64,000 nucleotides of DNA. Source: Frankia sp. AiPa1. GTDB lineage: Bacteria; Actinomycetota; Actinomycetes; Frankiales; Frankiaceae. This document shows, piece by piece, positions 1 to 64,000 of this stretch. How positions within the stretch are numbered: the stretch's first letter is position 1; each line of letters starts with the position of its first letter. The position numbers and the translations under genes are program-made. The notes beneath the pieces are model-generated. The model did no database searches. It was not told the origin of the DNA and was given only the letters and a program-made list of their open reading frames with translations. The DNA is taken from positions 1 to 64,000 of the forward strand of contig NZ_JALKFZ020000179.1 of NCBI RefSeq assembly GCF_023243075.1, in the 5' to 3' direction.

Positions 1-482
1 CCGAGGTCGAGCTCAAGGAGAAGAAGCACCGCATCGAGGACGCCGTCTCCAACGCCAAGGCCGCCGTCGAGGAAGGCATCGTCGCCGGCGGTGGCGTCGC
101 GCTCCTGCAGGCCGCCACCAGCGCCTTCGAGAAGCTCGACCTCTCCGGCGACGAGGCCACCGGCGCTCTGATCGTGGAGCGGGCTCTTGCTGCCCCACTG
201 CGCCAGATCGCGAGCAACGCCGGATTCGAGGGCGGGGTGGTGGTCGAGAGGGTGCGCGGCCTGCCGGCCGGCCAGGGCCTGAACGCGGCCACCGGCGAGT
301 ACGTCGACATGGTCGCCGCCGGGATCATCGACCCCGCGAAGGTCACCCGTTCGGCGCTGCGGAACGCCGCGTCGATCGCCGGCCTCTTCCTCACCATCGA
401 CGTCGTCGTCGCGGACAGGCCGACGCCGGGGGCGGCCGGGGGCGGGGGCGACCCGGGCGGCATGGCCGGCATGGGCTTCTGA
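1..482 (+). CDS. groL: Chaperonin GroEL, C-terminal part (5' end outside window)
   Basis: Cytosolic 60-kDa chaperonin that folds proteins with GroES using ATP. The reading frame enters at base 3 and gives about 159 residues. The segment KKHRIEDAV holds the conserved Asp of the ATPase site, followed by [12 protein letters not shown], typical of the GroEL intermediate/equatorial boundary. The protein ends in a Gly/Met-rich tail (GGMAGMGF). Actinobacteria often carry two groEL genes; the Gly-Met tail rather than a His-rich tail fits the main-type copy, but the fragment cannot settle this. The next gene on the same strand begins 240 bp downstream. Confidence 0.97.
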
Positions 483-721
483 GCCGGATGACTTCTGAGC
501 CGCACGGACTTCTGAGCCGGCGCAGTCGTCCCGGCCGCCGGACTTCGCGCCAGCTTCACTCCTCCGGTCTGGCGGCGGTGTCGCCGTGTCTCGCGCCGAC
601 ACCGTCGCGTGGCCAGTCGCCGGAGGACAACACGGGTCCGCTCGCCGGCACGGTGGGTGCCGGCGAACCCCGCGCCGTGCCGGTCGGTCCACTCGCCGGC
701 GCCAACCAGAAGGTGGGTCTC

Positions 722-1987
722 GTGCCCCTGCGCTTTGGCTTCCTCAGTACCTATCCACCGACTCAGTGCGGTCTCGCGACCTTCACGGCCGCTATGTTCG
801 AGGAACTGAACAGTTCGGCACCCGGCGCGTCCAGCGGGGTGGTGCGCCTCGTGGACGCGACTGAGGTGGCCGGCGTAGCGCACGGCGCCGCTGGTGCCGC
901 TGGTGCCGCTGGTGCCGCGCACGATTTCGCCGGTGCCGCGTCCGCGCCGCTGGCCCGGTCGCCCGGCCGACCTGGTCCGCCCGGCCGATCGGTCGTGGTC
1001 GGAGATCTCGTTGCCGGGACACCGGGCGGTCCGCGTGAGGCCGCGCGCCTGCTGAACGGTTTCGACGTCGCCGTGGTGCAGCACGAGTACGGCGTGTACG
1101 GAGGCCCGGACGGCGACGAGGTGCTCGCGGTGCTCGATGCCCTCGACGTCCCGGTGATCGTCGTCCTGCACACCGTGCCGCAGGAACCAACGCCGCATCA
1201 GCGGCACATCCTGGAGTCCATGGCCGCGTCCGCGGATGCGGTGGTCGTGATGACCGAGACCGCACAGGTCCGGCTCGTCGAGGGTTTCCGGGTCCACCCA
1301 CGCCGGGTGTTCGTCATTCCGCACGGCGCGACGGGTGGCCGCCGGGGGCCCACGGACCGCGGCGGCAGGCCGACCGTCCTGTCCTGGGGGCTGCTCGGAC
1401 CGGGGAAGGGCATCGAGTGGGGCATCACCGCGATGGCGCGGCTCGCCGACCTCGACCCTGCCCCGCACTACATCGTCGCGGGCCAGACCCATCCGAAGGT
1501 CCTCGCCCGGGAGGGCGAGGCCTACCGGGAGCGGCTGGCCGCGCGAGCCCGCGATCTCGGCCTGACCGACTCGGTCAGCTTCGTCGACCGCTACCTCGAC
1601 CCGGTGTCACTGGCGGAGCTCGTGCGCCGGGCCGATGTCGTGCTGCTTCCCTACGACTCGGTTGACCAGGTGACATCCGGCGTGCTCATCGAGGCGTTCG
1701 CCGCGCTGCGGCCGATTGTCGCCACCCGGTTCCCGCACGCGGTCGAGCTACTCGGCGACGGCAGCGGCCTGCTCGTGCCACACCGGGACCCGGACGCGAT
1801 CGCGGCCGCGGTGCGCCGCATCACGACGGACGAGACGGTGCGCGCCGATCTGGCGGCCGCCGTCGACGCCAAGGCCCCTGACCTGCTGTGGCCGGCGGTC
1901 GCCGCCCAGTATCGGCAGATGGCCGCCGGGCTGGTCGCCCGCCGTGGGAGCCGGCCGTCGGCCGCGCCCGTGTCGGCGGCCCGGTGA
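722..1987 (+). CDS. Glycosyltransferase, GT4 type
   Basis: Predicted retaining sugar transferase with two Rossmann-like domains. The N-terminus FGFLSTYPPTQCGLATF is the usual opening of this GT4 subfamily, and the donor-binding C-terminal half holds LLPYDSVDQVTSGVLIEAF. The GTG at 722 is chosen because a near-perfect Shine-Dalgarno (GAAGGTGG, 709-716) precedes it and the family homology begins there. An upstream ATG at 488 is in frame but would add a low-complexity leader with no ribosome site. A 9-bp unit (GGTGCCGCT) is tandemly repeated near 886-915 and encodes an Ala/Gly insert. The stop overlaps the next start (GTGA), so the pair is translationally coupled. Acceptor and sugar are unknown. 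Confidence 0.85.
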   Translation: MPLRFGFLSTYPPTQCGLATFTAAMFEELNSSAPGASSGVVRLVDATEVAGVAHGAAGAAGAAGAAHDFAGAASAPLARSPGRPGPPGRSVVVGDLVAGTPGGPREAARLLNGFDVAVVQHEYGVYGGPDGDEVLAVLDALDVPVIVVLHTVPQEPTPHQRHILESMAASADAVVVMTETAQVRLVEGFRVHPRRVFVIPHGATGGRRGPTDRGGRPTVLSWGLLGPGKGIEWGITAMARLADLDPAPHYIVAGQTHPKVLAREGEAYRERLAARARDLGLTDSVSFVDRYLDPVSLAELVRRADVVLLPYDSVDQVTSGVLIEAFAALRPIVATRFPHAVELLGDGSGLLVPHRDPDAIAAAVRRITTDETVRADLAAAVDAKAPDLLWPAVAAQYRQMAAGLVARRGSRPSAAPVSAAR

Positions 1988-3006
1988 ACGCCGCGCCCGC
2001 GGTCTCGTTCGACCACCTGTTCCGGCTCACCGACGACATCGGCCTGTTCGAGCACGCCCTCGGTTCGGTGCCGCGCCGGGAGCACGGCTACTGCGTGGAC
2101 GACGTCGCGCGCGGGCTGGTCGTCCTCGCCCGCGAGCCGTCACCCGGGCTCGACCTCGTACGGCTGTTCGAGCTCTACCTCGACTTCGTGCTGGCGGCGC
2201 AGGCGGCGGACGGCACCGTCCGCAACCGACGCGACAGCGACGGACGGTGGATGGACGATCCCGGTCTCGGTGACTGCTGGGGCCGGGCCCTGTGGGGGCT
2301 GGGCACGGCGGCCGCCACCGGGCCGACCCGCCGGTTGCGGGCCCGGGCCCGGGACGGCTTCCTCGCCAGCGCGGGGGGCCGCTCGCCCTGGCCGCGGGCG
2401 ATGACGTTCGCCGCGCTCGGCGCCGGGGAGGTGCTGCTTGCCCATCCGAACGACGAACCGGCGCGCGCGCTGCTCACCGCGGCCGTCGCGATGATCGGAC
2501 CGGTCGGCGCCGACCCGGGTTGGCCGTGGCCGGAGCCCACTCTGCGGTACGCCAACGGCGCCGTGCCGGAAGCACTGATCCTCGCCGGCATGTGCCTGCC
2601 CGACAAGGCGCTGCTCGCGGACGGACTGCGGCTGTTGGCCTGGCTACTCCAGGTGGAGACCCGTGGCGGGAGCCTGTCGCTGACCCCTGTCGCCGGCCGC
2701 CAGCCGGGGGCGGATCGCGGGCCCGCTTTCGACCAGCAGCCCATCGAGGCCGCGGCTATCGCGGACGCCTGCGCCCGCGCCCACGCGGCCACCGGACGCA
2801 GAAGATGGCTGGCCGGCCTCGGCCGCGCCCGCGGCTGGTTCCTGGGGGATAACGACGGCGCGACGCCGTTGCTCAACCCGGACACCGGCGGCTGCTACGA
2901 CGGGCTCGAGCGTGCTGGCCGCAATCTCAACCAGGGCGCCGAATCGGCGCTCGCCCTGCTCTCCACCGCTCAGCACGCCCGCCGCCTCCTGGCCGCGACC
3001 CCGTGA
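1984..3006 (+). CDS. Glycosyltransferase-associated protein, possible helical-barrel glycosidase fold
   Basis: A 340-residue protein that starts at a GTG overlapping the stop of the upstream glycosyltransferase by 4 bp. It opens with SFDHLFRLTDDIGLFEHA and HGYCVDDVARGL, then repeated helical segments with Trp- and Gly-rich turns (WMDDPGLGDCWGRALWGLG, NLNQGAESALALL). This pattern resembles six-hairpin glycosidase-like proteins found beside GT4 enzymes in actinobacteria. I see no catalytic residues I can assign with certainty. Coupling to the GT gene and the nearby GH130 gene implies a role in making or trimming a mannose-type or related glycan; that is inference. Confidence 0.7.
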   Translation: MNAAPAVSFDHLFRLTDDIGLFEHALGSVPRREHGYCVDDVARGLVVLAREPSPGLDLVRLFELYLDFVLAAQAADGTVRNRRDSDGRWMDDPGLGDCWGRALWGLGTAAATGPTRRLRARARDGFLASAGGRSPWPRAMTFAALGAGEVLLAHPNDEPARALLTAAVAMIGPVGADPGWPWPEPTLRYANGAVPEALILAGMCLPDKALLADGLRLLAWLLQVETRGGSLSLTPVAGRQPGADRGPAFDQQPIEAAAIADACARAHAATGRRRWLAGLGRARGWFLGDNDGATPLLNPDTGGCYDGLERAGRNLNQGAESALALLSTAQHARRLLAATP

Positions 3007-3046
3007 CCGCCGCGACGCGCCGTGACCGCCGTGACGCCGTGACGCC

Positions 3047-4585
3047 GTGACTGGGAGCACCCGGAGGCCCACGGGTGCCCGGACGACCGAGAACGAGCTG
3101 GTCACGCGGCATCCGCTGCTACTTACGCCGGACAGCGGCCGGGTCATCGCGCGGCTCTTCCTGCCCGGGGAGGAAGGCAGCCAGCCGCACTCCCGCGCCG
3201 CTGGCATCGTGGACCGTGTGCTTGCCCTGCCCGAGCCGGAGGTCGACAGCCTGGTCGCCGACCTGCTCGAACGGTTCGAGCCCCGCCACCGGGACTACCG
3301 GGGCATTCTGGCGCGGCACGCCGCGGTGGTGGCTTCGCGGGTTCCGGCGCCCGCGGAGCTCTCCCCGGCGCGGGCTCTGCTGCTCGGCGCGTGTTTCACC
3401 GCCGAGTACGCGGTGGAGGGGGCGGCGGTCACCAACCCCTCGGCGGTGCCGCACCCCGACCAGTCCGGGCTGCCGTCCGGAGCCCTGCGGCTGGCGTTGA
3501 GCCTGCGTGCCGTCGGAGAGGGCCATCTGTCGTCGATCGGCTTCGCCGTCGGTGTGATCGGCCCAGGCCCGACGGTGCGCCTGGAACCGCGGACCGGACC
3601 GCTCACCACCGGCGTCACCGCATCCGTCGAGTGGGACGCCACCCGCCTGCGCGCCGTGCTCACCGAACACGGACTCGACGACGAGGTCACCCGGGCCGTC
3701 CTGGGGGGACTGGACTCGCCGTCACCCGAGGGCGAGTCCGAGAGCGAACCCGACCCCGATCTCTCCCGCGCCTTCGCCGCGGTTCCCCCCGACCTGCTCC
3801 GTCGCCCCCAGGCACCCGGGATCCTCGCCGGCATCCGTTCGATCGCCGGATCGCTGCGGCGGGTCGCCTTCCCTCCGGACAGCACTCTGACGCAGCGGGT
3901 GTTGTGGCCCACCGTCGCCAGCGAGAGCAACGGCATGGAGGATGCCCGATTCGTCCGGTTCACCGCACCGGACGGGACGGTCGACTACCGGGCCACCTAC
4001 ACAGCCTTCGACGGCACGGACATCTCCCCGCGCCTGCTCACCAGCCCCGACCTGCGGGTCTTCACCACCGCACCGCTTGCGGGCCGGGCCGCCCGGAACA
4101 AGGGCATGGCACTGTTCCCACGACTGATCGATGGTCGCCACCTCGCGCTGTGCCGTTCCGACGGTGAGTCGACCGGTCTGACAGCCTCCGGGGACGGCCA
4201 GGTGTGGGAGCCCGCGCGTCCACTCCACGGGCCGCGGGTCGCCTTCGAGCTGCTCCAGGTGGGCAACTGCGGCTCCCCGGTGGAGACGCCGGCGGGCTGG
4301 CTCGTGCTCACCCACGGCGTCGGGCCGATGCGGACGTACACCATCGGCGCGATCCTGCTCGCTCTCGACGATCCGGGACGGGTGATCGCGGCGCTGCCCG
4401 AACCGCTGCTCGCCCCGGCCGGGCAGGAGAACGCGGGCTACGTCCCCAATGTCGTCTACTCGTGCGGAAACGTGATCCACAGCGGACTGCTGTGGCTGCC
4501 GTACGGGATCGGCGACAGCCGGATCGGGATGGCCAGCGTGCCCGTCGACCGTCTCCTCGCGCGCATGGTTCCGCACCCGGTGTGA
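3047..4585 (+). CDS. GH130-type glycosidase/phosphorylase
   Basis: A 512-residue protein with the five-bladed propeller signatures of GH130 beta-mannoside phosphorylases and hydrolases: NGMEDARFVRF, YRATYTAFDG, NKGMALFPRLIDG, and CRSDGE followed by GSPVETPAGWLVLTHGVGP. The family cleaves mannosides, many members by phosphorolysis. An N-terminal region of about 200 residues precedes the propeller and has no clear match, which makes the protein longer than the shortest GH130 enzymes. GTG 3047 is used; the GTC-rich codons after it leave a slightly shorter start possible. It lies 40 bp after the putative helical protein, same strand, and converges with the next glycosyltransferase at only 13 bp distance. 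Confidence 0.85.
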   Translation: MTGSTRRPTGARTTENELVTRHPLLLTPDSGRVIARLFLPGEEGSQPHSRAAGIVDRVLALPEPEVDSLVADLLERFEPRHRDYRGILARHAAVVASRVPAPAELSPARALLLGACFTAEYAVEGAAVTNPSAVPHPDQSGLPSGALRLALSLRAVGEGHLSSIGFAVGVIGPGPTVRLEPRTGPLTTGVTASVEWDATRLRAVLTEHGLDDEVTRAVLGGLDSPSPEGESESEPDPDLSRAFAAVPPDLLRRPQAPGILAGIRSIAGSLRRVAFPPDSTLTQRVLWPTVASESNGMEDARFVRFTAPDGTVDYRATYTAFDGTDISPRLLTSPDLRVFTTAPLAGRAARNKGMALFPRLIDGRHLALCRSDGESTGLTASGDGQVWEPARPLHGPRVAFELLQVGNCGSPVETPAGWLVLTHGVGPMRTYTIGAILLALDDPGRVIAALPEPLLAPAGQENAGYVPNVVYSCGNVIHSGLLWLPYGIGDSRIGMASVPVDRLLARMVPHPV

Positions 4586-4598
4586 CCCTCGAGCGGGC

Positions 4599-5612
4599 TC
4601 AGGAGACGGGACGACCCAGAACGCCCGCGTAGACGGCGAGGTAGTCGGCGACCATCCGCGCGCTGGAGAACCGCCGTCGCGCCGTCGCCCCGCAGGCGGC
4701 GCGGTCCAGTGCCGCGGCGCGATCCACCGCGGCCGCCGCGGCCACCGGTCCATCCACCAGGAAGCCGGTCACCCCCTCGTCGACCACCTCCGGCATGGCT
4801 CCGCGCGGGTGGGTGACGACCGGGGTACCGCAGGCCATCGCCTCGACGACCGCCAATCCGAACGGCTCGTCGAACGCGATCGGATGCAGCAGCACGGCCG
4901 CTGATCCCAGCACCTCCGCCCGTGCGGCCGGCCCCACAGCGCCCAGATAGCGGACCCGGTCCCCGTCGACGTGCGGAAGCACCTGCTCGGCGAAGTAACG
5001 CTCGTCCTGGACGATTCCGCAGATCACCAGGCGCCGACCCGCGCGTCGGGCGATGTCGACGGCGACCGCGGTGCCCTTGTCGGGATGGATCCGGCCGAGC
5101 ACGACAAGGTCGTCTCCGCCCGCCGCCGAGAACGGGAGCGTGTCCAGGTCGACGCCGTGGTACACGGTCGCGACATAGTCCAACTCCGGACTGCGATCGG
5201 CGTCGGAGATCGACACGTACGCGGAGGCCGCCCGCGCATAGGCGGGCACAATCCGCGGATCGGAGAAACCATGCACCGTCGTGACCATCGGAGCCCGGAA
5301 ACTCGGCGCGAAGGCGAGCGGCAGCCAGTCGAGATGGTTGTGCACGATGTCGAACTCACCCGAGCGGGCCAACACGTGGGCCACGTGCAGGGCCTCCCAC
5401 ACCCGGCCGTCGAGGGACGGGGCCTCGGCGTACCCCCGCGGGCACACGCCGTCCAGCCGGCCGGCCGTCACCGAATCGAGCGTCGCGAACAACGTGACGT
5501 CCACCCCGTGCCCGAGCAGGCCCTCCGTGAGAAGGCCGGCGATCTGCTCCCAGGGGCCGTAGTGCCGGGGCGGGGTACGCCAGGCGACCGGCGCGAGCAT
5601 CGCCACCCTCAC
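4599..5612 (-). CDS. Glycosyltransferase, GT4 type
   Basis: A 337-residue GT4 transferase. The N-terminal acceptor domain shows LAPVAWRTPPRHYGPWE and FDIVHNHLDWLPLAF; the donor domain shows DDLVVLGRIHPDKG and the E-x7-E stretch EPFGLAVVEAMACGTPV, ending with GAMPEVV. These are standard for GDP- or UDP-sugar GT4 enzymes acting at the cytosolic membrane face. The start is GTG 5612; an ATG four codons in (5600) is an alternative. It faces the GH130 gene tail to tail and completes the glycan block next to groEL. The sugar and acceptor cannot be read from the sequence. Confidence 0.9.
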   Translation of the reverse strand: MRVAMLAPVAWRTPPRHYGPWEQIAGLLTEGLLGHGVDVTLFATLDSVTAGRLDGVCPRGYAEAPSLDGRVWEALHVAHVLARSGEFDIVHNHLDWLPLAFAPSFRAPMVTTVHGFSDPRIVPAYARAASAYVSISDADRSPELDYVATVYHGVDLDTLPFSAAGGDDLVVLGRIHPDKGTAVAVDIARRAGRRLVICGIVQDERYFAEQVLPHVDGDRVRYLGAVGPAARAEVLGSAAVLLHPIAFDEPFGLAVVEAMACGTPVVTHPRGAMPEVVDEGVTGFLVDGPVAAAAAVDRAAALDRAACGATARRRFSSARMVADYLAVYAGVLGRPVS

Positions 5613-6020
5613 AGCACGACCCGTTCCGCGGGGCCCGCTCTGGCGATCACCGAGAAGATGCCGGCCGGGCGACGACGTCGCCCTCCCCCACCCCGCCCGC
5701 CGCCTCCGGCGGCAGTGTCTCCGGCCTGCCCACCGGGGCTACGCGAAGCCGGATGGGCGCGCCGCCATCGTCGTCAAAGCGCGCGAAATCGACATCGTCG
5801 AGAACAGCAATCATCTGGCCCGCCGTCATGACGGCCGCCTAACCCCGGCGATGAAGACCGCCGGATGACCACGACCGGCGACGACATCGATCGAGTGTCG
5901 ACATTCGCGAAATACCGGCCTGCTGGCCAGGGTAGCACAGTTCCTGTACGCACCGTGTCGGCATTTATCCGGGCGCGGTGTCGAACCGGAGACCTTCCGC
6001 TTTTCAGGTCCAACTGACCG
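5613..6020. other. Intergenic stretch, no supported gene
   Basis: About 400 bp upstream of the minus-strand glycosyltransferase and so likely to hold its promoter. A 60-codon minus-strand frame (5647-5829) exists but has no Shine-Dalgarno or recognisable family. Bases 5880-6010 are noticeably less GC-rich than the flanks. I see no tRNA, repeat or strong hairpin. Confidence 0.5.
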
Positions 6021-6213
6021 CTATTTCGGCGTCTGTAAAAATAGATCTGATCGGCGCTGTTGCGTTCCGGGGAGGCGGGGCAGGCCAGCGGCCTCGGTGA
6101 TCGGCGGCCAGACGGCGGCGGCGAGTTCGGTGAATGCGACTGCCAGCCTCAGCTGTGGGTTGGTGTTGACGGCGAGTTCGTAGTGGCCGCAGCGGATGTT
6201 CTGGGACGGACAC
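6021..6213 (-). pseudogene. Possible 3' remnant of a transposase/integrase gene
   Basis: The minus strand reads NIRCGHYELAVNTNPQLR then LAVAFTELAAAV and ends at a TAG (6021-6023). A basic ..R-GHYEL.. stretch followed by a helical AFTELA segment resembles the C-terminal ends of some actinobacterial transposases. There is no start, no catalytic DDE segment and no terminal inverted repeat. The family cannot be named with confidence. It sits at the left edge of a run of broken genes that reaches about 10.25 kb. Confidence 0.3.
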
Positions 6214-6461
6214 GACGTCGACGCATCACCCGATCATGGCCGATCGGACGCCCCGCGATGGCCGACTTCGTCAATGCAACAGTGCCTGCTCAGCCGTGAT
6301 CCGGTCGCAGATCCGGTTCCTGCTGTGGCGCTGCCTGCGCGGAGCATCAAGATCCTCCCGGAGGGTTCGGTCGATCTCCGCCGGCTCGGGGGCTGGCTCC
6401 CGGACCCCGTCGCCGCGCGTGGCGGCCATGCGGCCTGCCCTGGGGCGGAGGCGGAGGCCAC

Positions 6462-6550
6462 TTGACCGGAGGCATCCTCCGATTTACTCTCGGTTGCGAT
6501 CGGAGGCATCCTCCGTTTCATCTGTTCAGGGGGCGAGAAGGAGGTAGGCA
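6462..6550 (+). promoter_or_regulatory. Promoter with two TetR-type palindromes and strong RBS
   Basis: A -35 TTGACC (6462-6467), 17-bp spacer and -10 TACTCT (6485-6490) lead to an AGAAGGAGGT Shine-Dalgarno just before the ATG at 6551. Two perfect palindromes CGGAGG-CAT-CCTCCG lie at 6467-6481 (inside the spacer) and 6501-6515 (about the start of transcription), centres 34 bp apart. The same arrangement recurs before the tetR gene at 7379, so this is very likely the operator of that repressor. Confidence 0.75.
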
Positions 6551-7038
6551 ATGGGGACGGCCTACTACAGCCACGGCGCAGCCAGGCGCGCGGAGGCCGA
6601 GCATCGATCCCCCGGGAGAGGTCAGGAAAGACCCGTCACAGAACGGGTGGGCGACTGCCGGATGAACTCTCCTTTGAAGTGGGGGCGATGGCGACCGACG
6701 CGGGCCTCACTTCGTATCACGCCATGGTTGCGCGCGGCGGGGCGAAGAAGGGTATGCGGGTCGGGATCATCGGCCTTGGTGGCCTCGGATACATCGGCGC
6801 GCGCATCGCCGTATTCAAGGGGGCCGAGGTCTACGCGGCCGAGCTGAACCCGGAAACCCGCGCGCGGGCCGCCGAGATCGGGCTGACCGGCGTGGCCGAG
6901 TCCATCACCGAGTTCGCGGACAAGGACCTGCAACTGATCGTGGACTACCGGATCACGCCGGAGGGCATCCCGGAGGGACTGGACCGGCTTCGCAAAGGCG
7001 GAGTCACGAGTCGCCTCATCGCCCTGTACGAGGACTGA
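6551..7038 (+). pseudogene. Broken zinc-type alcohol dehydrogenase
   Basis: The 3' part (frame of 6679-7038) reads DELSFEVGAMATDAGLTSYH, then GMRVGIIGLGGLGYIGARIA (the NAD-binding GxGGxG) and ends with GLDRLRKGGVTSRLIALYED, all typical of medium-chain alcohol dehydrogenases. The catalytic zinc-binding N-terminal domain is missing. A second deletion joins LQLIVDY to the C-terminal ITPEGIPEGLDRL, removing about 80 residues. The ATG with perfect ribosome site at 6551 is in another frame, so a frameshift is also present. The operator-bearing promoter upstream is intact, so the gene decayed while its control region did not. Confidence 0.8.
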
Positions 7039-7288
7039 GGCGGGCACGGCGCGCGTGCTGCTCGCCGCGATGACGCGCAGCGCACGACTGCCACCCTCGG
7101 GACGCTTCGCCGCCATGGGCGGCCTGCACGCCGGGCCGGTGGCCGCCCTCGCTGGCGCACCGGTCCTCGTCCGGCCGGGCGATCCGGTTCGGCCGGCCGG
7201 CCGGTTCTGGTCTGCCACTGGCCGGGCGCTTCCGGCAGGCGCCTGCACCATCCGCGCTCACGAGCGGGGCAGCCACGCCAAATTTAAC
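7039..7288. other. Intergenic stretch between ADH remnant and tetR operators
   Basis: About 250 bp with very GC-rich repeats of CCGGCC type near 7170-7210. No recognisable coding remnant, hairpin terminator or RNA gene was seen. The regulated tetR promoter begins at its right end. Confidence 0.4.
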
Positions 7289-7337
7289 CGGAGGGTGCCT
7301 CCGATTTACCGTTGAGGTACTTCGGAGATAGCCTCCG
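7283..7337 (+). promoter_or_regulatory. tetR promoter with two operator palindromes
   Basis: CGGAGG-GTG-CCTCCG (7289-7303, perfect arms) and CGGAGA-TAG-CCTCCG (7323-7337, one mismatch) have centres 34 bp apart. This is the same spacing as the pair at 6467-6515, and the first palindrome in each pair is followed by ATTTAC and the second by TTT. The pair precedes the tetR ATG (7379), which implies autoregulation. Confidence 0.7.
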
Positions 7338-7378
7338 TTTTCGATCGGCCACCTTACGGGAAGAGTGCGGGAGAGCGT

Positions 7379-7972
7379 ATGAGCGCCAAGGAGCAGCAGG
7401 GCCGCAAGCCCCGCGCCGACGTCCAGCGCAATCGCGCGACCCTCCTGGACGCGGCCCAGCGCCACTTCCTGCGGGACGGGGTCGGCACGTCACTGGAGGC
7501 GGTCGCCAAGGAGGCGGGCGTCGGGCCGGGAACGCTGTACCGGCACTTCCCCACCCGTGAGGCCCTGCTGTCGGCCGTACTCCAGTCCCGCACCGAGGAA
7601 CTGGTGACCCGCCGGGCGGACATCGCCGGCATCGACGACGCCAGCACGGCGCTGACGCAGTGGCTGCGGGCGATGGAGGACTACCTCAGCGCCTACAACG
7701 GACTGCCGGAACCCCTCATGGCGGCGACCCGGGCGCAGGACCCGGACAATCCGCTCACCGTCCCCTGTGACGAGCTCATCGCCACGACCGGCGAGTACGT
7801 GCGAGCCGCACAGCGCACAGGGTACGTACGCCCATCGGTGACGGGCTACCACCTGTTCCTCGCGGCCTGCTCGGTCGCCTGGATCAAGGGCACCGGCGCC
7901 ACCGGAGAATCGGTCGACCGGCTGCGGGCGCTCGTCGCCCACGGATACCGCGAGCCGGACGACCGCACCTAG
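7379..7972 (+). CDS. TetR family transcriptional regulator
   Basis: A 197-residue one-component repressor. The N-terminal helix-turn-helix is clear: ADVQRNRATLLDAAQRHFLRDG, then SLEAVAKEAGVGPGTLYRHFPTREALL. The C-terminal ligand domain contains EPLMAATRAQDP, found in the TetR subgroup often next to oxidoreductases. A GGGAGA ribosome site precedes the ATG. Palindromes at 7289-7337 and 6467-6515 are its likely operators. It lies between a dead alcohol dehydrogenase and a live LLM monooxygenase, so it probably senses a substrate or product of those enzymes. Confidence 0.92.
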   Translation: MSAKEQQGRKPRADVQRNRATLLDAAQRHFLRDGVGTSLEAVAKEAGVGPGTLYRHFPTREALLSAVLQSRTEELVTRRADIAGIDDASTALTQWLRAMEDYLSAYNGLPEPLMAATRAQDPDNPLTVPCDELIATTGEYVRAAQRTGYVRPSVTGYHLFLAACSVAWIKGTGATGESVDRLRALVAHGYREPDDRT

Positions 7973-8096
7973 CGGTCGGCAACTCGCCCAGGACCGGGCC
8001 GCCGAAGGGCCCCGGCGCCCCACGGGATCCGGCAAGGCCCGGCAATCCCGCCGCACCGTCATCACATCCGTGACACAACCCTCGAAGGGACAAATC

Positions 8097-8219
8097 ATGA
8101 AAATAACTGTTATCGGAGCTGGAGCCATCGGTGGAAATCTGCCCGAGCGCTTCGCCGCCCTCCCCGACAACCCCACCCTGGACGACGTCGTCGGGATGAA
8201 CCGCGCCGCCCACCGCTGA
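8097..8219 (+). pseudogene. Remnant: N-terminus of an F420H2:NADP-type oxidoreductase
   Basis: A 40-codon frame with a good ribosome site (AAGGGA, 7-bp spacing). The first 15 residues, MKITVIGAGAIGGNL, are the dinucleotide-binding beta-alpha start of F420-dependent NADP reductases. The remainder, ERFAALPDNPTLDDVV and on to a TGA, does not belong to that fold and looks like the tail of another protein joined by deletion. It ends 7 bp before the LLM monooxygenase ATG, so it could still act as a translated leader. Confidence 0.6.
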
Positions 8220-8226
8220 CACCCCC

Positions 8227-9564
8227 ATGACCCGCTCACAGATGCTCCTGGCCATGCAGTTCACCAGCGGCTACGGATCCGAGCCCGGGGCATGGCGGCT
8301 GCCCGGGGCGAACCTGTCCAGCTACACGGACATGGACCAGTTCGTGCGCTACGCACAGGCCGCCGAGCGCGGCAAGATCCAGCTGCTGTTCATCGCGGAC
8401 ACCCCGGTCCTGGACGTGGACCTGGAGACCGCGCACCCGCACCACCCCATCGACCCGATCATCGTCCTCACCGCCATCGCGCGGGAGACCGAGCGGATCG
8501 GCCTGGTCGCCACCGGCTCCACCACCTTCAACGAGCCCTTCAACCTCGCCCGCCAGTACAAGGCCCTCGACGTGATCAGCCGCGGTCGGGCCGGCTGGAA
8601 CGCGGTCGCCACCTCCCACCCGGCGGCCGCGGCGAACTTCGGCTCGCAGCTTCCACCCCGCGCGGAGAAGTACGAGCGCGCCCACGAGTTCGTCCAGATC
8701 GTGCAGGCGCTGTGGGGCAGCTGGGAGAAGGACGCCTGGGTCCTCGACGTCGAGGGCAAGCGGTTCGCCGACATGGGCAAGATCCAGCCGGTCAACCTGC
8801 AGGGCCGCCACGTCGCCTCCCGTGGCCCGCTGCCCATCCCGCCGTCCGAGCAGGGGCAGCCGGTCATCTTCCAGGCGGGCGGCGGCAGTTACGGCCTGGA
8901 GCTGGCGGGCCGGTACGCCGACGGCGTGTACGCCAACCCGATGACGATCGACGACGCCATCGCCCAGCGGGGCGCCCTGCGGGACACCGCCAAGCGGGCC
9001 GGGCGCGACCCGGACGAGGTGAAGATGTTCGCCGGCTTCATGCCGACCATCGCCTCCTCCCGCGACGCCGCCCTGGAGCGGCGCCGCTTCCTGGACGAGT
9101 CCGTCGACCTGCGCCAGCGCGTCCGCTACCTCGGCGCGATGATCGGTCTGCCGCTGAGCCACGAGCAGCTCGACAAGCCGCTGACCACGCGCCAGTTGGC
9201 CGATGCTGTACCCAGCCCGCACGATGCTCGCTCAGCCCGCGCCCTTGAGGTGGCGCGAGAGGGCTGGACTCTGCGGGATGTCCTGGCGCACGGCGTCATC
9301 GACTACCACCCGGTCGTCGCCGGCACCGCCACCGACGTGGCCGACCACATGCAGGAATGGTTCGAGGCCGGGGCCTGCGACGGCTTCTCGCTGGCCATCG
9401 ACGGTTACCACGACGGCGTCGACGCCTTCGTCGACCAGGTCGTCCCCCTCCTGCAGGAACGCGGCCTCTTCCACCACGACTACGAGGGCCCGACCCTGCG
9501 CGACCACCTCGGAGCCCGCGACCAGTACGGACTCGACCCCCGCGTCACAGAAACGGCCCGCTGA
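8227..9564 (+). CDS. LLM-class flavin-dependent monooxygenase (NtaA/SnaA/DszA type)
   Basis: A 445-residue TIM-barrel flavin monooxygenase. The family signatures are present in order: QLLFIADTPVL, GLVATGSTTFNEPFNLAR, GRAGWNAVATSHP, EKYERAHEFVQIVQALWGSW, and QAGGGSYGLELAGRYADGVY. Length matches the long NtaA/DszA branch, which uses reduced FMN delivered by a separate NAD(P)H:flavin reductase. A flavin reductase frame begins at the overlapping TGATG but is broken (9564-9745), so this enzyme must borrow reduced flavin elsewhere if active. The region near 9200-9240 diverges from the family but stays open. Substrate is unknown. Confidence 0.9.
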   Translation: MTRSQMLLAMQFTSGYGSEPGAWRLPGANLSSYTDMDQFVRYAQAAERGKIQLLFIADTPVLDVDLETAHPHHPIDPIIVLTAIARETERIGLVATGSTTFNEPFNLARQYKALDVISRGRAGWNAVATSHPAAAANFGSQLPPRAEKYERAHEFVQIVQALWGSWEKDAWVLDVEGKRFADMGKIQPVNLQGRHVASRGPLPIPPSEQGQPVIFQAGGGSYGLELAGRYADGVYANPMTIDDAIAQRGALRDTAKRAGRDPDEVKMFAGFMPTIASSRDAALERRRFLDESVDLRQRVRYLGAMIGLPLSHEQLDKPLTTRQLADAVPSPHDARSARALEVAREGWTLRDVLAHGVIDYHPVVAGTATDVADHMQEWFEAGACDGFSLAIDGYHDGVDAFVDQVVPLLQERGLFHHDYEGPTLRDHLGARDQYGLDPRVTETAR

Positions 9565-9745
9565 TGACCAACACCCACCTCCCCAGCACCGTGTCCCTGC
9601 AGGCTCCCAACTCCTGGCGATCATCCGCCGCACCAGACGCCTCGGCCTCAACATCCTCGGCCTCCACCAGGCTGGACCTGCCGCCACGTTCGCCCGGCCG
9701 GGCCGGGGCAAGTTCGACGACGTCTCGGTTGGTGAGCGTCCGGTA
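9564..9745 (+). pseudogene. Broken flavin reductase
   Basis: The ATG overlaps the stop of the monooxygenase (TGATG). The first codons read LPSTVSLQAPNSW; the frame then shifts by one, after which LAIIRRTRRLGLNILGLHQA and FARPGRGKFDDV follow. These are the consecutive motifs of the FMN-binding flavin reductase domain (..NSW.AIR..RFG.NVL...Q...A..FA), with a middle deletion and no C-terminal half. It was probably the partner reductase of the monooxygenase just upstream. Confidence 0.7.
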
Positions 9746-9769
9746 GTCGGCCTGCCAGGTGGCCGGTCA

Positions 9770-9905
9770 GTCACGGTGGAGGCGGACAGGCCGGCACCCG
9801 AGCCGAGGAACTGTTCGAGTGCGGGCACGAAATCGCCCGAGGACAGCCGCCGGGCGCCCTCCCGGACGATCTGTGGTCGGTAGGGGTACAGGTGTCCGAT
9901 CGGAT
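9770..9905 (-). pseudogene. Remnant of an IS256/mutator-like transposase
   Basis: The minus strand encodes EGARRLSSGDFVPALEQFLG and SGAGLSASTVTD, which resembles the LSxGDFVPALEQFLGxxAGLSxxxVTRL stretch of actinobacterial mutator-type (IS256-like) transposases. Only about 45 codons are left, without DDE residues or inverted repeats. It may mark the deletion that destroyed the flavin reductase and the IclR gene on either side. Confidence 0.45.
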
Positions 9906-10057
9906 GATCACCGTGTCGGCGAGGCCGAGGTAGTCGTCGTCGGCCGGTCCGCCTCCGACCTCCTCGCTGATCACGGTCTGCGATCCGAGCGTCGGTGCGG
10001 CGGGACCACTCATGGGACGCAGCGTAGAAGCGACTCGACCGACCACGAAGGGGCCTA

Positions 10058-10074
10058 GTTCCGCTCAGTGGAAG
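10058..10074. promoter_or_regulatory. IclR-type 5-7-5 palindrome upstream of the iclR remnant
   Basis: GTTCC-GCTCAGT-GGAAG, with a 7-bp centre and one mismatch in the arms, 11 bp before the GTG of the truncated IclR gene. The same layout recurs at 11006-11022 and 27605-27621. Confidence 0.45.
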
Positions 10075-10084
10075 AATCACCCGC

Positions 10085-10240
10085 GTGGCGGGGAACACGA
10101 GCGGCCCGGGCGCGACCGTCGTCGGACGGATCATGGCGATCCTCGGGACGTCGACGCCGCACCACACCCGGCTGCCACTGTCGGAGGTCGCGCGGCGGGC
10201 GGAACTGCCGCTCACGACGATCCATCGCCTCGTCGGCGAG
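10085..10240 (+). pseudogene. Truncated IclR family regulator (N-terminal HTH only)
   Basis: From GTG 10085 the frame reads GATVVGRIMAILGTSTPHHT and RLPLSEVARRAELPLTTIHR then LVGE, a normal IclR winged-helix start. Homology stops at about base 10240 and the frame runs on without meaning into the 3' end of the opposite-strand SDR gene. The effector domain (about 180 residues) is lost. A deletion or rearrangement breakpoint near 10240-10250 is implied. Confidence 0.7.
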
Positions 10241-10252
10241 TCCAGCGGATTT

Positions 10253-10987
10253 TCATCGACCATCATGGACCGTCTCTCCACCGTCCACCGCCAGCACCGC
10301 TCCGGTGATGAACGATGCTCGGGGCGAGAGGAGGAAGGATATCGGTTCGGCGACCTCGACCGGGGCGCCTAGTCGGCCCCGTGCGGTCAGAGTCGCGATG
10401 AAGTCGAGCGCGTCGGCGGAGTCGGAGACGTCGCCGCGGAGCATCGGCGTATCGGTGGGGCCAGGGCAGACGCAGTTCACGCGGATGCCCGAGGACGCGA
10501 GCTCGTGGGCGGCGGCCCGCGACCAGTGGATGAGCGCGGCCTTGGAGGCGGCGTACGCGGCGAAGTCGCGATAGGCACGCAGGCCCGTCGCGGAGGCGAC
10601 CGTGACAACGGACGGGCGGTCTCCCTCCGCGAGCAGGGGAAGGAACTGGGCGATCGCGTCGGCGGGAGCCGCCGCGTTGAGTGTGAGGAGCGCGCGGCGA
10701 GTCTCGGGAGAGGTGTCCGCGATGCTCCCGCGGTGGGAGGCTCCAGCCGTGATGACGAGGCCGTCAAGTGCCGACCAGCGCGCCCGGACCCGATCCACGA
10801 GGGCCGCCACCGACCTTTCGTCGAGGAGATCGACGTTGTCCCCGTCAGGGGTCGTCTGGAGATCCGCGGAGTGCACGATGGCTCCGTGACCGCGGCAGAG
10901 CTCGGCGGTCGCGGCGCCTATGCCCGAGGCCGCTCCGATAACGAGGATCCGACGTCCGGCCAGCTCGCCGCGAGCATTATCGATCAT
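10253..10987 (-). CDS. Short-chain dehydrogenase/reductase (SDR)
   Basis: A 244-residue classical SDR using NAD(P). It shows the cofactor motif ILVIGAASGIGAA, TLNAAAP (NAG-like segment), and the catalytic Ser-Tyr-Lys set VASATGLRAYRDFAAYAASK (YxxxK), then RVNCVCPGPTDTPM and ITGAVLAVDGG. The ATG at 10987 is chosen because GGAGGG sits 4 bp before it; an ATG at 10999 overlaps that ribosome site. It is divergent from the intact iclR gene and shares a 120-bp control region with it. Substrate is unknown. Confidence 0.9.
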   Translation of the reverse strand: MIDNARGELAGRRILVIGAASGIGAATAELCRGHGAIVHSADLQTTPDGDNVDLLDERSVAALVDRVRARWSALDGLVITAGASHRGSIADTSPETRRALLTLNAAAPADAIAQFLPLLAEGDRPSVVTVASATGLRAYRDFAAYAASKAALIHWSRAAAHELASSGIRVNCVCPGPTDTPMLRGDVSDSADALDFIATLTARGRLGAPVEVAEPISFLLSPRASFITGAVLAVDGGETVHDGR

Positions 10988-11005
10988 GATGCCCTCCATC
11001 GCGGG

Positions 11006-11078
11006 GTTTCATCAGGCGAAACACTTAGGTCCACATGCGTTACCTTGGGCGCAGGCTTAGGCCCATGAGACGTGGACC
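11006..11078. promoter_or_regulatory. Divergent SDR-iclR control region with palindromes
   Basis: GTTTC-ATCAGGC-GAAAC (11006-11022) is a perfect 5-7-5 palindrome of the type bound by IclR proteins, 19 bp from the SDR ATG. A second inverted pair, GGTCCAC (11028-11034) and GTGGACC (11072-11078), flanks the centre of the region. The resident IclR regulator is the likely ligand. Confidence 0.5.
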
Positions 11079-11109
11079 ACACACGTTCTGACCTCGGAGA
11101 GGAGACGAG

Positions 11110-11892
11110 GTGTCCGACGTTGGCCCGAAAAGCTCGTCACTGTCAGTGAGCCATGTGCGATCTGTCGACCGCGCTCTGGAGATCCTCACGTGCTTCAGCA
11201 GTGCCCACCCACGCCTGACGCTGACCGAGTTGGCGCAGGGAGTGGGGCTGTCGAAGGCGACTACTCTTCGTATCGCCGGTTCGCTGCTCGCCTACGGCGT
11301 CCTACGGCGTGACGAGGACGGCAGCTACCGGCTCGGCACCCGCCTGCTCGAGCTCGCGCCGGTCGCCGCGAAGGGTTCGCCCGTGGCGTCGGTGACCGAG
11401 CGGATCGTGGCGCGGCTGGCCGAGCGCACCGGCGAGACCGTCCTGGCCGCGGAGATCGACTGGCGCGACCGCAGCCTGGTGATCATCCAGCGCCGGGACG
11501 CCGAGCACGTGCTGGGCGTCCTGTCGCCGGTCGGCCGCAGGTCCCTGATCGCCAATGGCTGCATCGGGAAGGCCGCCCTGGCGAGTCTGCCGCGTGACCA
11601 GGTGGTGGAGCTGATGCCCGCGCTGCGGCTGCCGCGGCGCACCGACCGGAGCATCACCGACACCGACGCCTTCCTGGCCGAGATCGACCGGGCCAGGGAG
11701 CGCGGCTATTCCGTGGAGAGCGGTGAGTTCGCCACCGGTGTCGCGGGGGCGAGTGTGGTGGTGCTGGACAAGGGGCGGGCCGCCGGCGCCGTCGCCGTCA
11801 TCGCCCCGGTGTCGCGGTGCGGGTCGCGGCGGCTCACCGCCATCGGTGAGCTGGTGCGCGAGTGCGTCAGCCACGTCGCCGCCGGCCGATGA
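11110..11892 (+). CDS. IclR family transcriptional regulator
   Basis: A 260-residue regulator with an N-terminal winged helix (SVDRALEILTCFSSAHPRLT, LTELAQGVGLSKATTLRIAGSL) and a GAF-like effector domain (RTGETVLAAEIDWRDRSLVI, GRRSLIANGCIGKAALA, YSVESGEFATGVAGASVVV). The GTG is preceded by GGAGAGGAGACGAG. Members usually control aromatic or sugar catabolism. Its 3' end overlaps the opposite-strand ABC permease gene by 26 bp. It is next to the long aromatic/ABC operon and shares operator-like palindromes with the meta-pathway promoter at 27.6 kb, so it may control both. Confidence 0.92.
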   Translation: MSDVGPKSSSLSVSHVRSVDRALEILTCFSSAHPRLTLTELAQGVGLSKATTLRIAGSLLAYGVLRRDEDGSYRLGTRLLELAPVAAKGSPVASVTERIVARLAERTGETVLAAEIDWRDRSLVIIQRRDAEHVLGVLSPVGRRSLIANGCIGKAALASLPRDQVVELMPALRLPRRTDRSITDTDAFLAEIDRARERGYSVESGEFATGVAGASVVVLDKGRAAGAVAVIAPVSRCGSRRLTAIGELVRECVSHVAAGR

Positions 11893-12853
11893 TGGTGGAC
11901 ACGGCGACCGCGACGATCAGTACGCCGCCGTAGAAGACGTTGGAGATCCAGGCGGCCAGCCCCAGCTCCTGGAGACCGATGACGCCGGTGGCGAGGAAGT
12001 ACGTGCCGATCCAGGTGCCGATCGGATTGAAGCTGCCCGGGCGGACAACGGCCGTGCCGATGAACACTGCGGCGTAGGTGGGCAGGAGGTAGGTGCCCGA
12101 GGAGTTGGGGTCGAACCCGCCTACGCCGGTGACCAGCAGCACCCCTCCCCCGGCGCTGAGCAGCCCCGCGAGGACGAAGGCCCCGAAACGGATGCGGTTG
12201 ACCTGGACTCCCGCCAGCCGTCCGACTTCGCGGTTGGCGTGAACGAAGCGCATGTGGCGGCCGAGGGGCGTCAACGCGGTGACGTAGGCGACGATGAGGA
12301 CGAGGGCGATGCCGTAGTAAAACGAGATAGGCAGCCCGAATACGTCGGTGAGCGCGATTGCGGAGACGTGCGGGTCCAAGCCGCTGACGCTGTTGAGGTC
12401 GGTGCTCCACAAGGCGAGCCCGAGGAGCAGCGTGGACATGCCGAGGGTGACCACGATGGGGTTCACCCCGAGGTACACGATCAGCGCACCGTTGACGACA
12501 CCAACGAGAACGCCGGCGGCCAGGGCCGCGAGGCAGGCCACCGCGATGGGCACATGGTGCTGGACGGCCAGTACTGGCAGCAGTGTGGCGGCCAGGCCGA
12601 GCACTGAGGCGATGGACAGGTCCACGAACTCGCCGACCATGATCGTACACAGCACGGCCATCGCGAGGAACAGCAACGGCGCCTGCGACCCGAAGATCGT
12701 CTTGAAGGTGCCTGACGTGGCGAACTTCGATGGCTCCAGAACCGCGAAGACCAGTGCGAGCAGGATCCAGAGGCCGACCATGGTCCACCGCTCGGTGAAC
12801 CGGAGCACAGCTGCCGGCGCGCCGAGGCTCAGTTGCTTGGTCTCAGTTGCCAT
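11867..12853 (-). CDS. Sugar-type ABC transporter permease (RbsC/XylH family)
   Basis: A 328-residue integral membrane protein with about ten hydrophobic segments. Family hallmarks: FLAMAVLCTIMVGEFVDLSI, GVVNGALIVYLGVNPIVVTL (the loop that meets the ATPase), THANREVG-like VHANREVGRLAGVQV, and SSGTYLLPTYAAVFIGTAVV. It forms the channel of a carbohydrate-uptake class 2 importer with the ATPase encoded just upstream (10-bp overlap) and the lipoprotein at 14375-15529. The position as last gene of a ring-cleavage operon suggests uptake of an aromatic or glycosylated aromatic rather than a plain sugar. Confidence 0.9.
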   Translation of the reverse strand: MATETKQLSLGAPAAVLRFTERWTMVGLWILLALVFAVLEPSKFATSGTFKTIFGSQAPLLFLAMAVLCTIMVGEFVDLSIASVLGLAATLLPVLAVQHHVPIAVACLAALAAGVLVGVVNGALIVYLGVNPIVVTLGMSTLLLGLALWSTDLNSVSGLDPHVSAIALTDVFGLPISFYYGIALVLIVAYVTALTPLGRHMRFVHANREVGRLAGVQVNRIRFGAFVLAGLLSAGGGVLLVTGVGGFDPNSSGTYLLPTYAAVFIGTAVVRPGSFNPIGTWIGTYFLATGVIGLQELGLAAWISNVFYGGVLIVAVAVSTIIGRRRRG

Positions 12854-14393
12854 GGCGGGTGGCCCCCTCGAGTGTCGCTTCGGAGTAGATGCCGTCGAGT
12901 AAGGCCTCGACGGTGTGGCCGGCGGTCAGCTCGCGTCCACGGCCGCCGTGGACGAGGAGGATCCGGTCGCACAGCTCGATGAGTTCGGCCGGGTCGCTCG
13001 CGATGACCAGGACGGGTGTTCCGGTCGCCGCCTGGCGACGGATGGCGGAGTGGATGTCCCGCCGGGCGCCGACGTCGACGGCTTGGGTGGGCTCGTGGAG
13101 GACCAGGAGCCGCGGGCTGCCCAGCATGGCCCGTCCGACCAGGACCTTCTGCTGATTACCGCCGCTGAGCGTGCGCACCAGGGCGTCGGGGCGGGGCGGT
13201 CGGACGTCCAGTCCCTCGATCACCGCCCGCGTGTCCGCGTGCTGCCCGGCCCCGACCAGCGGCCGGATACCGCCACGGCGCAGCCGGGACAGCGCGATGT
13301 TGTCCTCGATCGACAACTCCAGTGCCAGGCCGCGGCGGGCTCGTTCGGCCGGGACGACGTGGATGCCCGCGTCTATGGACTTGCGAGGCGTCAGTCGGCG
13401 CAGGTCCAGCACGGTCTCGCCGAGGCGGAGCTCTCCCCGGCTGCCCGGGGTGCCGGTCAGTAAGGCGGGCACCTCCTCGTGACCTGAACCGGCCAGACCG
13501 GTGATACCGACGATCTCCCCGGCCGCCAGCGACACCGACAGGTCGGTGAGCAGTCCGCCGCCCACCTCCCGCAGCTGCAGCTCAGCGTGGCCTCCGGCCT
13601 TCGCGCTCGGGTGGGCGGCGGCCGTGTCCAGCGCGTGCCCGAGGATGAGCCGGGTCAGGTCAGGGGCGGTGAGCCCGGCCGTCGATGCGCCTGAGGCGAC
13701 GACGCGGCCGCTGCGAAGCACGGTGACGCGGTCGGCGAGCGTCAGCACCTCGTCGAGGTTGTGGCTGACGAGCAGTACGGCCGTGCCTTGTTCCGTGAGC
13801 GCCCGAGTGAGGTTGTGGAAGTGGCCGAGCGAGTCCGGTGGCAGCGCCCGCGTGGACTCGTCGAAAATGGCCAACCCTCCCCCGCTGGGCAGGTTGCGCA
13901 CGCTGCGGGCGATCGCGACGCTGACCTGGTCGGCGATCGGAAGGTCACCGACCAGGGCGTCGAGCGCGACCTGCTCGCCGACGCGCTCCAGCGCGTCGCG
14001 GGCCTGCTGAGTGGCGCGCCGCCGATTGATGAGGCGGGTGACCCTGTGCCGTGGCCATGAACCGACGCAGATGTTGTCGACGACGGAGTCGCCCGGGTTG
14101 AGCCCGAGGTCCTGGTGGACGACTGAGACTCCGAGGCTACGGAGATCCGCCGCGCGGGCGGGCAGTGCCAGGTGCCGGCCGTCGACCATCACCTTTCCCC
14201 CGGCGTCGGCGCCCTGGTAGCCAGTGAGGATCTTGACGATGGTGGACTTGCCGGAGCCGTTCTGCCCGACGAGCGCGTGGACCTCGCCGGGTGCGACGTC
14301 GAAGGCGGCGTCGTGGAGCACCCGGCTGAACCCGTGCGTCTTGGACAGCCCGGTGATGCTGAGGCGGTGCGGGCTCAATTGCCCAGTCCCCAC
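12843..14393 (-). CDS. Sugar-type ABC transporter ATP-binding protein (RbsA-like, two NBDs)
   Basis: A 516-residue fused ATPase. Domain 1 has an intact Walker A (GQNGSGKST) and Walker B (GLAIFDEST) but no LSGGQ; ADQVSVAIARSV stands in its place. Domain 2 has a degenerate Walker A (GLAGSGHEEV, no Lys) but an intact signature (LSGGNQQK) and a Walker B with His for Asp (LLVLHEPTQAVD). One complete composite ATP site can therefore form between Walker A of domain 1 and the signature of domain 2. It overlaps the permease start and, via a GTG at 14393, the end of the binding-protein gene by 19 bp. Confidence 0.9.
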   Translation of the reverse strand: MGTGQLSPHRLSITGLSKTHGFSRVLHDAAFDVAPGEVHALVGQNGSGKSTIVKILTGYQGADAGGKVMVDGRHLALPARAADLRSLGVSVVHQDLGLNPGDSVVDNICVGSWPRHRVTRLINRRRATQQARDALERVGEQVALDALVGDLPIADQVSVAIARSVRNLPSGGGLAIFDESTRALPPDSLGHFHNLTRALTEQGTAVLLVSHNLDEVLTLADRVTVLRSGRVVASGASTAGLTAPDLTRLILGHALDTAAAHPSAKAGGHAELQLREVGGGLLTDLSVSLAAGEIVGITGLAGSGHEEVPALLTGTPGSRGELRLGETVLDLRRLTPRKSIDAGIHVVPAERARRGLALELSIEDNIALSRLRRGGIRPLVGAGQHADTRAVIEGLDVRPPRPDALVRTLSGGNQQKVLVGRAMLGSPRLLVLHEPTQAVDVGARRDIHSAIRRQAATGTPVLVIASDPAELIELCDRILLVHGGRGRELTAGHTVEALLDGIYSEATLEGATRHGN

Positions 14394-15529
14394 AGCCGGG
14401 TGAACATCTGCTTGTAGGCGGTGCTGCCGTACCAGTCACCGGAGGTCTGTGCCTGGTTGGTGAGGTCCAGGCTCCCGATGTTGGCGGCGGTGAACAGCCG
14501 CAGCGGCACCTGGTAGGTGATGGGCGCGGCCCCGGTCAGCAGGCGCAGCAGTTGGTCGGACATCGCCCAGCCCTGGTAGGCGAAGTTCGTGCCGACGTCG
14601 GCGCGCAGGAACGTCCCCGACTTCAGCGTCTGGAGCTGCGCGAGGAGGCCGCCGGTGGAGGCGCCCTTGACCGCGTTGAGCTTCCCGGTCTGCTGGACGC
14701 CCTGCTGGGTCGGTGCGGCAAACGCGTCGAACTCCGAGACGACGTAGTCGGTCGTGGGGTTGGCGATCAGCGCGGCGCTGGTGGAGGAGGGCATCAGCGA
14801 GTAGTTGGCGGACTGGATCTTGTTGACCGTGACGGTGCAGGAGGAGCAGGCGCTCTTGAGGGCCGGAATGAAGCCGTTCTGTACGTAGGCGATCGGCGGC
14901 GGCGCATCGGTGACCTCGTTGATCAGTACCCCGGCCTTGCCGTGGCTGTCCGCGGCGATCCACTGGGCGAGGACCTGCAGTGCCTGCATCGGGTTGCCCG
15001 GGACGTAGGCGAGCGAGGCGTCGCCCGGCGAGTCACCGTCCGGGTTGGGCTCGTCGGCGATCACGACCGGGATGTGCGCCGCCTTGAGCTGCCGGATGCC
15101 CTCCGCCACGAACCCGGCAACGATCGAGTCGAAGACGACACCCGCCGCCTGGCCGTTGATGGCGCTGGTGACGCAGCCCGCGATCGTGGAGGGGTTGGCG
15201 TCTCCGCTGCAGGCGTGGACGCCGATGTGGGCGGTGCCGAGCGCCTCGGACAGGCTGGTCTGCACGAGTTGCGTGGTGGTGATCTGCGAGCTCAGCGGGA
15301 TGTACCAGACGGTCTTGCCGGCCAGGCTGGAGACGCCGGTGACGGCGGGGCCCGGCTCCTTGTAGGCGCTGTCCGCTGCCGGGGCCATGGCCTTGGTGAG
15401 GGAGGCGGACAGCGTCGGGGCGGAGGTGGGGGACGCTCCTTCGGAGCCCGCGTCGGAGCTACAGCCTGCTAACACGAGCCCGAAGGCGATGAAGGCTCCG
15501 GCGAGCCGGATGGCGGACGAACGTAACAT
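14375..15529 (-). CDS. Sugar-type ABC transporter substrate-binding lipoprotein
   Basis: A 384-residue periplasmic-binding-protein-fold lipoprotein. The signal peptide is followed by a lipobox (LVLAGCSSD), so the mature protein is tethered to the outer face of the membrane. Segments KTVWYIPLSSQ, GVVFDSIVAGFVAEGIRQL and AHIPVVIADEPNPDGD fit the Peripla_BP_4 (ribose-binding-like) family. Two Cys close together (SACSSCTV) may form a disulfide. It is the receptor of the importer encoded by the next two genes. A 58-bp gap separates it from the aldolase upstream. Confidence 0.9.
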   Translation of the reverse strand: MLRSSAIRLAGAFIAFGLVLAGCSSDAGSEGASPTSAPTLSASLTKAMAPAADSAYKEPGPAVTGVSSLAGKTVWYIPLSSQITTTQLVQTSLSEALGTAHIGVHACSGDANPSTIAGCVTSAINGQAAGVVFDSIVAGFVAEGIRQLKAAHIPVVIADEPNPDGDSPGDASLAYVPGNPMQALQVLAQWIAADSHGKAGVLINEVTDAPPPIAYVQNGFIPALKSACSSCTVTVNKIQSANYSLMPSSTSAALIANPTTDYVVSEFDAFAAPTQQGVQQTGKLNAVKGASTGGLLAQLQTLKSGTFLRADVGTNFAYQGWAMSDQLLRLLTGAAPITYQVPLRLFTAANIGSLDLTNQAQTSGDWYGSTAYKQMFTRLWGLGN

Positions 15530-15587
15530 GATGATGCCCTTCGGGGGGTTGGTGTCGGGGTGCGATGCGTTGCGGGTGTCGGGGCGA

Positions 15588-16262
15588 TCAGGCGCTGCGG
15601 ACCAGGTACTCCCAGGCGCGGGAGAGCTGGTCGGGGCCGTAGCACCGGTCGCGCTTGGCCAGGGCCTCGGGCTCGTCGGACCAGGTGAAGTCGGCGCCCA
15701 GCAGTCCGAGCTGCATCCGGCACGCCTTCTCCAGGAAGATCGCCGTCATGACCGCGGTCGGGACGTCGGGCCCGACGGTCACCAGCCCGTGCTGCCGGAG
15801 CAGAACGGCGTTGCGGTCGCCGAGCACGCCCGCGAGCGACGCGCCGAGGGCGGAGTCACGGACGAGGTCGCCGGTCTCCGTGAAGACAGGCAGGTCAGGG
15901 GGCCAGAACAGGGTGCCTTCGTGCCCGATCGGCCGTGGCGTCTGCCCGGTCGCCGCGAGGGCGACCGCGGACTCGGCGTGGCTGTGGACGACGGCTCCGA
16001 CATCGGGTCGCACGGCCATGATCTCGGTGTGGATCGGGTACTCCAGGTGGACCTTGCCGTCACCGTCGATCCGCCGCCCCGACCGGTCGATGCGGATGAC
16101 GCGGTCGGCGGTGATCTCCTTCAGGCCGAAGCCTGCCGCCTTCATCCACACTCCGTCACCCACCGGGTCGCGCTGCGACAGGTGCCCCCAGATCATGTCG
16201 GCGTTCCCGTTCGCCGCGAGGATGCGGCAGCCGAGCGCGACCTCCACCGCCGGGGCCGTCAC
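15588..16262 (-). CDS. Class II aldolase/adducin family protein
   Basis: A 224-residue zinc aldolase-fold protein. Visible motifs: GCRILAANGNADMIWGHLSQ, the metal-binding HSHAE in GAVVHSHAESAVALA, and the distal His of LLRQHGLVTVG. Members cleave phosphorylated or free hydroxy-acids, or act as decarboxylases or hydro-lyases. The GTG start overlaps the upstream hydrolase stop (GTGA). In this operon it could process the hydroxy-oxo acid left after ring cleavage and hydrolysis; that is inference. Confidence 0.88.
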   Translation of the reverse strand: MTAPAVEVALGCRILAANGNADMIWGHLSQRDPVGDGVWMKAAGFGLKEITADRVIRIDRSGRRIDGDGKVHLEYPIHTEIMAVRPDVGAVVHSHAESAVALAATGQTPRPIGHEGTLFWPPDLPVFTETGDLVRDSALGASLAGVLGDRNAVLLRQHGLVTVGPDVPTAVMTAIFLEKACRMQLGLLGADFTWSDEPEALAKRDRCYGPDQLSRAWEYLVRSA

Positions 16263-17134
16263 GGCCGGTCCTCAGTGAGGAAGTCACCGACGATCCGGTT
16301 GAACTGCTCGGGCTGTTCGTACATCGGCCAGTGACCCGCGCCAGTGATCATGTCGAAACGGGCGTTGGGCATGATCTCGCTGGCCCGGCGGCCGACCTCG
16401 GGAGGGGTGGTGGGGTTGTTGTCGGTCCACACGATGAGCGCCTGGTTCTCGATCCGCGCGAGCGCCGCCTCGTCGAACATGTGCGCCCGGTTCTCCGTGC
16501 TCGGCTGCTCGGCGACCAGCTTGGCCTGCGCCTTCTCGCTGCCGGGGAGGGTGTAGTAGCGGTACCGGCACTCGACCAGCTCGTCGGTCACGGACGCGGG
16601 GTCTGCCATGAGCCACTCCAGGCGGGCGCGGACGCTCTCGCGCGTGGGCGTCGCGGTGGCCTTGGCCGTGACGGCCTGGACCCGGGCGTGCACCTGCTCA
16701 CTCTCGGCGGCCCGGTCGGCCGTGGACAGCAGGACTCCGGCGCCGGTGACCGACACCAGCCGGGCCACGCGGTCGGGGTGGTGCAGGGCGGTGTAGAAGG
16801 CGGTCCAGCCGCCGAGCGACTGACCGACCAGATGAGCCCGGTCGGCCCCAATGGCGTCGAGGAAGCCGATGAGGTGCTCGGTGAAGATCGGAGCGTGGTA
16901 GGTGACGTCCTCGGGGCGGGCGGTGAGACCGTGGCCGAGAGCATCGATCGCGTAGACGCGCAGGCCCCGGTCGGCGAGCGGGCCGAGGTTGCGCAGGAAT
17001 GCCTCGGCGTGCCCGGTGAGGCCGCCCATGAGGATCACGGGCTCTCCCGCACCCGCCTCGATCGATCGGGTACGCCAGCCGGCGGCGTCGCGGAAGCGGA
17101 TCTCGGCGCCGAGTGCGTCGGTCCAGAAGGTCAC
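16259..17134 (-). CDS. Alpha/beta hydrolase, possible C-C bond hydrolase
   Basis: A 291-residue alpha/beta hydrolase. The nucleophile elbow is VGQSLGGW; the oxyanion area is VILMGGLTGHAEAF; a late GAGHWPMYEQPEQF supplies the catalytic His. The GTG at 17134 is chosen because it overlaps the upstream stop by 4 bp. Its opening FWTDALGAEIRF matches LWTDLLGAELRV of the next hydrolase, so the two are tandem paralogues. Proximity to a LigB dioxygenase suggests action on a ring-cleavage product. Ester hydrolysis cannot be excluded. Confidence 0.88.
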   Translation of the reverse strand: MTFWTDALGAEIRFRDAAGWRTRSIEAGAGEPVILMGGLTGHAEAFLRNLGPLADRGLRVYAIDALGHGLTARPEDVTYHAPIFTEHLIGFLDAIGADRAHLVGQSLGGWTAFYTALHHPDRVARLVSVTGAGVLLSTADRAAESEQVHARVQAVTAKATATPTRESVRARLEWLMADPASVTDELVECRYRYYTLPGSEKAQAKLVAEQPSTENRAHMFDEAALARIENQALIVWTDNNPTTPPEVGRRASEIMPNARFDMITGAGHWPMYEQPEQFNRIVGDFLTEDRP

Positions 17135-17976
17135 GGGTGTGCTCCAAGGAAGTCGAGGATGGCGGTGTTGACGGTGTCCGGCCGTTCGAACTGCGGCCAT
17201 TGCTTCGCGCCTGGCACGGTCACGACCTGGGCGCGGGCCGCCTGTGCGGCGGACCGCACGACGGCCGGCGGGGTGTGCCCGTGCTCACCACGCACGAACA
17301 GCGCGGGAACGGTGAGCTCGCCGAGCCGCTGGGGGGTGAGCAGCCAGGGCGAGTGATCGGCCGCCCGCACCGACCGGTGCACCGCGCGTGCCTCGTCCGG
17401 CGCGTACAGGCGGGCTCGCACCAGCACCAGTTCCGGATCGAGCGCTTCGGGATCGGCCAGCAGCCCCCGCAGCCGCGTCGCGACGGCCGCCGCGGTGGGC
17501 TGCTCGTAGGCCTGCCCTCCGGACCGGTAGGCGGCGCGGACCCTGGTGTCGGACAGGCGTTCGGCCTCGTCCTGGAGCCCGGCGGGCTCGATCAGGACCA
17601 GTCCGGCCACCCGATCGGGCGTCGCCAGCGCGAGCAGCGCCGCCGCCCAGCCGCCGAGGGACTGCCCGACCAGGTGGACCCGGTCGAGGTGCAGCCGGTC
17701 CAGGACCGCCGTCGCGTGCGCGGTGAGCGTGTCGATGGTGTAGCGGCCGTCCGCCGGACGTTCCGTCAGACCGTGGCCGAGCAGGTCCAGGGCGATCGCC
17801 CGGTACCCGCCCGCGGCGACCGCGGCCAGGTTGCGGGCGAAGGTCTCCAGGTGACCGCCCCTGCCGTGCAGGAAGACCACCGGTGGCCCCTCGCCGATGA
17901 GCACGGCCCGGGTGCCGACCCCGGCCACTGGGATGACACGCAGCTCGGCGCCCAGCAGATCCGTCCAGAGGCTCAC
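17131..17976 (-). CDS. Alpha/beta hydrolase, paralogue of the neighbour
   Basis: A 281-residue alpha/beta hydrolase with VVFLHGRGGHLETFARNL, nucleophile elbow VGQSLGGWAAA, acid loop ALFVRGEHGH and a late GAKQWPQFERPD. In the last motif Gln replaces the His expected before WPQFE (compare GAGHWPMYE in the paralogue), so the catalytic His may be absent or shifted. The GTG start overlaps the upstream dienelactone-hydrolase stop by 4 bp. It may be specialised or partly inactive relative to its sister. Confidence 0.87.
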   Translation of the reverse strand: MSLWTDLLGAELRVIPVAGVGTRAVLIGEGPPVVFLHGRGGHLETFARNLAAVAAGGYRAIALDLLGHGLTERPADGRYTIDTLTAHATAVLDRLHLDRVHLVGQSLGGWAAALLALATPDRVAGLVLIEPAGLQDEAERLSDTRVRAAYRSGGQAYEQPTAAAVATRLRGLLADPEALDPELVLVRARLYAPDEARAVHRSVRAADHSPWLLTPQRLGELTVPALFVRGEHGHTPPAVVRSAAQAARAQVVTVPGAKQWPQFERPDTVNTAILDFLGAHP

Positions 17977-18953
17977 AGGTGAGCCGCGAGGAAGTCGAGC
18001 GAGCGCTGCCAGGTGAGCTCGGCCGCCTCCCGGTGGTGGCTGGGGTGGGTGTCGTCGTGGTACGCGTGGCCGGCGCCCTCGTACACGAGGACCTCGGCGT
18101 CCTGGCCGCTCTCGCCGAGCGCCTCGGTCAGCCTCTTCACCTGGTCGAGCGGGATGACCTCGTCGCTACCGCCGAAATGCGCCTGCACCGCGCAGCGGAC
18201 CGTGTGCGCGGTCTCGATGCGCGAGCGGGTGCGGCCGGTCGGGCTGTAGGCGGGCGGGAGCTCGGGCAGGCCGTAGAGCGCGACCACACCCGACAACCGG
18301 TCGGTCCGCGTCGCCCAGGACAGCACGAGCCCGCCGCCGAGACAGAAGCCGATGGCGACCGCCCGCGAGGCGTCGACATCGCCGCGCCCGGCCAGGTAGT
18401 CCAGGCCCGCCTCCAGGTCGGGGATGGCCTGCTCGTCGGCGGCGGCCAGGAACGCCTTCGCCCGGCGCTCCTCCGGCGTCGTGTAGTCCTGGGGCGGGCG
18501 GCCGCCGATCCTGCTGTACAGATCGACGGTCAGGCAGGCGTACCCGGCGGCGGCGATCCGTTCGGTCACGTCCTGCCGGTGCTGGGTGACGCCGAGGTTC
18601 TCGTGCGCCATGATCACCACCCGCGGCGGCGGGCCGTCGGACGTCGCCGGAACGGCCAGATACCCGCGGATCTCATCACCGCCGCTGGGGAAGGTCACCC
18701 ACATGGTCGCCTCCTCGGGCGTCGGGAGTGCGTACATGGCGCTGTGCGGAACCCCGAGGCTGACCATGAGGTTGCGCAGAGCGACCGGATTCATGCCGCC
18801 AGCCAGCAGCCAGGCGGCGTCCCTGGCCAGCACGGCCCGCCGCTCCCGATTGGTGAGCGGATAGTCGAGCAGCGCCTCGGCCAGGTCCTCGCGCAGCTCC
18901 GCGCGGCGGTGCTCCAGGTCCCAGGCCAGGCGGTTGAGGCCGACGAGGTTCAT
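17973..18953 (-). CDS. LigA-like domain fused to dienelactone hydrolase
   Basis: A 326-residue protein in two parts. Residues 1 to about 75 (NRLAWDLEHRRAELREDL, YPLTNRERRAVLARDAAWLL, GGMNPVALRNLMVSLG) resemble the small alpha subunit (LigA) of protocatechuate 4,5-dioxygenase. Residues about 80-326 are a dienelactone hydrolase: VVIMAHENLGVTQHRQD, nucleophile elbow GFCLGGG (Cys nucleophile), and the His of GAGHAYHDDTHPSHH. The ATG at 18953 overlaps the LigB gene's stop by 4 bp (ATGA). A LigA segment carried on a hydrolase right beside a lone LigB subunit suggests a physically linked ring-cleavage and lactone-opening unit. Confidence 0.85.
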   Translation of the reverse strand: MNLVGLNRLAWDLEHRRAELREDLAEALLDYPLTNRERRAVLARDAAWLLAGGMNPVALRNLMVSLGVPHSAMYALPTPEEATMWVTFPSGGDEIRGYLAVPATSDGPPPRVVIMAHENLGVTQHRQDVTERIAAAGYACLTVDLYSRIGGRPPQDYTTPEERRAKAFLAAADEQAIPDLEAGLDYLAGRGDVDASRAVAIGFCLGGGLVLSWATRTDRLSGVVALYGLPELPPAYSPTGRTRSRIETAHTVRCAVQAHFGGSDEVIPLDQVKRLTEALGESGQDAEVLVYEGAGHAYHDDTHPSHHREAAELTWQRSLDFLAAHL

Positions 18954-19759
18954 GGCGCCACCTCGAAGGCGGCGATGCCGATGCCGACGGTCCAGGCAGG
19001 CATCGGCCGGTAGGCGTAGGTGCGGGCAGGCCCGCACCCGGCCGCACCTACGGCGATCAGCCAGGTCCGCAGCTCCAGCGCGCCGTTGCCGGCCTCGTGC
19101 TCGATCCAGCGGTCGCTCCAGTCGAGCGTCTCCGCCACCCCGCCCCGTTCCAGGAGGGACAGGAACGCCTCGTCGAAGGCCGGATTGATGTCGCCGAAGC
19201 GCGGCAGCCCGACCCAGTGCGACAGGCCGCCGGTCGCGATGACCCCGATACGGGCCTCCCCCGGTGTCTCCCGCAGGGCCTGGCCGAGTCGCAGGCAGCG
19301 GCGCAGCGTCGGCAGCGGCGGGGTGTTGCAGTTGACGAACAGCGGCACCACCCCGGCGGCGGCGGCGGCCGGCAGCTTGGTGCAGGGCACCGTGAAGCTG
19401 TGGTCCAGGCGCATCGTGTGCGACCGGGCGGTCTCGAACCCGGCCTCAGTCAGGCCATGGAGCAGCTCGGCGGCGAGCCCCGGGCGGCCCTTGATCCGGC
19501 CACCAGGGTTGCCGAATTCGCCCCAGCCCTCGAAGTCGTCGGCGACGCCGAGACAGAAGGCCGGGTAGTTGTCCAGCCCGAACGTCTCGTAGTGGTCGGT
19601 GGCGACCACGACGACGCCGTCGAGTTCGGCGGAGGCGATCTCGGCGTCCAGACGGCGCCAGGCGTCGTGCAGGACGCCGGAGTCGGCCGGGGCGGTGTGC
19701 GGGTCCTTGACGATCGCGCCGACGTGCGAGGTCGCCGCGGCGAGGACGACACGAACCAT
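18950..19759 (-). CDS. LigB-type (class III) extradiol ring-cleavage dioxygenase subunit
   Basis: A 269-residue non-haem Fe(II) dioxygenase catalytic subunit. Candidate metal and catalytic residues stand in LigB order: His of AATSHVGAIVK, His of VVVATDHYETF, catalytic His of ATGGLSHWVGLPRFGDINPA, and Glu in WIEHEAGNG. LigB enzymes split catechol-type rings next to the diol and normally need a LigA partner; the following gene carries a LigA-like domain. The start ATG overlaps the upstream stop (TGATG). The true substrate (protocatechuate-, gallate- or other type) is not readable. Confidence 0.88.
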   Translation of the reverse strand: MVRVVLAAATSHVGAIVKDPHTAPADSGVLHDAWRRLDAEIASAELDGVVVVATDHYETFGLDNYPAFCLGVADDFEGWGEFGNPGGRIKGRPGLAAELLHGLTEAGFETARSHTMRLDHSFTVPCTKLPAAAAAGVVPLFVNCNTPPLPTLRRCLRLGQALRETPGEARIGVIATGGLSHWVGLPRFGDINPAFDEAFLSLLERGGVAETLDWSDRWIEHEAGNGALELRTWLIAVGAAGCGPARTYAYRPMPAWTVGIGIAAFEVAP

Positions 19760-21915
19760 CAGGCGTCCAACAGACGCAGGTCGTCGAGGTCGTCGGCGCC
19801 GCGCCGGACCACGTCGGTGGCGTGCAGCGTGCCGCACGAGGGGCAGGCGTAGCGGCGCAGCTCCAGCTCATCGCTCAGCCGGGTCGCGTGGCTCACCTCG
19901 TGCACGTCGTGGCTGACCTGGCGTCCGGCGTACTGCCGCCATGGCTCGTTCGCGGGGGCCAGAATGGTCCCGCAGGCGCAGCCGATCCAGTGGCCGCCGC
20001 CCGCTCCCAGGACTGAGAGCCGGTCGCCGAGCGGGTGCAGGCGGACGGCGTCGTCCGGGGCCGCCGGCAGGGCTCGTCGCGTGGGCCAGGTCAGCCGGTC
20101 CGCTCGGAGTTCGGCCCTGCGCCGCTCGGTCTCCTCGGCGGCCACCCGGCCGTCGACGAGGACCGCGCCGTACAGGCGGGCCGCGGCGTCCGCGGTGATC
20201 GCGCCGAGGTCGAGGTCGGTCTGGAGGTCGGTGACCGGCCGGTCGAGCGGGTCGCCCCAGCCACCGCCCGCCTGCGGCACGGTCGCGAGGATGTCGTGCT
20301 CACCGAGCCCGTACTGGCCCTGGCGTCCCCGCATGACGGGCCGCTCGCCCGAGAGGGTCTCCAGGTCCGGAAGTTCACCGGCCGCCAGCCGTGCCTTGAC
20401 ATCGCTGCCGTGCAGGACGGTGCGGGTGTTCTGTGCCCCCGGGTAGCCTCCGAAGATCCCGGTGGAGTTCGGCGCCTCCCAGCCGTGCGCGGAGTTGAGC
20501 GCCGTGACGTCGCGTCCCCGGTGGATCGCGTAGACCGCCCCCATGCTCATGCCACCGCGGTGTCGCCCGGCCCCACCGGAGTCGGGCACGAGGCCGCGCC
20601 ACAGGTACAGCAGCGGCGAGTCCATCTCGACGGCCTCCACGTTGGAGATCCGCTGCCGCTCGATGTTGTGCTGCCCCTGGGTCCAGGCGCCGTCGCGGTG
20701 GCTGTAGGCCGCGCCGCCGGTTGCCAGGCAGTCCATGATCACGTAGGTCTGGCGGGCCCCGTCCTCGCCGGCGCCGGTGAGGACGAACTTGTCCGGGCCG
20801 CCGGCAGGGGTGGCCTGTGCCTCTGGCAGCAGCTCCTCGGAGCAGGCGGCGAGCTTGGACAGGCACTCGACCGCCGTCATCTCGACCATCCACCCGGCCT
20901 CCAGCGCGCCACCGCTCACGGCCGCCGGACGGGCCGCGTTGCAGATCAGACCCTCGGGACACTCGACCTCGACGACCTGGAACAATCCCTCGTTCCACGG
21001 GGCGTCGAAGGCGAGCGTCGGCAGCAGCGCCGCCGCGATGCCGGCCATCATTCCCGAGCGTGCGCAGTTGATGTAGCCCTTGGCCTGCGGCGACGACGCC
21101 GAGAAGTCGAAGTGCAGGGTGTCGCCGCGCTTGGTGAGGACGAGGTCGACCTCGTAGACCTCACCGAGCCCTCCGTCGTTGTCGAGGAAGGCCCGGGAGT
21201 GGAGGCGGGCGTCGGGCAGTTTGGCCAACCGGTTGCGCAGCCGACGCTCCGACAACTCGATCAGGTTGGCCATGACCGTGCGGACGGTCTGCGCGCCGTA
21301 CTTCTCGGCCAGTCCCGTCATGGCCTTGATCGCGGTGTTGTTGGCGCCGACGAGCGCCCGCAGGTCGAGGTTGACCGTCGAGGGCATCCGGGTGTGGGCG
21401 AGGACGACGTTCCACACGTCGCCGCGGACCTTCCCGGACTCGATCAGCTTCACGGGCGGCAGCTGGAGCCCCTCCTGGAAGGAGTCGGTGGCGTCGATGC
21501 AGAAGCTGCCGGGCGTCATTCCGCCGACATCCACCATGTGGCACATCGCACCAGTCCAGGCCAGCAGCTCACCTTCGAAGAAGATCGGCGCGATGAGCCC
21601 GACGTCCTGGGCGTGCACCGTGCCCTTCCAGGGGTCGTTGACGAGGAACATGTCGCCGGGGTGGATGCCGGGATCCTCCGTGCAGTCCTCGATGACCGAC
21701 TGGGTGATGGCGGCCATCGACGACGCGTGCGAGAGGATTGTGCGGCCCATCGCGGCCACGGAGCCGTCGGGCAGGTAAAGCCCGACGTTGTAGTCGCTGG
21801 CCTCCACCACGTGGGTCGAGCCGGAGATCGCCGCGAGCGTCGCACCCTGCTCGTCGGTGATGGCCAGCAGCCGGTGGCGGATGACCTCGAAGGTCACGGG
21901 ATCGATGGTGGTCAC
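19759..21915 (-). CDS. Hydantoinase B/oxoprolinase subunit fused to acetone-carboxylase gamma-like domain
   Basis: A 718-residue protein. Residues 1 to about 560 are a HyuB-type subunit: DPVTFEVIRHRLLAITDEQG, PGDMFLVNDPWKGTVHAQD, ARSGMMAGIAAALLPTLAFD, RGLVPDSGGAGRHRGG, and VPQAGGGWGDPLDRP. The last 100 or so residues carry two Cys pairs (GCACGTILAP and YACPSCGTLHA) in a zinc-ribbon-like layout that resembles the small gamma subunit of acetone carboxylase. HyuA/HyuB proteins are ATP-dependent hydrolases or carboxylases; the fused domain points toward a ketone-carboxylase-like complex. GTG start with 4-bp overlap to hyuA. Confidence 0.88.
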   Translation of the reverse strand: MTTIDPVTFEVIRHRLLAITDEQGATLAAISGSTHVVEASDYNVGLYLPDGSVAAMGRTILSHASSMAAITQSVIEDCTEDPGIHPGDMFLVNDPWKGTVHAQDVGLIAPIFFEGELLAWTGAMCHMVDVGGMTPGSFCIDATDSFQEGLQLPPVKLIESGKVRGDVWNVVLAHTRMPSTVNLDLRALVGANNTAIKAMTGLAEKYGAQTVRTVMANLIELSERRLRNRLAKLPDARLHSRAFLDNDGGLGEVYEVDLVLTKRGDTLHFDFSASSPQAKGYINCARSGMMAGIAAALLPTLAFDAPWNEGLFQVVEVECPEGLICNAARPAAVSGGALEAGWMVEMTAVECLSKLAACSEELLPEAQATPAGGPDKFVLTGAGEDGARQTYVIMDCLATGGAAYSHRDGAWTQGQHNIERQRISNVEAVEMDSPLLYLWRGLVPDSGGAGRHRGGMSMGAVYAIHRGRDVTALNSAHGWEAPNSTGIFGGYPGAQNTRTVLHGSDVKARLAAGELPDLETLSGERPVMRGRQGQYGLGEHDILATVPQAGGGWGDPLDRPVTDLQTDLDLGAITADAAARLYGAVLVDGRVAAEETERRRAELRADRLTWPTRRALPAAPDDAVRLHPLGDRLSVLGAGGGHWIGCACGTILAPANEPWRQYAGRQVSHDVHEVSHATRLSDELELRRYACPSCGTLHATDVVRRGADDLDDLRLLDA

Positions 21916-24023
21916 GCGTTCCCCCTGCAGTCGATGATGAGGTTGTTGCCGTCGTCGACCAGCAGCGACTGGGCGGGGCCGAGGACGACGGTGGTACCGG
22001 GGAACTCGAGGATCGCCGGGCCGTGCAGCTCCGCTCCGGGTCCGAACTCCTCACCCCTGAACACGCCGGTCGACACCCGGCCGGTCTCGGGGAAGTGCAC
22101 GAACCGCTCGCCGATGCGTGCCGTCCGCAGGTCGGTCGTTCCGGCCGCTGCGGTCTCGGAGACCTCGGTGACGCTGACGCGGCCCTCCACGCGCAGGGTG
22201 TGCAGCTCGACGCCGGCGCCCAGCAGCGCGGTACCCGCGCCGTAGACCCGCTCGTAGACGGCCTTGAACTCGGCGACGACGCCGCGGAGCACCTCGGTGG
22301 TGACCTCACCGTCGGGGACCACGACGGGCAGCTCGTGCGACTGGCGGCGGAACTTGAGGTAGGCGATACGCACGAACCGGGCGCGCGGATCATCGTCCAG
22401 ATCGGCCCCGCACTTGTCGACGAGGTCGTTGAGGGCGGCGTCGATCCGCGCGGCGTCGAGGTGCTCGGCGGGATCGGGCGCGCCTGGAGGCGTGCGCTGC
22501 ACGTCGGTCATCTGCACGGCGCGGTACCGGTCGGAGATGACCGTGCCGTAGGCAGAGTGGACGGTGGCCGTGGGCGGTACCACCAGCGTGTCGATACCGG
22601 CCGCCTCGGTGTAGGCGTAGGCGTGGGTCGGGCCGGCGCCGCCGTAGGCGTACACCACGAAGTCGCGGGGGTCGTGCCCCTGCTCGACGGTGACCTTGCG
22701 CAGCAGGTCGGCCATCTGGTTGTCGGCGACCCGCCGGATCCCCGCGGCGGCCTCCTCCACCGACAGCCCGAGGGGTCCGGCGACGTGCTCGCGGATGGCC
22801 TTCTCCGCCAGCGCCGGGTCCAGCGGCATCTGGCCGCCGAGGAAGTACGCCGGGTCGATGATCCCGAGGACCACGTCGGCGTCGGTCACGGTCGGGCGGT
22901 CGCCCCCTCGCCCGTAGCAGGCGGGCCCGGGGACGGAACCGGCGCTCTCCGGGCCGACCACGAGCACGCCGGACTCGTCGACCGAGGCGATCGACCCGCC
23001 GCCCGCCCCGATCGCGGTCACCTTGATGCGGGGCATCGCCAGGTGCAGATCACCGACCTCGCTGACCCGCTCGACCAGCGGCGCCCCCTCGATGATCAGT
23101 CCGACGTCGAAGCTCGTACCACCCATGTCCGAGGTGATCACGTTGCGGTGCCCGAGCCGTTCGGCCAACGCGAGCGAGGCCAGCACTCCCCCGGCCGGGC
23201 CGGAGGTCAGCATCGACGCCGAACGCTGCGCGGCGTCCTGGGCCCGCATGACACCGCCGCCGGAGTCCATGATCGAGAACTCGCCCTGGAAACCCGACGC
23301 GCGCAGCCGGTCCTCCAGCCCCTCGACGTAGTTGCGGATGACCGGGCCGAGGTAGCTGTTCACCACGGTCGTGGCGGTCCGCTCGTACTCGCCGATGACC
23401 GGGGCGATCTTGTGGGAGAGCGTCAGGTAAGCCTCGGGCCACTCCTCGGTGATGATCCGGGCGGCCTCGGCCTCGTGCGCGCCATTGACGAACGACCACA
23501 GGAACGACACGGCCAGCGCGCGCACGCCGGACGCACGCAACCGGCGTACGGCGGCGCGGATCTCGTCCTCGTTCAGGGCGACGATCTCGGCGCCCGCCGC
23601 GTCGGTCCGCTCGGTGATTCCCTCGATCCACTCACGCGGCACGATCTGGTCGGGATTGCGACGCCGACTGTAGTGACCGGTGGCGGCGCCCATTCCCACC
23701 CAGGACGTCATCGACCGCTGAATAGCCATGGTGTCGGTGAATCCGCGGGTCGTCAACAGCGCGGTCGGCGCGCCCTTACGTTCGATCAACGCATTCGTGG
23801 CCGCCGTCGTGCCGTGCGCGAAATAGCGGACGGACGCGCAGAACTCCACGAGACCCATCCGATACGAGTCGGCGGCCAGTTCAAGCGCGGAGACCACTCC
23901 GACAGCACGGTCCTGCGGCGTTGTCGGCGACTTGAACAGGCGGGGAGGACTTCCCTCCTCCAGCACCACCAGGTCAGTAAACGTCCCACCGACATCAGTG
24001 CCGACAAAGAACCGTCTGATCAT
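21912..24023 (-). CDS. Hydantoinase A/oxoprolinase family ATPase subunit
   Basis: A 703-residue HyuA-type subunit, normal length. The ATP-binding actin-like start FVGTDVGGTFTDLVVLEEG is clear, followed by YFAHGTTAATNALIERKG, SGPAGGVLASLALAERLG, SDMGGTSFDVGLI, and the late VYAYGGAGPTHAYAYTEAAG. It pairs with the HyuB-gamma fusion encoded next. It is the first gene of the minus-strand ten-gene operon (24023 down to 11867). Reaction could be hydantoin-type ring opening or ATP-dependent carboxylation or hydrolysis of an aryl ketone; context favours aromatic metabolism. Confidence 0.92.
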   Translation of the reverse strand: MIRRFFVGTDVGGTFTDLVVLEEGSPPRLFKSPTTPQDRAVGVVSALELAADSYRMGLVEFCASVRYFAHGTTAATNALIERKGAPTALLTTRGFTDTMAIQRSMTSWVGMGAATGHYSRRRNPDQIVPREWIEGITERTDAAGAEIVALNEDEIRAAVRRLRASGVRALAVSFLWSFVNGAHEAEAARIITEEWPEAYLTLSHKIAPVIGEYERTATTVVNSYLGPVIRNYVEGLEDRLRASGFQGEFSIMDSGGGVMRAQDAAQRSASMLTSGPAGGVLASLALAERLGHRNVITSDMGGTSFDVGLIIEGAPLVERVSEVGDLHLAMPRIKVTAIGAGGGSIASVDESGVLVVGPESAGSVPGPACYGRGGDRPTVTDADVVLGIIDPAYFLGGQMPLDPALAEKAIREHVAGPLGLSVEEAAAGIRRVADNQMADLLRKVTVEQGHDPRDFVVYAYGGAGPTHAYAYTEAAGIDTLVVPPTATVHSAYGTVISDRYRAVQMTDVQRTPPGAPDPAEHLDAARIDAALNDLVDKCGADLDDDPRARFVRIAYLKFRRQSHELPVVVPDGEVTTEVLRGVVAEFKAVYERVYGAGTALLGAGVELHTLRVEGRVSVTEVSETAAAGTTDLRTARIGERFVHFPETGRVSTGVFRGEEFGPGAELHGPAILEFPGTTVVLGPAQSLLVDDGNNLIIDCRGNA

Positions 24024-24580
24024 ACAGACCCCAAATTCCGGGCGGCCGTACCGTTACGACCACATTGCGGTCCTGGAAATGTGCGCCAGGTCGCACCGGC
24101 GCTACAAGCCGTCGTTTCACAGCGCGAAATCGGGTCGACCACCCGTTTTACAGAGCGAAACTCGGCCTTACATCGGGAGACGGACGGTCATACGGCCGCC
24201 CACAGCTCCCCGCCCGCTCCTGAGGTGAGCCCGTTTCTCGGACACCTGCCCAGTACTCCAACCCGACTTTTGTGATCAACTGGGCCGCGGTGGGCTGGCG
24301 GTGGGTGGCCACGCTGGTGCGGTCGGACGCGGTGCGGGCATGAGAGAGCCACCGGGATCATCGGGAGTCTGTGCGGACAACCGAAGATCAGCCGGTGGCT
24401 CGGCGCCCCGCGCGTGGACCCCGCTGGATGGCGCCAGCGATTCGAGGCGTTACGACCCGGATCGGAGGTCACTTCGCGCGCGTGGAGTCCCGCGGGCGGG
24501 CCGGCAGGTTCCTGTGGGGCATGATGAGTCAGGGCAGCGAATGGTCAGGGACAGCGGGGATCTCGGCCAGGAGCCCTGCG
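24024..24580. other. Intergenic region with operator-like palindrome
   Basis: 557 bp without a supported gene, holding the promoter of the hyuA operon (leftward). The near-palindrome AAATCGGGT-CGACC-ACCCGTTTT begins at 24128; its inner arms CGGGT/ACCCG are perfect. The stretch 24024-24200 is less GC-rich than its flanks, as expected for a promoter. The right half (24250-24580) contains only short frames with no family signal and lies downstream of the aldolase gene that ends at 24581. Confidence 0.5.
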
Positions 24581-25726
24581 TCACACCTGGGTCCTGGCGG
24601 TCTCGGCGGTGGCGACGAGGTCGAGAGCGACGTCGGTGATCATATCCTCCTGGCCGCCGACCATGCCGCGGCGGCCGACCTCGACGAGGATCGAGCGGGT
24701 ATCGAGACCGTAGCGCCTCGCGGCCGTCTCGGCGTGCCGCAGGAACGACGAGTAGACACCTGCGTAGCCGAGGGTGAGTGTCTCCCGGTCGACGCGCACG
24801 ACCCGGTCCTGCAACGGGCGCACGACGTCGTCCGCGCCGTCCATCAGGCCGAACAGCTCGCAGCCGTGCTTCCAGCCCATCACGTCCGCGACGGCGATGA
24901 ACGCCTCCAGCGGGCAGTTGCCGGCGCCGGCGCCCTGGCCGGCGAGCGACGCGTCGATCCGGACCGCGCCGCACTCGGCGGCGACGACCGAGTTCGCCAC
25001 ACCCAGTCCGAGGTTGTGGTGGGCGTGGATGCCTGTCTCGGTCGCGGGGTCGAGCACGTCGCGGTAGGCCCGGAACCGGGCCCTGACATCGTCCATCGTC
25101 AGGCGGCCGCCGGAGTCGGTGACGTAGACGCAGTGCGCGCCATAGGACTCCATGAGCTTCGCCTGCCGGGCGAGCTCGGCCGGCGAGGCCAGGTGGGACA
25201 TCATCAGGAAGCCGGCGACGTCCATGCCCAGCTCGCGGGCCGCCGCGATGTGCTGCGCGGAGATGTCGGCCTCGGTGCAATGGGTGGCGATCCGGACGGA
25301 GCGGACACCCAGCTCATAGGCGCGCCGCAGGTCGTGCAGCGTACCGATGCCGGGCAGCAGCAGGGTGGTCGGGACGGCCCGGGAGATCGAGGAGACGACA
25401 GCCTCGATCCACTCCCAGTCGGTGTGCGCGCCGACGCCGTAGTTCACCGACGAGCCGGCGAGGCCGTCGCCGTGGGCGACCTCGATGGCGGCCACGCCGG
25501 CCTCGTCGAGCAGCCGGGCGATCGTGGCGGCCTGCTCGATGGTGTAGCGGTGCCGGACGGCGTGCATGCCATCGCGAAGCGTCACGTCCTGGATGTAGAG
25601 CGGCGCCGTGACGGGGACGTCCGCGACGCTGGCGCCCGTCGCCGGCCCGCACGACGCCAGCGCGGCGGCTCCCGCCATGGCGCCCGCCGCGATGTCGGCG
25701 GTACCGACAGTCTCCGGGCCGCCCAT
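24581..25726 (-). CDS. mhpE: 4-hydroxy-2-oxovalerate aldolase
   Basis: Last enzyme of the meta-cleavage pathway: splits 4-hydroxy-2-oxovalerate (or a homologue) to pyruvate and an aldehyde. Signatures: [18 protein letters not shown] (metal-binding Asp and catalytic His), [15 protein letters not shown], and the metal-binding [13 protein letters not shown], then [13 protein letters not shown]. Length is 381 residues because of a 40-residue Ala-rich N-terminal extension. The ATG at 25726 overlaps the dehydrogenase stop (TGATG); a start nearer the homology is possible. It channels the aldehyde to the partner dehydrogenase encoded upstream. Confidence 0.95.
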
Positions 25727-26667
25727 CAGACGTTCACCCCCGTGCGAGTCAGCTCGGCGATCCGCTCGGCGGTGCGCAGCGCGGCCGAGGTCATGATGTC
25801 GAGGTTCCCGGCGTAGGCCGGCAGGTAGTGGGCGGCGCCCTCGACCTCAAGGAAGACCGAGACCTTGACGACGTCCTTCGAGCCGGCCGGCGCCAGGGTC
25901 CGTAGCGGGTCGCCGGCGGCGACTCGGTCGAACTGGACCTTCTGCTTGAGCCGGTAACCGGGGACGTAGGTCCGCACCCGGTCGACCATCTCCTCCACGG
26001 ACGTGGTGACGGCGGCGTCGTCGCAGTCACCGACGACGCAGTAAACTGTGTCACGCATGATCAGTGGGGGCTCGGCCGGGTTCAGAATGATGATCGCCTT
26101 GCCGTGGGTAGCGCCGCCGACCTTCTCGATCGCCGCCGACGTCGTCTCGGTGAACTCGTCGATGTTGGCGCGGGTGCCCGGGCCGGCAGACCTCGACGCG
26201 ATTGACGCGACGATCTCGCCGTAGTGCACCGGGGTGATGGCGTCCACGGCGGCCACGATCGGGATCGTCGCCTGGCCGCCGCAGGTCACCATGTTGACGT
26301 TGGGCGCGTCCAGGTGCGCGTCCAGGTTCACCGGTGGGACGACGTAGGGGCCGATCGCGGCCGGGGTGAGGTCGACGACCCGCTTGCCATGCGCCCGCAG
26401 CACCTCGTCATTGCTCCGGTGCGCGCCCGCCGAGGTCGCGTCGAAGACGATCTCGATGTCGGCGAACTCGTCCATCCGCACGAGCCCGTCGATGCCCTCG
26501 GCGGTGGTCGCGACCCTGAGCCGGCCCGCGCGCGCGAGCCCGTCCGAACCCGGGTCGATCCCGACCATCGCGCCCATTTCCAGGTGGTCCGACAGCCGCA
26601 GCACCTTGATCATCAAGTCGGTCCCGATGTTGCCCGACCCTATGACGCCAACCTTGGCCCTGCTCAT
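25726..26667 (-). CDS. mhpF: Acetaldehyde dehydrogenase (acetylating)
   Basis: A 313-residue CoA-acylating aldehyde dehydrogenase that turns the aldolase product into acetyl-CoA (or propionyl-CoA) with NAD. The N-terminus [20 protein letters not shown] holds the NAD-binding loop, and the active-site Cys is in [20 protein letters not shown]. The ATG at 26667 is chosen because it overlaps the hydratase stop (ATGA) and matches the family start. Forms a channelling complex with the aldolase. Confidence 0.96.
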
Positions 26668-27488
26668 CCTTGCGTCCCTTCCGCGGGTGCGGCGGCGAAC
26701 CTCGTCCGCGCCGAGCCGAGCCCGCTGATCTCGGTCTCGAAGGCGTCCCCGGGCGCGGCCGCGACCATCGGGCCGAGCGCGCCGGTCAGCACCACGTCGC
26801 CTGCGCGCAGCGGGTCGCCGGCGGCGGCGAGCGTGGAAGCAAGCCACACCGCCGCGTTCAGCGGGCCGCCGAGGCAGTCGGCCCCGGTGCCGCGCGAGAC
26901 GATGTCCGCGCCCTTCCACAGCCGCATCTCGACCGCCCGCAGGTCCACCCGGTCGAGCGGCACCGGGGTCGCGCCGAGGACGAACAGGCCGCAGGAGGCG
27001 TTGTCGGCGACCGTGTCGACGATGGTGATGTCCCAGCCGGCGACCCGGCTGTCGACGACCTCGAGGGCCGGCAGCGCGAACTCGGTGGCCCGCAGCACTT
27101 CGACGACCGTGGTACCTGGATCGGGCAGGTCGGCGCCGAGTACCAGCGCGACCTCGGCCTCGACCTTGGGTGCCAGAAGCCGGCCGGCGGGGATCTCATC
27201 GCCGTCGGCGACGCACATGTCGGCGAACAGCGCGCCGAAGTCTGGCTGGCCGACGCCGAGCTGCCGCTGCACCGCCGCCGACGTCAGACCGATCTTGCGC
27301 CCGACGATCCGGCGACCGGCGGCCAGACCGCGCTCGACGTTCACTCGCTGCGCCGCATAGGCGGCGGCGATGTCGTGCGGCGTGAGCACGTCCCGCACCG
27401 GAGGACAGGCGACGCCGGTGCGCTCGGCGGCGACGAGCCGGTCGGCGGCGGCGATCGTCGACGCGTCGACGGCGGGAGCGGTGGTCAT
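26664..27488 (-). CDS. mhpD: 2-keto-4-pentenoate hydratase
   Basis: A 274-residue metal-dependent hydratase that adds water to 2-hydroxypenta-2,4-dienoate. Motifs: [23 protein letters not shown] region, the acidic metal-binding stretch [14 protein letters not shown], and [14 protein letters not shown]. The ATG at 27488 follows a good ribosome site (AGGGAGG). First gene of the three-gene meta-pathway operon; together the enzymes feed pyruvate and acetyl-CoA to central metabolism. Confidence 0.95.
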
Positions 27489-27570
27489 CGCGCCTCCCTG
27501 CGGTGGTGCTGTGGGCACGGAACCTCCAGACCAGCGGGCCAGGTGTTGGAGTGAACAGCCTGACGTCACC

Positions 27571-27621
27571 GTTATAGGCGTGGCTTGGCCAGGGACCAAG
27601 ATTTGTTCCACATGACGGAAC
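27571..27621 (-). promoter_or_regulatory. Promoter and IclR-type operator of the meta-pathway operon
   Basis: On the minus strand, -35 TTGGTC (27599-27594), a 17-bp spacer and -10 TATAAC (27576-27571). Immediately upstream is GTTCC-ACATGAC-GGAAC (27605-27621), a perfect 5-7-5 palindrome matching the sites near both IclR genes at 10-11 kb. Its place just upstream of the -35 fits activation. Confidence 0.65.
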
Positions 27622-27649
27622 GCAGGGGCGTCGCCGGCCCGGCGGGGTA

Positions 27650-27950
27650 TCAGGTGCCTGGTACGCGTTCGCGGTCGACGTCGACCGACGTGACCCATTC
27701 CGGCTCGGCTACCAGCAGGCTCAGCTCGGCGCCGGGGATCTCGACGTCCACGGCGTGGCGGAAGCCCGCAGCCGCGGCCGCCGCCACGCCGGCGAGGTCA
27801 TCCGCGGCGGGCGCGAAGACCACCCTGCCGCGTTGAGAGTCCTTCGAGGACCTCTCGCGCGGCCGCGGCGAGCACGGCGGTGCCATCGCCCGCGGGCAGA
27901 CCGCAGGCGATTCGCACCTCGACGTCGTGATCTAAAGGTGCCCTGCCGGC
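27650..27950 (-). pseudogene. Frameshifted C-terminal gene remnant, possible GNAT-like
   Basis: Two minus-strand frames join to one sensible tail: VRIACGLPAGDGTAVLAAAA then a shift near 27840, then [40 protein letters not shown] and a normal stop at 27650. The [12 protein letters not shown] segment resembles the last strands of a GNAT or related fold. No start or N-terminal half is present. Family assignment is tentative. Confidence 0.35.
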
Positions 27951-28077
27951 GCGTAGGCTGGGCGGGCTCCGCCCGGCGGCTCGCCTCGGGGTCGCGATCG
28001 CGTCCGACGACCTCTGGTAAATGTACAAGTAGCCAGTGCCGACGGCGCGTGACGGACGAGTAGACGGGACAGCAGCG

Positions 28078-28941
28078 ATGGATCTTTCCGGCATCGGCGT
28101 GTGGAGTTTCCACCTGCGGTGGGGGGATCCGGCGGAAGCGGCCGACGCCGCCGCGGAGCTGGACGAGCTGGGCTTCGAGGCGCTGTGGATTCCCGACGTC
28201 GGGGGCCCTGTCCTGGACGCGGTCGGCGCGCTGCTGGCCGCGACGAAGCGGACCACCGTCGCCACCGGCATCCTCAACCTGTGGATGCACGACCCCGCGG
28301 ACATCGCCGCCGGCTACGCCGCCCTCACCGCCCAGCACGGTGAGCGCTTCCTGATGGGCATCGGGGTCAGCCACGCGGCCGCGATCGACGCGACCGAGGC
28401 CGGCCGCTACCGGCGGCCGTTGGCGGCGATGACCGCCTTCCTCGACGAGCTGGACAAGGCCGACACCCCCGTCCCGCGCGATGCCCGGGTACTGGCCGCG
28501 CTCGGGCCGAAGATGCTGGACCTGGCCGGCAGCCGGGCCCGCGGGGCGCACCCCTACCTCGTGACCCCCGAGCACACCGCGCTGGCCCGCGAGCGCCTGG
28601 GCCCCGGGCCGCTGGTGCTGCCCGAGCAGACAGTCATCCTGACCACCGACGCCGACGAGGCCCGTGGCATCGGCCGCGGCTGGCTGGCCGGCTACCTGAA
28701 GATGCCGAACTACGCGAACAACCTGCGCCGGCTCGGCTTCACCGACGAGGAGATGTCGGGCGTGATGAGTGACCGGCTGCTCGACGCGGTGATCGCCTGG
28801 GGCGATGAGGATGCGGTCCGGCGGCGCGTCGAGGAGCACCAGGCCGCCGGCGCCGACCACGTGTGCCTGCAGGTACTGCTCGCCGACCAGCAGGACGTCC
28901 CGCGTGAGCAGTGGCGCCGCCTCGCCGCCGCGCTCCTGTAG
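28078..28941 (+). CDS. LLM-class oxidoreductase, F420-type
   Basis: A 287-residue luciferase-like TIM-barrel protein of the shorter actinobacterial branch that generally uses F420. It begins GIGVWSFHLRWGDPAEAA, then ELDELGFEALWIPDVGGPVL, TTVATGILNLWMHDPADIAA, GERFLMGIGVSHAAA, and ends AGADHVCLQVLLADQ. The ATG at 28078 is taken over an in-frame upstream codon because homology starts there; the ribosome site is weak (GGGAC). Substrate unknown. It stands alone, divergent from the meta-pathway operon. Confidence 0.87.
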   Translation: MDLSGIGVWSFHLRWGDPAEAADAAAELDELGFEALWIPDVGGPVLDAVGALLAATKRTTVATGILNLWMHDPADIAAGYAALTAQHGERFLMGIGVSHAAAIDATEAGRYRRPLAAMTAFLDELDKADTPVPRDARVLAALGPKMLDLAGSRARGAHPYLVTPEHTALARERLGPGPLVLPEQTVILTTDADEARGIGRGWLAGYLKMPNYANNLRRLGFTDEEMSGVMSDRLLDAVIAWGDEDAVRRRVEEHQAAGADHVCLQVLLADQQDVPREQWRRLAAALL

Positions 28942-29143
28942 ACGCGGGCCGGGGCTCAGTCGCCCACCTCGGGTCTGGTCGAACTCGACTGACTCCTTGG
29001 GGCGGGCGCACGGACAGGGTCGGCCGACGATCCGCGCTTGTCGCAGGTCGGTGGCGGCTGGCCTACCGCGTCACGTTTCACCGCCGCTACCTGCAAGACG
29101 GAGCCCGCATCCCAGCCGGCTCGCTCTCCTGCCGGCGTGCCTG

Positions 29144-29494
29144 TCAGGAGGTCTCAGCGGGTGGCGTCGGGCTGGTCGCTGGTTGGCGTGGTTGCTGGTT
29201 GAGCCGCTGGGCCTCGGCGAGTTGGTCCTCGAGGATGACGATGCGGCAGGCGGCGTCGATCGCGGTGCCCTGGTCGACGAGCTCGCGCACGCGTGAGGCG
29301 ATCCGAAGCTGGTAGCGGGAGTAGCGGCGGTGGCCGCCCTCGGAGCGCAGCGGCGTGATCAGGCGGGCTTCGCCGAGAGTCCGCAGGAAGGCGGGTGTGG
29401 CGCCGAGCATCTCGGCCGCGCGGCCCATGGTGTACGCGGGGTAGTCATCATCGTCGAGACTGTCAGCCGGTTTGCGTGTGCTTTCAGGGGTCAT
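29144..29494 (-). CDS. Small MerR-type helix-turn-helix regulator
   Basis: A 116-residue protein. The winged helix YTMGRAAEMLGATPAFLRTL, GEARLITPLRSEGGHRRYSR and the following helix RVRELVDQGTAIDAACRIVI are typical of MerR/HspR-like regulators; the C-terminal effector part is only a short coiled coil and Pro-rich tail (LAEAQRLNQQ). The ATG at 29494 follows GAGAGGTG. A 32-bp perfect palindrome lies 22 bp upstream. Such short MerR proteins in actinobacteria are usually autoregulated; target genes are not evident here. Confidence 0.85.
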   Translation of the reverse strand: MTPESTRKPADSLDDDDYPAYTMGRAAEMLGATPAFLRTLGEARLITPLRSEGGHRRYSRYQLRIASRVRELVDQGTAIDAACRIVILEDQLAEAQRLNQQPRQPATSPTPPAETS

Positions 29495-29516
29495 CGCACC
29501 TCTCACGACACGTCGA

Positions 29517-29548
29517 GGGGCCCTGGTGCCATATGGCACCAGGGCCCC
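29517..29548. promoter_or_regulatory. 32-bp perfect palindrome upstream of merR
   Basis: The 16-bp arm GGGGCCCTGGTGCCAT is followed at once by its exact reverse complement, without a spacer. It contains GTGCCA-TA-TGGCAC, the same half-sites as the 33-50 kb operators but in inverted order. It may be a MerR operator or form a cruciform or strong RNA hairpin in the merR leader. Confidence 0.7.
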
Positions 29549-30325
29549 GAGGAATTCAACACCACCTACCGGCGGCCGATACACGCCGGATTCTGGAACC
29601 CGCGCGCCTGCCCGAGAGAGCGGGGGTGCGGGGATCGCGTATACGTGACCGGGGACCACCTTCCAATCCGGGGCCTGCGCGGTAACCGAGCGAGCTGGAC
29701 CATCGCTCGGGCGATCCTGATGGCGTCTACTCCCCCTCTCCTCGTAGGTCAACTACCGGGTACCGCCTACCTTTTACCCTTCGCGGTGATGCCTGGCGGC
29801 CTGCTCTGGCCGCCTCCCTGCTCGCGCCAGTTCATGTCTGGCGCGACCCTGGACTCTCCTAGCTACAACAGAAACTCTACCCACCGCAGTAGCTAGTTGT
29901 CTACTCCTGTGAGGACAGATTTTTCGGCTCCCAGGAGACACCTGCCCTGCACGCCCGACGCGTCCCTCGGGGGCGCCGCCTCAGGACGACGGGGCGGGGC
30001 GTCAGCTCCGGTGGAGGAACGCCCTCGGCCTACCCGACCAGGAGGCAGCCCCGATCTGCCGCAGCCAGATCGCTGCCAGGTCGCGGGGTGGATGCGACTG
30101 CGACGGCGGGCACGCAGGGATGTCCGGCCGATCCAGCAGGCGGACGCGAGACCAATCCCGGGCGTAGAGCCCGGATAGCGCACAGGAACAGGCACCCTGG
30201 CCAGCGAACCCCAGGTAGCGACCCGTGGAACCGATCAAACGGCGATCTTGGGAGAAGTCAGGTCGGATGCCGCGACCCCGCTCACGGCGACACCGCACCT
30301 GCCGGGTGGGACCACTCCACCAGGC
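29549..30325. other. Gene-free region with two consecutive hairpins
   Basis: Nearly 800 bp with only short, unsupported frames. Bases 29860-29930 are relatively AT-rich. Two adjacent strong stems are GGCGGCC-N6-GGCCGCC (29795-29814) and TCGCGCCAG-N7-CTGGCGCGA (29822-29846). No gene ends near them on either strand, so they are not obvious terminators and may belong to an unannotated small RNA or a long merR leader. Confidence 0.45.
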
Positions 30326-30346
30326 AGAGACAGCCGATCCATGGAT
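30326..30346. promoter_or_regulatory. Operator-like element upstream of SDR
   Basis: AGAGAC-A-GCCGATCCATGGAT, with the symmetric core ATCCATGGAT. The same 21-bp element recurs in reverse orientation, with one mismatch, at 31376-31396 before the MmyB-type regulator gene. It is the likely binding site of that regulator. Confidence 0.55.
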
Positions 30347-30436
30347 AAATCCTCCTCTGCCGCCCCTGCGTGGGCGCCCCTACGGTCGAGGCTGTGGGCG
30401 CCAACCAGCCCGCCGCGACGAAGGAGCGGGACCCCT

Positions 30437-31186
30437 ATGAAGATGACCGGCAACACGATCCTGATCACCGGCGGCACCTCGGGCATCGGGCTCGGCCTGG
30501 CCCTACGCCTTTTCGAGGCCGGCAACAAGGTGATCGTCGCCGGCCGGCGCAAGGATCTCCTCGACGAGATCATGGCCGAGCACCCGGGCATCGACGCGCT
30601 CAACCTCGATGTCGCGGACCCCGACTCGATTGCCCGGGCCCGTGAGACCGTGGCGGCGAGCCACCCGGGGCTCAACGTCCTGGTCAACAACGCCGGCATC
30701 ATGCTGCGGGAAAACCTCCTCGACCCGGCCGGACTCCCGGTCGCCGAGGATCACGTCATGACCAACCTGCTCGGAACGATCAGGATGACGTACGCCTTCC
30801 TGCCGCTGCTGGTGGGCAAGGGCGACGCGGTCGTCATGAACGTCACCTCTTCGCTGGCGTTCGTACCGTTCCCGGTCACCCCGACCTACAACGCCACCAA
30901 GGCCGCGCTGCACTCCTTCTCCGAGAGCCTGCGCATCCAACTCGCCAGCGCTGAGGCCGGCGTCCAGGTGATCGAGGTAGTCCCGCCGGGCGTGCGCACG
31001 ACCCTGCTGGGCCAGCAGGACGACGACCACGCCATGCCGCTGGACGACTTCCTCACCGAGACCCTCGACCTGCTGCGCGAGAAGCCTGACGCGAAGGAGC
31101 TTGTCGTCGAGCGCGCCAGGTTCATCCGCGACGCGGCGGCCAACGGCTCCTACGACGACGTCCTGGCCATGCTGAGCAGCATCTGA
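30437..31186 (+). CDS. Short-chain dehydrogenase (DltE-like)
   Basis: A 249-residue SDR: ILITGGTSGIGLGLALRLFE (cofactor loop), NVLVNNAGIM, the Ser and YxxxK pair in NVTSSLAFVPFPVTPTYNAT followed by Lys, and VIEVVPPGVRTTLLG. The ATG follows AAGGAG with a rather long gap. Its neighbour on the same strand is an MmyB-type regulator; SDR genes beside MmyB-type regulators are a known actinobacterial pairing, with the regulator controlling the SDR. Substrate unknown. Confidence 0.9.
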   Translation: MKMTGNTILITGGTSGIGLGLALRLFEAGNKVIVAGRRKDLLDEIMAEHPGIDALNLDVADPDSIARARETVAASHPGLNVLVNNAGIMLRENLLDPAGLPVAEDHVMTNLLGTIRMTYAFLPLLVGKGDAVVMNVTSSLAFVPFPVTPTYNATKAALHSFSESLRIQLASAEAGVQVIEVVPPGVRTTLLGQQDDDHAMPLDDFLTETLDLLREKPDAKELVVERARFIRDAAANGSYDDVLAMLSSI

Positions 31187-31216
31187 CCGAACTGTCGTGC
31201 GTCGACGGGGCACCGT

Positions 31217-31253
31217 CGCCGCAGGCCGGCTTCCATGCCGACGGCCTGCGGCG
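31217..31253 (+). terminator. Hairpin terminator after SDR
   Basis: CGCCGCAGGCC and GGCCTGCGGCG form an 11-bp perfect stem with a 15-nt loop 30 bp after the SDR stop. No T-run follows, as is usual in this GC range. Confidence 0.5.
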
Positions 31254-31375
31254 CACCGCCGACGGTCGGCGAATTTCCCAGCGGGTCATGCAGGTCAGTG
31301 ACCATCGGGTCGTCTCGCTGCGAGCGCCCTCGGCGTCGGTCGTTTGAGCGGCTTCGCGCGGGTGGGAGAGGACAC

Positions 31376-31396
31376 ATCCATGGATCGGCGGTCTCT
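31376..31396. promoter_or_regulatory. Operator-like element upstream of the MmyB-type regulator
   Basis: ATCCATGGATCGGC-GGTCTCT is the reverse complement, with one mismatch, of the element at 30326-30346. It covers a potential upstream ATG (31380), which argues for the regulator starting at 31431. Confidence 0.55.
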
Positions 31397-31430
31397 GGAT
31401 AGTAGGGCGCGACGCAGCGACGATGGGGGT

Positions 31431-32285
31431 ATGGACAACAAGGAACTGGCGGAGTTCCTGCGCCACCGGCGTGAGATGCTGCACCCCCGCGACGTCGGGC
31501 TGGTTGAGGGGCCACGCAGGCGTACGCAGGGGCTACGCCGCGAGGAGGTGGCGCAGCTCGCCGGCATGTCCACCGACTACTACGCCCGGCTGGAACAGCA
31601 GCGTGCTCCGAAGCCCTCGGTGCAGATCACCACAGCTCTCGCCCGGGCACTGCGGCTGACCCTGGACGAACGCGACCATCTCTTCGTCCTCGTCGGCCAC
31701 AACGCGCCGGCCCGCTTCCACCGCTCTGATCATGTCAGTCCGACGCTGATGCGGGTCCTGGACCGCCTGGACGACTCCCCGGCCCTGGTGCAGACCGACC
31801 TGGTCGACACCCTCGCGATGAACCCGTTGGCCGTCGCACTGCTCGGCGACCAGACCCGCCACACCGGTTTGGCCCGCAGCGGCTACTACCGCTGGTTCAT
31901 GGACCCCGCCGAGCGCCTGATGTATCCCGAGGAGACCCACGAACGCCACGGCCGTGCCCAGGCAGCGCGCCTGCGGGCCGTGCTGAGAGCCGGCAGCGAC
32001 ACCCCCAGAGCCGCCTGGATCCTCGCCGAACTCCAGGAACACAGCCCCGAGTTCGTCCGCATGTGGGAACTACAGGAGGTCGCCCGACGCTACGACGACT
32101 GCAAGACCATCCTCCATCCCGAACTCGGCCGCATCGATGTCGACGGCCAGGTCCTGTTCACCGAGAACCACGCCCAGACTCTGGTGGTGCTGACCACTCG
32201 CCCCGGCACGGAGAGCCACAGCAAGCTCGAACTTCTCTCCGTCATTGGTCACCAGCAGCTCACCCCGGGGACTGTTCCGCACTGA
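31431..32285 (+). CDS. MmyB-type XRE family transcriptional regulator
   Basis: A 284-residue regulator. The N-terminal XRE helix-turn-helix reads LRREEVAQLAGMSTDYYARL then EQQRAPKPSVQITTALARAL; the C-terminal domain (about residues 110-270) carries the MmyB ligand-binding pattern DTLAMNPLAVALLGDQ, YYRWFMDPAERLMYP and ARLRAVLRAGSDTPRA, known to bind a fatty-acid-like ligand in one structure. ATG 31431 is preceded by GATGGGGGT. It likely represses the SDR upstream and itself through the repeated element described. Confidence 0.9.
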   Translation: MDNKELAEFLRHRREMLHPRDVGLVEGPRRRTQGLRREEVAQLAGMSTDYYARLEQQRAPKPSVQITTALARALRLTLDERDHLFVLVGHNAPARFHRSDHVSPTLMRVLDRLDDSPALVQTDLVDTLAMNPLAVALLGDQTRHTGLARSGYYRWFMDPAERLMYPEETHERHGRAQAARLRAVLRAGSDTPRAAWILAELQEHSPEFVRMWELQEVARRYDDCKTILHPELGRIDVDGQVLFTENHAQTLVVLTTRPGTESHSKLELLSVIGHQQLTPGTVPH

Positions 32286-32358
32286 CAGAACGGACAGGAC
32301 TCGGGTCCCGGCGCGGCCGGCCGGTTCCCGCCCTGGGCCGCAGGGGTACGAGCGCCGC

Positions 32359-33291
32359 TCAGTGCTGACCGGCGAAAGCGTCGAGGCCCGCGTCACGCGC
32401 GGAAGCCTCGTCGACGACCTCATCCCAGTGGCCGACTATTTCCTCCGCGGTCGCGAGGTCGATGCCGGCCGTCCAGCCGGCGTTGCGGGTGATGCCGAAC
32501 CGGCCGTACATGCCACCCCACGAGTACAGGACCTCACCGGTGACCGGGCAGGTCGGGTGGGTGAGGACGGGGATGAGGGGGCTCACCCGTTCCGGCTTCA
32601 GGGCCGCGGCCGCCTGCTCGTTGCGCACGAGATCAGCGCTCGAGTTCGCATGGAAGGTGGCCGCCTCCACCATGGCGAGGTGCATCCGCGTGCCGAGCGC
32701 ACCGGGCGCGACAATGTTCGCCTTGATGTTGTGGGCCGCGCCTTCAAGGGCGATCGTGCGGGTTAATCCGAGGAGTCCGGACTTCGCGGCCGCATAGTTG
32801 GCCTGGGCATGCGACCCCAGCAGACCCGCACTCGAGGTGATCGCGACGATCCGGCCGCCGCCGCCTGCCTTCATCACCTTGTATGCCGGGTGAACGACCC
32901 GCATGACGCCACGCAGGTTCACATCGATCACATCGTCGAAGTCCGCAAGCGTCATCTCGTCAAACGGCTTGTCGCGCAGAATCGCGTGGTTGGCCACCAC
33001 CCCGTCCAGTCGACCCCATTCGTCCAGGGCCTGCTCGGTGAGGCTGGCAGCGCCGTCAACTGTCGCGACCGACGCGGTGTTCGCGACTGCCTCGCCGCCC
33101 GCCGCCTGGATCTCGGCGACAACGGCCTGCGCGAGACCGGGGTCGCTGCCGCCGCCGAACGGGTGACCACCGAGGTCGTTGACCACCACTCTGGCCCCTC
33201 GTCGGGCGAGTTCCAGCGCATGGCAACGTCCCATACCGCCACCGGCCCCTGTCACCACGATGACGTCGCCGTCGAAGCTCAGCGTGCTCAT
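32359..33291 (-). CDS. SDR, multifunctional-enzyme-type 3-hydroxyacyl-CoA dehydrogenase-like
   Basis: A 310-residue SDR: VIVVTGAGGGMGRCHALELA, RGARVVVNDLGGHPFGGGSD (the signature opening of the MFE-2/17-beta-HSD4 branch), GVVANHAILRDKPFDEM, ITSSAGLLGSHAQANYAAAK (Ser-Tyr-Lys), and NIVAPGALGTRMH. This branch oxidises 3-hydroxyacyl-CoA or hydroxysteroids. ATG 33291 follows GAGGGG. Its promoter carries operator TGGCACCGGGTGCCA (33381-33395). It is divergent from the ligase operon and is probably part of the same regulon. Confidence 0.9.
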   Translation of the reverse strand: MSTLSFDGDVIVVTGAGGGMGRCHALELARRGARVVVNDLGGHPFGGGSDPGLAQAVVAEIQAAGGEAVANTASVATVDGAASLTEQALDEWGRLDGVVANHAILRDKPFDEMTLADFDDVIDVNLRGVMRVVHPAYKVMKAGGGGRIVAITSSAGLLGSHAQANYAAAKSGLLGLTRTIALEGAAHNIKANIVAPGALGTRMHLAMVEAATFHANSSADLVRNEQAAAALKPERVSPLIPVLTHPTCPVTGEVLYSWGGMYGRFGITRNAGWTAGIDLATAEEIVGHWDEVVDEASARDAGLDAFAGQH

Positions 33292-33365
33292 TCGTTCCCC
33301 TCCTCGCGTCCCACGGTGCCCGAGCTCCGTCAGGGCCGGGCTGCCGCATTTTCGGTACGCCGCGG

Positions 33366-33395
33366 AGACTAGACGCATCCTGGCACCGGGTGCCA
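33366..33395 (-). promoter_or_regulatory. Promoter and TGGCAC-N3-GTGCCA operator for the SDR gene
   Basis: Perfect palindrome CCTGGCACCGGGTGCCAGG (33379-33397). On the minus strand its outer half TGGCAC serves as -35, followed after 18 bp by -10 TAGTCT (33371-33366), leading to the SDR ATG at 33291. Confidence 0.65.
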
Positions 33396-33435
33396 GGGAA
33401 CTGGCCACTGAAGACTGGTTCCGCTGCCGGGACTA

Positions 33436-33464
33436 TGGCACCAGGTGCCATCCCTGGCTAGAGT
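33436..33464 (+). promoter_or_regulatory. Promoter and TGGCAC-N3-GTGCCA operator for the ligase operon
   Basis: Palindrome ATGGCACCAGGTGCCAT, core 33436-33450. Its left half TGGCAC is the -35; 17 bp later stands -10 TAGAGT (33459-33464). The GTG start at 33472 is only 7 bp after the -10, so the transcript is probably leaderless. Confidence 0.7.
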
Positions 33465-33471
33465 GGCTGAC

Positions 33472-35154
33472 GTGTCAGAGTCCGGAACGCTCAGCGGCCC
33501 GCCGTTACTGGAGGCGGCCGACGTCGGTGCGCTCACTCTTGGCCAAGTGCTCACCGATCGGGCCGCGGCATTTCCCGATCATGAGGCGCTGGTCTTCGAC
33601 GACCCGTTGTTCGGTGGCACGGTGCGCTGGACCTATCGCGATCTCACCGATCAGGCTCGGCGGGTCGCGAAGGCGCTTATCGTGTCCGGAACCAGCAAGG
33701 GCACGCACGTCGGGATCCTGATGGGAAACCGCCCTGAAGCCGTGGCCTCGCTGTTCGGGGTGGCGCTCGCCGGGGCGGTCGCTGTGCCCCTCTCGACCTT
33801 CTCGCCTGGGCCCGAGCTGTCCTACCTGATGGCTCACTCCGATGTGGCTGTGCTGCTCGTGCAGACATCGATGGGGCGCCGCCGGTTCGCCGCTGACCTC
33901 GTCGAACTCTGCCCGGCCGCGTCCGGCACGGAGCCGATCCGGGATCCCTCCTACCCGTTCCTCCGCCACGCCGCGGTATTCGGGCCCCCGGCGGATTCCG
34001 CGGGCCTCCAGAGCTGGGACGCCTTCCTCGACCGCGGTGGCGCGGTGAGCGACGCGTTACTCAAGGCGGTCGAGGACCAGGTCGACCCGTCCGACCCTGC
34101 GACCATCATCTACAGCTCGGGGACGACCGACCGTCCCAAAGGGGTTCTCCATTCACATCAGGCGGTCGCACTGCAGTGGTGGATGCAGGCCAGGCTCTTT
34201 GGGCGAAACTCGGCCACACGGGTCTGGAGCCCGCTCCCGCTGTTCTGGACGGCGGGTCTCAACGCCGCGATGGGAGCGACGATAGCGGCGGGCGGAACGT
34301 GGGTCATGCAGGAGCGGTTCGAACCGGGACAGGCATTGCGGCTCCTGGAACGAGAACGGGTGACCGAGCCGCACGCCTTCGCCCACCAGGCGCGGGCACT
34401 CGAGGAGGACCCCCGCTGGCCGGACACGGATCTGTCGTCCTGTACCAAGGTCTTCGGAAAGTCGGTGTTCACCCGCCATCCCACGGTCAGTGGTGACGTG
34501 ACCTGGAACATGCCTGTCGGCTACGGAATGTCGGAGACCTCGTCGTTCTTCACCGGATTCTCGAGCGACACACCGCGGGAAGTGCTGCGGGGCGGTTCCT
34601 ACGGGCGCGTGCTTCCGGGAAGCCAGCTGCGGGTGATCGACCCCGAGACAGGCGAGGTTCTCGGGGTCAGGGAACAGGGCGAGCTCATCGTGCGTGGGCC
34701 GACTCTCATGGAACGGTATGTGAAGCGAACCCGCTCGCAGTGCTTCGATCTCGAAGGCTTCTTCCATACCGGAGATCTGGGCTTCTATGATGAGGACGGC
34801 AACGTTTATTTCTCTGGTCGCCGCACGGAGATGATCAAAACGGGCGGCGCGAACGTGTCCCCGGCGGAAATAGAGCTCCAACTCCACGCCTTCGAACCCG
34901 TCAAACTCGCCCGAGTTATCGGCGTCCAGGACGATCGCCTAGATCAGATCGTGGTTCTCTGTATCGAGTTGAAAGACGGATCGGAGACCACCGAGCTGGA
35001 GATCACTTCGTTCCTGCGGGAGCGGCTGGCAAGCTACAAGGTGCCCAAGAAGGTGATTTTTTTCGCCGCCGGCGAGATTCCCCTCAACCATAGCGGTACC
35101 AAGGTGCAGGATGCTCGACTCTCCTTGATGGCAAAGGATCGGCTGAACCTGTGA
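33472..35154 (+). CDS. Acyl-CoA ligase (AMP-binding)
   Basis: A 560-residue adenylate-forming ligase that activates a carboxylic acid with ATP and CoA. Motifs: IIYSSGTTDRPKGVLHSHQ (P-loop), YGMSETSSFFTGF, FFHTGDLGFYDEDGNVYFSG (Asp of A7), RRTEMIKTGGANVSPAEIE, and the C-terminal Lys in NHSGTKVQ. GTG 33472 is chosen from the leaderless promoter; GTG 33463 is also in frame. First gene of a plus-strand operon with a VOC protein, Rieske oxygenase and two acyl-CoA dehydrogenases, so the substrate is probably an aromatic or alicyclic acid. Confidence 0.93.
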   Translation: MSESGTLSGPPLLEAADVGALTLGQVLTDRAAAFPDHEALVFDDPLFGGTVRWTYRDLTDQARRVAKALIVSGTSKGTHVGILMGNRPEAVASLFGVALAGAVAVPLSTFSPGPELSYLMAHSDVAVLLVQTSMGRRRFAADLVELCPAASGTEPIRDPSYPFLRHAAVFGPPADSAGLQSWDAFLDRGGAVSDALLKAVEDQVDPSDPATIIYSSGTTDRPKGVLHSHQAVALQWWMQARLFGRNSATRVWSPLPLFWTAGLNAAMGATIAAGGTWVMQERFEPGQALRLLERERVTEPHAFAHQARALEEDPRWPDTDLSSCTKVFGKSVFTRHPTVSGDVTWNMPVGYGMSETSSFFTGFSSDTPREVLRGGSYGRVLPGSQLRVIDPETGEVLGVREQGELIVRGPTLMERYVKRTRSQCFDLEGFFHTGDLGFYDEDGNVYFSGRRTEMIKTGGANVSPAEIELQLHAFEPVKLARVIGVQDDRLDQIVVLCIELKDGSETTELEITSFLRERLASYKVPKKVIFFAAGEIPLNHSGTKVQDARLSLMAKDRLNL

Positions 35155-35615
35155 GAACTACCGTGCCCGGCATTTTGCGGTCCGAGGATCTTTTTCACAC
35201 CGGCATCGTCGTCGATGATCTTGAAGCCGCCCGCGAAGAACTCGGCTCTGTGCTCGGCGTGACCTGGTATGAGGGCGGTGCCACTGTTCGGCTGCGCACC
35301 CGCGACGGGACGCGCGCAGTCTCGACCGCCTATGTCCTGTCTCGAGAAGGCACTCACCACGTCGAACTTGTCCAGTCCATCGAGGGAACGCTGTGGACGG
35401 CCGTGACTCCGGGCCACGCTCATCACCTTGGCTACTGGGTCGACGATCTGGCCGGCGCGACCGAGGCCCTGGAGGCGCTCGGGTGGAGCTTCACGGCGTC
35501 GATCGCACTCAGAGACGACCGGCCGCCGATGTGCACGTATCTGCGTGCACGCGGCGGGCTGCATGTGGAGATCGTCGACCGAAACCTGCTGCCGATGCTG
35601 CTTCCGGCGGACTGA
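35151..35615 (+). CDS. VOC family protein (glyoxalase/dioxygenase fold)
   Basis: A 154-residue vicinal-oxygen-chelate protein. His of LFHTGIVVDDLEAA, His of HAHHLGYWVDDL and Glu of LHVEIVDRNLL are placed as metal ligands. GTG start overlaps the ligase stop by 4 bp. In CoA-dependent pathways such proteins act as epimerases, lyases or dioxygenases; function here is open. It is one of four VOC genes in the island. Confidence 0.85.
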   Translation: MRTTVPGILRSEDLFHTGIVVDDLEAAREELGSVLGVTWYEGGATVRLRTRDGTRAVSTAYVLSREGTHHVELVQSIEGTLWTAVTPGHAHHLGYWVDDLAGATEALEALGWSFTASIALRDDRPPMCTYLRARGGLHVEIVDRNLLPMLLPAD

Positions 35616-35652
35616 CGACCCGGTTTCCTGAACGGGTGAAGGAGGAGCGAAC

Positions 35653-37023
35653 GTGACCACATCAGATGCCCCATCCCAGGAGCGCGTGCCCGACGGGATC
35701 GCCCGAGGCCAGCACTTCTACCAGCGATTGCTGGACGACGAGACGCGTCCGGTGCCTGAGAGCCTGCGCGCGGTCTCGGCTGGCTACACGGAGCCGGGCG
35801 GCATCGCGCCGACGCGCTACTTCGACCCGGAGTTCCATCGGCGCGAGGTCGAGAAGGTCTGGGGGCACACCTGGCAGATGGCCTGCCGGGAAGAGCAGAT
35901 TCCCGAGGTCGGGGACTCGATCGTCTACGACATCGCCGACTGGTCGCTCATCGTCCTGCGCACCGCACCGGATGACATCAGGGCGTATCACAACTCCTGC
36001 CTGCACCGGGGTACTCAGCTGCGCACGAAGGGCGGGCCGCTGAGCAACATCCGATGCCCCTTCCACGGGTTCACCTGGAACCTCGACGGGACGCTCAACG
36101 AGATTCCCTCGGCGTGGGACTTCCCCCATATCGACCGAGCCGGCTTCTGTCTTCCCCAGGCCCAGGTCGCGACGTGGGGTGGGTTCGTGTTCGTGAACAT
36201 CGACCGCGACGCTGCCCCTCTCGATGAATATCTCGAGACCCTTCCATGGCACTTCGCGCAGTGGCCGCTGGAGGACCGCTTCCTCAAAGCTCACATCGTG
36301 CGTGTCATGCCCTGTAACTGGAAGGTGGCGCTGGAGGCGTTCATCGAGGCCTACCACACCATGGCGACGCACCCACAGTTGCTGCCGACCGCGGCTGACT
36401 CGCTGAGCGAGTATGACGTCTACGGGCACCACGTGAGCCGAATGATTACTGCTGTCGGTGTGAGCAGCGACCATCTCGAGGATCCGCCAGACGACCTCGC
36501 CATCGTGCGCAGGATGCTGGGATCGCGCGACGCCGAGGTCACCATCGAGCCGGGAGAGAATGCGAGGAGCTCCCTCGCCGCGCGGGTGCGAAAGTCGCTG
36601 TCCGCACGCACCGGGCGCGACTATTCCAGCGTAAGTGACGCGGAGCTGCTCGATGGGATCGAATACCTTCTCTTTCCGAACTTCATGCCCTGGGCGGGTC
36701 TTCTGACCTCGTTTGCCTACCGGTTCCGGCCCAATGGCAACGACCCCGAGTCCTGCGTGATCGACATCATGGTGCTGGAGCCACTTCCCGAGGACGGCGT
36801 CCGACCACCTGCCGCGCCGACGCGCGTTCTGCGCGACGACGAGAGCTGGACCAGTGTGCCCGAGCTCGGAGTGTTCGGTCGCGTCTTCAACCAGGATGGC
36901 GCGGCGTTCGGGCGCATTCAGCGTGGGCTGCGGGCCTCGATCGCGAAGAGTACGACGCTGGCGCTCTACCAGGAAAGCCGGATCCGGCACTTCCATGCCG
37001 CCCTCGAAACGTATATGGCCTGA
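35653..37023 (+). CDS. Rieske non-haem iron oxygenase, alpha subunit
   Basis: A 456-residue ring-hydroxylating oxygenase component. Rieske cluster ligands are C116-x-H118 (SCLHRG) and C135-x2-H138 (CPFHGF). The mononuclear iron site is in NWKVALEAFIEAYHTMATHP, with both His present. Strong ribosome site GAAGGAGGAG before GTG 35653. No beta subunit, ferredoxin or reductase gene is adjacent, so electron supply must come from elsewhere or from a distant gene. Likely hydroxylates the ring of the imported acid or its CoA derivative. Confidence 0.95.
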   Translation: MTTSDAPSQERVPDGIARGQHFYQRLLDDETRPVPESLRAVSAGYTEPGGIAPTRYFDPEFHRREVEKVWGHTWQMACREEQIPEVGDSIVYDIADWSLIVLRTAPDDIRAYHNSCLHRGTQLRTKGGPLSNIRCPFHGFTWNLDGTLNEIPSAWDFPHIDRAGFCLPQAQVATWGGFVFVNIDRDAAPLDEYLETLPWHFAQWPLEDRFLKAHIVRVMPCNWKVALEAFIEAYHTMATHPQLLPTAADSLSEYDVYGHHVSRMITAVGVSSDHLEDPPDDLAIVRRMLGSRDAEVTIEPGENARSSLAARVRKSLSARTGRDYSSVSDAELLDGIEYLLFPNFMPWAGLLTSFAYRFRPNGNDPESCVIDIMVLEPLPEDGVRPPAAPTRVLRDDESWTSVPELGVFGRVFNQDGAAFGRIQRGLRASIAKSTTLALYQESRIRHFHAALETYMA

Positions 37024-37075
37024 GCGTGCAGGGTGACCTCGGTGGGCCCTGTGGTTCCATCCTTGGAGAGTACTG

Positions 37076-38071
37076 ATGGACGTTCGGTTCACTCCTGAAC
37101 AGCGGATTCTTCGCCAGTCCGTCAAACAGGTGATCAATCGGCTCGGCCTGAGCGCGGTCGCCGATCTCGCTGACGAGCAGCGGGCGGCCCGGCTCGACGA
37201 GGCCGTCGAGGAGTCGGACTGGCGGCGCCTTCGGGCACCGGACGAGGCCGGGAACCCCTGGGCCTCGGGCGTCGAGGCCGCGATCGTCGCCGAGGCGCTG
37301 GGGCACGGGCTCGCGGACGTGCCGTTCCTCGGGCCGACGCTCGCCATGGAACTGCGCCGTCTCGCGAAAGCGTCAGCGGCAACTGGCAGGGAGACGGTCG
37401 GGCTTCGCCGGAACCTGTCGGCTCTGGCGTCGCCTGGTGAGCCGGCTGTCGCGATCGATGCGGCTTGCGCCGAGTCGGTCCTGCTGCTCGCGGCAGACGG
37501 CACCCTCGCCTCCGTCAAGCTGCGCGGACAACCCGCCGCGACCGATCTCACCCGGCCCAGCGTGCCGATCCCGACCGCCGAGGCGGTCACAGTTGGCTCA
37601 CTGACTGAAGCTGATCGGCAGCGCTGGATCGCTCTCGCCTTGACGCTCACCACGGCCGATCTCGTCGGCTCGATGCAGGGTGCGCTCGATCTCGCTGTGA
37701 CCTACGCCGGGCAACGCGCGCAGTACGGGAAGCGGATCGGTTCGTTCCAGGCGGTGGCCCACCTGCTCGCCGACGCCGTCGTCCACATCGAGGGGGCCCG
37801 CGCCGCCCTGCTGTACGCGGCGTGGGGCGTCGACGCGCTCGATCCGTGGGACGCCGTCGCGGCGGCGGCCTCGGCCAAGGCCTACGCCGCGCGGGCGGCC
37901 CGGTCGGTCTGCGAGACGTGCATTCAGGTGCACGGCGGCATCGGGAACAGCTGGGAATGCCTCGCGCACGTGTACCTCCGACGCACCCTGCTCGCGACCG
38001 ACGTGCTCGGAGGCGTCGGTCCCAACCTGGCACGCGTGCTCGAACACGTCGGCCTGAAAGGTCGTCTCTGA
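37076..38071 (+). CDS. Acyl-CoA dehydrogenase, short subunit
   Basis: A 331-residue acyl-CoA dehydrogenase-fold protein. The C-terminal half is conserved (YAGQRAQYGKRIGSFQAVAH, CIQVHGGIGNSWECLAHVYL), while the N-terminal half is abbreviated and lacks the SEPxAGSD FAD-binding motif. The stop overlaps the start of the next acyl-CoA dehydrogenase (TGATG). This long/short tandem arrangement matches the alpha2-beta2 dehydrogenases of steroid side-chain breakdown, in which two dissimilar subunits share the active sites. Confidence 0.9.
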   Translation: MDVRFTPEQRILRQSVKQVINRLGLSAVADLADEQRAARLDEAVEESDWRRLRAPDEAGNPWASGVEAAIVAEALGHGLADVPFLGPTLAMELRRLAKASAATGRETVGLRRNLSALASPGEPAVAIDAACAESVLLLAADGTLASVKLRGQPAATDLTRPSVPIPTAEAVTVGSLTEADRQRWIALALTLTTADLVGSMQGALDLAVTYAGQRAQYGKRIGSFQAVAHLLADAVVHIEGARAALLYAAWGVDALDPWDAVAAAASAKAYAARAARSVCETCIQVHGGIGNSWECLAHVYLRRTLLATDVLGGVGPNLARVLEHVGLKGRL

Positions 38072-39201
38072 TGGACTTCAACGATTCCGCCGAGGAGGCC
38101 GACTTCCGCGGGCAGCTGCGAGCCTGGCTCGTTGAGAACAACCCGCACCTGCCAGCGTCGTCCACCTCGGACACGTACTGGGCGAGGCAGCCCGACTGGC
38201 ACCGATCCCTGTACCGAGCCGGATTCTTCGGTCTTTCGTGGCCGGTGCGTTACGGCGGTCACGAAAGACCCACGGTCTACGAGGTGATCGTCGACGAGGA
38301 ACTCGCGGCCGCTGGCGCGCCGCCGCGACCCAACCTGGGCTACCTCGTGCATGCCCTGCTCGAACATGCGAATGACGACATCAGGGACAGGTTCCTGCCG
38401 GATCTCATCAGCGGAGACGCGCGCTGGTGTCAGGGGTTCAGCGAGCCTGACGCCGGCTCCGACCTCGCCGCGCTGCGCACCCGCGCCACGCGCGCGGGCG
38501 ACGACTATGTCGTGACGGGCCACAAGGTCTGGACGAGCTACTCGGACGTGGCCGACTGGTGCCTGCTACTCGCCCGCACCGATCCGCAGGCGCGCAACCA
38601 CAAGGGCCTGTCGGCCTTCGCGATACCCATGGACCAGCCGGCCATCACCCAGCGACCCCTGAAGATGATCAACGGTGTGGCCCGCGAGTTCGGGGAGGTC
38701 ACGTTCGACGCCGCGGTCGTCCCGTCGAGCAACATGATTGGCTCACCCGGCGATGGATGGGCCGTCGCGATGACCGTTCTCGCCCACGAACGCGAACCCC
38801 AGGAGCTGGGCAACGCCAGCCGCTACCGCAAGACCGTCAAGCAGTTGCAGAAACTCGTGCGCGACGATCCCGAGGGCTACGACGCGGAGCAGTTCCGGCA
38901 GCTCGCCTGGGCGACCGTCGAGTCCGACATGCTTGCGCACCTCGTCAGCCGGCGGCTGTCCGAGCGCCTCGACGGCGTGGCGCATGGCGTGGAGGGCTCC
39001 GTCGACAAGCTTCTCATGACCTGGGTCGAGCAGGCCGTGGGCCATGCGGCCGTCGACCTCGCCGGGGCCGCCCAGGACGAGATCGACGCCAGCATGCTTG
39101 CCACCTATCTGTACAGCAGGGCTCAGAGCGTCATGGGCGGCACGGCCCAGATTCAGAGGAACCTCATCGCCCACCGCGTTCTGGGCCTGCCGAGATCCTG
39201 A
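38071..39201 (+). CDS. Acyl-CoA dehydrogenase, long subunit
   Basis: A 376-residue FAD-dependent acyl-CoA dehydrogenase. FAD contacts are visible in WCQGFSEPDAGSDLAALRTR and VVTGHKVWTSYSDVADWCLL; C-terminal motif SVMGGTAQIQRNLIAHRVLG. The start ATG overlaps the partner's stop. The pair would introduce a 2,3-double bond in an acyl-CoA, possibly one with a bulky ring. Last gene of the plus-strand operon. Confidence 0.93.
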   Translation: MDFNDSAEEADFRGQLRAWLVENNPHLPASSTSDTYWARQPDWHRSLYRAGFFGLSWPVRYGGHERPTVYEVIVDEELAAAGAPPRPNLGYLVHALLEHANDDIRDRFLPDLISGDARWCQGFSEPDAGSDLAALRTRATRAGDDYVVTGHKVWTSYSDVADWCLLLARTDPQARNHKGLSAFAIPMDQPAITQRPLKMINGVAREFGEVTFDAAVVPSSNMIGSPGDGWAVAMTVLAHEREPQELGNASRYRKTVKQLQKLVRDDPEGYDAEQFRQLAWATVESDMLAHLVSRRLSERLDGVAHGVEGSVDKLLMTWVEQAVGHAAVDLAGAAQDEIDASMLATYLYSRAQSVMGGTAQIQRNLIAHRVLGLPRS

Positions 39202-39205
39202 TCGA

Positions 39206-39237
39206 CCGTCGAGCCCGCTCGCGGGCGGGCTCGACGG
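39206..39237. terminator. Bidirectional hairpin terminator
   Basis: CCGTCGAGCCCGC and GCGGGCTCGACGG form a 13-bp perfect stem with a 6-nt loop, 4 bp after the plus-strand operon stop and 9 bp beyond the minus-strand operon stop. It probably ends both convergent transcripts. Confidence 0.75.
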
Positions 39238-39246
39238 CGACGACGA

Positions 39247-39699
39247 TCAAGCCAGACTGGCCTCATCCGGGACGGATGTTCCCTTGCCCGTGGGTGCCGG
39301 CCGGGTCGGGTCGTGGGGCATGCCCGAGTCCGCCCCGCCGTGACGACGGAGGAATGTCATCTTCCGGGTCACGAGGCGCCAGCCGGCCTCAGTTCGACGG
39401 TAGGTATCGCTGTACCAACCCATGCGCATCCGGTGGTTGGTCTGGTCGATGAAGAGAAGGGGAACCTCGCCCGTTCCGGAGTCACCGTCGAGATCGAGCA
39501 CAGGTGCTCCGGTGAGGAACAGGCCCTTCGGTGCGGCCTCGACCAGCCGTGGCCAGTCCGCGAGGCTGTACGTGTCACCGAACGCGGAGTAGCTGCCGTC
39601 CGGAGTGACGAGATGCTCGATGATGTGGTGCACATCGCCCTGGGACATTTTGAGCGCGTACACGGCACACAGGTGGATGATCTCCGCGGCGTCGTCCAT
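39247..39699 (-). CDS. NTF2/SnoaL-like protein
   Basis: A 150-residue cone-fold protein: MDDAAEIIHLCAVYALKMSQ, GDVHHIIEHLVTPDGSYSAF, and YSDTYRRTEAGWRLVTRKMT. The fold hosts ketosteroid isomerase-like enzymes, small dioxygenase subunits and dehydratases; none is proven here. ATG 39699 matches the family start; TTG 39723 would overlap the upstream VOC gene. Being in a regulon with a Rieske alpha subunit that lacks a beta subunit, it could serve that role, but this is speculation. Confidence 0.75.
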   Translation of the reverse strand: MDDAAEIIHLCAVYALKMSQGDVHHIIEHLVTPDGSYSAFGDTYSLADWPRLVEAAPKGLFLTGAPVLDLDGDSGTGEVPLLFIDQTNHRMRMGWYSDTYRRTEAGWRLVTRKMTFLRRHGGADSGMPHDPTRPAPTGKGTSVPDEASLA

Positions 39700-39715
39700 C
39701 GGCGGTATCACCAGA

Positions 39716-40129
39716 TCAACCAACGACCTTGGCGCGGCGTTCGAATGCGTCGCGGTCGGCCTGCGGCCGCAGCTTGTTCAGCGCGAACACCACACAGAAC
39801 TCCATGCCGGCCGGGTCCCGCATGATCACCCAGCGCCCGGGATGGTCCGCCCACGACGCGTCGACGACGGTGGCGCCGCAGTCGACGAGGCGCCTGACCT
39901 CGCCCTCGAGATCGTCCGTGTGAATGTCGAAATGGACGCCGGCCGAGCCAGGGCCGACATCCTGAACAACAATGCGGTTGGGATTATCCGCATCCTCGAG
40001 AATATGGTAGGCCGGGAGTTTGGTGGCATGTGCCTTCGCGCCCAACGCCGCCGACCAGAATGCCACCGTCTGGTCACGGAACTCAGCCGGGGCGTCAATG
40101 ACGAAGGTACTCAACAGAATACGATGCAT
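39716..40129 (-). CDS. VOC family protein
   Basis: A 137-residue two-module glyoxalase-fold protein: AFWSAALGAKAHATKLPAYH, GVHFDIHTDDLEGEVRRL, and WVIMRDPAGMEFCVVF. The ATG at 40129 follows AAAGGA. Close in style to the VOC protein at 48734-49111 (..DPEGNEFCLY). Precise reaction unknown. Confidence 0.85.
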   Translation of the reverse strand: MHRILLSTFVIDAPAEFRDQTVAFWSAALGAKAHATKLPAYHILEDADNPNRIVVQDVGPGSAGVHFDIHTDDLEGEVRRLVDCGATVVDASWADHPGRWVIMRDPAGMEFCVVFALNKLRPQADRDAFERRAKVVG

Positions 40130-40249
40130 CGCAGTCCTTTCAAGCTCACTCGCGGGCGTCGGCCCTCCGGTGGCGACGCCCATGCATAATCCAGCTCACC
40201 TGGTGGTGCTTGGCCCCGCTGATCGTGCCCTCTGGCTACCCGACGGTGG

Positions 40250-41005
40250 TCAGGCACCGGCTCCTCCGTCAACAGCGATGGCCTGACCAGTGAGGTATGC
40301 CGGCGCGTCGGTGCACAGCCAGACCGCCGTTTCGGCGATCTCGCCCGCTTCGGCGACGCGACCGGACGGATTGGCGCGAACGAGAGACTCGACTGTCTCC
40401 TCCGACATGGCTGCCCGGAACATCGGCGTATCGACGGTCCCCGGACACAGGGCATTCACTCGCACTCCGCGGGAGGCGTACTCGCGAGCCGCCACCCGCG
40501 TGAGCCCGACAACTCCATGTTTCGCGGCGGTGTAGGCGGAGACCGTCGCAGCCGCCCGGATTCCCGCGACCGAGGCGCAGTTCACGATCGCGCCGCCTCC
40601 CGATACCAACAGCGCAGGCAGTTCGTAACGCATGCAGGACCAGGTTCCCGTGAGATCGATTGCGATGACGCGGTTCCAGTTCTCCAGACTCGACTCGGCA
40701 ATGAGCTTGCCCTGCTCGCCGTCGATGCCCGCGGCGTTGAAGGCCGCGTCCAACCGTCCGTAGGCGGCCACGGTGGCGTCAACGGCGGCCCGCACTGTGT
40801 CGTCGTCCGCCACATCGCAGCGCACATAGATGCATTCTCCCAGCGCGCCGAGTTCGCCCTGGGCCTCCTGCCCTGCCTGCTCGTTCACGTCGGCGAGCAC
40901 AGTGGCATACCCGCGGCGCACAAACGCCTCCGCCGCCGCCCGACCGATACCCGAACCGGCACCAGTGACAAAAGCGACTCTCCTCGACGCGGCCTCGCCC
41001 GTCAC
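40250..41005 (-). CDS. Short-chain dehydrogenase/reductase
   Basis: A 251-residue classical SDR: VAFVTGAGSGIGRAAAEAFV, DAAFNAAGIDG, NCASVAGIRAAATVSAYTAA followed by Lys (Ser-Tyr-Lys), VNALCPGTVDTPMFRAAM, and AYLTGQAIAVDGG. Its GTG start overlaps the amidohydrolase stop by 4 bp. Probably oxidises a hydroxyl made earlier in the pathway. A 120-bp gap separates it from the VOC gene downstream. Confidence 0.92.
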   Translation of the reverse strand: MTGEAASRRVAFVTGAGSGIGRAAAEAFVRRGYATVLADVNEQAGQEAQGELGALGECIYVRCDVADDDTVRAAVDATVAAYGRLDAAFNAAGIDGEQGKLIAESSLENWNRVIAIDLTGTWSCMRYELPALLVSGGGAIVNCASVAGIRAAATVSAYTAAKHGVVGLTRVAAREYASRGVRVNALCPGTVDTPMFRAAMSEETVESLVRANPSGRVAEAGEIAETAVWLCTDAPAYLTGQAIAVDGGAGA

Positions 41006-42303
41006 CGTCGGACCTCCGGTCCCAGCACTGTCGAGCGCTCCGTCGGAGCCTTCGACGTCGGCAGATAGTCGATGACCAGGACTCCGTCCCGGAACACAGC
41101 CTTCAGGGCCTCGTCGGGCCGCGAGAGCACGGTCGGATCAGCGAGTGGATCACCGTCGACGACGATCAGGTCCGCGAGCGCACCAGGCGCGATCACACCG
41201 ACCGTCGCCGGGGCGTCGACGAGAAGCTGCCCGGCGTTACTCGTCCCCCAGGTGAGCACCTCCGCCGATGACAGGCCGTCAATCTCGGAGTAGAACGCGA
41301 ACTCCCGGCCGTAGTTGCCGACCTGGTGGTCAAGTGGATCATCCTTGATCATCGTGCGGAACACGCCGCTGTAGTCGTCCCCTATCAGGATCCGCACACC
41401 CGCCTGCTGGGCTATCGGAAGCATCTCGCGCACGTGATCGTAGAGCGCAGGATTAACACCGAACCTCGTCGCATAACCAATCTCGAGCAGGCTCCACAGG
41501 TAGACAAGACTGGGCACCCAGAAGGTGCCGGCCGCGACCATCAGATCGAGGCACTCCTGATCGATCTCGTCACCGTGGTCGATGATGTCGACGCCGAGAT
41601 CGAGGCATTCGAGGATCATTTCCTTGTCGGCCACGTGGGCACGGACCCTGGCTCCGCGTTCATGGGCTGTGCGCACCAGAGAGGAAAGCTCATCTCGCGC
41701 GATGTTCCGCGAGGTCGCACTGGGAATTCCGTGCCCGGCGCCAGCGAAAACCTTGATGATCTCCACGCCGCGGCTGATCTCCCGCCGGACCATCGTGCGG
41801 ATTGCGTCGGGACCGTCGCCGCACAGGTCGATGCCGGGCGTCTCGTAGCCTTTCCACCACCGGCTGCGGTTGTTCATGTCTCCGGTGGTACCGATATGGT
41901 GCCCGCAGGCTCGGATGCGGGGTCCCGGGATGATGTCCTGGGCGATGGCCATCTTCAGCTGCGCGTCGATGTCATGGGCGCACCCGGCACCCGCGTAACC
42001 TGTGAAGCCGCTTTCCAGCAGCACTCGGCAGGTGCGGACGCCGATCGCCATCATGACCCCGGGCGGCAGCTCCTTGCCGGGCTTCTCACCGGAGAAGATG
42101 TCGAACTTGTAGAAGTCCGGGTGCAGGTGAGAGGTGATCAGACCGGGCATGACAGTCATGCCACCCACGTCGATGACATCGTTGCCATCGTGGCCAGCGG
42201 TCTCACCGACAGCAGTGATGATGTTTCCATCCACCACGACCGAGCCTGTGCCCGGGCGCATCGCGTGACCGTCGAAGATACGAGCGTTCGCGAGGACGAC
42301 CAT
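41002..42303 (-). CDS. Amidohydrolase family metal-dependent hydrolase
   Basis: A 433-residue TIM-barrel hydrolase of the imidazolonepropionase/prolidase-like group. Metal ligands: HxH in GLITSHLHPDFYK, His in ARVRAHVADKEMI, His in VDIIDHGDEID, and Asp in RILIGDDYSGVF. A typical C-terminal composite strand GALADLIVVDGDPLADPTVL is present. ATG 42303 begins 1 bp after the hydratase stop. Possible role: hydrolytic ring opening (lactone, lactam or cyclic imide). Confidence 0.92.
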   Translation of the reverse strand: MVVLANARIFDGHAMRPGTGSVVVDGNIITAVGETAGHDGNDVIDVGGMTVMPGLITSHLHPDFYKFDIFSGEKPGKELPPGVMMAIGVRTCRVLLESGFTGYAGAGCAHDIDAQLKMAIAQDIIPGPRIRACGHHIGTTGDMNNRSRWWKGYETPGIDLCGDGPDAIRTMVRREISRGVEIIKVFAGAGHGIPSATSRNIARDELSSLVRTAHERGARVRAHVADKEMILECLDLGVDIIDHGDEIDQECLDLMVAAGTFWVPSLVYLWSLLEIGYATRFGVNPALYDHVREMLPIAQQAGVRILIGDDYSGVFRTMIKDDPLDHQVGNYGREFAFYSEIDGLSSAEVLTWGTSNAGQLLVDAPATVGVIAPGALADLIVVDGDPLADPTVLSRPDEALKAVFRDGVLVIDYLPTSKAPTERSTVLGPEVRR

Positions 42304-42304
42304 C

Positions 42305-43282
42305 TCACACCTGCGGGGCGTCGTCGCCGCGGCCGCGCCGGCTGAGGCGCCACTCGGGCGGGAAGCGCTCGTCATTGTCACGGACCGCGCCCGTCAGCCC
42401 GCGGTCGAGCGTCTCCCGGTTGATCTCAAGCCCTTCACCGTCGGGTCGCAGCAGGCGTCCGGTCGACTCCAGAAGCCCGGAAAGGATGCTGCCCATGTAC
42501 TCACCCTGGTGCTGTTTGAAGATCTCGAAGAACGTCTTCTGCACGAACACCGTGTCGGTCGGCCGTGAGCGGGCGCACGCGAGCGCGTACTTCGCCGTCA
42601 TCGCCTCGAGCTCATCGAACGGCACGACGGCGTTGACGAAGTCGCAGTCGTACATCTCCCTGGCCGTGAACGGCCGGCCGGTGAATACCATCTCCATGAA
42701 CTTGCGAATACCCATCATCGAGCACCACTGCCACTGCCGGGCCGCGAATCCGGCGTAGCGGAACGCGGCATGGCCGAACAGGGCGTCCTCGGCGGAGATG
42801 ACGATATCGGCATCGGCCGCCTGGTAGAAATGCCAGCCGTAACAGTAGCCTCGAACCTCGAGAATGCTGATCTTCTTGAAGTCCTGAAGACTTCGCATCC
42901 CGGCACTCGGATCCGTGTAGAACTGCACGTTCGACGCCCCGTAGCGATACGTGCCCGTCCGCGGATACTCGACATCGGCGTCCTCGGGGATCCGAACAAT
43001 GTGCTTCATCGTGACGTCGCCGCGGCGAGCCATGATCTCCATCAGCTCCGGCAGGTCAGCGCCACTGCCCAGGTTGGGTCCATTCGCCCGGATCACGAGA
43101 ACCTTGACCTCGTCGTCGATGCCGGCCTGCCGGATCAGGTCCGCATAGCGGTGCTGGGCGTCGACCGTCATGGCATTGAGCTCGTCGGCGCGGTCCAGGG
43201 TGATCGTGGCGATACGTGTGTTCGGGTCTTTCTCGTACAGCACGATCTCCTCGGCGGAAGGGCGCCCCGTTGCCTCAGCCAT
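42305..43282 (-). CDS. Enoyl-CoA hydratase/isomerase family (crotonase fold)
   Basis: A 325-residue crotonase. RIATITLDRADELNAMTVDA and KVLVIRANGPNLGSGADLPE (oxyanion-hole region) are clear, then ILEVRGYCYGWHFYQAADAD and AEDALFGHAAFRYAGFAARQ. It is about 60 residues longer than a standard hydratase, with an insert after the SGADLPE segment. Could hydrate, isomerise or cleave a ring-bearing CoA ester. Confidence 0.9.
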   Translation of the reverse strand: MAEATGRPSAEEIVLYEKDPNTRIATITLDRADELNAMTVDAQHRYADLIRQAGIDDEVKVLVIRANGPNLGSGADLPELMEIMARRGDVTMKHIVRIPEDADVEYPRTGTYRYGASNVQFYTDPSAGMRSLQDFKKISILEVRGYCYGWHFYQAADADIVISAEDALFGHAAFRYAGFAARQWQWCSMMGIRKFMEMVFTGRPFTAREMYDCDFVNAVVPFDELEAMTAKYALACARSRPTDTVFVQKTFFEIFKQHQGEYMGSILSGLLESTGRLLRPDGEGLEINRETLDRGLTGAVRDNDERFPPEWRLSRRGRGDDAPQV

Positions 43283-43323
43283 GTTGCTGCTCCTGTGGCT
43301 CGTGAAACTCAGGTAGGTGACGA

Positions 43324-44979
43324 TCAGTGAATCTTTGTGGTGCCTCGGTCCACTTTCTGTGGCTCGGCGATCCAGGATGCGATGATCTCCCTGAGTTCGG
43401 GCAGCCGGACCTTTCCTGTCTCCGTGCGGGGGACGTCATCGTGCGTGATGAACGCGACGCGCCGTGGGATCTTGAAGCTGGACAACCGTTCACGCAGCAT
43501 CGCACGTATACCTTCGGCTGTCGGGCTCGTACCCGGCGCCGGGACGACCGCCGCGACGACGATCTCGCCGAACTCCGGATCCGGGAGGCCCGCGACCAAC
43601 GCCAGGTCCACCTCAGGCAGCGCGCGCAGCGCCGCCTCCACCTCAAGGCGAGACACATTGGCCGAACTCGTCTTGATCATGTCTCCGGTACGGCCGACGA
43701 GGTAGGCGTAGCCGTCCGAGTCGATACGCACCAGGTCCTTGGTGGGGTAGAACCCGTCGGCCGTGAACACCGTGCGCCGGTCGATCTTGTAGAAGCCGGT
43801 CATCAACGCACCCCCGCGCAGCTGAAGCTCGCCCACCTCGCCGGGGGGAACTTCAGCGCCGGTGTCCGGGTTGACAACCCGCCGTTCTATCCCGTTCACG
43901 CCACGCCCGCAGGCGCCGGCCTTGTCATCTGGCATGCGCTGGTTGATGGATTCGGCGCTATGCATCGAGAAGCTTTCGGACATCCCCAGCAGGTTGGCAC
44001 GCAGGGTTGGGGGAATGAGTTCACCGTTTTCCCGGCGCGGTGGCGCACCCATGCCGCGGATCGCGTCGACGTCGATGCCCCGGGCGATCGCGGCCGCTCT
44101 CAGCTTTGGCAGGACGTGCCAGACGACGACGTACGTGACGTTGTGCCGCTCGATCATCTCGACGGCGTCCGCGATGTCGGGCGAGCGCGGGTAGATCAGC
44201 GTTCCGCCGGTACTCAGGACCTGTAGCGCCGCCGCGATACCGCCCATCCAGAAGGCAGGAAGCAGGCACAGGGTGCGGTCCGCGTCGGTCAGCAGGAAGT
44301 ACCGGGCGAGAGCCCGCGGCTGACGCGCCACCGCCCACTGCCCGTGAACCACCGCCTTGGGGGCCGCGGTGCTCCCCGAGGTATAGACGACGAACGCGTC
44401 GTCGGCGGGCGAGACCTCACGCTCCACAGCCGCGAGCAGGTCGCCGTCAGGAGCGTCGGGCAGCGTGGCGCGTGCGAGCAGATCGCTGACCGGTGCGGCC
44501 CAGGAGAGCCCACCACCGTCCTGGAGCCACACGGAGCGCAGGTGCGGGGCGCACTGCAGACGGAGCGCACCGGCGGTGCCTCCCCCCAGCCCTGGAAGTG
44601 CCGCGGTCAGGATCTCGGCGAAGTCACGGCGCAGGAATCGGCGCACGCCGATCAGGATCTGCGCGTCGCTGGTCCGGAGGATGTGGGCCAGCTCGGGCGG
44701 CGTCGTCAGAGTGCTGATCGGAGTGACCAGGGCCCCGATCCGCAGTGCCGCGTAGAAGGTGGTCAGCCACAGGGCGCCATCGGGTGCGAGCAGAGCGATC
44801 CGAGTGCCCTTGCCGACGCCACTGGCGAGCAGTGCCCGCGCCATCTCGCCTGATCGGCGCTCCAGTTGGCGATAGGTCAGCACCTCCTCGGCGTGGATCA
44901 GGGCCGGGTGTTCGCCGCGCGACGCGACCGTCTCGGCGAGGAGAACTGGAAAAGTCGCGGGGTGATCGGTCGGATGCAT
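43324..44979 (-). CDS. Acyl-CoA ligase (AMP-binding), second copy
   Basis: A 551-residue adenylate-forming ligase: AFVVYTSGSTAAPKAVVHGQ, LGMSESFSMHSAESIN, DGFYPTKDLVRIDSDGYAYL, VGRTGDMIKTSSANVSRLE and the C-terminal TGKVRLPEL catalytic Lys. Distinct from the ligase at 33.5 kb in the glycine-rich loop (STAAPKA instead of TTDRPKG). Two ligases suggest one acts on the parent acid and the other on a later acid intermediate. Confidence 0.93.
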   Translation of the reverse strand: MHPTDHPATFPVLLAETVASRGEHPALIHAEEVLTYRQLERRSGEMARALLASGVGKGTRIALLAPDGALWLTTFYAALRIGALVTPISTLTTPPELAHILRTSDAQILIGVRRFLRRDFAEILTAALPGLGGGTAGALRLQCAPHLRSVWLQDGGGLSWAAPVSDLLARATLPDAPDGDLLAAVEREVSPADDAFVVYTSGSTAAPKAVVHGQWAVARQPRALARYFLLTDADRTLCLLPAFWMGGIAAALQVLSTGGTLIYPRSPDIADAVEMIERHNVTYVVVWHVLPKLRAAAIARGIDVDAIRGMGAPPRRENGELIPPTLRANLLGMSESFSMHSAESINQRMPDDKAGACGRGVNGIERRVVNPDTGAEVPPGEVGELQLRGGALMTGFYKIDRRTVFTADGFYPTKDLVRIDSDGYAYLVGRTGDMIKTSSANVSRLEVEAALRALPEVDLALVAGLPDPEFGEIVVAAVVPAPGTSPTAEGIRAMLRERLSSFKIPRRVAFITHDDVPRTETGKVRLPELREIIASWIAEPQKVDRGTTKIH

Positions 44980-45539
44980 CAGTGTCGGGCGATTTCGGTA
45001 GTCCCCGCACCGGGAACGACAATGGAGTCGGACCCGTCCCAGGTACGCGCGGCCGCGCGCATCTTCGAGAACCAGGCCTCTCGCGTCTTGCTCGGTTCCA
45101 GAAGTTCGATCATGAACCCCAGGGTTGGGCTGGTGTCAATCCAGCACGTTCGGCTCGTGCCGGTGACCCCTTCGAAGGCCAGGGCGGCTCCGGCCGCGAG
45201 GTAGGCGTCGCGCTCGGCTTCGTAGTCGGTGGGGGTGATGGCCAGGTGGTGCAGGCCGCCCTCACCCGCGCGGAACACGTCGCGAAACACTCCAGGATCG
45301 TCATTGTCCTGGGACACAAGCTCGACCTGGACATCGCCGGCGTAGGCGATCGCGGCGCTGACCGCGGGGAAGGTCGCCGGCTGGCCTCGGTGGTGGCCGT
45401 CCGTGAACGGTACCTCGTCGAACCAGAAGAACGGACCGACGCCGGCGGACCTGACCCACGCGTCAATGGCTGCACGAAGGTCGGGCACGACCCAGCACAC
45501 CTGCATGAAACTGCTGTTGGTTAAAAGAGCAGGAATCAC
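44979..45539 (-). CDS. VOC family protein
   Basis: A 186-residue glyoxalase-fold protein: QVCWVVPDLRAAIDAWVRSA, GVGPFFWFDEVPF, VQVELVSQDNDDPGVFRDVF, GGLHHLAITPTDYEAERDAY, and LGFMIELLEPSKTRE. The pattern resembles methylmalonyl-CoA epimerase-like VOC proteins. GTG 45539 follows AAAGGG and lies 11 bp after the upstream stop. Its stop overlaps the ligase ATG (TGATG). Confidence 0.86.
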   Translation of the reverse strand: MIPALLTNSSFMQVCWVVPDLRAAIDAWVRSAGVGPFFWFDEVPFTDGHHRGQPATFPAVSAAIAYAGDVQVELVSQDNDDPGVFRDVFRAGEGGLHHLAITPTDYEAERDAYLAAGAALAFEGVTGTSRTCWIDTSPTLGFMIELLEPSKTREAWFSKMRAAARTWDGSDSIVVPGAGTTEIARH

Positions 45540-45550
45540 CGGTTTCCCTT

Positions 45551-46408
45551 TCAGCTGATGACCGGGAAACGTTCGCCACCGAACGGCTGCCATGGCGTCA
45601 TATCGCTTGAGTCGAAGTTGGGGCAGGGTGAGCCGTTCCAGCAGGCGTCGGCCGGCTGGGTGACGAGGAGGTAGGTCCACCGGGGGTGGTCGGTCACATT
45701 GGGCCCGCTGCCGTGGATGGTCAGGTGGGTGTGGACGGTGATGTCGCCGAGCTCATAGGTCATGTGCTCGGACATCTCAAGCCGGCGGAGTTCGGGGAAG
45801 ACGTCCAGGGCGTCTCCGTCGCCGTAGCAGGTGTAGTCGCCCAGCACGCCCTCGCGGTGGGAGCCGCTGACGAATGACATCGTTCCGGCGGGCGGCCCGC
45901 AGGGCTCCAGCGGGATCCAGAAGGTCATGCCGCCGGACCGGTCGACGGCGAAGGTGATGAAGTCCTGGTGGTAGGCGGTCGGCCCGTTACCGCCGTGTCG
46001 TGCCGTCTTCTCCGCGGGTAGCTTGGGTACGAAGAAGTCGGAGTAGTAGCGGACGTCGACGCCGGACCCGTCCGTGCTGCGCCGTCGCTGCAGCAGCTTC
46101 GCGCTCCTGCCGATTTCGAAGATCAGGGGACGCAGTATGGGGTGGGCCAGACCGAAGCTGCGCTGGGCGTTGAAGTACGAGAGACCGGGCTTACCCTCGG
46201 TGACGGCAGCTTCCAGGACGGGGGAGAGGGGGTTGCTGTCGGCGTCCTCTCCCATCACCTCGCGGGCGAGATCGAGCATGGAGCGCAGGTACTGCGGATC
46301 CACGAAGCGCTTCAGCTTGACCCAGCCGAATTCGCGGAGATGCTCGATCTCCTCTTCTGTCACCGACCGGCATGGCGTTGACGGTAAGGTCGCCGGGTTT
46401 GCAGTCAT
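45551..46408 (-). CDS. Phytanoyl-CoA dioxygenase family protein (Fe(II)/2-oxoglutarate)
   Basis: A 285-residue double-stranded beta-helix oxygenase. The HxD iron motif is in TAYHQDFITFAVD, GTMSFVSGSHREG follows, and the distal His is in THLTIHGSGPNVTDHPRWTY with the 2-oxoglutarate-binding Arg nearby. Members hydroxylate CoA esters or small molecules next to a carboxyl. A third oxygenase type in the island, besides the Rieske and P450 enzymes. Confidence 0.9.
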   Translation of the reverse strand: MTANPATLPSTPCRSVTEEEIEHLREFGWVKLKRFVDPQYLRSMLDLAREVMGEDADSNPLSPVLEAAVTEGKPGLSYFNAQRSFGLAHPILRPLIFEIGRSAKLLQRRRSTDGSGVDVRYYSDFFVPKLPAEKTARHGGNGPTAYHQDFITFAVDRSGGMTFWIPLEPCGPPAGTMSFVSGSHREGVLGDYTCYGDGDALDVFPELRRLEMSEHMTYELGDITVHTHLTIHGSGPNVTDHPRWTYLLVTQPADACWNGSPCPNFDSSDMTPWQPFGGERFPVIS

Positions 46409-46441
46409 CTCGATCTCCTCAGCGTGCGCGCGTCTGGGCGA

Positions 46442-47812
46442 CTAGGCGAAGATTCCCGGGCCATTGCGGAATGCGTAGAGGCCGACGGCCTCGTCCTCAG
46501 CGGGAGTAAACGGGTTGGCGATCTCGTCGGGTGTGGGGCCGATGCGGTCCGCGACTGCCCGCAGCTTGGCGTGGTCGAGCCCGTAGACCTCGATCGCCGT
46601 TTCGCCGAGATATCGGCGGGTGTGCTGTGGGGCGATGTCCCAGAACGTAGACCGTATCGCCTCCCGGGTGTGAGGCCAGGTGCCTTCGGCATGTGGGTAG
46701 TCGTCTCCCCACATCGTGTTCGCCACGAGGTCGTGTTCGACGCCGAACTTCGCTTCCCAGTTGGCCATGAAGCTTGCGCCGATGAAGCAGTTGCGGTGGA
46801 AGTACGTGGAGGGCTTCTCGGGCAATGTCGCACGCAGCGCCGATCCACCGGGCCCGGAGTAGAGGCCGTCCATATCGGCCATGACCTGCGGCGCCCAGTC
46901 CATCCACTGTTCGGTCATCACGAGTCTCAGGGCGGGATGCCGGTTGAAGACGCCGGCGAGGATCATCACCCAGACCCCCCGGCGGGTACGCCACGTGGTT
47001 TCCATCATGTACATGGACTGGGCACCGGGCCCCTTGTAGGGGTAATGCTCCCCACCGCCACCATGCGTGTTGAGCGAGAGCCCCGTCTCCTCACACACCG
47101 CCCAGAGCGGTTCCCAGACGGGGTCATTGAGCATCGGCAGGTCACTGCGAGGAGCCGGCAGGTTGATCCCTTTCAGGCCTGCTTCGGCCGCCCACTCGAC
47201 TTCACGCACACAGGCTTCCGGGTCGGAAATCGGTATGTGCGCGATGCCGGCATGGCGTTCTGGGGCCTCGGAGACGAAACCAGCGAGCCACCGGTTGTAG
47301 ATCCGGACACCGGCTGGCTCGAGATGGTTGTAGCTGGAGTTCCCCCAGGAGATCAGGCCGGTGGTTGAGAACGGGATGGACTGGCCGTTGAGGCCTCCGT
47401 GGTAGATAACGGAGGCTGCGGTGCCCGCCCTGTCCATGTCGGCGATGCGTGCCGCATGATCCTGCAGGCCGGGAACCAGGCTCGCCTCGTAGCTGCGCTG
47501 GAGAAAGCCCTGGTCGACCTGGTCGGCGTTACGGATCCCCGCGACCTTGCCGAACGCGGCGGCCTGCTCCTTACCCAGCTCCGCGCGGGACCGGCCGAGC
47601 GACCAGCTCTCCTCCTCACCGGGCTTCGTCGCCTCCGACGACCGCCACGAGAGCAGGCCATGACCATCCATCTCCGCGACGAACCGATCGAAGTCATCGA
47701 GGTGCTTGGCCTCGCAGTAGTCCCGCAACTGGCCCGCGACCGACGGGCCGACGTGGCTGTCAGTCGATACCACGATGTAGCGCTCGCTCTGTTCGGATGC
47801 GACCTGCGGCAT
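46442..47812 (-). CDS. Amidohydrolase 2 family protein (decarboxylase/hydrolase type)
   Basis: A 456-residue TIM-barrel protein. Family features: YIVVSTDSHVGPSVAGQLRD near the N-terminus, GLKGINLPAPRSDLPMLNDP, TGLSLNTHGGGGEHYPYKGP, RLVMTEQWMDWAPQVMADMD, and NTMWGDDYPHAEGTWPHTRE. These match large actinobacterial amidohydrolase-2 proteins, some of which hydrolyse cyclic CoA esters or decarboxylate aromatics. ATG 47812 follows GGAAGGGG. First gene of the nine-gene minus-strand operon; promoters with the shared operator lie at 47839-47867 and 47916-47944. Confidence 0.9.
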   Translation of the reverse strand: MPQVASEQSERYIVVSTDSHVGPSVAGQLRDYCEAKHLDDFDRFVAEMDGHGLLSWRSSEATKPGEEESWSLGRSRAELGKEQAAAFGKVAGIRNADQVDQGFLQRSYEASLVPGLQDHAARIADMDRAGTAASVIYHGGLNGQSIPFSTTGLISWGNSSYNHLEPAGVRIYNRWLAGFVSEAPERHAGIAHIPISDPEACVREVEWAAEAGLKGINLPAPRSDLPMLNDPVWEPLWAVCEETGLSLNTHGGGGEHYPYKGPGAQSMYMMETTWRTRRGVWVMILAGVFNRHPALRLVMTEQWMDWAPQVMADMDGLYSGPGGSALRATLPEKPSTYFHRNCFIGASFMANWEAKFGVEHDLVANTMWGDDYPHAEGTWPHTREAIRSTFWDIAPQHTRRYLGETAIEVYGLDHAKLRAVADRIGPTPDEIANPFTPAEDEAVGLYAFRNGPGIFA

Positions 47813-47838
47813 GACGCCCCTTCCGCCCGGTTGAGAGC

Positions 47839-47867
47839 AGTGTAGTCTGAGCTGGCACTCAGTGCCA
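47839..47867 (-). promoter_or_regulatory. Operator-promoter 1 of the nine-gene operon
   Basis: Palindrome TGGCACTCAGTGCCA (47853-47867). On the minus strand its outer TGGCAC is the -35, and 17 bp later is -10 TACACT (47844-47839). Confidence 0.7.
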
Positions 47868-47915
47868 CCACTGCGGCACCGACACGCTCGGCAGTGGGTA
47901 AGCTCGACGTTGAGC

Positions 47916-47944
47916 ATCATAGGTTGACATGGCACTCAGTGCCA
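47916..47944 (-). promoter_or_regulatory. Operator-promoter 2 between the operon and tetR
   Basis: An identical palindrome TGGCACTCAGTGCCA (47930-47944). On the minus strand TGGCAC as -35, 17-bp spacer and -10 TATGAT (47921-47916). On the plus strand TTGACA (47924-47929) abuts it, so it could also control tetR. Confidence 0.7.
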
Positions 47945-48107
47945 AGCGTCTCAGACAAATCTGCTTTTGACATGTCGGAGTCGACACAGGGTGAGGACGC
48001 ACAGCTGGGGACCACCGGTGTCGAGGGATGATAGGAAGACCCTGCTCACGGACCGGCCTCGCTCGTGCGGTGAGGATCCGGGCTGTGGCGCGAGACGGAA
48101 GTGCTCT

Positions 48108-48737
48108 GTGACCCACACACCCCAACAGGCATCGGTCGCGGCCATCGAGAAGGCCGCGCTGGAGATGATCGCCGCGCGCGGCTTCCAGGACGTCACGGTC
48201 GAGGAGATCGCTAACGCTGCCGGCGTCTCCCGGCGAACCTTCTTCCGATACTTCGCGTCGAAAAACGACATACTGTTCGGAAATTTCGCCGAGCTCCTGC
48301 AGGAGCTCGATGACTGGTTCACGTCGGTGCCAGATGATCGACCCATGTTCGATGCGATTGCCGAGGGGGTGATGCGTTTCAACCGCGCGAACACTGACGG
48401 CCCGGTCGTCCATCGACAGCGCATGGAGCTGATCATGTTCACTCCCGCATTGAAGGCGAACGCCTCGCTCCGAAACGCCGAGTGGCTGGCGGTGATCGCA
48501 CGGTACACGGCACGCCGGCTCGACGAACCAGAGGATGCGCTAGGACCGCAGCTCATCGGCCATGTCTCACTGGGCGCTGCGAACGCCGCCTACGAGCGTT
48601 GGCTGCGTGCCCCCGGCGCTGACCTCAACGAGCTCGTGCGTCGTGCTTTCCGCATGGCGCGCACGCTAGCGGAACTGGATATTACGACAACCCAGTCCAG
48701 TTGGCGACTGGACCGGGAGCCGTTCAAAGGCAGCTAA
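48108..48737 (+). CDS. TetR family regulator, probable repressor of the island
   Basis: A 209-residue regulator. Its helix-turn-helix is AALEMIAARGFQDVTVEEIA then NAAGVSRRTFFRYFASKNDI, a form shared with acyl-CoA-binding and mycofactocin-type TetR regulators. The ligand domain shows VVHRQRMELIMFTPALKANA. GTG 48108 follows a weak GGAAG site; the in-frame leader back to 47967 is unlikely to be translated. Divergent from the nine-gene operon with operators between. A CoA-ester intermediate is a plausible inducer. The 3' end overlaps the VOC gene on the other strand by 4 bp. Confidence 0.9.
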   Translation: MTHTPQQASVAAIEKAALEMIAARGFQDVTVEEIANAAGVSRRTFFRYFASKNDILFGNFAELLQELDDWFTSVPDDRPMFDAIAEGVMRFNRANTDGPVVHRQRMELIMFTPALKANASLRNAEWLAVIARYTARRLDEPEDALGPQLIGHVSLGAANAAYERWLRAPGADLNELVRRAFRMARTLAELDITTTQSSWRLDREPFKGS

Positions 48738-49111
48738 GAAGCATCGTTGCTCATGTCCGCAGGCAGGAGGTAAAGGCAGAACTCGTTGCCTTCCGGGTCA
48801 GCCATGCATCGCCAGGAGAACGTCTCCAGCTCGTGTGTCTTCCCATGTTCGATCCACGTCCCGCCCAGCGCGAGGACTCGCTGCGTCTCGGCCTCGAGGT
48901 CGTCGACGACGAGGTCGAAATGTGCTCGGTTCTTGCCCGTCTTGGCCTCGGGGACCCGCTGCAGGACGATCATCAGACCTTCGCGGTTCGGCGCCATCGC
49001 GTGATAGCGCCCCTCGTCGTAGGTCAGCAGCGTCTCGACTCCTTGGAGTGCGCCGTAGAAGTCGGCGAGACGTACTGGATCTTGACTATCGAGAACGATG
49101 TATGCAGGCAT
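48734..49111 (-). CDS. VOC family protein
   Basis: A 125-residue glyoxalase-fold protein: YIVLDSQDPVRLADFYGALQ, RAHFDLVVDDLEAETQRVLA and CMADPEGNEFCLYLLP. ATG 49111 follows GAGAGAGAGG; an in-frame upstream codon would fall inside the palindrome. The start is 16 bp from the 47-bp palindrome. Confidence 0.87.
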   Translation of the reverse strand: MPAYIVLDSQDPVRLADFYGALQGVETLLTYDEGRYHAMAPNREGLMIVLQRVPEAKTGKNRAHFDLVVDDLEAETQRVLALGGTWIEHGKTHELETFSWRCMADPEGNEFCLYLLPADMSNDAS

Positions 49112-49127
49112 CAGGACCTCTCTCTCT

Positions 49128-49174
49128 GATCTCTGGACAACGATGGCACTGCGTGCCATCGTTGTCCAGAGATC
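49128..49174. promoter_or_regulatory. 47-bp perfect palindrome centred on the regulon operator
   Basis: Two exact 22-bp arms flank TGC. The inner part is TGGCAC-TGC-GTGCCA (49144-49158); the outer arms begin GATCTCTGGACAACGA. Much longer than the other operators. It lies in the VOC leader, so its RNA would fold into a very stable stem just before the ribosome site. Confidence 0.8.
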
Positions 49175-49208
49175 GCGAACCCCCCGTACCCTTGATAGGG
49201 GCCGCCTA

Positions 49209-49256
49209 GCATGCCACCCGCCGGACCGGCCGCTCCGAGAGTGGCATGCAGTGCCG
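49209..49256. promoter_or_regulatory. Degenerate operator and inverted repeat
   Basis: GCATGCCAC (49209-49217) and GTGGCATGC (49241-49249) are perfect inverted repeats 23 bp apart. The right copy overlaps TGGCATGCAGTGCCG (49242-49256), an imperfect match to the regulon palindrome. The remaining stretch to 49456 holds no gene; TAGGAT at 49354-49359 is a possible -10 for the aldolase gene. Confidence 0.45.
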
Positions 49257-49456
49257 TTCCGCCGCTGCCATCACCACCTCAACCGCCGGCCGTGGCGTCC
49301 GCCTCCAGGACTGGAGCGGCCTTCGTGCGCTGCACGGCGCACGTCACGTGCGGTAGGATCCGCAACCGCATTGTGGAGTAGTGCGTAGCGACTTTCGACT
49401 GCGGCCGGCTCGTCTCGTCCCGTCCGTCCTGCACAGTGCCACCGGAGGCATTCGCC

Positions 49457-50257
49457 ATGACAGCTGCCCCGTTAGACGGCGCGCTCGTGTCGCCTGCGAT
49501 CGAGGGCCAATGGCCCCGTCCCGAACCGGCGCGCACCCTTGAGCAGGAGCGGCTGCACCGCAAGCAGCGGCTCGCCGGTGCGTACCGGATCTTTGGTCAG
49601 CTCGGATACGGCGAAGGCCTCGCAGGGCACATCACCGCCCGCGACCCGGAGTTGACCGACCACTTCTGGGTGAACCGCTTCGGGGTGGATTTCCGCCGGA
49701 TCAGCGTTTCGAGCCTACTTCTGGTGAACGCCGAGGGCGAGATCGTGGAGGGGCAGCCGCCGTTGAACACCGCGGCGTTCGCGATCCACTCGGAAGTCCA
49801 CGCGGCCCGGCCGGAGGTGGTCGCCGCCGCACACGCTCATTCCCTTTACGGCAAGGCACTATCCGCGCTCGGCGAGCCACTCTATCCGATCACGCAGGAC
49901 GCGTGCGCGTTCCACCAGGAACACGCGATCTTCGACGACTTCACCGGGGTGGTCCTCAGCACCAACGAGGGCGAGCGCATCGCCAGCGCTCTCGGCTCGG
50001 GCAAGCTGGCTATCCTCGCCAATCACGGACTGTTGACTGTCGGCACCACCGTGGAGTCGGCGGCCTACTGGTTCATCGCTGCCGAGCGAGCCGCCCAGGT
50101 CCAGCTTCTCGCACAGGCAGCAGGAAAGCTGCGGCTACTCGACGACGTGACGGCCAAGCGCACAGCCAGGCAGGTAGGTGGCGACACCTTGGCGCGCTGG
50201 GGGTTCGAAGCGTACTACCAACTCATCGTCAAGGAGCAGCCCGATCTACTTGACTAG
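49457..50257 (+). CDS. Class II aldolase/adducin family protein
   Basis: A 266-residue protein of the larger class II aldolase branch: LAGAYRIFGQLGYGEGLAGH, ITARDPELTDHFWVNRFGVD, AAHAHSLYGKALSALGEPLY (metal-binding HAH), and KLAILANHGLLTVGTTVESA (third His). ATG 49457 follows GGAGG at 8 bp; GTG 49436 is an alternative. May split or decarboxylate a hydroxy-acid intermediate. Confidence 0.88.
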   Translation: MTAAPLDGALVSPAIEGQWPRPEPARTLEQERLHRKQRLAGAYRIFGQLGYGEGLAGHITARDPELTDHFWVNRFGVDFRRISVSSLLLVNAEGEIVEGQPPLNTAAFAIHSEVHAARPEVVAAAHAHSLYGKALSALGEPLYPITQDACAFHQEHAIFDDFTGVVLSTNEGERIASALGSGKLAILANHGLLTVGTTVESAAYWFIAAERAAQVQLLAQAAGKLRLLDDVTAKRTARQVGGDTLARWGFEAYYQLIVKEQPDLLD

Positions 50258-50396
50258 GCCTTGTTCGGCCGAAGAACTCCAAGCCGCGCACCGCCATCCG
50301 CGGCTCGCGCCAGAGAAATCAATTCAGATTGTCCGCTGCTGGGGCCTCCGAAGCCGGCGATGACGCTAGCCGACAACACCATTTCTGGACGACCAG

Positions 50397-50411
50397 TGGC
50401 ATCTCGTGCCA
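50397..50411. promoter_or_regulatory. Regulon operator upstream of the P450 gene
   Basis: TGGCATCTCGTGCCA, one mismatch from the consensus. A possible -10 TAAGAT lies at 50427-50432, but the spacing differs from the other four promoters, so promoter geometry is less certain here. Confidence 0.6.
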
Positions 50412-50454
50412 TGTTGGCCAAGTTGATAAGATATCCTGCCGAGGAGGCGAAGCT

Positions 50455-51660
50455 GTGACAACCACGCAACAACCTGAGATCTACTATGATCCGTATGAGC
50501 CGGCACTCCAGGTCGACCCCTTCCCGATCTTCCGTCGTATGCGGAACGAGCAGCCGCTGTACTACAACGAAAAGCATGATTTCTATGCCCTCAGCAGGTT
50601 CGACGACGTGGACAAGGCCTTCGCGGACGTCGCCACCTTCAGTTCCGCCCGCGGAAACATTCTTGAGTTGATCAAGGCGAACATGGACCTCCCGTCAGGG
50701 GTGTTCATTTTCGAAGACCCGCCGGTGCACCTCGTGCATCGCGGCGTCCTTACCGGAATCTTTACCCCAAGGAAGATGGCCGCTCTTGAGGGTCGGATCC
50801 GCGACTTCTGCGCCCAGGTGCTCGACCCGCTGGTGGGCGCCCAACAGCTTGATTTTGTTGCCGACCTCGGCGCCAAGATGCCTATGCGGGTGATCGGGAT
50901 GCTGCTGGGCATCCCCGAGCAGGATCAGGAGGATATCAGGGTCCACCAAGACGAGAAGTTGCGGCGAGAGGAAGGGCAGCCCGGCGAGTTCAATGACGAC
51001 CAGTTCGCCGACGGCACTTTCTTCACCCAGTACATCGACTGGCGGGTGAAGAACCCGTCCGACGACCTGATGACGGCACTGATAAACGCCGAGTTCGAGG
51101 ACGAGAAGGGCACGATCCGCCGCCTGACTCGCGACGAGCTGCTCATTTTTATCAACGTACTGGCCACAGCCGGCAACGAAACTACAAATCGGACCATCGG
51201 CTGGTCCGGCAAGATCCTCGGCGACGCCCCCGACCAACGACGAGAGCTCGTCGCGAATCCCGAGCTCATTCCAAACGCGGTGGAAGAGATCCTGCGCCTG
51301 CACCCGGCTGCTCTGCAGGCTAGCCGGTATGTCACCCGGGACGTCGAGATCCACGGCCAGACTGTGCCCGAGGGCAGCGTTTTGATGCTAATCATGGGAT
51401 CGGCGAACCGCGACCAACGGGCTTTTCCGCCAGATGGAGACAGTTTTGATATCCATCGCAAGATCGGTCGCCACCTGACATTTGGCCGAGGCAACCATTT
51501 CTGCCTCGGAGCTCCCCTCGCTCGCCTCGAGGCCCGTATTGCCGTCGAAGAGATCCTCAAGCGCTTCCCGGACTGGGAGCCCGACATGGAGAAAGCAAAG
51601 CTCGATTCCTCCCAGGTGCGCGGCTGGGCAACGCTGCCGGTCCACCTCCCGTCAACGTAA
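50455..51660 (+). CDS. Cytochrome P450
   Basis: A 401-residue soluble bacterial P450. I-helix LATAGNETTNR, K-helix EEILRLHPAAL and the haem loop FGRGNHFCLGAPLARLEARI (Cys ligand) are all present. GTG 50455 follows GAGGAGG. No ferredoxin or ferredoxin-reductase gene is adjacent. Position in the regulon suggests hydroxylation of the substrate before or after CoA activation. Codon use is slightly less GC-rich than in neighbours. Confidence 0.96.
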   Translation: MTTTQQPEIYYDPYEPALQVDPFPIFRRMRNEQPLYYNEKHDFYALSRFDDVDKAFADVATFSSARGNILELIKANMDLPSGVFIFEDPPVHLVHRGVLTGIFTPRKMAALEGRIRDFCAQVLDPLVGAQQLDFVADLGAKMPMRVIGMLLGIPEQDQEDIRVHQDEKLRREEGQPGEFNDDQFADGTFFTQYIDWRVKNPSDDLMTALINAEFEDEKGTIRRLTRDELLIFINVLATAGNETTNRTIGWSGKILGDAPDQRRELVANPELIPNAVEEILRLHPAALQASRYVTRDVEIHGQTVPEGSVLMLIMGSANRDQRAFPPDGDSFDIHRKIGRHLTFGRGNHFCLGAPLARLEARIAVEEILKRFPDWEPDMEKAKLDSSQVRGWATLPVHLPST

Positions 51661-52005
51661 AGACACTGCTTCCGTGGTAGCCCTTCCGCACTGCAACCTG
51701 GACCCAGTGCTGCGGAAAGTTTTCTGGTAGCGGCTCGGGACTGGCCCAAGGGTTGGACTGAAATATGCGGGTGGGCCGCGTTCGGGTCTCTGAAGGCGAT
51801 CCTGACATGGCGCTTGAAGGACCGCCTGGCCCTGGTTCAGGATGCCAAGGTCACTCGAGTTTGCCGTCGGGCTTGGCACTCCTGTTCAGTTCTTGGTTGC
51901 AGTCTGAGTTCTCGATTGCAGTCTGAGATCACTGTTTATCTCAGAAGTAGATGCGCTCGGAGACAGAGTTCTCGGGCGCCCGATCCGAAGGATCACCAGA
52001 TTCTC
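51661..52005. other. Leader of the binding-protein gene with repeats
   Basis: 345 bp without a gene. Contains direct repeats TTGCAGTCTGAG (two copies, about 51897-51928) and an inverted repeat TCTGAGAT (51922-51929) / ATCTCAGA (51938-51945) with an 8-bp centre. No copy of the TGGCAC-N3-GTGCCA palindrome was found, so the binding-protein gene may have separate control or be read from the P450 promoter. Confidence 0.5.
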
Positions 52006-53349
52006 ATGAAGCGATTACCTACCGGTGCTCGCCGGTTAACGGTACTCCTGGTCGCGTTGGCGCTCGCGATGGCGGCCTGTTCGAACGCGGGCGGGGGAGA
52101 TTCGACCGAGAAGGGTGGAACCGCGGGACCGGCTCCAGCCAACGGGGCGCCGGGTGTCACCGCCAAAACGATCAACTTCTCGATGCTCGCGACGAAAACG
52201 AACAACCCGACCGGAGCCTGCATCTACGACTGCTTCGCCCAGGGGATCGAGGCCTACTTCGCCTTCCGTAACAGCGAAGGCGGCGTGCACGGCCGACAGC
52301 TGAAACTGAGCAAGAAGATCGACGACCAGCTGGGCCAGAACCAGCAGAGCGCTCTGCAGATCATCGCCGCGAACGACACGTTCGGCACGTTCAGCGCCGC
52401 CCAACTTCCCACCGGGTGGGGCGACCTGGCGAAGGCGGGCGTTCCCCAGTACGTGTGGGCCATCCAACCGGCCGCGATGGCCGGCCACGACAACATCTGG
52501 GGTAACTCCGGCATCACGTGCCTTAGTTGCACCGCCCGCAACTACTCCTACGGGGCCAAGCTCGTCGGCGCCAAGCACATTGCGGCCCTGGGCTACGGCA
52601 TCTCCGACTCCTCGAGGCAGTGCGCCCAGTCCGTCCGGGACTCGATCGGGCTGTACGCCCCCGAGACCGGCCAGCAGGTGTCGTACTTCAACGACACCCT
52701 CGCCTTCGGCCTGCCCAACGGCGTCGGCCCCGAGGTGTCGGCGATGAAGCGCGCGGGCGTCGACATGATTGTGAGCTGCTTCGATCTGAACGGCCAGAAG
52801 ACCCTCGCGCAGGAGCTGAAGCGCCAGGGCCTGGCGGACGTGAAGATTCTCCATCCGAACACCTACGACCAGAAGTTCGTACAGGAGGCCGGCGACCTGT
52901 TCGAAGGCGACATCGTGCTGGTCTCCTTCCGCCCCTTCGAGGCCGACCCGGGCGACAGCGCCCTCGCCGACTTCCGGAAGTGGATGGACCGGACCGGTGC
53001 CAAGATCAGCGAAGTCGCCATGATTGGCTGGATCGATGCGGACATCGCCTACCAGGGCATCCTCGCAGCCGGACCCTCGTTCACCCGGCAGAGCGTGACC
53101 GACGCGACGAACAAGATCAGGAACTTCACCGCGGGCGGCCTGGTACCGCCCATCGACTGGACCCGCATGCACGAAAGCGCGACCCAGGACGACCCGACGT
53201 CGCACGGTGCCGCCCAGGAATGCTTCAGCTTCGTGCAGGTCAAACAGGGCAAGTTCCACATGGTAGGCGGAACGGCGGCCAAGCCGTTCGTCTGCTGGTC
53301 GAACAAGAACCGCGACTGGAGCGACCCGACCCTGAGCTCCTTCAAGTAG
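52006..53349 (+). CDS. ABC transporter substrate-binding lipoprotein (branched-chain amino acid type)
   Basis: A 447-residue lipoprotein: signal peptide RRLTVLLVALALAMAACSNA with Cys as lipid anchor, then a Peripla_BP_6 fold (NSEGGVHGRQLKLSKKIDDQ, YGAKLVGAKHIAALGYGISD, VDMIVSCFDLNGQKTLAQEL). This family binds amino acids but also aromatic and alicyclic acids in degraders. No permease or ATPase is adjacent, so it must use components from elsewhere; the Liv-type ATPase at 62 kb is one candidate. The ribosome site is weak and far (GAAGGA). Confidence 0.9.
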   Translation: MKRLPTGARRLTVLLVALALAMAACSNAGGGDSTEKGGTAGPAPANGAPGVTAKTINFSMLATKTNNPTGACIYDCFAQGIEAYFAFRNSEGGVHGRQLKLSKKIDDQLGQNQQSALQIIAANDTFGTFSAAQLPTGWGDLAKAGVPQYVWAIQPAAMAGHDNIWGNSGITCLSCTARNYSYGAKLVGAKHIAALGYGISDSSRQCAQSVRDSIGLYAPETGQQVSYFNDTLAFGLPNGVGPEVSAMKRAGVDMIVSCFDLNGQKTLAQELKRQGLADVKILHPNTYDQKFVQEAGDLFEGDIVLVSFRPFEADPGDSALADFRKWMDRTGAKISEVAMIGWIDADIAYQGILAAGPSFTRQSVTDATNKIRNFTAGGLVPPIDWTRMHESATQDDPTSHGAAQECFSFVQVKQGKFHMVGGTAAKPFVCWSNKNRDWSDPTLSSFK

Positions 53350-53639
53350 ACCGTAGACAGTTGAGGTGGACGCACTGGCCGGCGGCCACGCGGCATCCGG
53401 CAGGGGTAAGGGTTGGTCAGGAGCCGTAGCGGTGGCGGAGCCGGCGCTCCTGGCCCGGCGGAAGAATCCCGTGCGGAGGCCAGATAGAGGTCAATGCCGA
53501 GCTTCTCGGCATTGACGCGCAGCGCGAACGCCGCGCCGACTACGCAGCCGTGAACCCGCTGCGTAGTTGAGGCATGACACCACGCAGGCCCATGACGACT
53601 GCGTCCCCGCCGCGGATTGGCCTCAGGTCGAGAGTCCGG

Positions 53640-53705
53640 AGGACCGCCGTGCCGACATCCTCGGCGCAGGCCGCCAGGCGTTCGCGACGATCGGATTCGC
53701 AGGCC
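53640..53705 (+). pseudogene. TetR helix-turn-helix remnant
   Basis: About 22 codons reading EDRRADILGAGRQAFATIGF match the first helix of a TetR regulator, then similarity stops. Too short to function. Confidence 0.4.
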
Positions 53706-53816
53706 ACGGTTCGGGCCGCTCCAGCTCCTACACCGCGCCCTCGGATACCCCGACCGCACACCCACCACCGCCCACGAACCGGCCGCCACCCAGATGAGGC
53801 CACCCGGATCGCCGAC

Positions 53817-53921
53817 GGCGGCGGAATCCTGACCGATCTCTGCTACGAAGGGCTACAGGATCGGGTCCAGGTGCCCTACAAACGGGCCCAAGGCGTCGGC
53901 CTGCCTCTCGACCAGCAAAAG
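53817..53921 (+). pseudogene. DDE transposase remnant (IS5-like)
   Basis: GGGILTDLCYEGLQDRVQVP followed by YKRAQGVGLPLDQQK resembles the vLaDLGYEGL...vP.K...G..L...QK stretch around the second catalytic Asp of IS5-type DDE transposases. The C-terminal helices and all flanking parts are missing. It marks the right border of the catabolic island. Confidence 0.5.
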
Positions 53922-54019
53922 CCCGCCAGATACGCGCCCCCTGGCGGGGTTCGAGGCCCAGGTTGCTGTCGCCGAACGTGGTTTTGGAGTTTTCAGCGAA
54001 ACTTCGTCCTGGGCACGCG

Positions 54020-54910
54020 TCACGACGCTCCTGTCCCCGCCACACCTGGTGCGACAGGGGTACGGGTAGCACGGCGCATCTCCTGGGCGCGCGCAAATGC
54101 CATGAAACTGATCAGGAGCACAAGCAGGACCGTCGACGACCCGAGGGTGCCGAGAGCGAGCCCGCCCTTGGAGGTAGATTTCGTCAGAAAATCGCCGACG
54201 GTGGCGCCGAGCGGCCGAGTGAGGACGAAGGCGAGCCAGAAAAGAAGCACGTTGGACACCGTAGGGACGTACCGGAAGGCGAACAGTAGGCCGAGAAGTC
54301 CGAGTATGAGCAGTGCGCTTCCGGCGTAGCCGAGGCTCGAGCTGTCCGACAGGAAATCTCCCATGGAGGTTCCAAGGGTGTTCGACACGAGGATCGCCGA
54401 CCAGAAGAAGCTTTCGCCGCGCAGCGTGTCGATATCGCGAATCGCGAACGTCAGCCCGGCGCGCTTCCATGCTACGAAGATGACGATCAGCAGGGAGGTC
54501 AGGATTGCCGCGCCGACCGGGTAGCCCAGGCCGAGTCCCTGCGGCCCCCAGCCCAACGACCTGGTCCCCTTGGCCAGGTACTTCCCGCTCGCGTCGCGGT
54601 TCATGAAGTCGGATATGGTGGTACCGGCCGTGCTGGTGGACAGGATGACCGTCCAGTAGAAGAACGGGTTGTAGATCCGCGAACGCAGCTGGATGGCGAG
54701 AGTGGCCACGAACACGACGACAAGTATTATCGTCGTCAGAAAATACCCGAGACGGAGTGTCTGGGCAAGCAGGTCGCCGCCGGTCTCGCCGAGCGTCGTC
54801 GCTGCGATCTTCATCACCCAAAAGGCGAGGGTGACCTCGGGAAGCTTTTTCGCCAGGTGTCCGCTTCTGTCGATTTTGTTATATTCTTCAGCCACTTCAG
54901 TTCTTGTCAT
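54020..54910 (-). CDS. COG4705-type integral membrane protein
   Basis: A 296-residue protein with about eight hydrophobic helices. It shows an internal repeat: KLPEVTLAFWVMKIAATTLG-ETGGDLLAQ, SAILVSNTLGTSMGDFLSDS and LAFVLTRPLGATVGDFLTKS. Each repeat ends in a T-x-G-D-(F/L)L motif in or near a helix. Function is unknown; the family is sometimes named as a membrane-anchored regulator without proof. ATG 54910 follows GGAGGCAGA. A paralogue lies at 56892-57755. Confidence 0.88.
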   Translation of the reverse strand: MTRTEVAEEYNKIDRSGHLAKKLPEVTLAFWVMKIAATTLGETGGDLLAQTLRLGYFLTTIILVVVFVATLAIQLRSRIYNPFFYWTVILSTSTAGTTISDFMNRDASGKYLAKGTRSLGWGPQGLGLGYPVGAAILTSLLIVIFVAWKRAGLTFAIRDIDTLRGESFFWSAILVSNTLGTSMGDFLSDSSSLGYAGSALLILGLLGLLFAFRYVPTVSNVLLFWLAFVLTRPLGATVGDFLTKSTSKGGLALGTLGSSTVLLVLLISFMAFARAQEMRRATRTPVAPGVAGTGAS

Positions 54911-55376
54911 TCTGCCTCCGGTTGGCGTACCGAAAGTGCTCTCACGCCTGGCGCGTGATGCGTTCAGTGAACGTGGATTCCAGGGATCCACCGCGAGCAT
55001 CTGCGCACAGTAATCGCTGCAATATGTGAAAAGGATGTGAGCGAACATCCACGGAATGCGCCTTGTCGCCGCTGACGCGACGTTTGGGCGGCGCGCCGTC
55101 TATTGCCAGGTGTCGGAAACAGAGCAGGGCGATTGGCCAGCCTTGCGGTCGCGGACAGCGCGGGGCTCCGACCGAAGCCCATCATGATCGTCGGCCCGGT
55201 CCTGGCGGATTGCGCCCGGACCGCGCCTGATCGCCACCGTTTTTTCGACCCAAGAATGGCTCGCCCACGAGGTGAGGACCGTGTAGGCGGATCGGGCTGA
55301 CCCGCGGCATGGACGCGGTCAACGGATATGCCGCCGATGCCCCGCTCTGCGTCAGCCGATGCGCCACCGACGGTTG
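54911..55376. other. Intergenic region with direct repeats
   Basis: Promoter region of the leftward membrane-protein gene. ATGTGA occurs twice with an 11-bp period (55024-55029 and 55035-55040), the spacing of OmpR-type response-regulator boxes. No gene is supported in the rest. Confidence 0.4.
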
Positions 55377-55760
55377 CTACGTGAAGAGACTCTGGCCCCA
55401 GTGCTGGCCGGGCCGGACGCCTGGTGGGCAGCCGAACAGGCCGCTGCCAACGTGTTGGATGTATTCGTTGAGGGCGTCGTGGGCCTTTCCGGCGAGCGAG
55501 GTCTGCCGCCGGCCATCCAGTCCGGCCCGTCGCCGGGCTGGACCCAGACGTGGGAGCTCATGGCGGCAGTGTCCTCGATCTTGAGGTTGGCGGTGCCGTC
55601 CTTGAACCCTTGTCGCCTGGCTTGGCCAGGTGGGTGTCGAGCAGGCTGACCAGCGCGGGAAACCGCTGGTCGAGCGCGGTCACCAGCTCGGGCTTCTTCG
55701 CCAGCAGCGCCGGGCGCAGCGCCGAGTAGACGTACCTGGCGCCGTCGACGTTGCCGGGCG
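55377..55760 (-). pseudogene. Collapsed efeO-efeB iron-uptake remnant
   Basis: Three minus-strand pieces in changing frames. First GNVDGARYVYSALRPALLAK and LDQRFPALVSLLDTH, the C-terminal helices of an EfeO (imelysin-like) protein. This is joined near 55610 to GFKDGTANLKIEDTAAMSSH and VWVQPGDGPDWMAGG, the haem-region motif of the DyP peroxidase EfeB. After a frameshift near 55545 come NEYIQHVGSGLFGCPPGVRP and GQHWGQSLFT plus stop, the EfeB C-terminus. The middle of both genes is deleted. Confidence 0.65.
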
Positions 55761-55936
55761 TGGAACCCGACGAACGGGGTGCCGTCGGTGGCGTCGTCGG
55801 CGCGCAGCCGTCGGCCGGCGGGCGCTCACACCGTCCTCAAATCAGGGGTCACTAGCGTTCGGTTCGCCAGGCTATGACGGTGATCAGCGGACGGTGGTCA
55901 TCGTCGTGATCACACCCATTCTTGAAGGGCAACTGC

Positions 55937-56647
55937 ATGTCGGAAACGCTAGCCGTCAACGTCCTCGATCCAGCGTCACTCGCCTCCACCTTCGGCCTGA
56001 CCGGACTCATCCTGATCATCTTCGCCGAAACCGGGTTGCTCCTCGGATTCCTCCTGCCCGGAGACTCGCTGCTCTTCCTCGCCGGTGCCTACAGCGCCAG
56101 CACTGCCGACGGCGACCATCCACACTTCCAGATCGGCAGCGTGCTCCTCGGCGTCGCCGCAGCGGCGCTTCTCGGCGCACAGACCGGCTACCACATCGGC
56201 CGGCGTACCGGCCCGCGAATGTTCAGCCGCCCGGACTCGCGCCTGTTCAAACAAGAGAACGTCGCCCGAGCCCAGGAGTTCCTCCAGCGATACGGCTACG
56301 GGAAGTCGATCATCCTTGCCCGGTTCGTGCCGATCGTCCGCACCTTCATGAACCCCGTGGCCGGCGTCATCGGCATCCCGGTCCGCACCTTCCTGTTTTA
56401 CAACGTCGTTGGTGGCCTGGCGTGGTCGCTCGGCGTCACGCTACTCGGATACGGGCTCGGCCGGTCGATCCCCATCGACCGATACATCATCCCCATCACC
56501 CTGGTCATCGTCCTTCTCTCGGCGATCCCGGTGCTGCGCGAGGTGGCCGGCCGTCGGTCAGACAAAGCCAAGCACCGCTCCGCGCGATCCGCCGAGACCG
56601 CCGAGACCGCCGACCACCAGCCGATCGACCGTAAGCCGATGCTGTGA
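55937..56647 (+). CDS. DedA family membrane protein
   Basis: A 236-residue DedA/VTT-domain membrane protein. Family motifs: FAETGLLLGFLLPGDSLLFL (E and PG-D), GAQTGYHIGRRTGPRMFSR, and GYGKSIILARFVPIVRTFMN-PVAG with the conserved Arg residues, then YNVVGGLAWSLGVTLLGYGLG. DedA proteins act in lipid translocation or membrane-potential homeostasis. ATG 55937 follows GAAGGG. A polar tail of about 35 residues ends the protein. Confidence 0.93.
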   Translation: MSETLAVNVLDPASLASTFGLTGLILIIFAETGLLLGFLLPGDSLLFLAGAYSASTADGDHPHFQIGSVLLGVAAAALLGAQTGYHIGRRTGPRMFSRPDSRLFKQENVARAQEFLQRYGYGKSIILARFVPIVRTFMNPVAGVIGIPVRTFLFYNVVGGLAWSLGVTLLGYGLGRSIPIDRYIIPITLVIVLLSAIPVLREVAGRRSDKAKHRSARSAETAETADHQPIDRKPML

Positions 56648-56851
56648 GCGCTCGAATGAACGGAGGTCGCACACCTGGAGACCGTGCGGAGAGCCGGATA
56701 CCGGTTGAGGATGACCACGCAGCGCGACAGGACTTTCTGTCGTGGCTGGACACGCGGAGATCCCACGTCACGGCGGGCGCGTGGCGGGCTTTTCGATGCA
56801 TATCGAGTTTCGCCTGTCCGACATCGTCCAGGGGGTACGCACGTTCTGCCA

Positions 56852-56873
56852 GTCAGGTTTTCGTCAGGTTGTC
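56852..56873 (+). promoter_or_regulatory. Tandem 11-bp direct repeat, probable response-regulator site
   Basis: GTCAGGTTTTC followed directly by GTCAGGTTGTC. Head-to-tail boxes with 11-bp period are the usual binding pattern for OmpR/PhoB-type dimers. It lies 19 bp before the GTG at 56892. The two-component genes just downstream (57867-59851) are the obvious candidates. Confidence 0.6.
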
Positions 56874-56891
56874 GGCGGCATTCTTGGTGCC

Positions 56892-57755
56892 GTGAACACG
56901 TCTACCCCAGCCATGACGGCGCCGGCCACCAGCCGGCCGATGCTCAACAAGGTCCCGGAGATAACCGCCTACTTCTGGATAATCAAGGTCCTCTGCACGA
57001 CGATAGGTGAGAGCGCGGCCGACTACCTCAACAGCACGCTGGGATTCGGGCTCGGCAACACGACGATCGTGATGTCCGTCCTGCTGGTCGCCTCGCTGGC
57101 GGCGCAGTTCCGACTTCGCCGCTACGTACCGGGCGTGTACTGGACCACGGTCGTCCTCATCAGCGTCGTCGGTACACTGATCACCGACAACCTGACCGAC
57201 GGTCTGAGCGTCAGCCTCATCGTCAGCACGGTCGCGTTCTCGGCGCTGCTCGCCCTGACGTTCGTCGGGTGGTACCGCGCCGAGCGCACTCTGTCGATCC
57301 ACAGCATCGTGACGACGCGACGCGAGTCGTTCTACTGGCTCGTGGTGCTGTTCACCTTCGCGCTCGGCACCGCCGCGGGCGACCTGCTGATCGACCGGCT
57401 CGGACTGAGCCTGCGCACCGCAGTCATGATCTTCGCAGCCTCGATAGCGGTCATCTACGCGGTACACCGGTGGATGGGACTGGGCCCGATCCTGTCGTTC
57501 TGGATCGCCTACGTGCTCACCCGCCCGCTGGGCGGCTCGACGGGCGACTACCTCAGCGCAGCCACGGACGAGGGCGGCGCGGGGCTGGGCACCCTGGCCA
57601 CCAGCCTGTTGTTCCTCGCCGCCATCGTGGCCACCGTCGTATACCTGACCGTGACGAGGAAGGACCGTACCGAACTCGTCCATCCCGGTTCACCCAGCAC
57701 AGCGCCTGGCAATGCAGGCGACGCGTTCTCCGCAGCGGAGACGGCCGCCGAGTGA
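56892..57755 (+). CDS. COG4705-type integral membrane protein, paralogue
   Basis: About 287 residues and eight hydrophobic helices: LNKVPEITAYFWIIKVLCTT-IGESAADYLN, VVLISVVGTLITDNLTDGLS, FTFALGTAAGDLLIDRLGLS and WIAYVLTRPLGGSTGDYLSA. The same G/T-x2-(A/G)D repeat motif as the protein at 54020-54910. The start is uncertain: GTG 56892 fits the upstream repeat and homology, ATG 56913 is the alternative. Probably controlled by the adjacent two-component system. Confidence 0.87.
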   Translation: MNTSTPAMTAPATSRPMLNKVPEITAYFWIIKVLCTTIGESAADYLNSTLGFGLGNTTIVMSVLLVASLAAQFRLRRYVPGVYWTTVVLISVVGTLITDNLTDGLSVSLIVSTVAFSALLALTFVGWYRAERTLSIHSIVTTRRESFYWLVVLFTFALGTAAGDLLIDRLGLSLRTAVMIFAASIAVIYAVHRWMGLGPILSFWIAYVLTRPLGGSTGDYLSAATDEGGAGLGTLATSLLFLAAIVATVVYLTVTRKDRTELVHPGSPSTAPGNAGDAFSAAETAAE

Positions 57756-57866
57756 GACCCGGACGGATCCGCCGCCTTCGAGAGCTAGCCGGCGCTCCGG
57801 CCGAGAGATCGACGCCCTTGTCCATCCGTACTCATCCGTGGTCGTCTTGTCGGACACGGACCCGTG

Positions 57867-59189
57867 TCAGGCAGCGGGCAGCACGGGGAAGGTGACGATC
57901 ACGCGGCTGCGTGGCGCCGGGACGACGAGAACGTCGCCGCCGGCAAGCCGGGCCAGCCGGCGCGCGAGCGGCAGACCGAGGCCGGAGCCGTCGCCGGTCA
58001 CGCCGGTCACGCCCCGGTACCCAGGTTCGAACACCGCGTCCACCTCGTTGGGCGCGAACCCAGGGCCGTCATCCGTGACAGTCACCCGAGCGGCATTGGC
58101 CCGGCCCGTCGCGGGGCCGACCTCGTCGATGTGGAGGGCGACGGTTGACCGGGCGTATCGAAGGGCGTTGTCGACGATTGGCGCCAGGATTCGTTCGGCC
58201 AGGTCCGGGTCGCACAGCGCCGGCCGGACGACACCGTGGGCGCTCGTCCGGATCCGAGGGAACGCCGCGTTGGCGCTTCCCGCCAGCCGCGTGGCTACCT
58301 CGGTGAGGTCCGTATGGCCCGTCGTCGCGGTGCCGCCGTGCGCCTTCAGCAGGGTTTCGGCGATGCGGTTGATCTGGTCGACCTCACCGATGACCCCCTC
58401 GAGGGTCGCCCGCAGAAGTTCGGGCCGGGCGTCGTATCGGGCGCTCGCCTCGGCGCTGGCTCGCATCCGGGCCAACGGGGCCTTGAGCTCGTGCGCGATC
58501 TGTGAGGTGAGCAGAGTCTCATGCCGCAGGCTCGCCGCGAGCCGGGTGAGCAGGCCGTCCAGTGTTGCGGCGAGGCCTGTGATCTCGTCCCGCGGCGGCC
58601 CCAGCCCGAACCGCTGGTCCGGGTCATGGGCGCCCCAGTCACGGGCACGCGCCGTCATCTCGGCGACGGGGTGAAGCGCCGAGCCGACCACCCTGCGCAC
58701 CAGGATGGCCGCGCCGGCCAGGATCACGACGTCGAGCGCGACCGCCGCGCCGACGGCCAGCCGCTCGCTGTGGGCGTATGGTGCGAGGCTGAGCGCCACC
58801 ACTACCGTGCCGACGTGTCGTGAGCCGTCGAGTACCGGCGACGAGCGTAGCTCGACCTGGCCCACCATCCGGGTAGCCGGCCCGGACGACGCGAGCGCGG
58901 CCGCCGCCGAGTCCAGAGAACGTGCCGCGGGTGGGCGCACCACTGACGAGGACTCCAGGTCGAAAAGCCACATCCCCGGTTCGATCGCCTCGTCGCCCGG
59001 AGTCTCCTCGAGTACCAGGTGGCCGGAGTCGACCGCGACGAGCGCCGCGGCTGACCGGGCGTGCGACGCCAGTAGGGCGTCGGCGTCGTGGCGCAGCCAG
59101 CCGTGCAGCAGCAACCAGAAGGCGACGGTGAGCAGCGTGACCGAGATGGCTACGACCGCGATCGTGAGCCGCACCAGCCGCCGGCGCAT
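57867..59189 (-). CDS. Sensor histidine kinase
   Basis: A 440-residue membrane kinase. TM1 near residues 8-28, an extracytoplasmic sensor of about 115 residues, TM2 near 145-165, HAMP-like linker, H-box SQIAHELKAPLARMRA (phospho-His), N-box PIVDNALRYA, G1 DDGPGFAP and G2 GDGSGLGLPLARRLARLAGG. Follows its response regulator gene with overlapping TGATG. The signal is unknown; linked membrane-protein genes suggest envelope or ion stress. Confidence 0.94.
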   Translation of the reverse strand: MRRRLVRLTIAVVAISVTLLTVAFWLLLHGWLRHDADALLASHARSAAALVAVDSGHLVLEETPGDEAIEPGMWLFDLESSSVVRPPAARSLDSAAAALASSGPATRMVGQVELRSSPVLDGSRHVGTVVVALSLAPYAHSERLAVGAAVALDVVILAGAAILVRRVVGSALHPVAEMTARARDWGAHDPDQRFGLGPPRDEITGLAATLDGLLTRLAASLRHETLLTSQIAHELKAPLARMRASAEASARYDARPELLRATLEGVIGEVDQINRIAETLLKAHGGTATTGHTDLTEVATRLAGSANAAFPRIRTSAHGVVRPALCDPDLAERILAPIVDNALRYARSTVALHIDEVGPATGRANAARVTVTDDGPGFAPNEVDAVFEPGYRGVTGVTGDGSGLGLPLARRLARLAGGDVLVVPAPRSRVIVTFPVLPAA

Positions 59190-59851
59190 CAGTCGAGCCG
59201 GTAACCGATGCCTCGCACCGTCGCGATCGACTCACGACCGCTGACGTCACGCAGCGCGCGCCGCAGCCGCGCCACGTAGCTGTCGAGAGTGTTCTCCCGC
59301 ACCACCGAGCCCGGCGGCCACGCGCTCGAGATCAACGATGCCCGCCGCACCACCTCACCGCGCCGGCTGACCAGCGCTGCCAGCAGCCGGTACTCGGTCC
59401 GCGACAGTGAGCGCGCGCCCTCCGGTCCGGCGACGACGTGCCGTACCGGATCGAGGACGATCCCGGTCGCGGCGATGCCGGGCGCCCGGCGGATCAGTAC
59501 GTCCAGGCGGGCGAGCAGCTCGTCGATCGCGAACGGCTTGGTCAGATAATCGTCGGCGCCGGCGCCGAATCCGAGCACCTTATCGGCGACCGAGGCTCTC
59601 GCGGACAGCAGCAACACCGGCGCCGTGATGCCACGGCTACGCAATGCTCCCAGCAGGTCTCGTCCGTCGGTGTCGGGGAGCGCTACGTCGAGGACAATCG
59701 CGTCGGGTGAAGCGGAACCGCCCGCGCGCCGCAAGGCATCGCCTCCCGTCGCCGCGGACCAGGCCACGTCGAACCCTTCGAGGCGCAGGACCCGGACGAT
59801 CGTCGCGCACAGCACCTCATCGTCATCGACGACCGCAACGGTCCCGCGCAT
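59189..59851 (-). CDS. OmpR-type response regulator
   Basis: A 220-residue regulator. Receiver: VVDDDEVLCATIVRVL, phospho-acceptor Asp in DAIVLDVALPDTDG, LLSARASVADK, and DDYLTKPF (Lys). Output winged helix: LSRTEYRLLAALVSRRGEVV and NTLDSYVARLRRALRDVSG. Upstream, CTACTAC occurs twice with 10-bp period (59964-59980), a possible autoregulatory box. Encoded ahead of the kinase. Confidence 0.94.
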   Translation of the reverse strand: MRGTVAVVDDDEVLCATIVRVLRLEGFDVAWSAATGGDALRRAGGSASPDAIVLDVALPDTDGRDLLGALRSRGITAPVLLLSARASVADKVLGFGAGADDYLTKPFAIDELLARLDVLIRRAPGIAATGIVLDPVRHVVAGPEGARSLSRTEYRLLAALVSRRGEVVRRASLISSAWPPGSVVRENTLDSYVARLRRALRDVSGRESIATVRGIGYRLD

Positions 59852-60074
59852 CAGCCTGGCAACGTTCCGAGCAGCCTCACGCCAAACGGAGGCGCGGACA
59901 GGCCGAACCGAGCGCAGGTGACCTCATCCACCACGATCGCCTCCGCCTGTTGCGAGGTCGGAACTACTACAAGCTACTACCTCGGATGGTCCCCTCCCGC
60001 GTACGGTCCACGCCGTCCCGGGAGAGGCGACGCCTGCTCCCGGGACGATCACCTCCCGGTCCGCCGGGCGGAGC

Positions 60075-63741
<3,667 letters not shown>

Positions 63742-63745
<4 letters not shown>

Positions 63746-64000
63746 GCGGCACCTCCGGTGCGTCCAGCGCGGTGGGTGCCGACGGGACGGTCAGGCCTGG
63801 CGGCGAGGCGCGGGCCGTCCGGGCGGCGCGGGCGGGACAGGCGGGACGGGCGCGCGCCGTCCCGACGGCTGCTGTTGCTGCTGCTGCTGGGAAGCCAGCC
63901 GAACACCGGCAGCCAGCTGGGCACGGCGGCCAACCGCGCCCCCACGGCCACGGCGCGGCCGGACGGATCACCGCCGTCCGGTGGCGCCGTATCGCCGCGG
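63742..64000 (-). CDS. 3' end of an upstream gene, probably a Liv-type permease (partial)
   Basis: An open minus-strand frame enters from the window edge and stops at 63742, overlapping the ATPase ATG by 4 bp. The visible part, VGARLAAVPSWLPVFGWLPS then Ser/Arg/Pro-rich residues, has no domain signal; a polar C-terminal tail after a last membrane segment would fit a LivM-like permease. Identity rests on position only. A short CTG-type run (about 63870-63890) encodes Ser. Confidence 0.5.

What the first reader, a model, noticed from the sequence alone, without database searches (positions are those of the whole stretch)
33379..50411. A shared palindrome, TGGCAC-N3-GTGCCA, marks a probable TetR regulon
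Seen directly: the 15-bp palindrome stands at 33381, 33436, 47853, 47930 and 49144 (perfect arms) and at 50397 (one mismatch), plus a weaker copy at 49242. All lie upstream of genes of one catabolic island. At 33436, 47853 and 47930 the outer half TGGCAC is followed by exactly 17 bp and a TAnnnT -10 (TAGAGT, TACACT, TATGAT), and at 33381 by 18 bp and TAGTCT. The operator therefore also serves as the -35 element. Inference: the TetR protein at 48108-48737 is the repressor and covers the -35 in every case.
Basis: partly seen in the sequence, partly recalled or inferred. Interest (0 to 1): 0.82.

Follow-up and report, generated by a model that had tools for sequence, protein, structure and literature searches.

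The report
Mycofactocin-type repressor runs catabolic island
A catabolic gene island in a Frankia-like actinobacterium, probably spread by gene transfer, carries its own relative of the mycofactocin repressor and the same kind of DNA docking site at most of its promoters, so the two gene systems may talk to each other.

Summary
TGGCAC-N3-GTGCCA is perfect at the five stated places, with one mismatch at 50397 and two at 49242. These five are the only perfect copies in the 6.98-Mb draft genome (about 0.65 expected). The motif heads six transcription units of a catabolic island. At four sites the outer TGGCAC lies 17-18 bp from a TAnnnT -10, a layout kept in 14 of 16 promoter instances across four related islands.

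New here: the TetR protein is a relative of MftR, the mycofactocin repressor (205 bits to TIGR03968, below its 224.9-bit cut-off). The published footprint of Mycobacterium smegmatis MftR contains TGGCACTCGATGCCA, the same palindrome but for one letter. The motif also marks many mft promoters of this family, and one-mismatch copies stand at this genome's own mftA and mftD. So the TetR-motif pairing rests on a characterised relative and on footprinting, not only on proximity. The island is in 4 of 35 genomes of the family and looks horizontally transferred. Cross-talk with the host's MftR is plausible but untested.

The parts
33381..33395 (-). Operator B, perfect, upstream of the short-chain dehydrogenase gene (32359-33291); outer half as -35, TAGTCT (33366-33371) 18 bp away
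   Evidence: TAGTCT/TAGTGT at the same spacing in 4 of 4 islands
33436..33450 (+). Operator A, perfect, upstream of acyl-CoA synthetase 1; TAGAGT (33459-33464) at 17 bp; proposed GTG start 33472 lies 7 nt after it, so the mRNA may be leaderless
   Evidence: TAGAGT at 17 bp in 4 of 4 islands, a GTG 7-8 nt after it
47853..47867 (-). Operator C, perfect, proximal to the amidohydrolase operon; TACACT (47839-47844) at 17 bp
   Evidence: 3 of 4 islands keep a TAnnnT there; the other three islands have a 1-mismatch operator
47930..47944 (-). Operator D, perfect, distal to the amidohydrolase operon; TATGAT (47916-47921) at 17 bp; promoter points left
   Evidence: 3 of 4 islands keep a TAnnnT there
49144..49158 (-). 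Operator E, perfect, 32 bp upstream of the glyoxalase-family gene (start 49111); core of a longer palindrome 49128-49174 with 22-bp arms
   Evidence: perfect motif in 4 of 4 islands
49242..49256 (+). Operator F, two mismatches, between the glyoxalase-family and class II aldolase genes
   Evidence: present in 4 of 4 islands with 1-2 mismatches; in L007 the gene after it is the P450
50397..50411 (+). Operator G, one mismatch, upstream of the P450 gene (proposed GTG 50455)
   Evidence: identical in L006, absent upstream of the P450 in L008, replaced by F in L007, so 2 of 4 islands
48108..48737 (+). TetR-family regulator, MftR relative (TetR_N plus TetR_C_14, the MftR C-terminal domain); start codon not proven
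32359..33291 (-). Short-chain dehydrogenase, target of operator B
33472..39201 (+). Probable operon: acyl-CoA synthetase, glyoxalase-family protein, Rieske oxygenase, two acyl-CoA dehydrogenases; target of operator A
39247..47812 (-). Probable operon read from 47812 leftwards: amidohydrolase, PhyH, glyoxalase-family, acyl-CoA synthetase, enoyl-CoA hydratase, amidohydrolase, short-chain dehydrogenase, glyoxalase-family, SnoaL-like; target of operators C and D
48734..49111 (-). Glyoxalase-family protein, target of operator E
49460..50257 (+). Class II aldolase, probable target of operator F
50455..51660 (+). Cytochrome P450, probable target of operator G

Best explanation
The island is a regulon of its own TetR-family repressor, a diverged MftR paralogue. 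As a dimer it binds the 15-bp palindrome TGGCAC-N3-GTGCCA in front of six transcription units. At four promoters the palindrome's outer half doubles as the -35 element, so the bound repressor blocks RNA polymerase directly. An inducer, most likely a CoA thioester made by the island's own acyl-CoA synthetases, releases it. Shown by computation: motif, positions, conservation, family and family-wide operator. Shown by others in a relative: MftR binds this kind of palindrome and lets go on long-chain acyl-CoA. Inferred: binding and repression by this protein, and the inducer.
For: Five of five perfect motif copies in the draft genome lie in the island (0.65 expected). The TetR hits TIGR03968 MftR at 205.5 bits and Pfam TetR_C_14 'MftR C-terminal domain'; the closest solved chain is MftR 8x0a, E 3.4e-33. 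The M. smegmatis MftR footprint TCCATTC-TGGCACTCGATGCCA-TATAT holds the same palindrome with one letter different (PMC8728441 section 4). De novo census of perfect 6-3-6 dyads in about 500 bp before 52 MftR-family genes: half-site TGGCAC 17 times in 13 of 52 loci, the next 6 times, all at the start of the gene match. Before mftC in the family, 9 of 30 loci have a perfect copy and 7 a 1-mismatch copy. Relaxed motif TGRCACN3GTGYCA: 8, 8, 5 and 9 copies in the four island genomes, 0-5 in the other 31, 0-3 for the reversed control. Operators A-F lie at equivalent places in 4 of 4 islands, G in 2 of 4; -10 spacing kept in 14 of 16 promoter instances. R29, R47, R48 and an acid at 38 in 4 of 4 island TetRs.
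Against: No binding or expression data exist for this protein. It fails the MftR equivalog cut-off and sits on a long branch (0.9). In the MftR paper, single-letter changes in the palindrome did not stop MftR binding in vitro (section 5), so the letters alone do not fix the partner. Position 38 is Glu, not the Asp whose Ala change abolished MftR binding; R29 is kept in only 41 of 55 other family members and D38 in 43 of 55, so their retention is modest support. His68 and Ser67 of the MftR effector site are Leu and Glu/Gly in the island proteins, but His68 is present in only 15 of 55 others, so this says little about the ligand. 11 of 30 mftC loci show no copy with at most 2 mismatches or could not be judged. 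tetR has no clear operator-linked promoter on its own strand. Three of seven sites have no -10 at the expected spacing.
Confidence: 0.85

Rival explanations
1. The host's own MftR (G000:C138, 267 bits, above the cut-off) binds the island operators as well, alone or in competition, so the island is wired into mycofactocin control.
For: Same operator class at the genome's own mftA and mftD promoters, one letter different in one half-site; same recognition-helix core RRTFFRYFASKND in both proteins; published MftR tolerates single-letter changes in the palindrome.
Against: The island carries its own regulator in 4 of 4 genomes; the mft copies here are 1-mismatch variants while five island copies are perfect, although G008, without the island, also has a variant. 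It would add to, not replace, the main explanation.
Confidence: 0.3
2. A different regulator, such as the MmyB-like protein at 31425-32285, binds the palindrome.
For: It lies next to the island in this window.
Against: tblastn found no relative of it in the fetched stretches of the three other islands (only two of them, L069 and L072, reach past the dehydrogenase gene), and the motif tracks MftR-family and mft genes elsewhere.
Confidence: 0.03
3. The palindromes are chance or a repeat unrelated to regulation.
For: Loosely matched copies show no excess: 44 against 42.1 expected in the window at up to 3 mismatches; 309 against 496 for the reversed control in the genome at up to 2.
Against: Five perfect copies against 0.006 expected in 64 kb, all in promoter gaps; positions kept across related islands while flanks diverge.
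Confidence: 0.01

Closest known systems
MftR (TIGR03968), repressor of mycofactocin biosynthesis, with operator Omft
   Same: TetR_N plus TetR_C_14 domains; same 15-bp palindrome (one letter different in the M. smegmatis site); recognition-helix core RRT[FL]FRY
   Different: Scores 205.5 against a cut-off of 224.9; sits in a catabolic island without mft genes; seven sites in one island, whereas two were found in this genome's mft cluster; palindrome serves as -35 at four promoters, whereas at mftA in this genome it fills the spacer just before a TACACT and at mftD it follows a TATAGT
KstR / FadR-type TetR repressors of catabolic regulons that respond to acyl-CoA (recalled, not tested beyond weak HMM hits)
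   Same: Working style: TetR repressor of catabolic operons, relieved by a CoA thioester (recalled)
   Different: Only weak HMM similarity (21.8 and 32.1 bits); operator differs (recalled)

Membership tests
TetR family | TetR_N DNA-binding domain above Pfam cut-off | tested here: met
   56.7 bits against 24
TetR_C_14 (MftR C-terminal domain) family | PF17754 above cut-off | tested here: met
   100.8 bits against 22.7
MftR equivalog (TIGR03968) | score over the curated cut-off of 224.9 bits | tested here: not met
   205.5 bits in the window, 216.2 in L007; so it is called an MftR paralogue, not MftR. Caution: L016, which is mft-linked, also scored 222.1 on a partial sequence
MftR equivalog (TIGR03968) | linked to, or sole candidate regulator of, an mft cluster | tested here: not met
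   own mft cluster is on another contig (L065) and a second gene over the cut-off exists at G000:C138
MftR-type operator | TGGCAC-N3-(G/A)TGCCA palindrome | tested here: met
   against the footprint quoted in PMC8728441
MftR-type regulation | binds the operator in vitro; released by long-chain acyl-CoA | not testable with these tools
   shown for M. smegmatis MftR in the one paper read

The most novel reading that the evidence does not exclude
A horizontally moving catabolic island has captured a mycofactocin-type repressor and kept its operator code, so on entering a new host its operators and those of the resident mft cluster are read by two repressors. The island's breakdown pathway and synthesis of the redox cofactor would then be co-controlled through a shared DNA code and possibly a shared acyl-CoA signal.
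Probability: 0.3. Interest if true: 0.6.

Novelty: new member of a known kind. Interest (0 to 1): 0.42.

Why it matters
It gives a concrete, testable regulon for a catabolic island of unknown substrate, links it to a repressor with a published operator and effector class, and offers a natural case of two paralogous repressors that may share one operator in one cell. It also suggests that MftR-type operators can mark genes outside mycofactocin clusters, so genome scans for mycofactocin regulons by operator alone can mislead.

Tried and rejected
Insulation idea (mft operators degenerate when the island is present): the window's genome has 1-mismatch mft operators and 9 of 30 mftC loci, all without the island, have perfect ones, but G008 without the island also has a 1-mismatch copy; not supported. 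Idea that loss of His68 proves a new ligand: His68 is present in only 15 of 55 other family members (L131 was left out because it lacks the RRT anchor used for numbering); rejected as evidence. Idea that the island needs mycofactocin through its short-chain dehydrogenases: the two score 163 and 166 bits against 300 for the mycofactocin-coupled subfamily; not supported. A third lead outside the island and mft cluster, TGACACCGGGTGCCA at G000:C165, lies inside an open reading frame; treated as chance. Paper searches for the motif with TetR (15 of 30 listed) and for Frankia TetR operators (10 of 24 listed) gave nothing relevant in the listings.

Limits of the counts. In one search the G006 locus had only 122 bp upstream and could not be judged, and the G027 mftC locus was not fetched. 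In one search the same scan was run without turning minus-strand loci; it was replaced. In one search, L059 and L014 were dropped from the tree because of stop symbols in the aligned piece. L006-L008 (named records) and L035-L037, L068-L073 (handles) are the same three islands, judged by equal contig lengths and coordinates, so they are not independent. The loci include close relatives and count sequences, not events.
Full report
What was checked. Loosely matched copies show no excess: 44 against 42.1 expected in the window at up to three mismatches, and 309 against 496 for the reversed control in the genome at up to two. The case therefore rests on perfect and near-perfect copies. A first-order model expects 0.006 perfect copies in 64 kb and 0.65 in the genome. 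The draft genome (6.98 Mb, 198 contigs, 88.5% complete) holds exactly five, all in this island. With one mismatch there are 13 further places; two are in the island (44107 and 50397) and two in the mft cluster.

Anatomy. The island runs from about 32.3 kb to 51.7 kb: short-chain dehydrogenases, two acyl-CoA synthetases, a Rieske oxygenase, two acyl-CoA dehydrogenases, enoyl-CoA hydratase, PhyH, amidohydrolases, glyoxalase-family proteins, class II aldolase and P450. The seven sites head six transcription units (units inferred from gene order and strand): the dehydrogenase at 33291, the synthetase operon at 33472, the nine-gene amidohydrolase operon at 47812 (two sites), the glyoxalase-family gene at 49111, the aldolase at 49460 and the P450 at 50455. 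The substrate is not known.

Promoters. At 33381(-), 33436(+), 47853(-) and 47930(-) the outer TGGCAC is 17-18 bp from TAnnnT. With the local TAnnnT rate of 14 in 1982 positions, four of seven sites by chance has a probability near 1e-4 under a simple independence assumption. In four islands the -10 is kept in 4 of 4, 4 of 4, 3 of 4 and 3 of 4 cases. The upstream half TGGCAC is unchanged in 16 of 16 of these promoter instances; the downstream half is GTGCCA in 11 and GTGTCA in 5 of 16. That asymmetry fits a dual role, but TGACA would be the better -35 match (recalled consensus TTGACA), so it is not proof. At 33436 a GTG lies 7-8 nt after the -10 in all four, which suggests a leaderless mRNA. 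Both the 47853 and 47930 promoters face the amidohydrolase; none was found for tetR.

Regulator. The TetR has TetR_N and TetR_C_14 domains and scores 205.5 bits to the MftR equivalog, below the 224.9 cut-off; the same genome has another gene over it, 267 bits, at G000:C138. The best solved-structure match is MftR 8x0a. In a tree of 58 rows the four island proteins form a 100/100 clade on a branch of 0.9, while the host MftR sits with other MftRs of its genus. The deeper position of the island clade is not resolved (45/12).

Operator of the family. Mendauletova and Latham (PMC8728441; outline with abstract and sections 4, 5, 6 and 7 read) footprinted MftR on TCCATTCTGGCACTCGATGCCATATAT and describe T-N2-GGCA-N5-TGCC-N2-A. 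This contains the window's palindrome with one letter different (ATGCCA for GTGCCA). They also report, data not shown, that single-letter changes in it did not stop binding in vitro. In a census that did not presuppose the motif, perfect 6-3-6 dyads in about 500 bp upstream of 52 family genes had TGGCAC as the commonest half: 17 dyads in 13 of 52 loci, 13 of them in 10 of the 48 loci outside the island clade. Upstream of mftC, 30 loci out of 31 genomes with mftC were examined: 9 have a perfect copy, 7 a 1-mismatch copy, 3 a 2-mismatch copy, 10 none, and 1 could not be judged. In this genome's own mft cluster the copies are TGACACTCGGTGCCA before mftA and TGGCACTCGGTGTCA before mftD. The relaxed motif TGRCACN3GTGYCA occurs 8, 8, 5 and 9 times in the four island genomes and 0-5 times in the other 31 of the family; the reversed control gives 0-3.

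Spread. Proteins over 80% identical to the TetR occur in 4 of 35 genomes of the family and in the same 4 of 393 sampled genomes of the class. That the window's own genus is Frankia is my inference; no call names it. Other relatives examined are mostly mft-linked: 15 of 19 fetched stretches also carry mftC. Gene order is largely kept, with exceptions: in Pseudofrankia asymbiotica the P450 (64% identical) and aldolase are swapped and the two acyl-CoA dehydrogenases were not found, and its contig ends before the first dehydrogenase gene. Operators A-F are present in 4 of 4 islands, G in 2 of 4. Island proteins are 80-98% identical between this genome and G020 (EUN1f), whereas mftC and mftD are 68%. 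Only 1 of the 13 genomes of this genus in the search has the island. Together this points to horizontal transfer; no transfer machinery was looked for.

Mechanism. Shown here: operators, their conservation, promoter overlap at four sites, and the family of the regulator. Shown elsewhere for a relative: binding of this kind of palindrome and release by myristoyl- and oleoyl-CoA. Inferred: the island TetR represses by covering the -35 and is released by a CoA thioester of the pathway. DNA-contact residues of MftR (R29, R48, and Arg47 of the proposed salt bridge) are kept in 4 of 4 island proteins and Asp38 is Glu; among 55 other members R29 is kept in 41 and D38 in 43. His68 is Leu, but that position varies across the family (His in 15 of 55), so the ligand stays open (numbering by anchoring the RRT motif at 47-49).

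Novelty. Searches of the open library for MftR with mycofactocin and operator (1 paper), the motif with TetR (15 of 30 listed), MftR alone (30 of 98 listed) and Frankia TetR operators (10 of 24 listed) showed no description of this island or of an MftR paralogue controlling a catabolic island in the listings seen; subscription journals are mostly absent from that library. The system is a new member of a known kind, with an interesting open question about cross-talk.

Noticed in passing
window 49128-49174: The motif at 49144 is the core of a palindrome with perfect 22-bp arms just upstream of the glyoxalase-family gene; as RNA it folds at -55.7 kcal/mol (z -7.4). Arms identical in L006, changed in step on both sides in L008, no longer fully complementary in L007; a 17-base piece was found elsewhere in four genomes only with 2 mismatches. 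Possible second function (leader hairpin or tandem binding).
   Followed up: partly
window 33459-33474 and related islands: A GTG start for the synthetase gene lies 7-8 nt after the -10 in four islands, which suggests a leaderless transcript.
   Followed up: partly
G000:C138 (L063, L064): In this genome mftR is on another contig than the mft cluster (C112) and has no motif copy with at most 1 mismatch in the 19.7-kb stretch fetched.
   Followed up: partly
window 47973-47986: A separate dyad TGTCG-N4-CGACA lies between operator D and tetR; by eye it is only partly kept in L006. It could bear on tetR's own control.
   Followed up: no
L083 and L093, upstream of mftC: In two genomes of the family the mftA operator block appears twice in tandem, 26 bp apart.
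   Followed up: no
L071 end and G027:C63:2201-2269: In Pseudofrankia asymbiotica the same pair of perfect motifs stands at the end of contig C118 and near the start of C63, perhaps a duplicated or overlapping contig end.
   Followed up: no
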